Source: Siderastrea siderea | Lineage: Eukaryota > Cnidaria > Anthozoa > Scleractinia > Rhizangiidae | Assembly (NCBI GenBank): GCA_964030785.1 | Contig: OZ034971.1 | Span: forward strand, 32,374,304-32,438,303 | Reading direction: 5' to 3' | DNA length: 64,000 nt | In this document: positions 1 to 64,000 of the stretch, piece by piece | Numbering within the stretch: position 1 is the stretch's first letter | How the letters are laid out: each line of letters opens with the position of its first letter | Position numbers and translations under genes: made by a program | Notes under the pieces: model-generated | Seen by the model: the letters and a program-made list of their open reading frames with translations, nothing else | Database searches by the model: none | What the model was told of the DNA's origin: nothing

Positions 1-31
1 TAAAGATTTTTTTTCATGGAGCCAGCCAATG

Positions 32-3000
32 TCAAGATAAGTGGGGAGGGACTGGGATCGAGCGTCATGGCGGGTGGCAGCTAGCTTCGGAGCTGCTTCC
101 TTCTTTTCCCCGTTACCACATGGTTAGACAAAATTATACAAGGCGAAAACGAGAGGACCGACAAAGTAGCTCGCCTGAATCGGTCAAACCACCTCCGAAG
201 GCCGCAAAGTCTTTAACAGACACAAACGAGGACGAGTCCGTGATGGCGGCATCTTCGACTGAAGAAGCGAACACAAGCCTCGAAGACATCAAAGAAACGC
301 TCGACAGCATTCAAGCTACAATTGAAAAAGTTCTGTTTGAAAATGGGCAAGTCAAGACTGAATTGAAAGAACTGAAGGCATCCCTCAAGGCAAAGGACCG
401 CGAAGTAAAAAATTTGCAAGAATCTTTGTCCAAAACACGTGAGACCAACCAGTTGCTTAAAGCAGAACTCGAGGCTGCTAAAACAAAGATAAAAAAAACA
501 AGAAGAGGAAACTTACAACTTATGGGACAGTCTCGATAGTCTTGAGCAGTATACAAGGAAAAACAGTCTGGAAATCATTCGCATTCCGGCGGAATGTGAA
601 TCTACAGAAGAAGCGGTCCTAAAGGTGGCGAACGCTTTGGAAGTAGACATAGATTCTAGTAGCATCGAAATATCTCATCGAATCAGGAGAAAGAAGAATG
701 ACAACGCTCTAATTGTCAAGTTTGTCAACCATAAGGATAAAACGAAGCTATATAAGGCAAGAGCAAAGTTGAAATCGGTTAAAATGACAAGCTTGTTTCC
801 AAATTCTCCTGCTGTGCCTCCTGAAAAGGACCGTATTTTCATCAATGAAAACCTAACAGATCACAGACGCTATGTTATGGGACAAGCCAACAAAATGAAA
901 AGAGATGGTCTTCTTCATAGTTTCTGGTCAATGGATGGTAAGATATTTGTTAAAACTTCGCCTCAGGGAAATCCTACAAGGATCTTCAGTGTACATGATC
1001 TCGATAATTTGTAATTACATCAATTCTGCTCAATTCTGAAGATTTACTTCGTCAGCATTAATTTGTTAATATCAACGGGAAACAAGCTCGTGCTTATCAG
1101 GAAAATTAACGGGGTAGTGGAAGGGAGGTTCGGTTTCACTTTCTGATTCCCTTCCAGTTTGAAAGTATTCATTTGCTTTATTTTATTTTTTCCTTTGGTT
1201 GATTAGTAATACTTTCAAGACTCCCAGTAACTTTTTTTTTCCTTTTTTTGCGCTCGTGTTTGTGCTTATGTGTTTCTGTTTTGTTTCTGTTATTATCCCA
1301 GTTGGCTTGATTTCTATTGTAATTGTGTAACACAACAATAATCTTTTGTTAATTTAGATATGGTTTACCAAAATGTTAAACTTCTCTCACTTAATGTTCG
1401 GGGATTACGCAATCAGATCAAACGTAGAGCTATATTTACATATTTAAAGCGACAAAAAGCTGATATCTATTGTTTACAGGAAACGTATTCAAACGAACTC
1501 GACGAAAAAATTTGGCAAGCTGAATGGGGCGGTAAAGTTGTCTTTTCGCACGGTAGCCAACACTCCAGAGGGGTTTGCATGCTATTGAAACCTAATTCGC
1601 TTTTAATCCTTAACAAATTCACGTGCTGATTCGGATGGCAGATACATAATTGCCGAGTTTGCTGTAGGAGATGGGATTATATGCATAACAACAATATATG
1701 CTCCGAATGAATGTCGTCAACAAAAAGCATTCATCCAATCATTAAGCAAAATCTTAATGTCCACAACGGACATAGCAAAATTAATTATTACAGGTGATTG
1801 GAATGTAACATTATACCCTTTAGATAAATGCGGCGGCCAACCATGGAAAGAAACTAGCTACAGAAATTTGATCATAGATCTTATGGAAGAACTAGGCCTC
1901 ATTGATGCTTACCGGTTAAAACATCCAAAAACTAAAGCCTTTACTTACGAATCCAAACCTCTTAAACTAAAATCGAGAATCAATTTTTTCTTAGTTGCAC
2001 AGTCTTTTCAAAATAACATCAATAAAGTGGAAATCAGAATTTCGAATGCCCCTGACCACAAAGCAATTTTTCTCAGCATTTCGATTAAAGATGAATTTAA
2101 ACGAGGTCCCGGGAACTGGAAATTCAACAACCAACTACTGGATGACGAGGTCTACAAAACAACTATCAAGGACTGTGTACAGGAAGCCTTGGAATATCAC
2201 AAGAATATTGAAAGTAAGCGGCTTTTATGGGAGCTAATAAAAATGGAAATTCGTTCGAAAACGATAATTTACTCAAAATCCAAAAGAAAGGAACTCAAGC
2301 ATAGGGAATCGGCAATTCAAGAAAGGCTACAAAAATTAGACTACCTGATATGCAATAATTGAAGACATTTTCGAAAAAAAGGCAAAGAAGCAATTCTTCG
2401 ATTAAAATCCCGTTGGGTAGAAATGGGTGAAAAACCTACAAGATATTTCTTTAACCTTGAAAAAAGGAACTACGAGGAAAAAGTTATTCTACAGCTTAAG
2501 ACTAGAAGCGATGAAATAATCACAGATATAAAAGAAATAAACAAAGAAATAGAATATATTTCAGCGAGCTCCTTCAATCGCAACTCGATACCACACTGGA
2601 AAGAGAGTCGAATAAATTATTTTCGGACTTTGTAAGTGGCTTAGATATTCCAAAAGTGAGCGACGAGGAAAACGCTTTGATAGAAAAAGCACTCACAATT
2701 GAAGAATTAAAAGCATCGCTTAAGTCTTTTTAAAATAATAAAACACCGGGCGACGATGGACTTACTAAAGAATTCTATGAAGCTTTTTTTGACATACTTG
2801 GGGAACATCTACTTAACTCCTATAATGAAGCCTTTGTCAATGGTCAATTGTCTGTATCACAAAGAAGGGGCGTGATAACTTTGATCCCTAAAGAAGACTC
2901 CTGTTTGATCGACCTGTCAAATTGGCGCCCGATAACCCTTCTCAACGTCGATTATAAAATCTTAACTAAAACAATTGCTAGACGAATAGAACCAATTCTA

Positions 3001-6000
3001 CCTAATATTATCCACTCCGATCAGTCCGGTTTTATCAAAGGAAGATACATTGGGCAAAATGTAAGACTATTATGTGATATTATGGAATACTCAGATACCA
3101 ATAAACTCCCCGGCATTCTTCTATTTCTCGACTTTAAGAAAGCTTTCGATTCCATAGAATGGAAGTTTATAGATAAATCCTTAGAATTATTCAATTTTTG
3201 TCCGAGAATTAGAAAGTGGATATCTACTCTTTATTCAAATGTCGAAAGTGGAGTAATAAATGCAGGTTTCATGACCAATTACTTTAAAGTCTCGCGGGGG
3301 GTTCGCCAAGGGTGTCCCTTAAGTCCCTTTCTTTTTGTCATTGCAGCCGAACTTCTTGCTACCAAAATTAGACAAAGTGCACTGTGCAGGGGCTTCCAAC
3401 TTCCAAATAATAAAGAGGCGAAAATTTCCCAATTTGCGGACGATACGACCATCATAGCTAAGGATGTTGAGTCAGTTAAACAGGTCCTAGAATTAGTCAA
3501 AGAATTTGGCGCTATCTCCGGCTTGGAAATAAACCAAAGGAAAACGAAGGCTATGTGGATTGGCTCTAGAAAAGCAAATAAACAAAAAATCTTAAATTTC
3601 GAATGTCCACGCAATCCGATTAAATTTTTGGGAACACATCTTTCATATGACAACGTAAAAAACAACAACGGCAACTTTAGTCTCAAGATCCAGAAAATGG
3701 AGATCAAACTTAACATCTGGCTATCTCGGGATCTGACTCTTTATGGCAGAACATTACTTGCCAACCCTTATTATATAATGCATACTTAAAAAAGACTTTT
3801 GTCTTACTTAAAATAGACTTTTGTTGTACGTGCAATTTAAGTACATACTTAATTAGTACTGACAATATACCCAGGTACTTTTCAAAACACTTAATCAGGA
3901 CTTGAAAGATACTTTGAATTTACCTTTAAGTACATTAATTTATAAGTATATTTTAAGAACAACTGGAAGTGCACTTAAACAATACTTGTAAGAAAAGCAA
4001 AATTGTAAGTACCATTTAAGTCCATACTGTTAAGGTACTTTGAAAGAGTATGAACATGGTCTTCATGCCGGACGGTGAAAGTATGATGTTTAAGTGTAAT
4101 TTTTACTAGTTTACTTACAACTTATGGTCCAAATGTCTTGTACCATTAAATTTAAGTGAAGTGTGGTACACTTATTTTGTACTTGTAATAATAAATTAAA
4201 GTATCATTTAAGTACATACTACAAAGGTACAAAGATCATGACCGGCCTGCTGTAAGACTTTGTGTCTCTAACAGATATTCTGAATCACTGGCAGATTAGA
4301 ACATGATCTATTTTGTTATGAGCTTTTCCATCAGGTGATCAAGTTGACCATCCATCGATCCATGAATCAGCATTTCTAGTCCCCATAACGTATGTTTTAA
4401 GGTTTCACAGGGAAGTGTCAATCATCAACCCTTTAAGCTCCAATAGTGACAAAACATACAAAACATACAGGTCACGAGAATAAAGGAAATAATAACCAAA
4501 CATGAAATGTCTTGATTGTGCAAATTCTCTCAACTGATACCATAAGAAATGTGTGGAGAACACCAAAGAGAATAAGCATATTGATATTGGGGCTTAAAGG
4601 CTCAACCCTTTGGTCAACCCCAACTTGGAGGACCAGATGCTCTTCTTGCCTGGCCTTTCATGTGAAACCTCCCCCAAACAAATTGATTCCATTAGGGGCA
4701 AAAGCCCCAGGTTGTATATCTTCCAACCTTCCCATCACATTAAAGAACAGCACACAGGCCTTAGTCTCGCTCAATCCTGTTGGGAATGTGGCAGATGTAG
4801 CTGAATGGCCCAGAACAGATGTCCACCCTCAAGCACTTCTCATGAATGTTGGTCAGGGGGATCACAGAAATTCTGTGGAGGCAAATTTATAAACCCATTT
4901 TTCAAATAGTTTCAAATTTACCACTGGCACCAGTTTTGTCAAATATATGACACATAGTTTAATAACCAAAATCAAACAACTAGATTACAACAGGACAAAG
5001 TCAAATAAGGAGAGGAATCTGTGCTAGTTTAAAAATGACAAGAGGAGGAGAGTAACCCTCTTTCCTAGGCTACAATAAGGTATGCTCCTGTGCAGGATAC
5101 AAGTTTTTTGGCATTTTAATGTGGAACAGGGTACAATATTATTATAAATCTTCCTGTTTTGGACTGGAAAGGGGTATTAATTTTCCGGAATCTGGAAAGG
5201 AGATTTGCGTAGTAGTCTGGCTAAGGGTCTAGATTTACACCCTAACTCAAAAGGAGTGCATTCGGTACCCACTTAGTCATGTTTTCATGCCATGTACTCA
5301 AGGCTAGATGCAACCAAAAGTGGTAGTTTGGAAGTGCCCCTCACAGAAGCACTTCTTATCTAGAGATGGAGTCCATTGGCACACCTGTATCTATTTTTTC
5401 ATGTCTCCCCCTCCCCCCCAATGGTATGGCTTCATATATAGCATGCTCAGAACTGAGTGATGATCTGCAACTGTTTTGACTATGGTATGGGGTCAAAACA
5501 GTGTCTGCCAGTAAGAATACATTTATTCTGTACTATAAACTAACTGCAAACTGCTGGGTGTTTTTTTACAAACAAAAATAATCTGACCAGTGGGCATCAA
5601 GTTCATTCAAGTTACAACAGCATGCATTCAACTCGAAAGTAAGCTTGCACTGAATAGTGCAGCAATGAAAAGCTTTGGTTTTTCAGAACACAATTAATAT
5701 GCAAAATTATACATTTTCACAGACATTCAGCTATACTTTCTTCTCCTGTTATTGTGCATATTTCTTTTGGCTGCTGACAAGCCAAATGATTTTCACGTCT
5801 AAAGGCTGACCTCAACAGTTTGATTGCACTGTTTTCGTCATGGAATGTAAAAATATTCAGTTCAAACAAAATTAATGTCAAAATCAATTTCCAGAACAGT
5901 TAAGCTGCCCAAATGCCGCGCGTTATAGGAATGCCACTATCTTTTTTGTGTCTGACTACCTGGACCAGCATAATAAGAACATTCCGGTACCTTTATCCGG

Positions 6001-9000
6001 TCAATAGCTGGTAGAATTATATCAGCAGCGTAACAGCTTATCAGCAGAGTAATATACAGTACTGTATAGGGTACCAGCACCAAAGAACAAGTATCGCATT
6101 ACATAACCCCGTGTGAAGTCAACCCCCGTAACAACGTAACAGGGTACTATCGTGAACAAGAAAAGCCCCAGGGGCATTAGACCCCGCCGTTTTAGTCCGT
6201 CCCCTAGGGTGCAAAATATATTACGGCCACCCAAGATACGAGCCCTAAACCTGTGTAGCGAAAGACGTGACAAGTATTTGTTTGGCCGAGCGAAATCGGA
6301 GGTCTGGGGCAAGTGACCACCAAAAAAATGGAAAATAATGAAAACAAGAAAAGCCCCAGGGGCATTAGACCCCGCCGTTGTTCTCCCCCCCCCCCCCCGG
6401 GGGGTGTAAAATATGCTACAGTCAGACTCAAGATAAAAGCCCTTGCCTGTGTAGCGTAAGACACGACGAGTATTTGTTTGGCCGAGCGAAAACCGGAGGT
6501 CTGGGGCAAGTGACCACCAAAAAAAACACAAAACCACAGAAAAAAAATGGGTATTACTACACCCCGTCCTGACGACGGGTTAAAAAAGAAAAAAAAAAAC
6601 AAACAAGAAAAATATTGTGTCAATGTACCTTTGAGATGGCTTTACTCTTACAATGTGCTTGATGACAGGAATCCTTGAAACTTTTGGCAGAATTATGGTG
6701 GGATCACTTTCCAACACCTCTACCAAAGCAAAATACCTCCTGGGTAATGCACATGTGCACAAATTGTCTTGACATTCTGCACTGTGGCACATCTCCTCTA
6801 CTTTCACATAACTTAAAACTGAGCCGTAGAGTGAATTTTGGCCATCTGAAAATGCAACAGTGAAATTATTCCTTGCTGTTACCCTTTTGTAACACTTGCT
6901 ATGGTAAATAACACCCTCCAGCTGACATCTTTTGAAAATCCACATTCTCTTCCACTTGCCGATGCTATTTATGCTCCTCAGTTCATTCAGAGTGAGTGCA
7001 GATGAATTGCTCCATACTCTCTCCAAAGACCCAATAACAAATGCCCTCTCACTGATCTGTTCAGTTGCTTTCCTGTTGAAAACAAATGAAAGCCACCATC
7101 AAGTAAGTTAAAGATTCACCTACATTGTATTTCAAAAGCAACTGAATATGCTGCCTGATTGCCAGCACTGTGGCTGATAAATAGCTGTTGAGTACTGCAC
7201 TGGTAACCCATGGGACAATTTTAGTGTCTGCTATTTTGTGAAAGCATTTACAAAACTTCATTCTCTGGTCTACCAAACCCAAAAAATCAACTTGGAGTGC
7301 TGAAAGAACACTTGAACAGCTTCAACAACACCCTTACCAGCTAGTGACCTTCTTATGCTTTTCCAGGTCCTGAGTGCAGGGTAATTGTTGTGTTCATTGA
7401 CCAGTCAGAAATGCAAGGTTTATTGTTTAAATAATTATGTCTGACAGAGAACAGCAAGACTTACAAGCTACATGAAAATGTACTGGAATTAAGAAATCAA
7501 ACATGCATGCTTTTTTTCCCTAAAGGCTGTTTTGAAATTTTTTAAAACAAGTTCGATTTAACAATGATTTGACTGAATTTGCATTTGCAGTTAGAAAACA
7601 CATCTTTATCATGTACCAGTATGTAGCAAATTCATGCAATTCACTAATATTTTAAAGAATATACAATCTTCTTGTTATATCTGACCTACATACATACAGT
7701 ACAGGTCAAAGGTAAGTAGTATACAGTCTCCTCTTGTTTCTCGATGCTTGATTAGAGAGAACAGACTCGACTTGCGAGACTCGAGCAGGGTTCGACATCT
7801 ACTGAGTTGAGTCACTAGTCACCGGGCAAGTCAGCTTCAAAAATCTACTAGCCCACGGCACATTTCAGTCGCCCAGGTTCCTTACCAATTTCCTTCTTCA
7901 CTCATGTCATTTAGACCCTGGCAGTAGAACTAAAGACTTTGAAGGACCTTAATAGCTTAAATTAACGTACCAGTCAAATTGAAGCTTCAACATCCCCACC
8001 CCCCAGGTATTTGAACCTTTCAAAGTTGGCTTGTTCAAATTCCCTCCCTTCGGGGCAAAAAATCTGCTCAAATGCCCCATCAATTAGTGCTGAAATACCT
8101 CTCCTCAAAGACAAATTTTATTTTCAATCACTCTTCACGCTTTTCAGAGAGAGATATGCCGTTACGACACCTTGAAGCTTCTTTCAAAGACCCTTTTGAG
8201 AGAGTTATTCACTAACAAAAGGTGAAATTCTATCTTGTAAATCTGTCAAACCCTGCAAAAAAAAAAAAACTCACTGGTGTGTTACGCTAGAACAAGAGAT
8301 AAATCTGCTTCAAATTCCCCATGCTGCCAAAGCAACGTTCAAATTCCCCCTTCCCTGGGCACGATGCACAGTCAAAAGCCCGGGGTATGCCCGGGGGGGG
8401 GGGGGGGGGAATGTTGAAGCTTCGATTTGACCGGTACGTGAGCTAAGCCACACAGCCACAGCTGTGTACTTGCTGCAAGCTTTAAGCCCATTGTTGTAAA
8501 ACAAGTCGAAGGAACAAAATTATATTTATCTTAACGATCGAGTGACAAATGTTACGTAAACATTTACAAGAGTTAGGTAGAACAGGTCTGAAATTCGTAG
8601 CTCAGTTTTCCAAATGTTTGAATTTTAACAAACCTTGTAACTTAAAGGTTACTTTTAGAGGTTTTTTGTGCCAACTTAAATCCCAATTTACTTGAAAGGG
8701 ATGGAGGTCGTGTGGTTACCAAGCCAAGTACGTCCAGTGAAACACTGGCGATGGATGTGCGAAAGACCGAGTGAAATACACTCCACGGTTCTGCGGTTGT
8801 TTTGTTTCCGAACAATTTCCAGCAAGAATCATAACAACTTCACAATGTGATTCCAGTGTGTTCAAGGGAGTTTTAAAGGTAATTATTAAAAAAAAAATCC
8901 TCAAGTTTCTACTTGCCCACGGACTACCAAACACACAACATTTACTAGCCCTTCTTGATTTTTACTCGCCTCGGGCGACCGGGCGAGCGGAGATGTCGAA

Positions 9001-12000
9001 CCCTGCTCGAGGATCAATCGAGAACCAAGAAACTAGAGTTCTCAAGTCTCAAATATGCAAAATTTCAAAGGAAGAACAAAAAGAGTTTCGTGTGGTTGTG
9101 TAAATTATGGCACTGCCACAAAGCTCCACAATGTGTGCATAAAACAAGTGCATACTAGTTGCATGAAGCAAGCACATTTCAGAAAAACTCTGCAGCAAGA
9201 TACATGACAATGCAGAATTTATATTGTGATTAAAATGGAAAGGAAATGTGAAATTGTTTTCTAGTGCTTAATTCATATCTATACAACATTTCTAAAAATC
9301 TTCCAGAGAAATATTAAACACAATCCGCTTCAATGCAATTTACAGACATTAAAATAAACTGAGCACTTTTGGTCTTGAGTTTTCCCTTAATTGCCATGAA
9401 AACATCAAGGGCAGTGAAAGCGACACTTCTCTGTTTTGTTATCAACGGATAAAATGAAATCATCTCGAGAGCAATGTTGCAAATTGATCAAAGATATATT
9501 GAAGCATGTTTGTTGTCATGTGTTCATTAAAAAACAAATACTCTCAAATACAGAAAATAGAAATCTGCTCCAGTGTCAATGAAAAAGCGGCCCAGCCAGT
9601 GACTGCTCAACGTTCGACCTACATGTACAAGGAGCCAAAGGTACAATCTCTACAATGTTGAGGCTTGAAGTTTGGTCTGTTTGGCTGCATGCAGATTTAG
9701 TCTTAAGAGTGATCAATCAAGCGACAAGATCATCATTTTCTTGTCTCGATTCTCATGAGACGAGTCTTCTATCTCTCGAGAATCAAGAATCGTCTGACAA
9801 GAGACTGTATACTTACCTTTGACCTGTACTGTATAGTTATATCAATTTATTAAGTGCAGGGCACAAATTACCTTGTATTGTGCCCCTTGACTGTAAGGTA
9901 CTTGTAGAAGTCTTGTACACAAGGAGACAACTCAACACCATTTGCTATCTCTGGCAGTTTTTGCAGCACAGACACTCTATAAAGGATCTTGGAAAATGAA
10001 AGCACCATGTTCTGTTTAGTAGTTTTTGCTGTTGGGGGCTGTTGTAAGAATTAATGTTGCCTATTCTTTAAAATATAGGCAATTAACTTTGTCTAATTGC
10101 AATTCTACTCCAAAGACCAATAAACAAGCTTCAACATCATTCACCGGCTGTCGCCATGAGGTGCCACCGGTGTGTAAATTGGGCTGAGTTTTTTGTTCTG
10201 GGTCACTTGCCTTAGTCATCCGGTTTTGTCTAGCCCAACATTGCAGTATCTTTAAACTCCCGGCTTTCTCTTGAATGGGGGAGTGGGAGTGCCTAATATG
10301 ACATACAATGTAGTAGTGCCTGAGTGTATGTGTATGTGTTGTCTGATTTTGGAGTGAATGTATACAACGAGAAGTAATTCTGAAGAGAACAATACTTTAT
10401 TTCTTAAAAAACATCTCTAGGAAGTGTGATTCAAAAACATGTGAAATCATGGTTTTAGTGTACACTGAGGATTCCCTTTCATTCAAACAGCACCATTGAG
10501 ACCTCACGCACATACATTCCTGTACCAAGCTAAAAATCTTTCTCAAGTTAGCTAAATGTACCACTGCAGAAGAATGTTATACCTTTTAAATTATATAGCA
10601 CAATCGCCATTACAATTTATACATAATGAAACTGCATCTGCCAGAACTCTGCTTACTTGTACTTTGAACAAAATTTTAGTACAGGTGTATATGTTACAAG
10701 CTAGTCAATCACGTGAGACTGGAGAAGAATTGCAACAAAGGCATTAATTCAACCATTAATTCCTCAGAAAGGTTTTTAATAACAGTTACATAGCATATTG
10801 TACACATGTATAAGCCCTTTCCTAAGATGTAAGCCCAGCTCTGAAAACTGCTTACGGGTATACTAACTTACACCAATATTTAAATTTTAAAATACCTGTC
10901 CATCAATGTTCTGTGTACCATGGAAAAGATCACTCAGGTCTCCATTAAAATCCTCAAAAGGAAAGCACGAATTGCTCCATAAAGGCCCAGCATCTCTAAC
11001 AGTTTCAGCAAGGTGCAGTAATTGATGAACATTGTATGTTTGGAACCTCTCCCCTAAAAATAATACCGGTGTTAAATAGACTAATTCCTTCTAATGCAGT
11101 AACAAATCAATAATAATAATAATAATAATAATAATCATAACTATAACAAAATTCTCGAATCTGATTGGCTATCACCAGTCATGATTTGAGCATTAACAGG
11201 ACAGTTGGACAGTGTAATTGGACAGTGTACGCGTCATGCCTAAGTAACTGGACAGTACGCGTCAGAGCGCGCATGCTAATGGCTCAGTTACACTTGAATA
11301 AGCTTTTTTTTAAAACGTATTTCGCAAATAAAACTGTTGTCTATTCCTTCTCCGGTACGTTTTCGAATTTCGAATTTCTTTCTCGAATTTTGTTATAGAT
11401 ATGATTAATTGGTAACAGGACTTCGTGTCATCCAATTCGGTCTGTAATCATACTCGTGATTAAACAAATCGGACTCCCGCTACGCGGTCGTCCGATTTTG
11501 TTAATCACTCGTATGATTACAGACCGAATTGGACTCCACTCAGTCCTATTACCAATGTTAATAAAACATCCATGGTCACATGGTTAACATTTTCACTCAA
11601 GCAGCATTGTTAACATTACAAATATAATTAACCAAACAAAGTGATCAAGTGAAATTTGCCATAACAGGGCTTGAAAAATACTTGAATTCCAGCTTGCCCT
11701 TAGGACAAGAAGCTCTCAAATATTGGTTGCCCGGGGCTGTTGCATCCTTGAATTAGTTTATGACTTACTTTGAAGATGACCTGCCTGGGCCCTTGCCCAT
11801 CGGGCAAGTGAGCATGAAAAGTTACTTGCCCGGCAGGAAAATCTACTTGTCCCAGATGACCGGAGGGACTTTTTCGAGCCCTGCATAACTGCTAATACTC
11901 ATTCATTGCTTCCACATTCACATGACAAAAAGAAAAAAAAGAACAGGACTGGATTATGACATGACTTACCATAGTACCCTGGAACTTTAGCACAAAAAAG

Positions 12001-15000
12001 CTTCAGTAAGAGCGTGGCCTCCTGTAAATCCTTGGTTGATATACTGGATTGTAGTAGGCGGTAAATACCACCCACAAGCAAAGCATAATGCTCAAAATAA
12101 TCCACAGGAAGCCTCCCCATCAAAAGAGGTACTGAGTAATACAGTAGAAAAGCCCTTTTTTCTGAAGCTAAGTAAAAAGTAAAAGAATAAACAAAGTATC
12201 AAAAAAAAAAATAAAACAATCTGTACAATTTTTACAAACATGTCGCTAATTGTGAGTTCATCTGTACTAAACACTCCTGAATTTTTAATTGTTTGCCTTG
12301 GGGAAGTAAGAGACTCTAAACATGCTTTTAACATGTGATAACCTCCAGAAAAAGACACCCCACAATAAGACCTAACCTAAGTTTCCCACTGGTGCTGAGA
12401 AGAAATTTATTCTTATAATCACCAGGATCAATGCAGTAGATCACATCTGTAAATTTTTCCTTTTCATCAGCGCAACAATTATTTTTTCCAACTTTCAGCC
12501 TGAAAATTAAGAGAAGCAAGTACTGGCTAAATCTTGTTTGTTCTTATTGCATTTTTTCTGCAAGCGGTTCTCTAATGCTGTTATTTGTGGATGTATACAA
12601 AACAATTATTTTCTTACTTTCTTCATGTACGGTACCTTCTATTCGCATGTTCTCAATTGATCAGCTGACTATTTGCTCTGCAGCTTATTTTGGAGTAGAA
12701 TGCAACTGAACTCTTTAAAGTTAAGAATGTGAGTCATGATCTACAAAATATGCTTTTCCCCTGGTAGAGTTGAAAAAATATAATTTTTCAATCAACATTA
12801 TGTATAGTAACTCAGTATTAATTACTCCATGAAGTAATTTGCTTATTATTTAATAATAAAGCAAATTACTTCATGGTTGGTTCACTGGTATGAATTTTAT
12901 GCACATGAGGAGAATCAAATTTGCTCATTTCTTGTTGTGACTGCAACAGCAATTATTGCGAATAAAAATCATATGTGCTCATCAACAGACAACAGATTGT
13001 CTGCATCTACAGTCAAGCACCTCTATCACTGCAACCAGCTGGAAAACATAATTGTCGGTACGCTACATGTATGCATACTCAGCTAAACCCTACGTCAGTT
13101 TTCCATACCTTTCCAATCAGACCTATCTTGAATATGCCTTGGTCTTCTAGTGACTTCAGAGGATGGCCTGATACGCACAAGATCATCATCAAGGGCTGTG
13201 ATGTTGCCACCAAGGAAGCAAGGATATAGTTTACTTTCTTGGGAAAACCACTTTTGTAGAAGCTGTTCTACAACTCCTTCACAAACACAATGCATCCAAT
13301 CCACAACAGTGCCCTTTACAACATCAAATGTAGGTAAAGCAAAGCCCCAGGATAAGCCAAGTATGCCTTGCACACTCCACTGCAACAAACCAACCCAATA
13401 TTAAGTTCAAAATTAGCAAATTAAGCATTACAGCATATTTTCTATGGGTTCACAGGTGCAATAAACCAGCGTAGATGTTGAGAGAATGCAAGAAGAGCTT
13501 GTAAATACAGACAGACACCACACAATTCCCAAATCATGATCAACTCATTATGCTTTATGATCACACACCCCTATGATGTTGCAGATATAGATCAATAATG
13601 ATGGTTCACAGGGCTCAGAAGTTATTAATTTTGCTTTTCTGCCAATGGGGCTGTATCTTCTGGTGACTTAAATTTATTCATTGCAGGGCAACTTGTTTTT
13701 CTTTAAGTCAGTTGCCAAAAGGCGACTTCAGCTTTTTTAATTTTAAGCCCTGGGGATAATCATCTCTCTGAGTCTTGTGTCACAGGTAGGAGGATTTTCC
13801 AATGGAGAAACTTTTGGTAGGGCATAATTAATTTATAAATTGTTCCTTATCCCTGGTGAGACATAAACGTTTGAACAGTTGTAGTATAAAATCAACTGAA
13901 ACTTACATTCCTCATGCCAGATTCTTGATTGTGCAGAGCTTGCAAAGCTTGCATTTTAACTTCATTGTGATCTCTAGGAGTTGGACAACCATTGTTATTT
14001 GTGATTGGATAAATGTGGCAAGTCTTCCTTCTATTGTTCTTGGCTAGCCCAATGTCTAGAGTACTTCCAGGTTCTTTGCATTTCCCACACCCATCAAATC
14101 CGTTAAATTGCTTCATTACCAACCACATGGAACGAGCAGGAGCATCTGCAGTCATATCTAGGAAAACGGCTTTGTGAATGGAAGTAGTTTCCACCTGCTG
14201 TCCCTGGCTAGAGCATGTTCTCTTCACAGTCAGGCCTGTGTGATAGAGACTATATATCATTAGTGCACATGCATACTTTCCATTGACAGTACAATCACTC
14301 ACTCACTCACTTCACAATACCAGATAAGAATTACTGAAATAATTCTTCCTCTTTGATCCAGTTGCCCCTTTGGCTGAAAAGAATTGCACACCTCTTGAAT
14401 ACAAGGCGCTATGAAGGTCCGCATGCATATTCCAGAAATTATGCCAGGATTCTACAGCCATTATTAATTCACTTTTAAAACTTAAACTTCATGAAAAACA
14501 ACAACAACAGAAACTACAACAACTCAGTGCATGAGAAGCTTACCTTCATAGTACAATTTCCTAATGGATAAAACAAATGGCCTCAAAAATGTTGCAAAAA
14601 CAGGTTTGCTTTTTCCAAACCATAAACCAGCAAATAGTCTGTTCTTCCTGGTAAATCTAAAATGCAAAAAGATTTAGTGTCTGAATGCTTCTTGATTTTT
14701 ACATAAAATTTTGCATTTGACAATACTGAGTAAATTACAACAACGGTGGCTGTATAAGTCATTTCTTAACCTAGAATATTATTGTCCTCTATAAAAATTA
14801 ATTTTTCTTTGGTGAATTTGACAGTTATCAGGTTGTGTATACATACTGTATGTAATAATACAGACAATTTCCTGTAACAATATTTTTCCCATGATTTTCT
14901 GTTCATGATCTGAAGTACAGTCTGAATCTCACTATACAAAAGGTACATAGTGGTAGAAAGATATCCATCTTAAAGATTTCCAAATGCTTAATTGTGACAC

Positions 15001-18000
15001 TTTCTTTCCTTAAACTGGGGAGGAGAAAAACAGAGTTACATGTAGAAAATCTGGTTTTTCAAATTAGTGAAGCAGCGCTTACTGGGTTAAGATGCATAAT
15101 TAATTACACTGTAGGACCGCTTTTAAAATCAGCTATATAAGTACATGATATTTGTATACAGTAGAACTATACCTTTCTGAAGGAGGTAGTTCATTAATTA
15201 CTAAATATACAGGCCACACATTTGCTCCAGTGGACTTCACAACCCTTACACCATCTGTGTTTCCCAAGAAGGATATATTGTTGACATGAGAAAGAATTCC
15301 ACCTGGTTTGCTTAATCTCTTGTACAAATCGCCATCATAAACATCCTCAATTGCATCATTCTGCTTTTTTTTTTCGTGTGAATCTGTATTTTAGCTTTTC
15401 TGGAGTATCAGGACCTTTAAATAAAAATTAAGAAAGTAGAAATATACGGCATCTCCAACTAAAAAATGATTTATACCCCAGTGATACACTTAAATCCAAG
15501 TTTTAAAATACTAGAACTTTTTTAACTCGTGAATGCAATGAATGGGTTCTTGGTTTTATATGGGTGATTTCGAGTCACACTCAAGGACATCGAAAGTTTT
15601 TTGCTTCTACAAGTCAACGTATTGTTCATTGGAATAAAATTTTTGGCTGGACAAGCTTTTTGTTGATTATTCTGTCTGTTTTAGCGATAGTTCGCTTTAG
15701 GAAGCAATTGTTTGTAAACAGGGACTAATTTGCATAAGCAGGTTGAAATTATTTAAAACAAGTGTCTCTCAGACTCAACGTATGCGAAATTTCAACAATT
15801 TTCATTTTCAAGGTACTTTTCTTACCTAATACTTGATACGTAACCATAGTCTGTAATCAGAATATATTAATTTAACTTATATTCTAGTGTAAAAAAAATT
15901 AATTTAGGGAGCCAACAATGTTTAGTTATGTTGTTTTCTGTGCAAAAACACATGCAAAACTGACAGCACACACTGATCTGTTTCTGTTTCCATTTCTTGG
16001 TCTACCCGTATTCCTCGATTCATAGAACTAAAAATCTGCTTTCCTCTAACAATCAGTTAAGATGTCATGCTGCACGCGGCAGTTTAACATCTTACTTTTT
16101 GGAAAAAGCATTAGCACTCCTCCATTTCATTCACAAGTTGGCTCATAGTCCCTTTGATTATTATCCTACTACCGTTCGGCCCCACAGACACAATTATATA
16201 GAAAAGATAAGACGTGTGTAGGACCGGACAGGTTGGCACAAGCCGGTCTGTGAAAAGCTGTCCGGCCCCGCACATCTCATCCATAAATATAGCATGTGCA
16301 TTTCATCTTTCATTCAGTCACCATAAATCTTTTTGCAATTTTCCAATCAAATTATAAGCACATAAAAAGGTAGTATGATGAAATACTTATTAACCGGCTT
16401 CTATGATATGATTAGTGAGGGCTGTGGCTGCAGGGCCAAGAATGACAGGTTGGTAAATAACTTCAATCATAAAATCATAAAAACTTTACAAATCAAATAC
16501 ATGTAAACTACCTACTTGAAAGAACTCCTTTCAGCTGCTCTTCAATGGGAAGTTCCAAGAAGAATGTCTCCTGCGATAGCTCACCCATACACATGTTGCA
16601 TGTTTTACCGTTAGGAGGTATATCTGTCCCAATATAGGCTTTGCATGCACTGGAGGGGCAATAGAAATGCTTACGCATAGGATTGTTCAGACTTTGAAAG
16701 AATTTGCAGAAGTCCTTCATGTCCTTTGTACAGTTATTGTCCTGTGGACAATGCAGTGACACAAGGTGTAGCAAGTCTTCTGTGGCCACATTAGAAAGTT
16801 TGTGTCTCAGAACAAATGAACTAATCAGCAACATACTCTCTTCTAATGTCACTTGTGAATTTTTGTAGAGAAGGCATTTTTCCGCTGAGGTAGAACTTTC
16901 TTTGTCACGTCCCTCAGAATTTTGTGATTCAAAGACTTGGATATAGTCTGTGACTATGTCACTGAGTAACTCTGAGTCACAAAAGTCAAAAGTATCAGGC
17001 AAAAATTTGTCCATTTCATCTTTCTCTTGGATTCCTTCAGAGATGTTTTGATCTGCAGCTCTCGTATCTAGATCCAGGAGTTTGCATGACTTTGTATTTT
17101 CAAAGTGTTCTTGGTTCATTGCAAAAAATATGGAGTCTTCACATTGGTTGTTTATATCACCACAAGTAACTGAATTATTGCAAGATTCAGTTGCCACATT
17201 GCAAATGTCATTGACCTCACCAAGATGAACATCATTACCCTTTCTCCTTGGTAAATTTGTAAAACTTGTGGACTCTTCATAATTTGCACAGGGGGCGGGG
17301 TAACCGTGGTAAGCATCTTGGGGTTGAGGCAGGTCTGCAGGGAGTGGACTAGTGGATGAGACATCACCTGATCGAGTAAGGGCAAAAAAAATCAAACTAG
17401 ACATGCGGGTGAAATGTCATAATAAAATAAATTTAATACTTAATTTCCGAAATAATTTGCAAGACTTTTACATGCCTCGGAAGGAAAAATGCATGATTAT
17501 AGAATCTGTAAAAAACTGTAAAGTCAAACAACAGCAGAAAAGTGGTGCAACTGTTGCATTTGAACGAATCAGCAGAACCGAAGTTTATTTCATTATGTAT
17601 ACAACCTTTTATATACGATCTCGTTCAAGACGTTTTCGGGGCAAAAACGTTTAATATACGCATCTAAAGAGTATTACAAGATATCAAAAGTTTTTAAAAT
17701 AAAATATTGCAGGGTGCACAGTTGGATAGATAGCTCGCGCTCTACACTTTAGGCCAAAAGATAATTAAGCTTAATATCTCGAGCTCAGGACAGGAGGCTT
17801 TATTTACAAGAAAAACTGCAATCCTTTGACACCGGGATTGCTGTGGCACTAACCTTCCTCTGACAGCACCACTAATTCTTCCATTTCCATAGGCGGTGGA
17901 ACATGTAAAGACGGTATCTGCACCTCCGAAATGAAGTTGCTCTCTTCAATGAGATCGTGTGCATGTCTTGTTCTTTTTACTAGCTGTTCTCCAACATGAC

Positions 18001-21000
18001 TAGAACGATTTTCTTGCTGCTTTGTCCGTTTCATTCCAGACTCCAAGAAAAAGCACAAGAATACTAAATTCAACGCTTGAAAGAAGCTCGAAAATTTCTC
18101 GAAACGCCGATGTCAGATATGTCAACGAACGTGACGGACAACGTGACCTTGATCAAAAATCAGCGGTCACTTAACCAAAAATACGAGTGCGCACTCACTA
18201 CGCAAAAAGGCGCGAAAGGGATCTGAAACGCGGGTTCCACTTTTCAAAGGCGGGAAAAAGAACCAATATAATCAGAGTCTACGGTTCCCTCTTTAACCGA
18301 GCGCCTCGGGTAGAACTCGAGCAGTTTTTCAAGCAGTCCATCGAGCAGGCTTTCGTTGAAAAATGTCTTTTCCTACAAGAAAGGCTCAGGTGCCAGAAAA
18401 ACTATGTGAAAAAGGTAAGTTTCCTCTTTTGTTTTTTTAAAGTGCGTTGGATACGAACTGAGATGACTGAAAAGTGGGAAACTGCTTTTAAAATAATTGT
18501 TCTTCTTGACCATTAGTTTACCCTGCGAGCAGTGGTTCCCGGCGAACGAGAGGACGTTAGTTTTGATCCCCATTAAGACGTCGGCTATGTATTTAAGATT
18601 ACATATAACCGTCACAACAATCTCCCAAACTGATTTTAATAACTTTTTTCTTCACTGTAGTGTTTGTTTTAGTTAAGTACATAAGAGACGGGATTTTCAA
18701 AGTGCTAGAGTTTAAAGACATAAAAGACTACTGTAATGACCGCTGTATGGTCTATTGTAGTCTAGGGTTAACCGCATATGTTTCCGTTTATTGATACAAA
18801 GAACAATTAAATCGTTTGTTTGATTTTCTGCTCTTAAAGCACGTATTTAGTTAAGTTCGTGCAGTTGATTCCATGCCTTCGTATTGAACACTAAAAAGAA
18901 GTAAGAAAACAAGAATTAAGACAAGAAGCAAGCCACAAGAGGCAAGCGCAGGACTGATATGTAAGTGAAAACAGTTCTACCTTTAGTTTTCGATCAAGTT
19001 TAGAAGTTTATTTTCGCCTTTTATTTTGCTTTGTAAATAATTGCATGACTTAGCCATAGTGATTTTTCGGAAATAAGTCGCCATTGTTACTTTTCGTGTT
19101 AGCTTCGTTTTTGCCTTGTTTTTAGTCATTGGTTAGTTTAGTTCTTTGCTAGGGCCTCCCTACTAGGCTGTCGCATCTCATTAGACTTTCTAATTAAGTT
19201 AGAATTAAGTTAGCCTTTATGTGCTTCGCTACTTGTGGGAAAATTGCCACGTGATTAACTAGTTTTGCACGAATCAATGATTTACCTTTAATTAGTTTTA
19301 AGCTTATATACATTTTATGTTAATCGAATTTCAGTTTACGGCTTTCGATGGTTGTACAACAATTAGATGTCAAGGGAATAAAAGAATTGTGTTCTACATC
19401 TGAGTGTTTCGATCACGAGCCCGTAGAATAGTCCTTAAATATTCGAATCAAGACCGGCCACGACACCTCTTGAAACTCTTGAGAGTCGCCCGCCGCTACA
19501 GTAAAATATCATCCAATCGCCTATGTCGAAGAAATGATTAGATCGTTAAGGAACTAAAGAAAGGATAAACAATGAGCTCAGGTTCGAAAGAAGAAAACAT
19601 AGAAGCTGACGAAATTGCAAAACCACTTGCCGAACACGAAAACCAAGAAAAATGCGAAGAATCCGAGGGTGCGGCATCCGGCAATTTGAAAGACGACAAG
19701 ATTAAAGAAAAGCGCGAAAGAAAACTAACCGAAAAGGGAAAAGAATACCGAAGGGAGGTTCTCGATTCCACAAGGAAGGCAGCTAGTACTAAACTGCGAC
19801 AGAAAATTGAAAAAATAAAGAACTTAATTAACTCAAGCGAACCAGCATGGGTAGTTCTGCAACTCGAAAGGGATGGTCTGGATCAGATAAAGGAAGAGTT
19901 TAACGATGCTCATCATGCGTTTCACGAATTTCTGGAGAACGAAGATGAAAGAGAAGCATCATATCGTTGGTTTGACGTACAGGATAGAGAGTGCATGGAG
20001 TGTAGAATCAAATTAACCGAACGAATTCACTCTGTAGAAAGGGCACAAGACAATTCGAAACCCAAATCCATGACTTCCGGCCGTTCTAAAACCTCACAAA
20101 AATCACGAAAAACCGTATCCTCGAGATCTTCAGCTCACTCAGCTCGCTCTAAGAGAATCGAAGCAGCAACAAGAAAAGCTAAGCTAGAAGTCGAAATGAA
20201 ATTTCTAGAGCAAGAACTCGAGCTCAGAAGGCTCCAATTAATGAAGGATATTTCCTTAGCAAATGCCGAAGAGGATGCGATGAAAAGAATCTTAGAGGAA
20301 GATAAGATAAAACCAATTAGCGACCGGAAATCAATTAATAAAGATGAAGGCAAAAAAGATTATGCTGATGATGAAAGGCACTCCCAAGGGGACCTTCCGC
20401 CGACAATCATCCCTAAAGACGTGCTAACACCAGGCACATCCGTCACGCAAGAATCTTCGAAAGCCACGCACGAAATTAACGGCCTTGAGAAGAAAGAAGA
20501 ACGAAGTTTAAACGATTTAAGCGCCCTTAGAGAGTTAATACATTTACAAGAAAAACAAACCGAATTAAGCGCTTTAATAGCAAATCAACAGAAGATAAGT
20601 TCCTTGCCCGTACAAGAACCGCCAGTATTTAACGGAAACGTTTTGGATTATCCTGCCTTTATACAGGCATTTGAAGCTATTATCGAGAATAAAGTGGACT
20701 CAAATAAGGACAGACTCTTCTTTCTCAATAAGTACACAACCGGAAAGGCAAATGAGGCCGTCAAGGGTTTCGTGACGCTAAATACTGACGATGGATACAG
20801 CCAAGCGAAGGCGTTATTGGCAGAAAGGTTCGGTAACCCTTACAATGTCGCCGAAAGGTACAAATCTCAGCTACGACAATGGCCTAAAGTCCGAGACGGG
20901 GATAGCGCGGGAATACAAGACCTCTCCGATTTTCTAATCTGCTGCAAGGAAGTCATGAAATCTATGAGATACCTGGACGAGCTCAACTCGACAGAAACGC

Positions 21001-24000
21001 TCATACAAGTCAGCGCAAAACTACCATCATACTCTGGTGTGAAATGGTGTAGGCATGCACGCGATATAAGAGCTAAGAAGAAGAACACGGTTACTTTCAG
21101 TGACCTCGTCGAGTTTGTGAAGGAAGAGGCTGAACTAGCAACAGATCCTGTCTTCTCCCCGAACAACCTAAGGCAAGAGCGAAACAAAGAGTCAAATCGA
21201 GAAGGTCCCAGTATGCAGTTTAAGAGCCGCATGAAGCGTCCGCCCTCAGCTAATAGCCTTTTGACTTCGACTGGAGGAGACGCTGGCAAGAAATCGGTTC
21301 GACCATCTGCCCGTTGCCTGTTGTGCCAAAGGAACCACAGTCTAGAAGAATGCCTGGAGTATATGAAGCTAAGTGTCCAAGAGCGAGTAGCCTTCCTAAG
21401 ATCGAAGGGTGCGTGTTTCGGCTGCCTCGAAAAGGGCCACTTGTCGAAGTCTTGTGAGGCGAGGCTCAAGTGCAAGAAATGCGCAAAATTTCATCCTACG
21501 TCTCTACACGAAGATTCGAAGAACAAGAAAGAACCTCCGAAAGAAGGCGATGCAGACAACGAATCCACGGTCCAAGCAGTCAGTAACTGCGCCAGTACCT
21601 CAGATGTCACTGTTGTCAATTCCATGATTCTCCCTGTGTGGCTTCATCACAAGGACCGCCCGCAAACCGAGGTGTTGGTGTACGCTCTTTTAGACAACGC
21701 CAGTGACACAACCTTCATTAAAACGTCAACACTAAAAGACCTCGGTGTAGAGGGTCCCGAGCTAAGACTAAAGTTATACACCATGCATGGAAAGGCAGAA
21801 ATACCGGTTCAGAAGGTCGATGGTTTGGTGGTTGAGCGCTTCGATAAGAAAGTACAGATAGAGCTTCCTAAGTCACACTCACGCGACAGTATCCCTTCAA
21901 GAAGAAACCAAATCCCACGCTCCGAGACAGCAAGCATGTGGCCACACCTTCAGAGAATAGAGAACAAGATCCCTCCCTACCAAGAACAACTAGAAGTAGG
22001 CATTCTGATTGGATGCAACTGCCCCCGAGCTATCAAGCCACGTGAGGTGATAACAGGAAAGGGAGATGACCCCTACGCCATCAGAACGCTACTAGGATGG
22101 GGGATCATTGGCCCAGTCATCCCAGTCAAGGAACTGCTAAACGATGTCAAGAATGAGGAAATTACATGTCACAGAATTATTACCCAAGAAATCGGAGAGA
22201 ACGAACGCTTCGACAACAAGTTCGTGATCAACACACGAACGAAGGAGGTCATCAACCCCTATCAAGTCAAAGAAATGTTCGAAATAGACTTCTCGGAAAG
22301 AAATAGTGGAGACCAAGCGCTCTCCCAAGATGACCGAAAATTCTTAGCAAGAGTTAACGAAGGCATACGCCATCGGGAAGATGGACATTACGAAATGCCC
22401 CTACCATTGAAGGACCCAAACACAGAGCTGCCAAACAATCGAGAGATGGCTTCACACCGTCTTAAGCCCCTCAAGAGAAGATTTGCGTCTGATGCGAAGT
22501 ACCGAAAGGATTACGTAACCTTCATGAACACAGTTATTCAAAGCGGCTATGCCGAGTTAGTGCCACAAGTCAAGGTGCAAGAAGAAAAGAAGGCAGTATG
22601 GTATATCCCGCATCATGGGGTATACCACCCCAAGAAACCAGATAAAATACGCGTAGTGTTCGACTGTTCGGCTCAATTTCAAGGCCAGTCACTGAACAAG
22701 CATCTGTTACAAGGCCCCGATCTCACCAACAATCTAACGGGTGTCCTGTGTCGGTTTCGCCAAGAAGTAGTTGCCGTGATGTGCGACATAGAAGCCATGT
22801 TCTACCAGGTCAAGGTGCCGGAGGAGTGTAGAGACCTCTTACGCTTCCTGTGGTGGGAAGATGGAGACACATCGCGAGAACCAAAAGAATATCGGATGAC
22901 AGTCCACCTGTTTGGAGCTGCATCATCGCCTGGGTGCTCTAATTTCGCTCTGAAGACCACAGCCGACGATAACGAAGAGAAAGTAGGATCAGCCGCCGCT
23001 GAATTTCTGCGTCGTGACTTCTACGTTGACGATGGACTGAAGTCAGTGCCAACAGTCGAGAAAGCCGTGGAGCTTGTTTGAAGTGTAAAGGAAATGTGCA
23101 AGCGCGGCGGATTTAATCTCCACAAATTTGTTTCCAACAGTAAGGAAGTCAGCCAAAGCATACCAGTTGAAGACCGAGCAGAAGATATTAAGAAATTAGA
23201 TCTGGATCAGGATATTCTTCCAATAGAACGCGCGCTCGGGATTCAGTGGTGTATCGAAAACGATTCCTTCAACTTTCGCATCACGCTGAAGGACAAGCCA
23301 TGCACAAGAAGAGGGATATTATCAACCGTGAGCTCCATCTTCGACCCTCTGGGCTTTGTGGCTCCCGTTCTGTTGGAAGGCAAGAAGATACTACAAGAGC
23401 TGTGTAAAGAAGACACTGGATGGGATGATCCTGTTCCGAGCGAAATAAAGGCTAAATGGGAAAAATGGAGGTCAGACCTGCCTCTGTTGCAAGAATTCTC
23501 CGTCGCAAGGTGCTACAAACCCAAGAACTTTGGTCACGTGACCAAAACAGAATTACACCACTTCTCCGACGCAACTAACAAGGGGTATGGACAGTGCTCC
23601 TACCTACGACTTACCAATGATCAGGGCCAAATTCACTGCTCGTTTGTGATTGGAAAATCAAGAGTCACGCCGCTCAAGCCAGTGACCATCCCAAGACTTG
23701 AATTAACGGCCGCGATAACCTCTGTAAGAGTCAGTGAGCAACTAAGAAAAGAGCTACCGCTGGAAAACGCCGAAGAAATCTTCTGGACAGACAGCAAGGT
23801 GATACTTGGCTACATAGCTAACGAGTCAAGAAGATTCCACGTCTACGTGGCCAATCGTGTCCAGGAGATTCATGACAAGACCTCTCCGAAACAATGGAGA
23901 TATGTCGAGACAAAGGCAAACCCTGCAGACGAGGCATCACGTGGTCTTGGTGCCCGAGAAATCCAAAATTCCAAATGGATTTCTGGACCAGAGTTCTTAT

Positions 24001-27000
24001 GGAAAGAAAAAAGTCAGTGGCCTGATGCAATGAGAACGAGAGAGATGATTGTTGATGAAGTCTCCGAACAAGATCCAGAAGTAAAAAGGGGAGTCACCAT
24101 GGCAACAGCAGCATCTGTACCAGAAGTAACGCTTGTGGATCGCATTGAATACTTTTCAGACTGGTTTCGTGCCAAGAAATCTGTTGCGCTCTGCATTCGT
24201 TACATACGGAAACTGAAACGTCTAGTGGAAAAAAAGAGGAGATCTTCGTGTGGAGAACGTCCACCAAGTCTCAATGAAAGAGAAAGGAACACAGAAAGTC
24301 ACCCTTTAACAGTGGAGGAATTACAGCACGCTGAAACTGTTATAATCAAGGCTATCCAAGCCAAGGCCTTTAAGAATGAAATCAAGTCACTGTCAAAGAC
24401 TCAAGAATTACAAGATCTCCAAGGAAGATCCATGCCAAGAAATGCAACATCACTGCAAAAACTCGACCCGTTTTTAGACCAAAACGGTGTACTTCGCGTG
24501 GACGGCCGTATAAGACGGGCAAACCTGAAAGAGGATATCAAGTTCCCCATATTACTTCCAAGAGACGGTCATATCACCAAGCTACTGGTCCAGTACTTCC
24601 ACAAGATATGCAAGCATCAGGGAAGAACAACAACGCTCAATGAATTAAGATCAAATGGCTACTGGATCATCGGCGGTACCTCTTCGGTATCGCACTACAT
24701 TCTTAGTTGTATAAGATGTCGCAAGCTTCGAGGCCCCGCCCAATCCCAGAAAATGTCTGATTTGCCAGAAGACAGACTTCACCAAGCTCCACCATTCACG
24801 TATTGCGCCGTGGATTATTTCGGGCCTTGGATCGTAAAAGACAAGAGAAAGGAGTTAAAAAGATACGGCGTCCTCTTTACATGCATGGCATCAAGGGCCA
24901 TACACTTAGAGGTCGCGCACAGTCTCGAGACAGATTCGTTTATTCAAGCTCTACGCCGCTTTATCTGTCGTCGAGGTCCCATTCGACAGATGAGAAGTGA
25001 CCAGGGTACAAACTTCGTAGGCGCTAAGAAAGAACTTAAGGAAGCCCTTAGCAAGCTAGACCAAGACAAGATAGGCAAGGAGCTTCTCCAGGACAATTGT
25101 GACTGGTTCAGCTTTAAGATGAATGTTCCCTCAGCCAGCCACATGGGAGGTGTCTGGGAACGCCAGATAAGAAGTGTACGTAATGTACTGTCGGTGCTAC
25201 TGGATGATAATGGAACCCAACTCGATGATGAGTCCCTCAGCACATTCATGTGTGAAGCAGAAGCTATCCTCAACAGTAGACCCCTCACGGTGGATGGCCT
25301 ACGAGATCCAGACTCCTTAGCCCCCCTTACGCCTAACCACTTGTTAACGATGAAATCTAAGATCGTACTTCCACCTCCAGGAAAATTTCAGGAGGCTGAC
25401 AAGTATTCAAGAAGACGTTGGAGACGTGTTCAACACCTCGCCAATGAGTTCTGGTGTCGTTGGAAGAAAGAGTTCCTCCAGTCCCTTCAGCTACGTCAGA
25501 AATGGCTGAAGCCTCAGCGAGACCTAAGAAATGACGACATTGTGCTGATCAAAGATGATTGCCTTGCGCGCAATCACTGGCAACTCGCCCGTGTCACAAA
25601 GGCCAACCGTGATGAAGACGGCCACGTGCGCACAGCGCAGCTCCTCCTTGCAGATCCTTACATCACCTCAAAGGGCGTGCGTACAAAGCCAGTACGACTG
25701 CTAGAGAGGCCAATACACAAGCTGGTGTTGCTGATGACAGGAAGCGAGACTGAGGAACAAGAACCGGGGTGTATCCCCGCCAAGGAGCCATGAACTTAGA
25801 ACAAGAACCGGGGTGTATCCTCGCCAAGGAGCCATGAACTTTCTATGTAGTTTTAAGCTAGTTACATTTTAGTTAAGATTTGTGAAATTTAACAATTTCA
25901 GGGGAGCCATGTAATGACCGCTGTATGGTCTATTGTAGTCTAGGGTTAACCGCATATGTTTCCGTTTATTGATACAAAGAACAATTAAATCGTTTGTTTG
26001 ATTTTCTGCTCTTAAAGCACGTATTTAGTTAAGTTCGTGCAGTTGATTCCACGCCTTCGTATTGAACACTAAAAAGAAGTAAGAAAACAAGAATTAAGAC
26101 AAGAAGCAAGCCACAAGAGGCAAGCGCAGGACTGATATGTAAGTGAAAACAGTTCTACCTTTAGTTTTCGATCAAGTTTAGAAGTTTATTTTCGCCTTTT
26201 ATTTTGCTTTGTAAATAATTGCATGACTTAGCCATAGTGATTTTTCGGAAATAAGTCGACATTGTTACTTTTCGTGTTAGCTTCGTTTTTGCCTTGTTTT
26301 TAGTCATCGGTTAGTTTAGTTCTTTGCTAGGGCCTCCCTACTAGGCTGTCGCATCTCATTAGACTTTCTAATTAAGTTAGAATTAAGTTAGCCTTTATGT
26401 GCTTCGCTACTTGTGGGAAAATTGCCACGTGATTAACTAGTTTTGCACGAATCAATGATTTACCTTTAATTAGTTTTAAGCTTATATACATTTTATGTTA
26501 ATCGAATTTCAGTTTACGGCTTTCGATGGTTGTACAACAATTAGATGTCAAGGGAATAAAAGAATTGTGTTCTACATCTGAGTGTTTCGATCACGAGCCC
26601 GTAGAATAGTCCTTAAATATTCGAATCAAGACCGGCCACGACACCTCTTGAAACTCTTGAGAGTCGCCCGCCGCTACAACTACCAAGATCTTAAAGAACA
26701 AGCGTCTTGCTACGCATTATGGACACCAAACAGAGTGTATTACCCTGCTGTTGTCGTAAAGATAAGTGGTAAGCACTAATTAATTTCTCTATCTTATTTC
26801 TGAAGTCTGGGAAAAGTTTGCTGAATTCACATCTTTTGGAGAATAAAACTTTCAAAATGTCAGGTTTTGCTTCCTTAGGCTCAATTACGGAGCCGCTTTT
26901 CGGGAAATGAAAACGGCAATTAGCAAACTGAGCGGTGACTATATGCATGACTATCAGTCAGTGGCACAAAGGAAAACCAACTTTATTACATTTAGGACCA

Positions 27001-30000
27001 AAACGCCAGATTTTTCTATCATTTTGGGTTGGGAAAAAAAAAACACCGTTACACCGAGTTGTAAAGGATCAAGCTCCTGATCCTGCAACTCAATGGCGCG
27101 AATGACTGTCGGCGCGAATATGTGTATTCCCGGATTCCCGGATGCAACGAAGTGAGCCCGCAACACCGCGAGTGGTTCTTAGTTGTGGCCCCCAGACTGC
27201 TCGCTGCATTTCTCGCTGCATCTTTTGTAATCTATGTTTTGTACGACATTTTCCCTTTTAAACCCCTAACATCCAGCAGCGTGTAAATGTGTGTGGCTTA
27301 AAACTGTGAATAAGTGTGCATCCAGTGTTCATATAAGCTAGCTATAACGTATAACAATACCTTTACTCGTAATTTCACTACAGAAGACAAGGAGGAGCTA
27401 CAGAAGCTCAAGGCTAAGCTTGAGAAAGCGGCCAAGAAGAAAACAACACCAGAAGTCACCGCAGAAATCCCTCAAAAAGGTAACAAAAAGTTTTGCATTT
27501 CTTTCACAAAAACGAATCTTGAAAACTGCTCTCTTGTTCGGAAAACAGCTAGAGCTTTCTTGATCACTGAGAGCCACAGAAGCTACACAAACATCTCCAA
27601 GTGTATCCGCAGTTTATGTTTCCTATTTAGAGCATTTTCCAAGCTATTAATTATTACTTTCCAATTCCTGCAAAAAATTCAAAACACTTGAATGGCACAC
27701 ACACACACAAAAATCATTTCACGCCTAGAAAAGCGAAGTAATGACTCAAGTTTTGGCCAGATAGCAAAGCATGCAGTTCTACAATGACACCAAACTCCGG
27801 CTGCCCTAGCTATAATTTATAACTTCGCTCGAATTAGTTTAATTTATACACAGGTACAATACTAAACCACTTAAGATCTAGAACATGATGTAAGTACCTT
27901 CAAGCTGTTAATTAATTAATTCTCTTATGTTTTTTCAACATTTTACATGATGCATTAATTAAATTAATTACAAACTTAGAAATTAAGAAATGTGTGATCT
28001 TTGCAAAATTCATAGAAGCTGATATTGGTATTTGTTTGATTTCTACATTGATTCAGGTGCAAAAGAAACGCCATGCACCAAACAAGGTGAAAGCAGGAAA
28101 AGGAAAAATGAGGACACCAAAAAAACAAAAGAAAAAAGGCAAAAATCTGAAAAGAAACAGAAGAAGAAATCATCAACTGCAAATGAGAAGAAAAGGGCCG
28201 AGAAGAATTCTGAATTAACAAAAATAAAGAAAAAAAACAGTGAGCTCATCAGCAACATTCTTGCTGATGCAGACAGCAACATTCATGCTGATGCAGACAG
28301 CAACATTCATGTTGATGCAGGTCAACAAAGCAGTTTCATTGCTATATCTGACACTGAGGAAGCAGATCAAGCAGCTGATGTTATTAAGTGCACATCTCCT
28401 GAATGTGAGGCAAAAATTAATCAACTCAAAGAAAGAATCATGGCCCTAGAGAAGCAAGGTAAGATTTACTAGCACTAAGACGTTTGGCAAATACATTAAA
28501 TGCCCATGGATTTTTAAGTAATAATAAGTGAAGGAAATGAAAGCTGTAATGATCAAAATTTCCCAGTACTGTGGACTGTACAGGTCTCAAATTATTTCTA
28601 CTGTGTCTAATAGTTTGTCGTTAGGAGACCAGAAGTCTAGTATATTTGTATCACATTAATCACTTATTTATGATGTGACTATAAATAAATTTATTGAGTG
28701 ATAATGTTTTCCTGTGTATATAGTTTCTGATCAACATCGTGATGTACCTGGACAGCTAGCTCATGGTGAAGTAACAGAGAGCTCCCCCCAGTTTGGGAAA
28801 TTTAAAGATAGAAACACAGCAATAGAGCTTGGGGTAAGTTCAAACAGTGGAATACTCAATGCTGATCAGCGTTATACTGATTAAAATAGCTAGCTGTCAT
28901 TATTCTATTTTCATTACAGAGAAAAATAATAACTTAATTTTCAACATATGATCAGACATTACATGCCTCTGTTGGCATGGGTAGAAATAAAATTATTGTC
29001 CTGACCAATTTCTGATCAGCTAGCAACTGGCTCACAAGGCCTAATTAAATAGAACCACTGTTAGGAAATTACATGAAAGTTGAAACAAGAATAGTCAAGC
29101 ATAGTTATTCCTTTAAGTTTTAGTTGCCAGGCTAAAAATTGCTCTGTAGAAAGTCCAGAAAGTTTCATTCATGACCCAGTTAAGAGTGCACTACATCTCA
29201 GAGGCCGGCTGATGTTCCTGTTATCACAGTAATGCTGGCAATTTTATAGTCAATCAGAGGTGCTGTCAAGTTTAGTTATTGTTATGATTTGTAGAGATAG
29301 ATAAATACACATTTGCCTTCAACAAGAGTTTATTCTGAAGTGAAATTACATGGCACGTGATTAAGACAACTCATGTGATAACAGCAATTACACAGGACAA
29401 CCAATCATAACAGTTTTTATTTCATTTTTTTCTTGATAGTGGGTGGAGATAGCAACTGGAGTGTGGATTGATAAAATTGTTCTGAATGCTTGTGTCAAGA
29501 GCAGCAACTCAAGATCAAAAGTAGCCCTCAAGCTACTTAACAAATTTTACCCTAATCTCGAGTCAGTGTTAACTACAGAGAAGGGCCTAAATGATCTTGA
29601 TCAGGATGTAATAAATGCTATTGTTGGTAAGTGAGGAAAAGTCTATTTGTGCACATTAATTATAAGTTATCTTTGAGACTGTAAATTAAAATCAGCAATT
29701 TTTTTGGATGGCTGGGTTAAGGGTGAAGCCCCCTTTTGTTACTGTGCATACGTTCTGCGCATCTTGGGGATGGTCCGAAATATTAAGGTTTCTTAAGGAA
29801 TTTGCGTACTAATACAATGGTATTTTTGTGCGGTTTATGACTATGTGCATGGAAAAAGTAGATCTAAGCAAGATGTAATGGAATATCCAAAAAGAAAATT
29901 GGGGGTAACCTCATACAATTTCTAGAAGCTAGATGTTCAAAGTTTTTCACTACTGGCAAGTGTTGATGGAAGCTTAAGGTGGCCGAACACAGTTTCCTTG

Positions 30001-33000
30001 TACTTATGCGTTATTCATCATCATTTTCAAACCACTGGCAGTTGGGCAGCCAAAATTGGCAAGATCCAAGTTCAACTGAAAAAGATTTTGATATGTTTTA
30101 TTGGACAGAGTGCCGTTGCCATGGCACAGTCGTTAGATTTTTTTCCATCATTTGTCTCTAGAAAACTCAGAAAAATGCTGGCCTGTTGACACTGGTCTCG
30201 TGACATTTTGACAAAGAGATCTTCTGTAATTCTTTGTTTTGCATTTTAACGTTTTCTGAACATGTCCTCTGTCAGATTTCAATTTTTGTTTGCAGGCGAG
30301 TTACGCGTGTTCTGAACTATTATTCTACCGAATTTCATGAAATTCTAACGAGCGGTTCTTTAGAAATCAGTGCATTTCTACGAAACCATACAGTCACAAT
30401 TTTCTGGTTAACTGCGCATATGTGTTGCATTTGAGAGGGTTCTAGATCCATACAAGCAATCTTAGAAAGGCAATAGTATTACCTTTAATACATTGAAAAA
30501 CAAACGTTTTTCAGACATAACAAACTGTTTGATTGTTAAGACAGAAAAAAAAAACGCTTGCACAATCTTCACTGAACAAAACGAAATGATCGCTGTACAG
30601 GTGCCATGTTTGTTTTTCTTAAAACTTAGTGCGTGCGCTAATTCGCGTCAGCAGTACAAATTGTAGAGCGCGCGCAAACTGTGTTCAGACACCTTAAAAC
30701 AGACGTCAGAAGATCTTCGCATGCCCATGTGCAGTTGTGTTTCAGAAAAGATAACTACCCGGCAAAGTTATGTTACAAAATGGATGGTAAACAGATCAGC
30801 GTGGACTATTGAGTTATGGATGTACTTGGGAGGTTGGCTTAGCACTCAATTAAGAAGCTAGAGATGCTTTTGGCTATCGCCTCAAATGACTCTTACACTT
30901 CTTTCGTGCTTACAAGCAACCTGCCACATGCATCCATAACTCAATAGTGCATGCTGATCCGTTTACCATTTGGTAAAGAGAGCTAAATATTTTTTGAGAG
31001 ATAAATGCGTGCTTCGTGTCACCATAAGTCAATTAATTCACTTAATTGTGCACCCATTACCAACCAAATCCATGCACAGCTAACCTGAAACCATTTGTTC
31101 ATTTTAAGCGCTGTCAGGACCTGTCATTTTATTATGTTACTTCACCTGTTAATATTTTTGTTTGCTGAATTTTTATCTCTTCACTTTCAGGGTTTTCTTT
31201 GGTGTGCAAATTGGAAATTAAAGTAGATCCAGAAAAACCCGCAAAACATACACATGTGACAGAGGGTCAGATACGGGCAGCCTTGAGGAAAAAATGCTAC
31301 GACTTGGCCTTCTTGGCAAAAAATCCAGATTACCACAAAGGTATCTTAAGGCTTATATTAATAATTTTGTGATCCTATAAAGATTCTTTTCTTTGATCAG
31401 TGTGGAATATTAATTTTTGGAATATACATTTTTAATCCAAGGGCTCCTGTGAGCCAAAAAGTGAATGCATGATGCAGCTTTGCATGCACATCTGCATGAG
31501 CTACAAAAAAATTGGACACCTTGGTAACAACAAATGTGACTGAAATTTGGCAGGGCAAAACAGCTGTTACCTCCTCTTTTTTATCCCTTATTGTATCACT
31601 TGTGAAAAGACTTGAGTCATCTTATAAATTTTGTGGTATAGATCGACAAATTTCTCAATATTCTAGTTTCCGAAAGAAAGTGAGATCTGCAACAATCTGA
31701 AAAGTGCATACGCACAAAAGATGGCTTCATGATTGATCCTTATGGAAGATGAAAACATGACAGATCAAATATCAAATTATCCTTTTCTTATTCCCTCCAC
31801 AGAAAAATACCAGCAAAGGAAGCTCACGGGCAAAACTCAGGGACAGTCAGCGGTTTGAAGTTAATTGCATCATGCAATAATTTGTTGAAACTCTTGAACA
31901 TAAGAAAATTAACTAAGAGCTTGAAGGTTATAATTTACAAGCTGTTTAAAATATGTTCGATAGCACAGTTATAAGTTTAATTCCAGCATCTTAAGTGATT
32001 TATTATTGTAAACTATTGGATGAATTAATGCATGGGGTTTTCAGCTAGAGAGCTGGGTTTCTTACTATATTACTCAGTACCTCTTTTAATGGGGAGGCAT
32101 CCTGTGGATTATTTTGAGCATCAACTGTGCTTTAATGCTTGTGGGTTGTATTTACCGCCTACAATCCACTGTATACCAAGGATTTACTGAGGCTTTTTTT
32201 GTGCCAAAGGTCCAGGGCATTATGGTAAGACATCATATGTCGTCAATTTTTTTCCTTTTTATCAAGTGAATGTGGAAGCAATGAAAGAGTGTTGTTCAAG
32301 ACAGTGTTCTGAGTTTATAACAGGAATTTGAAAGAATTACTAGCTTGCAAAGCAATAAGCATAAGCTTCCTTCATTTTTGCCCCTGTAGAGTAAGTCAAA
32401 ACTAAAGCTCAACAATTCAATCTAAGTTCATATTGTATCATTATAGGAGAATCCTTTTTGTGCAGTAGACTGTTTTTTTCTGAAGGTTTAAATTGCAATC
32501 CATGTGGTTGATAACCACTGTAATTTCTTGCCCCTTTAAATAGTGGGTAATATATAATCTATACAATAATGGATGCATGTATATACCTGTGAATTAAAGC
32601 AACTGTTTGTTTTCGTTTGTTAATGTTTCTTGCAGTGGCTACAGCTAGTAACTCTTTCTCTTTTGAGAGCTGAGCTGCAACTGTAAAAAACAGCTGCTTT
32701 CAAAAATGCAAGTTAGTCAGTTAGTTGTCGTATTTGAACTGCCAACGTGATTAATGAGTGCTGCAAAACAGTGCATTTACATACATTATTGAAATTTAAG
32801 TCTATTTAAAGTATGGGTTAAGTGATTTTTAAGATCCCTCCAGTTCTGCATTCTAAGTACATTTAAAGGATTTTAAAAGTATATTACAAGAACATTTAAC
32901 TGCTGTGATTTAAGTATGCGGCCCATATTTATTTGCTGCAGGTGCGGCCTCTGGCAGCCGGTTCTGTAATTTAAAGGTGCATGAAGTCATATTGAGAACT

Positions 33001-35593
33001 TTTTAAAGTGCACTTTAAGTTGTTATTTTAAGTGTATTTTAAGTATGTTTTAAGTACATTTTAAGCAGGATTTAAGTGTTTAAACAGTTTGGTTTCAGCA
33101 CAACTTAAGAGTTTCAAAAGTATTTTTTAAGTCCTTCAAACGAGTGTTTCAAGTACTGTAATTAAAGTACGATTTAAGAATCATTTTAAGCCTAATAAAA
33201 GTACTATTTAAGTACATTTTACGTCTGTTGTTTTAAGTACATTTTAAGTATTGTTTAAGTACAGTGTATTTTTGTAAGGGAAGTCGCTAGGAATTTCTCA
33301 ACTAATTTACTCGGCCTCAATGCTCTCTGTTCCGGAGTCAATCATTCAGCAAGTCCAAAGTAAACTTTTCGCATTTTTGTGGAAAAACAAAAAGGATAAG
33401 ATCAAACGTGAGGTGCTCTATTTGCCACTGTCAAAAGGAGGCTTAAAGTTACCATGCTTTGGTACAATGGTAAAAGCGTTACGATTAAGTTGGATCAGCA
33501 GATTCTTACTCGGGTCAGATGAATCATGGAAAGCAATTCCAAAATCTTACTTTACCAAACTTGGCGGGCTTCCCTTCATTCTAAAATGCAACTACAACAC
33601 GAAAAAACTTAGCGAAAAATTACCCACTTTCTATAGAGAGCTGCTAGACTATTTCGCTGATCTGCGAAATAATTTCGAGTATATGCACCAAAAAACGTTT
33701 ATTCTGTGGAATAATAAGGACATAACCATTGAAGGAAAATCTATCTACTGGAAAGCTTGGTTTGATAAAGATATTCACTTTGTCCAAGATCTTCTAAACA
33801 AGAACGGCAATTTCCTCTCGCTATCTGAACTCAACGACAAATACAAACTGAAAACCAATTTTTTGAGATATCAGCAAATCATCTCCGCAATACCAGTATA
33901 TATACGAAATGAGGCTTCGCAATCTCTCATTACACGACGACTTTCTGAACAGGATGATAATTTGTTTCAGCTTTCAAAAGACAAAGTGTTAATCCTTCCC
34001 AAAATGCGATGCAAGGACTACTAACAATTATTCCTAGAAAAAAAAGACAAGTTACCAACCGCAAGAAAAACATGGTCAGAAAAAAATGAAGTGATTGCAG
34101 ACAATTGGGAAAAAAGTACAAATAATATATACAAAACAACTAAAGATAACAAGCTGAAACAGTTCTCATTCAAACTTTTGCACCGTATTCTCATCACCAA
34201 AAAAGAACTTCAACGCTATGGAATTGTCAGTAATAGTGAATGCGTGGAGTGTCACGAACCAGACTCCCTTGAACATACCTTCATGGAATGCACATCCTCT
34301 CTTAAACTATATGAAGACATTTTAAATTGGTTTAATGCACAACACCACACGAACATCAACCCCACTGTCGCTCAGATATTATTGAACTTCTGTCAGTTAT
34401 CACCTGTGTCAAATTCACTTCTTTTCAGAAAAATCTCATTGCTCCTACAGCATGTGAAGCAATATATTTATGCAAACAAATCATTGAATAAGAATTTGGA
34501 CAGGGCAGAATGCATCTCAAAACTTGACAGAACATGGAAAATCAACAAGATAGTCTAAAACGATTTGATTGTGCTTTCCCCAGCCTTCGCTCCAATATTA
34601 TTTACTTAATTATTTAGTTACATATCCTTATTGCTTTATCGTAATTAGTTATGGCACTTTGTTAAACTACTACTAATACTTTAACTCCACTGTATTTTAT
34701 TGTGTATTTTTTTTGTTTGCAATAAAGTCTATTTAAAAAAAAAAAAAAAAAAAAGGATAAGTGGGTCATGGAAAGCTTGCTGTTGTTCATGTCACACCAC
34801 AAATGCACAAGTGGGCTTCGGTCGGTTCCACTTGAAGTGGCGTTAGCAAATAACACTGAATAGGATGTCACACCAGAAACGTTACCTCAGCCTCAAAAAG
34901 ATTTGTCAGTGAAAAATGATTATTGACAAATTGTGGGTTTCATCGATCCGCTATTACGATGTGAACGCATGTACAATTATTTTGTATACCTTTGGACTTT
35001 TGGTATTAGGCGATGCAATGCTAGTTAGCAAAGTTGTGCTTCGTTCAAATTCGGTTATGCACAGCATAAAAAAGATAATTTTTTACTTTGATTTAGAGAT
35101 TAAAGTTCGAACCGCACTCGATTGCTGGGGTACCTGCGGTAAATTATACCCGCTCACATCGTCTTTCGCGAGACAGTTTGGCCCCAGCTATGCTCGATTA
35201 TTTTGCCAGTTCCATCTTTTTTCGTCTGAACTTTATGGTTTTCTTTGTCTGTTGATTTTTTTATTTTTAGAAGAGCACACCGCTAAAGAAGATCTGTTAA
35301 AAACAGACACCTGAAACTGCAATATTTGACTTCGTCAACTCACTGTAAAATGTCTGGCATGAAACCAAAGCACTTCCCGCGAAAAAAAGAACCAGGGATT
35401 TAATAGATTAGACTGGTCTGTGTTGCTACTCTCTGCCTTCAAATAATAACGCAGAATCAAACAACAATAGCATTTTGCGGCTATTACCTTTAAAATCTGC
35501 CTCCACTGGGTCGAACAGCACATGGCCGGTTACTTTGTTCCTAGTTCCTTCGAACAGCAATTTTCCTATCCACGCATCGAATACGTCATTCAT
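32..35593 (-). CDS. Small two-exon hypothetical gene, split near its stop by the LINE
   Basis: Candidate exon 1 is 35593-35488 (starting MNDVFDAWIGKLLFEG), with donor GTAATA. Exon 2 starts at 34885 after an AG acceptor and reads VSGVTSYSVLFANATSS, then LVHLWCDMNNSKLSMTHL up to the LINE target duplication at 34756. Across the LINE the frame continues into the left flank and reaches TGA at 34-32. Splice phases agree (phase 1). The product would be about 80 aa of unknown function. An upstream minus-strand open frame (35860-35672) may be a further part separated by a frameshift. The family was not recognised; this is a tentative gene model. Confidence 0.35.
120..1014 (+). pseudogene. LINE ORF1 protein, frameshifted
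   Basis: ORF1 of the LINE would encode the RNA-binding chaperone that packages the element RNA. The first part (120-539) is charged and has a long coiled coil at about residues 55-125, rich in K, E and L. The second part (625-1014, another frame, open from about 500) resembles the RNA-binding and C-terminal domains of L1 ORF1 proteins (Transposase_22 type), with a segment reading LEQYTRKNSLEI followed by an SHRIRRK motif. The two parts are joined through a run of A residues near 489, where one base change shifts the frame. It ends at a TAA at 1012-1014, about 350 bases before ORF2. Confidence 0.7.
1360..3774 (+). pseudogene. LINE ORF2, endonuclease and reverse transcriptase part
   Basis: This is the N-terminal two thirds of the LINE ORF2. 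The apurinic-like endonuclease shows LSLNVRGL, CLQETY, a GDWNVTL motif near 1793 and a later SNAPDHKAI. A conserved acidic position in the SRIDFFL-type motif reads N here (near 1980). The reverse transcriptase (about 2730-3774) shows KNNKTPG-type, GFIKGRYIGQN, FLDFKKAFDS, GVRQGCPLSP and the catalytic FADD box near 3433. The frame is broken by a shift near 1622, a TGA at 2360-2362, a shift near 2560 and a TAA at 2731-2733. The coding frame stops being LINE sequence at 3774, where the CACTA-like element begins. Confidence 0.85.
3775..4235. repeat. Left terminal and subterminal repeats of the CACTA-like element
   Basis: The first 460 bases contain many copies of TTTAAGTAC or its reverse complement and variants (TACTTAA, TTTAAGTCC, TTTAAGAAC), in both orientations. 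Arrays of short subterminal motifs are the usual transposase-binding sites of CACTA elements; that role is inferred here. The same motif dominates the other end (32850-33280). Confidence 0.8.
4240..6150. other. Left arm of the CACTA-like element, no coding sequence seen
   Basis: Between the subterminal repeats and the tandem repeat at 6154 no convincing exon was found. Short open frames, for example at 4512-4892, lack protein-like composition and recognisable motifs. The last exon or the 3' UTR of the transposase gene could lie here. Confidence 0.4.
6154..6527. repeat. Two tandem copies of a roughly 186-bp unit
   Basis: The segment starting GAACAAGAAAAGCCCCAGGG at 6154 is repeated from 6340. 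Both copies contain GCATTAGACCCCGCCGTT, TGTGTAGCG, TATTTGTTTGGCCGAGCGAAA and GGTCTGGGGCAAGTGACCACC. The second copy has a run of C followed by G at 6386-6407. The minus-strand open frames here are a by-product of the repeat. Confidence 0.85.
6580..18034 (-). CDS. CACTA/EnSpm-like (Tnp2-type) transposase, 10 exons, one frameshift
   Basis: Exons on the minus strand are 18034-17854, 17367-16516, 15414-15173, 14656-14544, 14235-13907, 13379-13109, 12167-11970, 11053-10896, 9987-9872 and 7072-6629. Nine introns have GT/AG ends and phases that agree. The product is about 970 aa. The N-terminal 340 residues are acidic with a Cys motif (FYCPSSACKAYIG, then CNMCMGE). The catalytic half shows DGVRVVKS with WPVYLVINELPPSER, LDMTADAPARSMWL with CGKCKEPG, VVDWMHCVCEGVV, and YNVHQLLHL, GPLW, FEDFNG and HGTQ. 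These match the DDE core of animal Tnp2-like transposases. One extra A in the run at 15365-15374 breaks the frame in exon 3. The last exon is uncertain: read-through from exon 10 reaches a stop at 6582. The start at 18034 could instead be 18073. Confidence 0.82.
7697..9831. mobile_element. TA-flanked (Tc1/mariner-like) non-autonomous element in a transposase intron
   Basis: The left end CAGTACAGGTCAAAGGTAAG is repeated inverted at the right end (up to 9831), with homology over about 30 bases including TACAGTCTC. TA dinucleotides flank both ends (7695-7696, 9832-9833). It lies in the intron between exons 9 and 10 of the CACTA-like transposase and holds a hAT-like element at 7786-9005. No transposase was seen in it. 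Confidence 0.75.
7786..9005. mobile_element. hAT-like non-autonomous element, 1.22 kb
   Basis: A perfect 15-bp terminal inverted repeat (CAGGGTTCGACATCT) bounds the element, flanked on both sides by CTCGAG (7780-7785, 9006-9011), a possible 6-bp target duplication. Since CTCGAG is itself a palindrome, it could also be part of a longer inverted repeat. Internal subterminal sequences near both ends contain GGGCGA/TCGCCC-type motifs. No coding sequence was recognised. Confidence 0.72.
11141..11398. mobile_element. MITE with CTATAACAAAATTC termini
   Basis: The 14-bp sequence CTATAACAAAATTC at 11141 recurs inverted ending at 11398. The element lies in a transposase intron just right of a (TAA)n microsatellite (about 11111-11134). 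Its interior contains repeats of GGACAGT and ACGCGTCA. Confidence 0.65.
11408..11556. repeat. 149-bp near-perfect palindrome (foldback element)
   Basis: ATTGGTAACAGGACT at the left is matched by AGTCCTATTACCAAT at the right, and pairing continues inward through CCAATTCGGTCTGTAATCAT, GTGATTAA and ATCGGAC to a short CG-rich loop (GCTACGCGG). It would form a long hairpin. The symmetry suggests a mobile foldback unit. Confidence 0.8.
11665..11883. mobile_element. hAT-like MITE with 5-bp duplication
   Basis: The ends are CAGGGCTTGAAAAA and TTTTTCGAGCCCTG in inverted orientation. CATAA flanks it on both sides (11660-11664, 11884-11888). The interior has several TTGCCC/GGGCAA motifs in both directions. 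It is located in a transposase intron. Confidence 0.72.
12827..12876. repeat. 50-bp AT-rich hairpin
   Basis: CCATGAAGTAATTTGCTT at the left pairs with AAGCAAATTACTTCATGG at the right around an AT-only centre. It lies in the intron between transposase exons 6 and 7. No function is assigned. Confidence 0.7.
14657..16515. other. Intronic sequence of the transposase gene
   Basis: Apart from exon 3 (15414-15173), this stretch appears to be intron. No further protein-like exon or repeat structure was recognised. Confidence 0.45.
18035..18362. promoter_or_regulatory. Shared intergenic region between divergent transposase and BEN genes
   Basis: The inferred start codons of the minus-strand transposase (18034) and the plus-strand BEN gene (18363) are 328 bases apart. 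The interval is richer in CG dinucleotides than its surroundings. A bidirectional promoter is inferred from this arrangement; no TATA box was identified with confidence. Confidence 0.45.
18363..31858 (+). CDS. BEN-domain protein gene carried by the CACTA-like element, interrupted by BEL
   Basis: Eight exons: 18363-18414, 18661-18731 joined to 26684-26768, 27384-27479, 28057-28458, 28724-28833, 29440-29626, 31191-31340 and 31803-31858. All introns are GT/AG and phases agree; the coding sum is 1209 bases, 402 aa plus stop. The N-terminus (residues 17-70) reads like a small chromatin-reader-type domain (LVKYIRDG, then ALWTPNRVYYPAVVV). A very basic, Lys-rich stretch and a short coiled coil follow. 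Exons 6-7 form a BEN domain, a DNA-binding fold: VEIATGVWIDKIVLNACV, SRSKVALKLLNKFYP, GQIRAALRKKCYDLA. The BEL element splits exon 2 in frame. No other inactivating change was seen. The product is probably nuclear and DNA-binding; a role in transposition is inference. Confidence 0.8.
18732..19500 (+). repeat. 5' LTR of the BEL/Pao element
   Basis: 769 bp, starting TGTAATGACC and ending CCGCCGCTACA. It contains GGGAATAAAAGAATTG near its right end, a plausible poly(A) signal region. Confidence 0.95.
19572..25793 (+). pseudogene. BEL/Pao gag-pol polyprotein with one in-frame stop
   Basis: One frame runs 19572-25793, interrupted only by TGA at 23079-23081. Order of parts: a charged N-terminal region with coiled coils (to about residue 330); a gag-like DUF1759 region from about 345; zinc knuckles (CLLCQRNHSLEEC near 580, CFGCLEKGHLSKSC near 615); an aspartic protease with LLDNASDTTF near 705; reverse transcriptase from about 950, with FYVDDGL near 1150 just before the stop. 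After the stop come RNase H (FSDATNKGYG, WTDSKVILGY), the integrase zinc module (H-H-C-C, 24560-24720), the integrase core (CAVDYFGPW, SDQGTNF, GGVWERQ) and a C-terminal DUF5641-like part. The stop falls shortly after the YVDD box and would separate polymerase from RNase H and integrase. Confidence 0.93.
25755..25842 (+). repeat. 44-bp tandem duplication at the 3' end of BEL pol
   Basis: The unit starting GAACAAGAACCGGGGTGTAT occurs at 25755 and again at 25799, differing at one base. The first copy contains the last codons and the stop codon of pol; the second lies in the 3' untranslated part. Confidence 0.9.
25910..26678 (+). repeat. 3' LTR of the BEL/Pao element
   Basis: 769 bp, same termini as the 5' LTR. 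Differences seen by eye are a C for T in GATTCCACGCC, an A for C in AAGTCGACATT and a C for T in GTCATCGG. Confidence 0.95.
30778..30976. mobile_element. Foldback/MITE in a BEN-gene intron
   Basis: ATGGTAAACAGATCAGC followed by ACTATTGAGTTATGGATG on the left recurs inverted on the right (CATCCATAACTCAATAGT, then GCTGATCCGTTTACCAT). The arms are about 55 bp and imperfect. It lies in the intron between exons 6 and 7 of the BEN gene. Confidence 0.7.
31859..32849. other. Right arm of the CACTA-like element downstream of the BEN gene
   Basis: Apart from the duplicated exon fragment at 32045-32300, no coding sequence was recognised between the BEN stop codon and the subterminal repeats. Confidence 0.4.
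32045..32300 (+). pseudogene. Inverted, partial copy of transposase exon 7
   Basis: The plus strand here matches the minus strand of about 12150-11890: shared words include TATTACTCAGTACCTCTTTT, GATGGGGAGG-like and CCTGTGGATTATTTTGAGCA, then the donor site and about 60 bases of the following intron. The copy has small deletions and stops and encodes only a fragment (MGRHPVDYFEH). It lies downstream of the BEN stop codon, close to the right end of the CACTA-like element. Confidence 0.8.
32850..33280. repeat. Right terminal and subterminal repeats of the CACTA-like element
   Basis: This segment is a dense array of ATTTTAAGTA and TTTAAGTAC units, often 10-15 bases apart, ending in GTAAGGG at 33280. 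It mirrors the left end and supports the element boundary. Confidence 0.82.
33283..34558 (+). pseudogene. LINE ORF2, C-terminal part after the insert
   Basis: This segment continues the ORF2 frame interrupted at 3774: GRTLLA on the left is followed by KSLGISQLIY on the right. It carries the region downstream of the reverse transcriptase, with the LPLSKGGLKLP motif common to this LINE group, and a C-terminal cysteine/histidine knuckle (C-x2-C, then H and C, near 34229-34290). One in-frame TAA is at 34022-34024. The ORF ends at 34558 and is followed by a 3' UTR of about 170 bases, AATAAA and poly(A). Confidence 0.85.
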
Positions 35594-36242
35594 TTCTGGT
35601 GGTCATGAGTTTCACATTGAAGGTTTTTTTCTTTACTTCCTCCATGCCCAAGAACGCATTGAACTTGGCAGTCATACAGCGCACGAAAAACATGTCCTTT
35701 GTACAACCCCTCTTCTGACATTTTGGTACATCAGTCTGTAGTCGCAGTTGCGGCCGAAGATATTAAATAGGTAAAGAGGTCCGTTTGTTTTGTGACCTTT
35801 ATGAAGATCATTGAACAGTTTAGTTGTGTCAAGAATGCTTTGATTCACTAGTATAGACACTGCTGGCTAGAAATGCCGATAACAAGTGGACACTTATGGA
35901 GAGCAAAATGGCATGATTGCAATGCTTGTTATCAGGGTGTTGATTTTTTGTTGTTTTGCCCTTTACATATCAAATAACAAATCTTTCTTGACCTTGAATG
36001 TCACTACAGAAGTAAAGTTTACCCCAACCACTTGTGGCTGGCGCCAAACTAGTCAACTTCTTTTCCGCACATAAATTTGTGTTAAATTGCTTACAAGTTG
36101 ATCCCACAATGTTACTTAGCTTTTCCAGGCCAGCCCTAAGGCCTCTATGCCAAATTCGTCTTAGACGCTGCCGCCCATCGCCCAGAATGCCACAACACAT
36201 CCGGGACTTTCATCCGTGTCGCGCCAAAAATTGAAGCTAGAG

Positions 36243-37028
36243 ATGTCTCCTCCTGGCTCAGATGGTCACCACTGCACAGTAAGTCGATTTTATTACGCGA
36301 CAGTATCTGATATGTGGCCAAACCTTCAATTTTCCTTTAGGTTTACCGAATCTTTCATTTTGTAGCTAACGTTCAGTGACGACCAAGTTGCGGATTTCCT
36401 TGAAGAACTTGGGGCATATTTAGAGGGCCATCTCGCTCAATTTGACGCAGTAAGGAGACTATTATTGAGAAAAGGTCGAAAATGTTGTACTGATACACGG
36501 AAAAAGAACATACAAGCAGAAGTTTAAGTTATTATTTGACAAGTTGTGCTTTCCACATAACTGTGATATAACGAATGGCGGATAGCAGACTAAAAAAGGT
36601 TTTACCTCTGCTCTGGTTTTCAGGAGAGGCCGCAGTCGAATTACCTCGACCGATGGTAAGTACGCAGTAAATGATTTCGCCCTGAAAACTGCAGTTTTAA
36701 TCCACGTTTCTCGCAAAATAAATCACTGTATGATATAACTGTTACCCTCTACTAGGGATCGCATGGTGATTCTGGCTGTTCGCTTTTTAAGGGAACAGCC
36801 CACAGTTCAGGAAATTCTACAGGCTGGTAAGTATCATTTCGAGCTCACTGTCACAAATGTTATACTCTCGGTTTGTTCAGTAAACTTGCATCAAGCCACG
36901 GCCTCATTTCAAAAAATTGTTGTCGAGCGAAACGGACTTAATTAATCTTGTTCTTGTAAAATATTTTCTTCTTCATTTTCTTCTTCATAGGGCCACAGGG
37001 ACAAAATGCAGTGAACCAGAGCTCTTAG
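36243..37028 (+). CDS. Five-exon, 86-aa hypothetical protein
   Basis: Exons 36243-36278, 36366-36449, 36624-36655, 36756-36826 and 36991-37028 all have GT/AG introns and matching phases, summing to 261 bases including the TAG stop. AATAAA follows at 37049-37054. The protein has no signal peptide; the centre is predicted helical (FSDDQVADFLEELGAYLEGH, then RMVILAVRFLREQPTVQEIL). It is not recognised as part of any family. The spacing of short introns and the poly(A) signal support a real host gene or a small exapted one. Upstream exons cannot be excluded because the frame is open 5' of the chosen ATG. Confidence 0.55.
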
Positions 37029-37059
37029 CGAACTGTCTATAAGTAGAAAATAAATTTGT

Positions 37060-38324
37060 TGATTTATATTGTCTCCACTTGTTGTATATTTTGTCTCTTT
37101 CCCATTGAATTAATAAATTATCTTATTAGGACGGGGTAAGCGACTCAGTCACGCGACGCGCGCTTGCTAGCCTCGCGCCATGCAGAGCAGACCTTCGAAG
37201 TATAATTTTTGCGAACTCTATTTTTACGTGGGGCGAGTTGAGTCCAGCGCGATCAGCGAACGATATTTTTATGAAGGGTGGTTTGAGATCAGCGCGAGCA
37301 GCAAATTTCGTTTTTATAGAGGGTGAGTTGAGGTCAGTTTGAAGTTATATCTCTCCTTGAAAAACAAAACTAAGATAAAAATAACCTGTTCTGATGGGAA
37401 CGATCGCGATCTAGAAGAAGAATCTATTTCCGTGCAGTCTGGAGTTTAAAACCGAAAAGAAAAATTCGCTGTTCAGTTGTGACAAACCGCTTTCAACAAA
37501 TTATAGTAGAGCGCTATTTTCCAAGTTTTACACCTAAAGTTTGCTTCACGCTTCAAGCACTTGATTGACAGCAACTGCATTCTGTGAAGTTACTTACGTA
37601 TTCCCAAAGGTACATGTTTTGACTTATCATCACAGCCCACTTGTTCTGAGCGTGAAAATTATTGTGCCGCCCTTTGCAAAATCGAGCGCTGTTTGTACAT
37701 GTTGCGGAAGACAATAGCATTCTGGTCGGTACATGTTCTTCCTTTTATATCTACGCTGGTGATAACATTGGCGTTTAGTGTGTATGGTTAGTGCCAAGAG
37801 TAATCGCTCAAGGAGTCAACTAATTAACTCCTGCGAGGTGTGCCGGAAATCTCGTTATACAAAATTGTCTTAATTTTTGGGATGTCTTTTTTCTCTAAAT
37901 GATTGAATTTCAACTTTTTGTAATTTAGTTTAATTTTTTAATTTAGTTTAATTTGCTGGACTAGCCATTTTCTTCTGTTATGTTATATTAAGGTCAAGCC
38001 GTATTCACGGTTTCCTGGTAATACAGTCTACACATAATCCTGACAACCTAGCCTCCAACAAAGCCGTTTTTAGGGCTCATTACGTAATCCATTCCTCTAC
38101 GGGTTGCTTAAAGAGCTCCAGGGACGTCTGCGTTAGAGTCTAGAAACAACCGGCTGCAGGAATCATCCATGCATTAGAATGAAAGCGATTTCATATCGAT
38201 AGTTATCGATATCATTCTGTAGAGGAAATAACAAGACAGTGTAAATTAGCATATTTCATCTCTGTAAGAATGAAGAATGGAAACACTACCACCCCCATCA
38301 GCCTTGATTTAAGAGTTGAAAATG
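37060..38324. other. Intergenic stretch without recognised genes
   Basis: No convincing exon, repeat array or RNA gene was seen between the small gene and the Gypsy element. A CG-rich piece with direct similarity between GGCGAGTTGAGTCCAGCGCG and GGTGGTTTGAGATCAGCGCG lies at about 37230-37340. Confidence 0.4.
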
Positions 38325-38441
38325 ATAGCTGTCATGATAAGTGACATCATCAGTCATGCGCAGTTGTTGAATAAAACCATGTGATGGTGTCAGAACGTGG
38401 CTTAATCAAACACTGTTTGAAATAACGAAAACTACCTCAAA

Positions 38442-39192
38442 ATGAGTTTATTCAAGCCGCCCTCAACGCTAAGTCTAGAGGGAAATGTTGCAGACAATTG
38501 GCGCAAGTGGAAACAGCGATTTCAATTGTACATGAAAGCTTCAGACTCAATGAAGAAACCCGAGAAGCAACGCGTCGCCATATTTCTTCATCTCATCGGA
38601 GACGATGCACTTGAAATTTACAACACCTTCTCGCTATCGCCTGCAGTGGAAAAACTCAACGTATTATTCCGAAAATCTGAAGAGTATTGCAACCCCAGAC
38701 GGAACATCACCTTTGAATGCCACAAATTCTTCACTTGCGTTCAGCAACCAACTGAACACATCGATGAGTAAGTCACAGAGTTTCGTACCAGAGCGAGCAC
38801 GTGTGAATTTGGCAAATTGTGTGAGAGTCTAATTCGAAATAGAATCGTCCGTGGAATCTCTTGTAACACCCTGAGAGAAAAGCTACTCCAAGAAACCGAA
38901 CTGGATCTTCAGAAAGCTATTGACATGTGCCGAGTTTTCGAAATGCCAAACGAAATCGATCACTGAAGAACCGAAAATGTGGATTATGTAAACAAGAAAG
39001 CAGCGCCACGAAAATTCCCGCCAAAGGCTCACGGAAAGAAGAAGACTGGTCCCACAACCGCTTGTAAAAGATGTGGAACAGTTCATGGTCCGAGAGAATG
39101 CCCAGCCTTTTGGAAAAATCTGTCAAAAGTGCAAGAACGGCAATCATTTTGCTTCTCAGTGCTTATTGAAAAATGTCCACCTCGTGGAAAGT
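38442..39192 (+). pseudogene. Gypsy gag
   Basis: The frame starts MSLFKPPSTLSLEG and encodes a gag-like capsid region (WRKWKQRFQLYM, IFLHLIGDDALEIY) followed by zinc-knuckle cysteines (CKRCGTVHGPRECPAF, then CQKCKNGNHFASQC). In-frame stops are at 38769-38771 and near 38963, and a one-base frameshift near 39105 separates the two knuckles. Confidence 0.8.
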
Positions 39193-41912
39193 GATCAACA
39201 ACCTCGCGTCGAACCAGACATTGAAGAATTTGAAGAATTGTTTATCATCCGAGTCCAGAAAGATGGTCATGATAATGAATGGACAGCTACTCTACGAGTG
39301 AATGACAACAAGGTGCAATTCAAATTAGACACGGGGGCTCAAGCAAATGTGATTCAGAAACACATGTTCAGTTCGTTGAAAGGGACACCGCAACTGAGAT
39401 CAACCAAAGCTAAACTCACTGGATTCAATGGATCTGAAATACCTGTAGTAGGAGTAGCAAGGATGACTTGTAAGTACAAAGACAAAATGATTGATTCTGA
39501 TTTTTTTGTTGTTGAGGCTGAGGGTCAACCACCCCTACTTGGTTTAAGAGCATGTCAGGAACTTAGCTTAATCAAGTTTGTAAGAACTGTTGACACAGCC
39601 AGTGCCAATGCTGCGTGTATCTTAGATGAATTTGCCGATCTGTTTGAAGGCCTCGGAGAGCTCGAAGGAGAGCATCATATTGAAATTAAACCAGTAATTA
39701 AGCCTGTCATCCATCCCCCTAGAAAAGTTCCGTTCAAACTCCTGCCCAAGCTAAAAAAAGAACTTGAAAGGATGGAACAATCAGGTGCAATAGAAAAAGT
39801 TGATCAGCCTACAGAGTGGGTAAACTCTATTGTAATAGTGGAGAAAGAGGATGGAAATCTAAGAATTTGTCTTGACCCCAAAGACCTGAATAAGGCAGTA
39901 AAGAGGGAACATTTCCAACTCCAGACATCCACTGAGATTACAAGCAAGTTGGCTGGTGCAAAAGTATTCGTACACTGGATGCCAAAGATGGCTTCTGGCA
40001 TGTCAAATTGGACCATCCAAGTTCCCTTCTCACAACCTTTAACACCCCCTTTGGCCGCTTCAAGTTTAATCGTCTGCCATTTGGTCTTAACTCCTCTAAT
40101 GAAGTATTCCAGAAGAAAATGCAGTTTGCCTTTGAAGGAATTGAAGGAGCAGAAGTTATCTATGATGACCTCCTGGTTTGGGGCAAGGATGAAGAAAGCC
40201 ATGACAGAGCACTCAGAAATGTCTTCGAAAGAGCTAGAGAAAAGGGTGTAAAACTGAAGAGACAGAAATGCAGAATCAAGATTCCTGAAGTTGTCTACAT
40301 TGGTGACAAGATTAGCAAAGATGGAATCAAACCTGACGAGTCAAAAATTGAAGCAATCCTCAACATGCCAGGGCCACAGAACAAGGATGTGGAGCGCCTG
40401 CTAGGAATGGTGACCTACCTAAGCAAGTTTATCCCTAACATGAGCGCTTTGACCAAGCCACTTAAGAGCCTTACTTAGACAAGAAATACAATGGCACTGG
40501 GGTGAGCAGCAAGAAAGCTCGCTCAGTGAAATTAAGAAAGGCCTCACCTCAAAGCCAGTCCTGAAATACTACGATGTGAACAAGCCTGTAAAGCTCTCTG
40601 TTGACGCATCCCAGTCAGGACTCGGAGCAGTATTACTTCAAGAGGATCAACCAATCGCATACGCCTCAAAATCCCTGACAGAGTGCCAGAAAGGCTATGC
40701 ACAAATCGAAAAAGAAACACTGGCCATTGTGTTTGGATGTGAGCGGTTTAACCAGTACCTATATGGCGAAGAAATTGAAGTTGAAACAGACCACAAGCCA
40801 CTGGAAGCAATCTTTTCTAAGCCTCTTGCCAAAGCACCACCCCAAATCCAGCGCCTACTACTTCACCTACAGCCTTACCACCTAAAAGTGAAGTATGTTC
40901 CAGGGAAGTAGATGTTTATTGCAGATGCATTATCTACAGCTCACCTGGAAACAACTTACCAGAATGAAGGAATCCCAGATGGTGAAATTGAAATGTAAGT
41001 CCATCTTCTGGTAGCAAACCTACCAATAGCAGTCGCCTAACTAACCAAAGATGGCTGGCCTGACCACAAGAGTAAAGTGCCTGCTAATGCTAGACCATAC
41101 TGGAGTTTCAAGGATGAAATCCATGAAGCTGATGGGATTCTCTTCAAAGGTCACAAGGGTATTGTCCCTACAAGACTGCAGCCAGAAATGCTTGGAAAAA
41201 TCCACGAAAGCCACCTCGGAATCCCCAATTTGCCAGTCGTAAGTTCAGAGAATTTGCAGAGTCATGGGAGTTCAAGCACACAACCACGAGTCCCAAGTAC
41301 CCACAAGCTAATGGGCAAGTGGAGAACGCCATTGGAACAGTAAAGGCTGTGTTAGAGAAGGCGCATGAAGATGGTACCGACCCATACGTTGCCCTGCTAG
41401 AAGTCAGGAACACGCCCATTACTGGACTAAACTATTCTCCAGCTCAGATCTTCCTCACCAGAAGGCTGAAGACTAAGCTTCCTACTACTGCTGAACTATT
41501 GTAGGTGCAAATCCCAACAGATGCTAGGTCCCAGCTCCTTGCCCAGCAACAGAAACAGAAGTTTTACTTTGACAGAGGAGCCAAGTCCCTACCACCCCTC
41601 AGAAAAGGAGATGCTGTCAGAGTGAAGACACCAAACAGCTGGAAACCTGCCACGGTTACCAAACTCGCTAACACTCCTCGCTCAGCCATTGTGACCAGCG
41701 ACGGAACTTTGTACAGACGGAACAGGAGAGATATCATCAAGACCTCTCAAGTTGGCAGAGATCCCTGCACGCAAACCCCACAAGGAGACAAAGAAGCATG
41801 CATGAAGACCTTGCCGGGGAACAGAAATGCCTCCAAGACATCGAACATTGTTAGAACGAGATCTGGCCGAATTGTCAAATCACCCAGACAGAAGGACTTT
41901 GTATATTATTAG
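39193..41912 (+). pseudogene. Gypsy pol with deleted integrase core
   Basis: The parts are an aspartic protease (KLDTGAQANVI, near 39325), a reverse transcriptase (VNSIVIVEKEDGNLRICLDP near 39820, then FGRFKFNRLPFGL and IYDDLLVWG near 40160), and RNase H (LSVDASQSGLGAVLLQ, TDHKPLEAIF). Frameshifts lie near 39970 and 40470 and stops at 40909-40911 and 41502-41504. After the first half of the integrase zinc module (HESHLGI, near 41210) the sequence jumps directly to the end of the catalytic core (AESWEFKHTTTSPKYPQANG), so the Cys pair of the zinc module and the first two catalytic acids are missing. A basic C-terminal tail follows. Confidence 0.85.
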
Positions 41913-42170
41913 TGGACTGAACTTTCTTGATTAGAGACTGTTTTGACGTTAGTATATTTGTAGATGTTAAGAATCATTTATCAGTGACTTGCCGTTAGCT
42001 TTAGAGTCAATTCAAGGACTATGAACATTGACCTAGTTGAGGTCATGGACACTTCACTAATTAATGGAAAATGTTGTTGTTTATTCTGCCATTCCTGTTA
42101 AGAGGGGAGATGTCATGATAAGTGACGTCATCAGTCATGCGCAGTTGTTGAATAAAACCATGTCAATACC

Positions 42171-43030
42171 GTCTCCACGAGGAAATGTTTCAAATGTTAA
42201 AAGAGATAATTAATAAGGTCAGAATATTCAAACTTTGTGTGATACAAAACCAATTCTGCCGAACTTTAAGTTTATCATGTGAAGGAAAATGGAATAACTC
42301 CCCACCTCTCAACTTACCCTCCTTTTTGCTTTTTGGTATTAATTAAAAAAATAATTATAAGTAGTCCCACCTCAGTAAACTTAATCTCCACGCCTCTGGC
42401 TATACAGTCAGCAATCTAAAACAATAAAAATGAAGTAGTATTCGTTAATGCCGTGTAATCAAGACAGAACTCTTAAATTGAATTAAAATGATTTTGAAAG
42501 TTAAGTCAACAACCTTTAGCACATAAACACCACAGCTAACTGCATCTTTCTGGGTTGGATGCGCTACCGTCCCTGGCCGCCAGTTTTTGTCCACCAAGTC
42601 TTTCTGGGAACAAAGAAATTTCCTGAAGAAATAAATACATAAAAAGCAAACGAGGCAATCAGAATTCTATCTGCGCTCATAAAACAAAAAGGCCTGAACA
42701 GCAGATTCCATGTTAACGTGAAATTTTGTAATAGTGGAATAAATGAAAAACCGGGTTCATGTGACGAGTTGCTATCCTGAACTTTAGCAAAGTCGTGAAT
42801 TTTTTTAAAGATCTTCAAACTTCTATACTTCCTCGAGTTTGAATCAGATCAGTTGAGTCAGATCTAAATTCATCGTGTTTCATCGTGTTTCAGTGTTCAA
42901 AGATGACATGGTAAGCTCGAATAGAAAGGGAGGCTGCTCCAAACCTATTCTTGGGTTGCCTGCACAGGAATTCAGTGTTGAGGATTGTGTTTAACGTTCT
43001 CACGCTACTAACCTGATCATTTCAAAAAAC
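42171..43030. other. Intergenic stretch without recognised genes
   Basis: AT-rich sequence between the Gypsy element and the terminal exon of the coiled-coil gene. Nothing recognisable was seen; short open frames have no protein-like pattern. Confidence 0.4.
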
Positions 43031-43038
43031 TCTGGATC

Positions 43039-46030
43039 TTAAACATCTGCTGCATCAAGGGGATCAACAAGCGCAATCGTTTCCTTAAGCAAATCTACCA
43101 CCTTGAACAATAAAAACAAAAGAGAGACGGAACAGTGTTGGCCAACTAGGTTTAAAGAATGGATCGCAACTAAGGAGAGACCAAACCTGTTTGACACATC
43201 CTTCAAACATAAGCAAAGAAAGGCAAAGTGCACACAGGTGAATCACCTTTGTTACCAGTGTTATTCAAATATAACTCACTGGAAGTCTATTACCAGGATA
43301 ACGACCCACTCTCCCTCCCCCGACCCCCTACAGACGAAAGGTTACAAAACTTCCATTGGGTTGTTCCAGAAAAAATCCACACCTCCCCGACGGATGGCAC
43401 ACTGGAAATTCTCGCGGGAGGGGGAGTTGAGTGCTCTAGAAATCCAGGTGGGAGTGTGGGGTCTAGAGTTAAGACTCTTCTTCGGGGGTCATTAAAAATG
43501 TAACCTCAGTTTTTCAGATCTTTGACTTTACGGAAGAAACTTCCCCCGAATCGAAGAAAGTAGCAGTCTTTCAAAGTATGCATTTCTTACCTTAAACACT
43601 TTTAGGTTCAGTTTCAAAGATTCTGCGAAGAATATTATAAAAGTGATAAAAGGAGAAAACATGAAGAAAGCGCGCGGTTGACGTGGTAGCTACAAAGGAT
43701 ACTCAGCGAACAAAGTTTAAAGCTTGGAACTTTGTATTGTATTACAGTACTGGCCAAATGTAAGTTGACAGTTTCGAGATGAAAAACAAATGAGCAACAA
43801 CGTAGTCGCTTGAGTGACTTCTATTATGCTTTCCCTCGAAAGCTTTATATTTTCTAGTGCCAGCTTCTTCCACTGATCACACTGTCTTTGCAAGGTTTCT
43901 ATTTTCTCACCCATGCGACCTATGGTCTGGAAAAAATAACGGGGGAAATCAAATGTATAAAAATTTTAAAACATAGCATTTTAAGTTGCATTTCTTTTGA
44001 TTTACTCATGGGCACCTAGCGGTTCGTTTTGGCCGGATATCAGTTCAATCGTTTAAATTACCTGAGATTTGATTGCCTTAAAAACCTCGACTATCCTTTG
44101 GCACAATGATACCTGAAGTGTTCGTAACATGGCCAAACAATTTTTTAATGCTTTATGTTCGGAAGAACAAATGCGTCATACAGCTGTATAGAGTGCAAAA
44201 TAACGTCAGCTACCATTTTCTCGAGCTTAACTGTCAGCAGCTCGGAATATCGGGAGATAAGATTCCGTTACCTAACGTTTTCTGCGTCTTTGATATTAAG
44301 CTGAAGAATTTGAATAGATCACCCTTAATAAGTTTACACAAACATCTTTTTAAAAAGCCCCGAAACAACACGAGGACACAGAAAATGGCGTTTCAAGTAT
44401 TATTCTTAAATTATCTCTTCGGAGACCACTGTCTTAGTTACCTCGTTGTATTTGTCGCGCAAAGAAGATAGCTTCCACTGCAAATCCTTATTTGTCCTTT
44501 GCAAATCCTCACATTCAGCAAGACTCTGTAAAACGTAAAACATTGAAAAGGTTGTTGTACACTCAAAAATTTCCAGGGCGGAAGATTAGGGTCCGAAAAA
44601 AGACCACATGATTATTTAAGGCATGCCTGTCAAGGTTACATACTTCATCCAGTCAAGCTCTCATTGTTTTCATGCGCTCTTTAAGAGATGTGTTTTCTTT
44701 CTCAAGCTGTTGAACAACATTGAAATATGCATCTGTTGGTAACTGAAATTTGTACGAATATGCTTAGGCAGTAAATGCTGAAGCCGTACATGATGGGGGA
44801 TGTCATGATAGCTGAATTGATCGATACTGTGGATAAGCATCTCATCTCTTTAAGGTGTTGTTCCTGGTTCTTTGTTGCTTCAGCCTATTAAAAAGTAGAA
44901 GGAAAACAAGGGTGAAAACACTTATTACAATTTCGTTTCACCATTGAAGCGAGTTTGGACAAGAAAAAAGTGGAGGTATATGTCAGATTAAAAAACTCAT
45001 TTGCAAGTTTGCCGGCTCGTATAACTTGACAGTCATGCGACCGATGAACCGGCCATCCTGGCATACAAGATCCGGTCCTGGTAATTGACGTACTTTATTT
45101 GTCTACCGGCTTTTAAAATGTGGCAACATAGAGGTAGCTTTTAGCCACCACTAAGTTGATGGGACAACTATTCTGTAAGCCGATAAACGGTGGTATTACG
45201 TCATTAACGTCGACTAGGGCGGCATTCTCGACGCTTCCTCGATGAGGACAGGTTTGCCAGATGTCTGTACATACCAAAAAGGTGATCTCACTTTCATCGT
45301 GTCATGCGATTTCAACTCTGGACAGAGTTGCATTATTGGATAGTGATAGTAGTAATAGTTACTTATAGACTACTATGCATCGTGGCATTAAGAATTGCAC
45401 TGTGTTTCTCAGCACACCTACCTTTTTTTCCAGATACCGCCAGCAGTCAACGATCCACTCAACATTTCTTGCAGACTAGCAAACTGGACCTCTTCCTTCA
45501 CGTTATAAAGCAAAGCATTGAACGTGGACTGAGCACAACGTTTTGTGTTTCCCATAGTCAGGGAATCCGCCTTCACCGCTTCATCGATTTCCAAAACTTT
45601 TTCGAAGCATCTTTTGGAAAGTCGTGCTGTTTTGAAGCAGTTTTTTAGTTGCTACAAATGAGAGATGATTATATGGTGTAAAACAATTACCTAAGGATGC
45701 AGTGAATGGCTAAGTAGATTACCTCTGGTTTGAAAAAGTGGTATATTTTAGAAAATAACTAGCGTGCATTGATCAGTTGAGCAACACCGTGGAGACTTTA
45801 ATCGCCTAATAAACTGTATAATTAAATGTTCATGCATGTGAGAGCTTTTAGTTCTGAAATAACTTTCAGCTATTAGATAAAGGCCTATTTTCGTCTAATT
45901 ACTCTTAAAAGCACTTTGTAATCACTACCTTGTCATTTGTGTACCACAGCTCCTCTCTGATGGCTTTCTTCCACTTCTCAAGAGTAAGGTCGTCTTCAGG
46001 AGGTTCATGAACGTCTGTGCATCTCCCAGA
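43039..46030 (-). CDS. Unidentified coiled-coil protein gene, 3' exons
   Basis: Several minus-strand segments look like exons: 46030-45929 (EDDLTLEKWKKAIREELWYT), 45651-45422 (LSKRCFEKVLEIDEAVKAD), one from 44884 (AEATKNQEQHLKEMR), 44732-44650 (YFNVVQQLEKENTSLKERM), 44525-44442 (LAECEDLQRTNKDLQWKL), 44112-44062 (VSLCQRIVEVFKAIKSQ), one from 43926 (MGEKIETLQRQCDQWKKLA) and the terminal exon 43101-43039 (LLKETIALVDPLDAADV, stop). Most have AG acceptors and GT donors. The product is rich in heptad-like coiled coil and may be structural. The TGA in the 44732-44650 exon (GCTTGACTG) and unmatched phases around 44884 show that the model is incomplete or the gene is decaying. A hAT element adjoins the most upstream exon. 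Confidence 0.45.
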
Positions 46031-46038
46031 CCAGGGTG

Positions 46039-46074
<36 letters not shown>

Positions 46075-46386
46075 TATTGAGAGCTGGCGACCAGAATTTC
46101 ATAACTGGTCGCCAGCTGGCGATTAACTATTTCAGGCCACGATAATAATACAAACAATAACTTTGATTTTCAGCCAAATCGATTACAAATAAAATTCAGG
46201 GCCGCCAGCCAATTGGTCACTTACCTTTACGTTGCTTTTGAATTTTAAAACCGATTTCCCTGTTATTATAAATCCGCCACAACGTTTCACAGCTACGATC
46301 AGTGCGAAGCTTCGCCGCCATGTTTTTTCAGCGGTTTCCCATAGCATAGGTATTGCGGGCGCACGGGCCACGTGCGTTCTTTCGCC

Positions 46387-47327
46387 ATGAATATTTATTC
46401 AGGCGATGTGGTGTCCAAAGATGTTCTGAAATCTTTCTGTAATTTATTACAAAGTGGAGACGGAACATCCGCAAAGAAATTAGTTGAAGATTTAGATATT
46501 CTCTGGGCGTCAAAAGGTGGAAATGTAGATCTGTCAAAGTGGTCAAAAGATGATTTCAGCACTGGTTTGATTCCTGATGACATCGATTGCAAATATTTTG
46601 CCGGCAAGCCCGTGGCATTGACTGCAACCGGAGACAGGAACTGTTTATACAATTCTGCCTCCCTGGACCTTTGCGGAAATCAATTACGTCATGGCTGTTT
46701 GCGTCTTCTTGTTGCCGAAGAGCTCTACTTCAATGCGGAGTACTACGCAACGCACAAAATTTTTAAACTAACCAAGGAACGCTCTGGAATCCCAGAAGAT
46801 ATACTATTTCCTGTTGCCCTTTCGTCCGATGGTGATAGCGTAATCACAAATGGTGGAAGTGAAGTGGATGCTGTGAAAGCGGAAGCAGTAGCTGGCTGTG
46901 AATTTAAAAAGTGGGGTTGCCTTTTACACATGATGGCTCTCGCTTCTGTGATAAGACGACCGATTTACTCGGTGTACCCAAACGTGGCTTTTCGATATCG
47001 GGCACTAATGCACAATGTTCTTGAGCCTCGTTTACCTCCCGTGAATGATGATCCGGTGTGTCTCCTGTGGTCCAGATGTGGTAGCCTCGACAACCGACCA
47101 ACTCATGGTATGTGCCAAACCATTTCGTCCCTCTCACTTGGAATTCTGAAATATCTTGTGAGACGGCGCCACTTGAAGTGGCCACTGATGCCGGTAACGT
47201 TTCTCCAACTGATCGGCAATCACACGTCAGTAAAAGCACTGCGACTACATGTAGTTCAAAACAAGGAAGTATTTTATCTTTTGTAACTTCCTCTCGTGCT
47301 GTTCCTAAGTTTCAAAAGGAAAGTTAA
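46387..47327 (+). pseudogene. OTU-like N-terminal part of the hAT element protein
   Basis: The frame beginning MNIYSGDVVSKDVLKSF encodes an OTU-like fold: GDRNCLYNSASLDLCG contains the Asp and Cys expected of the protease loop, followed by RLLVAEELYFNAEYY. The sequence VPNHFVPL, with the expected His, is in another frame after a shift near 47100. The arrangement recalls the vertnin/OTU-like proteins that are common in cnidarian genomes. The shifted frame continues to a TAA at 47325-47327 and then, without a gap, into the zinc-finger segment of the transposase, which suggests one original long ORF. Deubiquitinase activity is not implied by this evidence alone. Confidence 0.6.
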
Positions 47328-47387
47328 GGAAAAGATGACCATTGCCGTCCACAAAAAGGTAAAAAGAGAACGGCAAAATGTGCTGAG

Positions 47388-49891
47388 ATGGACGGGGAAG
47401 GAAATCATCCAATCAAAAAGTCGTCAGCTAAACGCAAGTTTCTACCCCATTGGAAAGACGAATTTTCATGGGTGGTATACAACGAGGAGAAGAATGTGAT
47501 GACGTGTGAAATCTGCTGTGCTGTCCCTGAAAAGGCTGGAAAAACCGATTTCCTAACTGGTTCGCAGACTTTCAAATAGGAAACTTTAGTGAAACATAGC
47601 TGTTACCGGTCGACAGTTGCTTGCCCATGATGCACTTCTCGCTAAACAACAACCTTTGGAAAGCGCCCCAATCGCCCAAAGCTTCCGTAAAGGCAAACAA
47701 AAATTGGAAGAACAAGGCCGGAAGGAATTTGCTGTTAAAGTCAACACCGCGTACCTAATAGCTAAAGAGGAACTTCCCTTCAGTAAATATGGGCCTATTC
47801 TAGCACTCCAAGAGAAGAATGGTTTGGAAATTAACCAAACATATGCCAACGACAAAAGCTGCGGCACTCTGATATCTACAATTGCCACCGTTTTAACAGA
47901 GGAACTAGCTAGTGAAGTAAACGGGAAAAAATACTTGAGTGTGATGATTGACGGCGCGACCAATGCTTCAGGAAAGGAAAATGAGACAGTGCATTGCCGA
48001 TATGTAAAGGATGGTAAACCCGCAAATCGTTTAATAGGACACAAGGCAGTTGCTCATGGTCATGCGCAAGGTATCTTTTTTTGTTTTTTTTTGTTTTTTT
48101 GTAAGTTTTGATGTACTAGTAGTAGGCAGGAAAAAAAAAATTGATCAGTTATTACTGCATGTCATGCGAATCACTGTGGTATAATATCATATAAATAGAA
48201 AACTTTGACAGTCTCGTGCGAAGCACTTTCTCATACTCTACTGAAATAAATAGTAGTTTGCTTCAACATGGAGCGATGAAGTTGTAATAGCATTCATTTC
48301 AATGAAAGAAGGTTCACTTGCTTTTTATTTTAAAGGTTAGAATATTATTATACCACCTTCAATCACTCTTTGTTATATTGTTATTATAAGTTTAAATTGT
48401 TATTGTTAATAATTTTAAGGTCTTTTGGACACGGTAAATGGTGCTTTCGCTGACGTTGGAATTCACCAGTGGAAAGAAAAACTTGTCGGTATGGGTGCTG
48501 ATGGAGCATCAGTTAACCTTGGGAAGAAAGGCGGAGTGGTGGCATTGCTACGACGGGACGTCCCCCACGTTATCGATTTTCACTGTCTTCCCCATCGGTT
48601 AGAGTTGGCGCTACTAGAATTACAAAAGAGTTGTGTTTTGGTCAGCACGGTGTATGACGTTCTCCAGCTCATCTGGAAAACTTATCATTATAGCCCAAAA
48701 AGCACGCGAGAACTTCAAAGCATTGGAACTGAACTGGGGATCAATGTTTTGAAGCCCACCCAAGTCAGCGGAACGAGATGGCTGCCGCACGTCAGCAGAG
48801 CCCTAAAGGTTTTGATAACCCCCAGTAAGGATGGCTCTGGGCAGTATGCTGCAGTTCTGTGCCACATGGAACACTTGAGTTCTACGTCGAAAAATTCAGA
48901 TATCAAGGGGAGAGCAAAATATGTCTGTGAGAAAATGAAAACCGTGCAGTTCACAGCATTTTGTCATTTTCTCGCAGACATGTTTGCTATCATCTCGAAG
49001 CTTAGCTTGAACATGCAGCGAAACGATTTGATACTCCCAGTGGCAGTTTCACTAATCCGTGAAACAGTCACCAGCGTTGACTCCCTAAAAATGCGTCCCG
49101 TTCCAAATGGACACTTGCAGCGATTTCTCGGCACGCTGGAGAAGTCCGCAGATGACCAAGTCCAGTTTCAAGGGACTACGTTAGAAGGCTGTCTTGATGG
49201 TGTCCACAAGCGAGCGGCGGCCACTCGTACTGGTAGCTTCGAGGCAACAAAAGCTGAGGCAATTGGGCTATGCTTGAATGGTCTGGAAGACAGGTTCGGC
49301 AACCTTTTGATTGATCAAACAAGTGGATACGAGCCCTCGTCTAACAGAACCACTGATGTTGTAAGAGACATGCTTGTGTTCAACGTCGACGCTTGGCCCA
49401 CCAACCCCAAAGATCTTGTTGTCTTTGGCAACGAGCAGATAGAACGTCTGTCTCACTGGTTTGAACCTGTGCTGGCAAATGCTGGATGCCAGGTTAACGC
49501 GATTCCTGATGAGTGGCTTTCCATGAAATTGCAGATCAACACCAGTTTTCGGGACAAGGACTATGGAAGCCTGTGGCAGACCTTGTTAACAAAAATGCCT
49601 TATCGCCAGGACTTTCAAAATGTCCTTCACCTTGTCGAGATTCTGTTGGTACTACCAATTTCTGCAGCTCAGTGCGAACGTGCCATCTCCGCACAGAACC
49701 GGATTAAGAGCAGTATGCAAGTTAATCTTGGATCAGCAACACTTGAAGACCTCATCCGCATTGCCGCAGAGGGCCCGACGGTTGCTGACTTTGACCCCGC
49801 GCAGACGGTTGACAAGTGGTTCACAAGGAATAAGGAAGCAGGAGAACGGCAGCGGAGGCCAGCATTCAAAAGATCTTCTTTCCTGAAATAA
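47388..49891 (+). pseudogene. hAT transposase (ZNF862/hATC-like) with one intron
   Basis: The N-terminal segment (47388-47579) has a TTF/BED-like zinc-binding pattern (RKFLPHWKDEFSWVVY, MTCEICC). An in-frame TAG at 47577-47579 and a frameshift near 47610 follow. From 47617 the frame is clean: the RNase H-like core begins with VMIDGATNASGKENE, an intron at 48071-48419 (GT/AG, phase agrees) interrupts it, and exon 2 gives GMGADGASVNLGKKGG and HCLPHRLELAL. The C-terminal hAT dimerisation region reads LPISAAQCERAISAQNRIKS. The stop is at 49889-49891. The core resembles transposases of the zinc finger 862-like hAT group; the element may have been active until the N-terminal lesions arose. Confidence 0.8.
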
Positions 49892-52496
49892 ACTGACCAA
49901 GGGACTGGTTTTGTTTAAGCATGGTATCATTAAGTTCTAGGAAATAAACTACATGGTCACCAGGAATACTTGTGAATAATTTTAACTGTCATTAATTGAG
50001 CATGTTTACTTCAACTTTTGTTCCTTAAAGTAAACGAATGCTATGCACGATTTGTTTCTATTCCTTAGTCAAATTAAGAAAAACAGAAGTCGTATTCAAA
50101 TTGTTTGTGAAAATAAGAAAACACGTTGAGACCAAGAGCTTCTTTGTGTTTTAATTATTAGAATATTCTTATGGGATCTCGTTGCCGTTATTTCCCGTGT
50201 TCAGTTTCATATCATATCGTAACGTTGTTATTTCAAGAGATTTTAAACTGGCGTGATTGTGAGTTGTCATCAATAGCAATTGAGGGACCAACGACGTTAT
50301 GTTGTTGCTAAATTGACTAAATAGTGACTGAACTAAGAGTAGCAAGATAAAGTTTGCATTCTGTCGCATCTCCTCTCAATTGAATATCTGCAATAAAATG
50401 GTACAACTTGTAAATCAAATTAATGATTCCTTGCACGTTTTAACATTACTTCATTGAATTTTAAATAAATTACACCTATAGTATGCATACGAATAAACAG
50501 CATTTTTCTTTAAGTTACGTGAGTCATTAGTCAATAATGAAGCACCTAACGTTGCACTCATCAGAGGTTCAGGGGAATGGAACGAGAAATGCTGCAGGGT
50601 TGTGGCCTGGTGCGAGCAACATGGTGATCATAGAACGCGAAAGGAAAGATTGTTTTGAACATAGAGCAAAGAACTAAACAGCAGTTTCTCAGTCAGGTAC
50701 ATTTGTTCTCCAAAAGGTAGAAACAAGAGAAGGTATAAAGTTGACTTGAAACATTTGGCATGAAACTGCGTATATGGCCGGCTTTCGATTCGTTTGTCAT
50801 GGTTTTTCAGTGGTACATGTAGGTGTATAAATAATCAGTGTCTTTGTATTTAATCTTATTCGTTAGCTGGAAAATCGCCATTGCGGCCCCAAACGCGTTC
50901 TTTTCATTCTGATTCTTAAAAAAAAATTGGCGACCAGAAATTTCCATCTGGCGACCAAAAATTTTGGTTTAGTCGCCAGTTGGCGCCACATAACCTTTAT
51001 GGTACCTATGAAATCGGGAGGATTATATTTTGATACAGGCTTGTTTATTTTTTTTTTATTTTTATCAGTAGAACCCTGCTCGAATAAAACAGAGCATCGA
51101 TTATTCTTAATCCAATGTGGAAAAACGTTTAACCACCGATCATGGCTGAATAAGAAGCCCAGCTTGTCAGGGAGTTGGTTTGTTCACGTCAGTAGGTTGC
51201 CCCCATCAGGTTCTAATCCTTTGAACATTGCTTCTCTTTCTCAACGCTCACACACGCAGGCACACTTAAGATGAGTGATTTGTGATATATGTTTGGTTAT
51301 AGTAATGACATTTCATCACGTCTTTCATGCCAAGTGTTACTAAAAAATTAGATCAGATGAGCCTTGCATGATTTTCCACTCCAATCGACAAAAATAACAT
51401 TTGTAATAATGAAAAATTTGTTAGATCTACCTGTCATTTGCACTTTCCGTAGAAAACCAGGCTGTGTGCAGGTGCGGAACCCATGCACAAATTTTTTTGG
51501 TGTAAAAGAAAGAATTCAAGCATGATTAAATTAGTAAGGTGCCTGACAGGGCTCCGACGTAGTCTTTTTTTCAGGTAAGCCAAATGTTGCGTCACAACAC
51601 CGATAGATCACCGTTACTGTTTTCAGCGGATGGGTTGACAGTCATCAGCAGCATGTGCAAAACACACTCGACTTCATAAATGGGTTTTTTGTTTCTTTCA
51701 GAGCAGGCTTTCACTGCTTCTTGTCGTAAAGGCTACAAAAGCCTTTCGATCGTCAGAAAGCCATGGGAAATTCAATAAACCAAAGGGACAGTTTAAAAAA
51801 GGAAATTAAAGCATGTAATGTAAAAGAATCAGAAATATCAGTACAAATTATTCAGACTTAATTCGACGTCTGAGCGCCTCTTCGAGTAAAATTTACCCGC
51901 AGGGGTAAAATTTACTCTCACATGACTATCACCTTAACCTTATTTGGCAGATGCTTTTGTTACGTACCCGCGCATTTTATATTGCCGCGCAATTTAAACT
52001 TGCCAAAGAGGAAAACTTCTCACAGTGAAGTTCGTGAGCTCAAAGAGTAGGACTTCAGCTGTGAAGCGCTCTTATCTTGCTATGAAGCGAATGAAGACGA
52101 CCAACCCCTTTTCAGGGAGGAAAGCTCAGTTACCAAATGCAAGTGAGTTATGGAAACGTTTCACTGATTTATTTGATTTTAAGCACAATAGACCATTCCT
52201 ATTGCTTTTCTTACGAGGCTATATTTTCCTCACTGATAGAAAGCAAATATATTTTTGATGATGATTCCTGTGGAGAGGAGACAAATGAAGATAGAAGAGT
52301 AAGGAATAAACCTTCTTGAAAAAGCTGTCCATAATTTGTAGTTCTGCCAAATAACACACGTTTTTTTTACCATGCTGTACATGCTACGTGCTTTGAGATT
52401 GACTGTAAGCCTCATTAAACGGACTGGTGTGACTAGATGGCAAATGGTGTCCCTTAGTTTATTGACATTTTTTTAACTACCTTGTCTTAAGAGGCT
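49892..52496. other. hAT 3' region and flanking sequence
   Basis: After the transposase stop there is about 1 kb of AT-rich element sequence to the inverted repeat near 50990. From 51000 to 52496 no exon was identified with confidence; an open segment at 52084-52140 (MKRMKTTNPFSGRKAQLPNA) before a GT could be a small exon. Confidence 0.35.
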
Positions 52497-52500
52497 GTCT

Positions 52501-53077
52501 CCCTAAGAGTGTTCCACTCGACCTCGGACTCAAAAATAGATTTCCTTCAAATTTCTACCACAAATACTACTATCTATCTCTACTACTAAAATGCAATTGA
52601 AAATGATCCAAAAGTTTATTTTGCTCCGGTTTGAGGATTTGATTGTCAGTATACCGTAAGTGACTAAAATTTGGCTATTTTGGGCACCGTAGTACAGGGT
52701 TTTTCAATTATCGTTTAAAAAGACTTCGCACCATCACAACCTTCAAATTTACACCCATCTGATAGCTTATTACTTCTTTTTACCGCTCCTGTGTCATTTG
52801 GACATTTTCCCGATCGAAATCGTATGAAACTGAAAATGATAAACGAAATAATTTAATAAGTCACTCGAACTGGATGAAATAGTGTGTTTGAAACATGCCA
52901 AAATTCTCAGTTGAGGCACTGAGGCCACACATAAAAACCCGTTCTAGGCATAGACTAAGCACTGTTTCCTAGAATTATGCAATAAAACTTGCGGCAGAAT
53001 GCGATTCTGAGAAATTGTGTCGAAGTTTAGTAAGCCATTTTCGCCAATGGTGTCTTGCGTGACATAGACTACCATTC
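52501..53077 (+). repeat. Left terminal inverted repeat of the TTAA element
   Basis: It matches the reverse complement of 56891-57477 almost throughout, including GGCACCGTAGTAC, CATGCCAAAATTCTCA and ATTGCATAATTCTAGG-type stretches. Confidence 0.9.
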
Positions 53078-53894
53078 CAGTCGGAAGACTTGTTGTCTTC
53101 TTATGGTCACTTAATTTATCAATAATTCTACCCAAATGAAAGGAAATCTGATTACATTTCTACATACAATGGCCTGTTCTTTCTCATGTTGCTATAACAA
53201 CATCTATTCTTATGCTCCTTGACCTGAGAAATCACCTCATTTGACGCCTACCTTGTTATTTAAAACTCTTTCTGTCGCACGCTTTGGCGGTTCATAAAAT
53301 GTACAACGTACAGTCTTTTTGTTCATCACAAGATACGAAGACGACAAAGTAGCGATTTGTAAGGAAGGTACCGAGATCCAGTCGCTATATTTCTGGAGAA
53401 CAACCGATGAATTAAATGTTTCATGACTTGCGTTACAAAATATAAACAGGCCAGTAAAAATCGCATTTCTGGACTGCAGACAACGGACTTCCGATTATGG
53501 AATACAAACTTGGAACATGGGACTGAGTGTATAGCGAACTAGGGTAAATATTACTCTGTTACAATCGATTTCACTCAACGTTTTCAATCTGTGAACTTAG
53601 CAACGTCATTCCGCCAGTTTGGAATTGATATGAGAATGGAAATAAGCTCTGGTCTTCAAAACTTTTCAGAAAAATCGAATGATTCCGCAGATCAGTGGTC
53701 TCAAGCAGTATAAACTTTGTGGTTCTCAGGATGCAAGCGTTATGCTTTTCGAGTCAATTCGTCTAGCAGTATTACTACGAATCATTTAAGATAGCGAAAA
53801 TTTTATATTGTGGAACCGAGTGAGTATATAAAAAGTATATTTTAACTCGAAGTCCATATTCAGAGTGGTCCGCACGCGAAGTCTCCATCCGCCT

Positions 53895-54680
53895 CGAGGA
53901 ATGCAATAAGCTGATGAAAAAAGCACAGACGCAAAACGTATCCCATATGACCGAAACTGCACAAGCGAAAACAGCCCGTGATTTCTTGCGAGCTGGTAGG
54001 GCGAAACGGACAAACTGGCAAACTGCAAACTAGGGAATAAGCTTGAAAATTAGGGAGGTTCATGCACAAGCAAAGAGGCTTATTCGCTTGTCAGGCAACG
54101 ACATTACACGACAACATCTCAAAGAAAAAACGGAAGCTTTTATGAACACTGGCCTAAATCATTACCGCATGTGGATAAATTATTAATATCATTTGGACAT
54201 TGCGTCGCATCCGCGTCTGTTAAGACATACCCCTTCCCACCCCTTTCAGGGCCACTCCCTTGTAGACTTTAAAAGGAACGAGTCGCTAAATAAGTGATTC
54301 AGCCGTCATGACCTCTGTCTTCATTGGTGTTCCTTTTACTGGAGCTGGTTTCACTTAGTCAAGCAAAGTTATTTCCTTTCTTCTACGTACGGGGCTTAGA
54401 GTGTCGCAGGCTAGAACAGCTCAGGTGGTTTCCGGGACCTAGTGGCTCTTCCCTGTGGAGCTTCAGTCTACCCCACCCTTCCTAAACTAAGTACAGTTTG
54501 CATGTCTAAAATGTGACTTTAGACCTTTTGTCGTACTACAACTTGAAGTGCTGTAATGTTCGTTCGTGCGATCAACATGAACACTTTAGAACATACATTC
54601 TGAAGGATGAGGGAGGGTGAAAAAGGAGAAGATTTAAACTATAAATTAATTTTGAATCCTGGCCACAAGACCACGGCAAA
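53895..54680 (+). repeat. Direct duplication inside the TTAA element, copy 1
   Basis: The sequence from GAGGAATGCAATAAGCTGA to about ATTAATTTTGAATCCTG is repeated with divergence at 55612-56405. Shared words include GTGGATAAATTATTAA, CAAGCAAAGTTATTTCCTTTCT, GTACGGGGCTTAG and GGTTTCCGGGACCTA. Confidence 0.85.
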
Positions 54681-55611
54681 GTTGGACATGGGAAAACGGC
54701 TGACCCAGATCAAGTTCAAGCAAATAGCATCCATAATGCATGAAATGAAAGAAACGAAAGGCTGTTTGAAAAAGAAGAATGGCTCACGAAGACCCAGATT
54801 ACCAGCTTCTTTTCACGTTTACCTTCACGACAGAAGTCCCGCGGCCAGGATGCTAGCACTGCATCAACGGATGCGACAGCGCGGCCAGAAGAAGATGAAA
54901 ATCAAGATATTGAGCCCATCAATTCTGGTATGAGACTGCTGCACTTTGGTGGACGACATAAATGAAGCAATCGGGCTCACAAATCCCATAGTTTTGACGC
55001 CTATGATTTTTGTGACTATTATAAGAACAGAAAAAATAGGCATATTCAGTGTCGCCATGCTAAAAACAATACTTCACCATTTTGAGGTTCTTTTTCGAGC
55101 AGAAGATCGAAATGTGGACCTGATTCATTTGGTGAAAGACGTTATTCACAAGTGTCGGTGTTGTAAATAAAATGATGCTTAATTATGATCCTGGGACGTA
55201 GAAGGGGGAGGAGGCCTGCAGGCTGTCAATTTCTTCAAACAGATTTTTTGTCAGCACCTGCCGTTTTCAGAAGCTTTACGCATGTATCCGTTAGCCGCAT
55301 GGCAAAGTTTGATATAAAATGCATGTTTTTCAACTTTTTTCGGTTACAAAGTATACGATCTCGACAAACAGCATATCTCCTTCTTTACTCGTCTAGCATG
55401 AAAAATTTTCAATTTCGACCGTTTTTGTATGATATCTACTTTCTACCTCGTCTCGTAGAGCACTTTAAGGCTATCTTCAAAAGGCAAAATTTTTTCGAAA
55501 TATTGTAACAAAACGAAATCCAAGAGTCCATCAACCCCATCCCTTGTATCACAGTGGAGGAATGAGATTGCTTGTACGTATGAGGGTTAACACCAACAGA
55601 AAAAAATAGCC
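54681..55611 (+). other. Interior of the TTAA element between its direct repeats
   Basis: Fragments such as EEWLTKTQITSFFSRLPSRQ (near 54776) and a frame at 54946-55170 (VDDINEAIGLTNPIVL) look like remnants of coding sequence, but no catalytic motif or family could be assigned. Confidence 0.4.
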
Positions 55612-56405
55612 TAGAGGAATGCGGGAAGCTGAGGCAAAAAGCACAGACCCAAAACATATCCCATATGATAGAAACAACATAAGCGAAAACAGCTTGCTAT
55701 TTCTTGCTGGTTGGGCGAAACGGACGGGCACAAGTGGAATGAGCTTGAAAATTACAAGTAAGGACAAGGGAGGCTCGTGCACAAGCAAAGAGCCTCTTTC
55801 GCGTGTCAGGCAGGCATCGATATATTTCACAAGAAAATCAGTCGAAGAAAAAAAAAGAAAAAAGTTTGGCGAATACTGACCTTAATCATTGACGCACGTG
55901 GATAAATTATTAACGTCATTTGGATATTGCTTCGCATCTGCGCCTACCAGGACATAGCTTTACTCCGCTCCCCCCCCTCGCCCATTCCTTTCTTGGCCAG
56001 TCCCTTATTGATTTTGAAAGGGGAAAGCCGCTGGATGGGGAATTCAGCCGTTATGGCCTCTGTCTTCTACGGGGTTCCTTTATTTAGAGATGGCTTCAGT
56101 TAGTCAAGCAAAGTTATTTCCTTTCTACTATGTACGGGGCTTAGGGTGTCGCAGGGTAGACCAGCAGAGATGGTTTCCGGGACCTAATGGCTCCTCCCTG
56201 CTCCAGCTTCAGTCAGTACACCACCTTCCTAAAATAAGTACAGTTTGCGCATCTAAAGATGTGTCTTAGGACCTTTTGTTGTACTATAACTTAAACTCTT
56301 GTAACCTTGGTTCGTGCAATCAGAATAAACCATTTAGAAAATACATTCTTAGGGTGGGGGAGGGTGGAAAAGGACAAAATTTAAAATATAAATTAATTTT
56401 GTATC
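55612..56405 (+). repeat. Direct duplication inside the TTAA element, copy 2
   Basis: Second copy of the unit at 53895-54680, with small insertions and deletions. Open frames in the two copies give related but broken peptides. Confidence 0.85.
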
Positions 56406-56890
56406 CTGACCGCGAGAAATGACAACCCTCTGTGACAAGCCTCTCCTTAGACAGCGATTTTATATATATATCCTAAAGCTCTTGCCGTATTAGCTGCTCA
56501 CTGTCATTGTTATTTTTAAGTTAAAAATAAAATGTTGTTGACGAACATTTGTATATCGCGTTACTGATCACATGTAACGCAACTCCCAGGTTGAGGTTGG
56601 AATCGTTTTCTTTCTCGTTTTCTATAGAGATTATAGCTTCCTCGTGTTATCTCATGACCAAGAGAAAAAGACTTTTTCATCACCTCTATGATGAAACCGC
56701 CGAATCCTTTGCCGGAGAGGAGAGTTAGTTATCGAACAAGGTGAGCGGCAAATAAAGTAACTACATTATCTATTCGAGGTTTTGAACCTCCAGAATCGGT
56801 TTCATAGCAAAAACAGGAAAAGTACTTTGTATAATTTTTTGAGCCACCATCGACATCTCTTTAATTAGGCGGATATATATAACAACACTT

Positions 56891-57477
56891 GAATGGAAAT
56901 TCATGTCACGCAAGACACCATTGGCAAAAATGGCTTACTAAACTTCGACACAATTTCTCAGAATCGCATTCTGCCGCAAGTTTTATTGCATAATTCTAGG
57001 AAATAGTGCTTAGTCTATGTCTAGAACGGGTTTTTACGTCTGGCCTAAGTGCCTCAATTGAGAATTTTGGCATGTTTCAAAAGCACTATTTCGTCCAGTT
57101 CGAGTGACTTATTAGATTAGTTCATTTATCATTTTCAGTTTCACACGATTTCGATCAGGAAAATGTCCAAATGACACAGGAGTGGTAAAAAGAAGTAATA
57201 AACTATTAAATGGGTGTAAATTTGAAGGTTGTGATGGTGCGAAGTCTTTTTAAACGATAATTGAAAAACCCCGTACTACGGTGCCCAAAATAGCCAAAGT
57301 TTAGTCACTTACGGTATACTGACAATCAAATCCTCAAAACGGGAGCAAAATAAACTTTTGGATCATTTCAATTGCATTTTAGTAGTAGGGATAGATAGTA
57401 GTATTTGTGGTAGAAATTTGACAGAAATCTATTTTTGAGTCCGAGATCGAGTGGAACACTCTTAGGGAGACAGCCTC
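56891..57477 (-). repeat. Right terminal inverted repeat of the TTAA element
   Basis: Inverse of the left repeat, ending GGAGACAGCCTC before TTAA. Confidence 0.9.
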
Positions 57478-57562
57478 TTAATTCTGGACAATTGCAAATT
57501 TATTGCTTTTGTTGTTTCTGTGCACCACTGTACTCACTTTTAACTATTTCTCTTTTTCAAAG

Positions 57563-60500
57563 GTGTTATTAGAAATGCCATCACGATGGGAACCTCAAAG
57601 TTCCAGCGAAGGCGAGAACCAGGTACGTTTTTAGTGACACAATAAATGGACAGTCAGAGATTGTTGTGACAATTGCGTTAGACTTCTTAGAAATAATTTT
57701 ATAAGTCTCCTTCTGAAATTTTGTTTCATTTAAGGTATGGGAAATGCCTTCTCGCTGGAAACGTTGAATTTTCTTGTAAGGATGAGCACAAGCTGAGTTA
57801 ACTGGAGATAATGGAAGGGCGATGGCAATACATCATCTAACAGAAGTCGATGTGTCTTTTTTTGCAGGAGGAAGCTTCAGAAATCTTGCACTCTTATCAG
57901 GAAAAATCAACATCATCTCCAGCGTTCTTGGAAGATAGTTCTCATGAGGACCCTGAAAACGTTGACATGGTAAGTGCCGAAGAGCCCACGACTTTACTAG
58001 TTGATGTGAAATATATCTAAGTTCTCGCTTTCGTCCTATTTTGTTTGTTTGTTTGTTTTTTTGTTTTGTTTCTATGTAACGGCAGGGATATGAAACCGCT
58101 AATAATTTGTTTTGATTGCTTTGAAAACGCAGGACAAATTGAAGAAAAACCGGCAAATCCGCAGACACAAAGCAATGCAAATAGAGAATGTAGCATGAAT
58201 GGTCGACAGCGCCTGTTGTAAATTAAGATGCATTCACAAGTTCGACCCCATTGAAATCAGACAATGGAGGAGTCCGTTTTGGGCCCCTTTGGTAAAGGAG
58301 ACCCAGCGAAGACAATGGTTACTTAACCTCCTTCTTCTGGATACATATCATGAAGGGGGGGAAAGGAAGTACAACTTCAACATTAATGGAAGAACCGTTT
58401 GCTATAAGGCTTGGTACATGGCACTGGGAATTTCCCGTACCTGGTAAATATAAGCTTACCCATATGTCCTGTAAAGTATCATGTGTGGCTTGCAAATGTA
58501 ACCTTAAATGTATGGAGATCGTTATTAATCATTCCACAGCCTTCTCGGTCCGTATAATGTTAGGAATTATCTTTAAAAATTAATCCATCTCGATAAACCT
58601 CGGAATAGGTCATTCAACATAACGCATACACTCAACTTGAAAATATATGCAATGACATACTTTGTAAAATGCACTTTTCCCAGGTGAAACGTTCATTTTT
58701 AGCTTACCTATTTTGATGTCAATCTTATTCGAACTTCACAGGTTCTTTACACTAATGAAGGAGATGGAACAAGGGCGTGTTTTAGCGACGAGTGCCAGGC
58801 AAGGAAACACCTGGACATCGGAATGTATGCACAAGGCCATTGCATGGTTGAAAAGTAAGCTGGATATTTAGTTCTATACTTTTATTAGTACCTCGTTTCA
58901 AGCATCTGGAATAAAAATAGCTTAGCACAGTCTTCCAACCAACAGATCACATAGAGGGCTGTGGAGACTTCATGCCACATGAAGACAAAATCTGCTTGCC
59001 ATCATACCAGTCAAAGACAGAGGTGTTTCGTATGTATACAGGGGATATAACTGCCTCTAAAGACGATGCCGGCACAATTTCATGGTCATCATTCATCAAA
59101 ATGTGGTGGAGAAAATTCAAAAATGTTATTATTCCCAAGGTAAATTATATACAGATAAGAAGCAGTGATGCTTTGACAGTATTGTTGAGTTTTATTTAGC
59201 CAACCAAAGCAGCCGTTGAGAAGTGCACAATCAAGCAGTTTGCTCGCATGGGTAAGTGGTACCCTTATCACTGACTTCCTTATCCCTTCTCCCTGTTGTA
59301 GGAGAACAAGTTCTCTAAGTGCGGTGTGTGTACCTTGTTAAAGCACGGCCTTTCGACAACAAAAAACGAAGAAAAGAGAAATGCTTTTGCAATAAAAAGG
59401 AGACTCCACCTGTCCCAGCAGAGGTAAAGTACCATAAACGAGTACATTTTACGTTTCATTTGGCTATATGGAATCTGTTTTTTTGTGAGCTGGTACATCT
59501 CTACGTTCTGCTAGGTCTGTTTATTTCCTATAGCACCATAAAAGTCGCAAAACTTCCTTCTGGATAAGCAGATATTTATTTCGGACGACAAAATCTGATC
59601 ACCTGGCCATTTTAGGGCCCATGCAAGTACGATTCAACCAAAGGAAACTGAAGCTAAAAATGGAGTTCCCCTGAAAACCCTGGATCAGTCGAACGCAAAC
59701 CGTGGCTAGTGAAAGCTCGCTGTAGTAGCAGTTTTCTCAATCCGCGACTTTGGCACCCATACTATCCAGGGGAAAACGTGTTACCGCGCTTTTCACACCC
59801 TACCATTAACTTCTTTGCAAACCGAGCTGAATAATGGACCTTGCGGCAGCCACTGAACAACTTTCCTAGATCCAATATCCTATTTAATGCATTCCAGTGC
59901 TGAACGAAACCATTACTATAGTAACCGCCTTCTAGCTGAGCAGCAACCTCAGAAGTATCTATCTGTGATCATAGATGGAATGGATCAGGCAAAAACAAAT
60001 ATCCCTCATTTTACCAGCATATCAAAGGTGAGTTCTTTTTTGTACAAACAACTTTATATTTGTTAGCTGTTGCAAATATACAAATGAAAACACATTCAAG
60101 AGAACTAGAAGAATTGATAGCAAGATAAGGACGGCAATGTTTTTACGCTTAAGTTAAGTTCACCCTCAACAGGAATATTTTCCCCTATATTTATTTATTA
60201 AACTGATCAGGATTGATAACTGGTAATAAGTGCTCCCTTACTGTTTGTCTCCCAGACTGAACCATCCCACTTCATCAAGACCCACATCACTGGAGCGATT
60301 TGCCATGGGCAAAAGAAAGTCAAGTGCTTCGTGGATCTTTTGCAGTGGAAGCACGACTCCAATTTGACAATCAATACCCTTTTAAACATATTTAACGACC
60401 TGAAAAAGGTAACTCTTTTCTTTTTTTACTTAAATAAAATGTGTTTGGAAGGCACCTATACACTAAATCTTTTATGGAATGTAAGGGGTCACTTTCTTGT

Positions 60501-60815
60501 CATCAGGGAGTTCTTGAATACCTGGAATGTTCCCATGTTTCGTTTGTTGTCGTTTTGTTACCAAAAAAAGGTAATTAATAAGTTTCGGATTTACTTTGGT
60601 TTTGTGTAGGAAACGTCGGATTACTATATAATGGTTATGGATGGTATAACCTGTGTGATTCTGATCATGCCTTTATAGATTAAAACTTAACTGTTTCAGG
60701 AAAGTGGATGCCTCCTGGAAAATCTTCTGCTGCAGATGGACAATTGTTACCGTGAAAATAAAAACAAATATCTAATGGTCTTCGCAGCATTCCTAGTTGA
60801 AGAACAGATATTTAA
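57563..60815 (+). pseudogene. Decayed spliced gene with DUF7869-like transposase-type core
   Basis: Exon-like segments with GT/AG borders are 57563-57622, 57735-57775, 57868-57969, 58133-58443, 58742-58854, 58946-59139, 59200-59252, 59302-59424, 59898-60027, 60256-60408 and 60700-60815. The last three form a core with acidic and asparagine motifs: YLSVIIDGMDQAKTNIPHF, then HITGAICHGQKKVKC and WKHDSNLT, then LLLQMDNCYRENKNKYLMVF. These resemble the DUF7869 family, which is thought to derive from transposases. Stops at 57765-57767 and 58196-58198 and a frame clash between 59252 and 59302 indicate decay. The gene starts just right of the TTAA element, and its 5' exons may lie on the other side of it. 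EMPSRW is repeated in the first two exons. Confidence 0.6.
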
Positions 60816-61040
60816 GTAGGTAATATTGAGACGAAAATTCAATTGGTGTAAGCTGGCTGATGAGGGCAGTTTACCCTCTCTCTTTTGATTGCTTTTCGTT
60901 TTTGTTATTTTCATGCATTATTATGTAGTGGTTAGTTAAGTTTCATCCACAGATGGGAAATGTATGGTGGCCGAGGACTGCCACTGAGTTTTCAAGGCAT
61001 TTCTTTCTTTTTTTAAGCAAATAAAATGCAATAAAATTAA

Positions 61041-61330
61041 AATCAAATGCAAATGCAATGAAATGTAAAACAAAAAGCAAAGTGAAAACCAAAGTCAAAC
61101 TCGATTCAGATTAAAATTAAATGAATTGTTAAAAGAGAATGAAAAACAGAATCTAAGTTAAAAGTTAAAGTCAATTAAAATTGAATACATTCTGAAAAGA
61201 GAATGCAAAGCAGAATGTAAGTGAAATTTAAATCAAATACAAATGCAATGAAATGTAAAACAATAAGCAAAGTGCAAATCAAAGTCAAACTCGGTTCAGA
61301 TTAAAATTAAATGAATTTTTAAAAGAGAAT
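61041..61330 (+). repeat. AT-rich direct repeat, two copies of about 100 bp
   Basis: The sequence around AATGCAATGAAATGTAAAAC through TCAGATTAAAATTAAATGAA at 61041-61140 recurs at 61230-61328 with few changes. The sequence between them contains related AAAGAGAATG and GTCAATTAAAATT motifs. Confidence 0.8.
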
Positions 61331-61345
61331 CCAAAACAAAGCTAG

Positions 61346-61417
61346 TGGCAGCGCTCGGCCATGCTAAAATCTACTTTCATTTGAAAGTAAATTTTTGCCC
61401 GTGGCCGAGCGCTGCCA
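61346..61417. repeat. 72-bp palindrome upstream of the integrase-like gene
   Basis: The perfect 16-bp arms TGGCAGCGCTCGGCCA (61346-61361) and TGGCCGAGCGCTGCCA (61402-61417) surround a second palindrome, TACTTTC-ATTT-GAAAGTA. It ends 101 bases before the ATG at 61519. It could form a cruciform, serve as a promoter element, or be a terminus of a mobile element. Confidence 0.85.
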
Positions 61418-61518
61418 GTGCCAAACCCACGCCCAGGCCTCCCCAACCAACTACTCCCATAAACCCAAGCGCGCGTTTGCTTGGGTCCGCCATTTTGTTC
61501 AGGACAAACAAGACAAAC

Positions 61519-64000
61519 ATGGAGGGCTCAACAGCTACCTGGAAAGAGGATGATAAACTAAGAGAAGCCAAGACCAAGCTTGTCCAGCAAGGACTTCAAA
61601 GGATCGAGGCGCTGGACTTTCTTAAAGGTGATTTCCCAGATTATCCTTGGAGCATGAGAACTCTTGACAGGCGCCTTCGTCACTTTGACATTTTTTATAA
61701 TGACCAGAGTGTTGAAGTCGAAGACGTAAAGACAGCAGTGGAAAATGAACTGAAAGGCCCTGGTAAGCTTCTAGGTTACCGGGCTATGCGCAAAAAAATC
61801 CACCAAGAGTACGGCATAAATGTAACGAGAGACCAAGTGTACGATGTCATGACTGACTTGGACCCGGAGGGTCTTCGAGAACGCGGCGGCATTGGGGCGA
61901 AGAAGGAAAGAAACAAGGGAAATTTTACTACAAGGGGATCCAACTGGGTTCACTCCTTAGACGGACACGATAAACTTATGGGATACCAAAATTTGACATT
62001 CCCATTGGCTATTTATGGCTGCCTTGATACAGCAAGCAGAAAACTGCTTTGGGTACGAGTCTGGACATCGAACTGTGACCCCAAAGTGGTTGGACGGTGG
62101 TATCTCGATTATCTTTACGAGACAAGGGTGATACCTGCAATGCTGAGAGTAGACAGGGGGTCAGAGACTGGGGTCATGGCTACGATGCATGCCTTCTTAC
62201 GAAGACATCATGGTGACATGGACCCAAGTGACACTGTTGTTTATGGGCCGTCAACTGCAAACCAGGTAACTAAGTTACTGTATACATGGAGGCATTTTAA
62301 ACTCGTGAAGACGTGTGGTGTTGAAATGAGTTATTGTTAGAGGACGATAAATTCGGTAGGTGAGTCTTGTGAAACTTCTGTGATTGTTCACAGTATTTTG
62401 TCAGGGTAGAGAGGGAAGGGGGCTTATCATCAGATCTGCTTTATTGCTTTCTTGAGGACTTGGCTAAGTCATCGAAATGTCATTTCCGGTATAGATTGCT
62501 TGCGCAGATTATAAGAATGGTTATGGAAGTGTAATAATAATTATTATTTTTTAAATTTGAATTCACACATTTGAAATATAGCTCACATGAAAAGGGAACA
62601 CAAACACCATAATCTACACTAGCTTAATTTTGTCGAATCTTAGTGGCAGAAACAAGCTTTACAAATACTGTTTAATGTTATCAACTACAACGTATTTCAA
62701 CAACTCAGAGTCATGCATACTGATACAGGTAATGCAATTTTATAAAATGCATGGCAATTGCTCTTGTGAAAAAGCTGAAAATTTGAGGGCTAAAGGAAAA
62801 TTCAAAATCCAAAGGTTTAATTCGGGTATTCATGCATCCTATAACCACTTCTTTATATAGAAGCATTTTGTCATGGCCAATTAACTCTCAGAAGCCTTTG
62901 ATTTTAGTTCATTGGGATTTTAGTAAAGCATGAACTTTGGAACCCACAGAACACCCTGAAAATACCATTATTTTTCAAAGATAGTTTCATGGAGTCTTTA
63001 GTACAGAAAAAAATTTACAAAAAAGGCCATCTTGAATTGAATTGAAAACTACTGCTAATTTAGTCTTGTAGAAACACACTATTTTAAGGACAGTTGTACT
63101 ACACTGTGGGTTCTGTAGTTCTGTGGCCCCCAGATCCCTGTTTAAATATTTTAAACACCCAGGTTATTGCTGGGAATATGTTAAGTCAACATAATTGTGT
63201 ATGTTTTGCTTTTATTTCTAGATTGTAGAATACCTGATGATGCTTCTGATATTCACCTCCCAATTACCGTATTACAGTTGTCAAATTGACTGTTTATGTT
63301 GGTTTCTACTTGCTAATTAGTTCTAATTTGTAATTCAATCACAGATTGAGAGATGGTGGAGAGAGTTACACCAAAGAATGGAAAAATACTATAAAGATCA
63401 TTTGTGTTGGCTTAAGGACCTAGGTCATTATGATCCCCACGATGACAGAGACAGGTACAGTTGATTTGCTATGCATTTCCTCAGCATACCATTTATTTAT
63501 GCACCTTGGAGAGTGGGCTTCATCTAACTGCCACTGATGTAATCTACCTGCAAATTGTCAATTCATCTAAATTTTATAAGCGAAATGAAATAAAATATAA
63601 TAAAAACAAGCCAGTTCTACTACTTGTCTGGGCCAGAAGCACTTTTAAGGATAAATTAGGTTTGTCCCTGGAAAGCCAAGGTTTAGTTTAAAAATAAATG
63701 AGTGGTTGGGGAACGTTTCATAATTTTTAATTAACATCAGTAGTACAATACACTAGCCTGACATAAAACAGCTTGGGTTGTAGCTCTGTGACATTTTAAT
63801 TTTGTGGTGTTGCCGTCCAATCATAAAGGATGCTTCTGGCTTTCATCATGATTCCACTTATACAGAAAGACCTAGATGTATTCAGAGAGTCCGTCTGGAA
63901 CACGCATAGGATCCGTGCACAAAAAGACACCATTCTTCCTGATGGCATTCCCAATCACATTTACAGTTTCCCTGAACAGTATGGCCTGGAAGAATGTGGT
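61519..64000 (+). CDS. Integrase-core (rva_4-type) protein gene, runs off the window
   Basis: Exon 1 is 61519-62265, exon 2 63345-63454 and exon 3 from 63829 to beyond 64000; introns are GT/AG and phases agree (0, then 2). No stop or frameshift is seen in about 340 codons. The N-terminus (MEGSTATWKEDDKLREAK) leads into a helix-turn-helix-like part (YPWSMRTLDRRLRHF; GPGKLLGYRAMRKKIHQEYG). The RNase H-like core follows: VHSLDGHDKLMGYQN, FPLAIYGCLDTASRKLLW, LRVDRGSETGVMATMHAF, YGPSTANQ, and IERWWRELHQRMEKYYK in exon 2. The DGH, DRGSETG and ERWW motifs supply D, D and E candidates of an integrase-type triad. Related genes are multicopy in cnidarians and fishes. An upstream open frame (from 61345, without ATG) is less likely as the start. 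It may be a domesticated or mobile-element integrase. Confidence 0.75.

Follow-up and report, generated by a model that had tools for sequence, protein, structure and literature searches.

The window, a 64,000-nucleotide stretch of the Siderastrea siderea genome (contig 6, positions 32374304–32438303 of an 831-Mb genome), contains a transposon of 29,516 bp (3765–33280) with two predicted spliced genes in divergent orientation. We interpret it as an animal CACTA/EnSpm element of the TRC type, a cut-and-paste transposon that uses two proteins of its own, and assign this interpretation a probability of about 0.72. One gene encodes a tnp2-type transposase. The other, gene 2, probably belongs to the element as an accessory gene and, by analogy with plant elements, is a candidate TnpA analogue.

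Boundaries, insertion site and size of the transposon

The transposon starts with CCCTTA and ends with TAAGGG, a perfect 6-bp terminal inverted repeat, and lies between two copies of the dinucleotide AA (3763–3764 and 33281–33282). The insertion breaks the reading frame of a LINE, identified by eye, at position 3764. When the LINE flanks were joined with one AA and 3765–33280 was left out, the frame was open across the joint, which supports AA as a 2-bp target-site duplication. The preliminary description had already used this frame to fix the edges to the base; its right edge at 33280 was correct, while its left edge at 3775 was placed 10 bases away from the actual position 3765.

Two nested insertions account for about 10 of the 29.5 kb. 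The larger is an LTR retrotransposon assigned by eye to the BEL type (18732–26678, plus strand), inserted at the acceptor of gene 2 exon 2 and flanked by an ACTAC duplication. Its LTRs (18732–19500 and 25910–26678) differ at 3 of 769 positions, and this low divergence suggests that the break of gene 2 is recent. The second is a probable nested insertion at 7694–9834 with terminal inverted repeats, of which 25 bp are perfect. Without both, the net size is 19,423 bp, in agreement with the original size of about 19 kb proposed earlier. Palindromic, MITE-like inverted repeats were also observed in introns at 11132–11556 and 30784–30969.

Further mobile element traces were seen elsewhere in the window. 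Remnants of a Gypsy-like retrotransposon, recognized by eye from reverse transcriptase and RNase H motifs in open reading frames, occupy 38992–41912. The region 46345–49891 is possibly another two-gene transposon: it contains two neighbouring open frames, one matching an OTU protease and the other a hAT-like transposase, each below threshold (22.1 bits against a cut-off of 23.3, and 20.7 bits against 21.4, respectively). An open frame at 61315–62340 gave a sub-threshold match to an integrase core (rva_4, 23.1 bits, cut-off 26).

Transposase gene

The transposase gene was predicted on the minus strand (18034–4761) with 11 exons (18034–17854, 17367–16516, 15414–15173, 14656–14544, 14235–13907, 13379–13109, 12161–11970, 11053–10896, 9987–9872, 7072–6629 and 4872–4761). 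The junctions are canonical and phase-consistent, and a single frameshift is located in exon 3, at or near an A10 run at 15365–15374. Exons 2–11 were backed by tblastn with relatives, and the last exon was located using the C-termini of those relatives. A tandem duplication with a unit of approximately 180–190 bp and 82% identity lies directly downstream of exon 10 (6155–6525).

Pieces of exons 3–6 matched Transposase_21 (PF02992) in Pfam with 31.1 bits, above the cut-off of 28.6. Together with the CCC ends and the target-site duplication, this match confirms the earlier assignment to the CACTA/EnSpm superfamily with a tnp2-type transposase. The protein contains, in this order, the motifs NTDGV, LDMTADAPAR, GCGKC, NVHQLLH and FPFEDFNG, and an alignment with 15 relatives showed conservation of NTDG, D.PA, C(2)C, D.MH, H(3)H and FE. 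An acidic triad is thus present with C(2)C and H(3-4)H between the second D and the E, the catalytic residues being assigned by homology. The definition of the triad and of the C(2)C and H(3-4)H motifs follows PMC12730594.

A protein database search with the part of the transposase after the frameshift yielded no fewer than 205 relatives with E ≤ 0.001, with only the best 7999 candidates scored; 120 of the 205 were listed. Among the matches listed, the best named relatives belong to Acropora, Montipora and Exaiptasia. A tree was built from 34 rows, the window transposase and 33 of the 120 listed relatives, and the window transposase fell within a 12-row clade with support of 100/100. Five of the 11 other rows in this clade carry names, and we take all five genera to be anthozoan; the remaining six are without names. 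A second Montipora protein and a protein of the hydrozoan Clytia were placed outside the clade. No transposase relatives were found in viral_contigs or genome_contigs. The PF02992 profile gave 127 matches in the coral's own genome, many of them in long open frames. The transposases of the window and of the contig 13 element described below were not among these matches, the probable reason being the short, split exons of both genes.

Structure of gene 2

Gene 2 (18363–31858, plus strand) was predicted from the DNA with 8 exons (18363–18414, 26679–26768, 27384–27479, 28057–28458, 28724–28833, 29440–29626, 31191–31340 and 31803–31858) and 380 codons. The two spliced, divergent genes of the preliminary description are recovered, with 11 predicted exons on the minus strand and 8 on the plus strand, while its coding sum of 402 aa gives way to 380 aa in the predicted model. 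The spliced frame contains one stop, the final one, whereas the other two frames contain 18 and 33. Its codon usage correlates with that of the transposase at 0.64, compared with 0.41 and 0.50 for the other frames. Apart from the acceptor of exon 2, which the BEL element displaced when it inserted, all junctions follow the canonical GT/AG rule. Between the start codons of the two divergent genes lies an interval of 328 bp (18035–18362) that may serve as a shared promoter region.

The predicted protein is lysine-rich and, by eye, coiled-coil-like; its conserved C-terminal domain corresponds to exons 6–7. A 24-bp tandem repeat in three copies, in frame, was observed in exon 4 (28250–28321). Two word-based searches of limited sensitivity found no relatives of gene 2 among 5.8 billion proteins, and none were found in viral_contigs. 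A Tudor-like match of the N-terminus was weak (E 0.026–0.045, below cut-off) and was rejected. As expected for a TnpA-like gene, gene 2 lies inside the element beside the transposase, both in the window and in the divergent element on contig 13.

Relation of gene 2 to BEN-domain proteins

Gene 2 had been described initially as a BEN-domain protein, which would act as the TnpA equivalent of the element. This label was not retained, as Pfam, the PDB sequence search and most profile tests were negative and three BEN controls scored. The whole protein gave no match to the Pfam BEN family (PF10523) at E up to 1, and neither its C-terminal domain nor that of the contig 13 relative gave one at E up to 10. 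In these searches, the filters drop most matches above E of about 0.1, and the BEN cut-off is 23.2 bits; the BEN controls, namely BANP, BEND3 and a segment of BEND5, were found with 34, 71 and 62 bits, respectively. A PDB sequence search returned no match for gene 2. With respect to the five-helix BEN fold, AlphaFold models of exon 6 alone were of low confidence (mean pLDDT 59 and 55 in two models), and the first of them had no significant fold match in the PDB.

Profile and pairwise comparisons gave a divided picture. With the full five-sequence BEN profile, the gene 2 score was equalled by 549 of 5000 shuffles and 84 of 1390 natural segments, and a test of the two gene 2 proteins was equalled by 740/5000 and 466/5000 shuffles. 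Smaller profiles were more favourable: without BEND6, gene 2 scored 4.3 bits (reached by 42 of 5000 shuffles and 2 of 1390 natural segments), and without BEND5, 2.8 bits (57 of 5000 and 18 of 1390). These small profiles are weak, with the left-out BEND5 and BEND6 scoring only 3.7 and 4.1 bits, so the negative result for BEN is not final. An hhalign comparison of the gene 2 family, including both relatives, with BEN gave P = 0.004 and a probability of 8.5%, and another hhalign comparison gave P = 0.025 and 1.9%. One BEND3 segment aligned to gene 2 with a score equalled by 18 of 500 shuffles, against 53/500 for the other BEND3 segment and 106/500 for BANP. The BEND5 segment showed a gap-free match around GVWI that was insignificant, being equalled by 1093 of 2000 shuffles. 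Two early BEN positives (0/500 shuffles in a pairwise test and 3/2000 with a profile) were discarded since the consensus had been composed after the query was seen.

Some structural resemblance was also noted. A hairpin followed by helices is predicted for exon 6, at low confidence, in an order that would suit a BEN domain, and the stretch LLGLFYPKEEL...LDQDVIEAI of the contig 13 relative resembles BEN by eye. Weighing these points, we regard a BEN-like gene 2 as a real possibility with the odds against it, and the same holds for a BEN-domain protein in the role of TnpA. Among the papers listed by searches of the open literature, none was seen to tie a BEN domain to a CACTA/EnSpm element.

Subterminal repeats and proposed mechanism

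The preliminary claim that the same subterminal motif occurs at both ends was substantiated. Allowing at most one mismatch, the left subterminal region (3765–4250, 486 bp) contains nine TTTAAGTAC-like sites, six on the plus and three on the minus strand, and the right region (32770–33280, 511 bp) contains 12, of which 11 are on the plus strand and one is on the minus strand. These counts were reached by none of 500 dinucleotide shuffles at either end, and two neighbouring internal stretches contained no sites. Most sites point the same way at the left and the right end, so the arrangement is not mirror-imaged. Subterminal arrays at both ends are a feature of the CACTA/EnSpm superfamily.

The DDE chemistry of the transposase superfamily leads to the expectation of cleavage at the CCC ends. 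In the mechanism that we propose, the transposase would cut at the short CCCTTA ends, and the gene 2 protein would recognize the subterminal array, as TnpA does in plants. By the same analogy, the gene 2 protein may be required for transposition, and it could assist the reaction, relieve silencing, or both. The model for these roles is TnpA in Spm, as outlined in PMC1636069.

Relatives of the transposon in the same genome

A search of the genome with the 511-bp right end found two copies, the one in the window and one on contig 2 (82% identity), and gene 2 exons lie next to both. Copies with the same ends but no gene 2, which the preliminary description had named as a refuting observation, were thus not seen in this right-end search. 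With the gene 2 protein as a query, 11 matches were obtained among 61 scored candidates: six in the window, four on contig 2 and one on contig 13. All three loci are in or adjoin element ends, and a transposase is present at two of them, the third being the broken copy on contig 2.

At the contig 2 locus, gene 2 exons are followed by the right end in the same order as in the window; exons 7–8 and the outermost bases are missing. No transposase match was found there in 29265001–29304463, and the remainder to 29309000 consists of N. A further difference concerns a stretch downstream of gene 2 in the window (32058–32293) that repeats transposase exon 7 with its flanking sequence (11894–12150) in inverted, decayed form (~90% identity outside gaps) and could be a trace of gap repair. 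It is missing from the contig 2 copy, which is without the segment corresponding to 29950–32511.

The contig 13 element is complete (3402252–3414152, 11,901 bp). Its inverted repeats agree at 17 of 18 terminal bases, starting with CCCTTG, and are flanked by a putative AG duplication. The transposase, on the minus strand, was recognized in nine stretches with 40–74% identity to that of the window; one of the nine contains a stop, and that stretch probably crosses an intron. A relative of gene 2 lies on the plus strand in divergent orientation, with 8 exons and 410 codons. It can be aligned with the window protein throughout, although the first half aligns weakly, and exon 6 shows 48–51% identity. 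By inspection, with no shuffle control, the ends of this element are rich in CTATTTA and CTATGTA. A subterminal motif that differs from that of the window element fits co-evolution but proves nothing.

On this evidence, the gene pair is older than the split of the two very different transposases, and for this reason a recent random passenger is unlikely. The earlier argument that gene 2 is not a random passenger probably holds: the pair recurs on contig 13 with its orientation unchanged, and the single further right end that the search found is also accompanied by gene 2 exons. A captured host gene carried in the transposon would nevertheless agree with the introns that gene 2 keeps, and the capture of host gene fragments by CACTA elements is described in PMC8978399. 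Recent capture is difficult to reconcile with a pair shared by transposases whose stretches are only 40–74% identical, with the position of all three gene 2 loci at element ends, and with the absence of a gene 2 homologue in the protein database by word-based searches of limited sensitivity; we consider the captured gene improbable. An old two-gene host locus that came to lie by chance between unrelated terminal repeats is very improbable indeed: although a single complete copy of the window family was found and its transposase has a frameshift, the LINE frame is exactly restored when 3765–33280 and one AA are left out, and contig 13 repeats the layout within its own CCC ends and its own duplication.

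Comparison with known systems

BEN-domain proteins (BANP, BEND3, BEND5/6) resemble gene 2 weakly in motif order, by eye, with no significant match in Pfam, the PDB or the full profile. PIF/Harbinger and other two-gene transposons combine a transposase with a separate gene for a DNA-binding helper. Their transposase is unrelated to that of the window element.

Plant CACTA/EnSpm elements (Spm/En), as described in PMC1636069 and PMC8978399, resemble the window element in three ways: the transposase is of the tnp2 type, direct and inverted repeats fill several hundred bp of the subterminal regions, and there is a second protein, TnpA. Database searches with gene 2 gave no sign of similarity to TnpA. 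They differ in having CACTA instead of CCC ends and a 3-bp instead of a 2-bp duplication, and the window genes are divergent. In this respect the window element does not follow the plant type, which is defined by CACTA ends with a 3-bp duplication. Animal TRC elements (SmTRC1 and relatives; PMC1636069) are described as having a CCC core, duplications of 2 bp and a second protein that evolves rapidly and for which TnpA-like DNA binding is proposed. The window element shares with them Transposase_21, the CCC core, the 2-bp duplication and a poorly conserved second protein; CCCTTA/TAAGGG with AA in the window and CCCTTG/CAAGGG with AG at contig 13 both follow the TRC pattern. Two differences stand out against the same account: the second protein of SmTRC1 arises by alternative splicing of one transcription unit, whereas gene 2 is a separate divergent gene of 8 exons, and the SmTRC1 inverted repeat measures 54 bp, compared with a perfect 6 bp in the window and 18 bp with one mismatch at contig 13.

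Two features of the combination put forward earlier as undescribed are thus not new. CCC ends with 2-bp duplications have been known for animal TRC elements since 2006 (PMC1636069). As for size, CACTA/EnSpm elements of 16–20 kb, with 4–5 ORFs, are already in print (PMC6431247), and a soybean CACTA element of 20.5 kb is reported. What appears new is that the second gene is separate and divergent and that it is conserved together with the transposase in two distant elements; the open literature searched yielded no description of such a gene.

More speculatively, anthozoan TRC/CACTA elements might carry a second gene dedicated to the element and kept while the transposases diverged deeply; its fast-evolving and perhaps BEN-derived product would bind the subterminal repeat proper to each family. 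Such a protein would be the animal equivalent of TnpA, of independent origin, and host chromatin proteins could possibly derive from it. We offer this wider proposal tentatively and think it rather unlikely as a whole.

In the 2006 TRC paper (PMC1636069), a TnpA-like partner was proposed from the rapidly evolving spliced product of one species, and experimental verification was called for. No answer was found in the later open literature consulted. Because a single genome holds two diverged elements that share the separate second gene, each apparently with a subterminal motif of its own, this question becomes testable by swaps of proteins and repeats.
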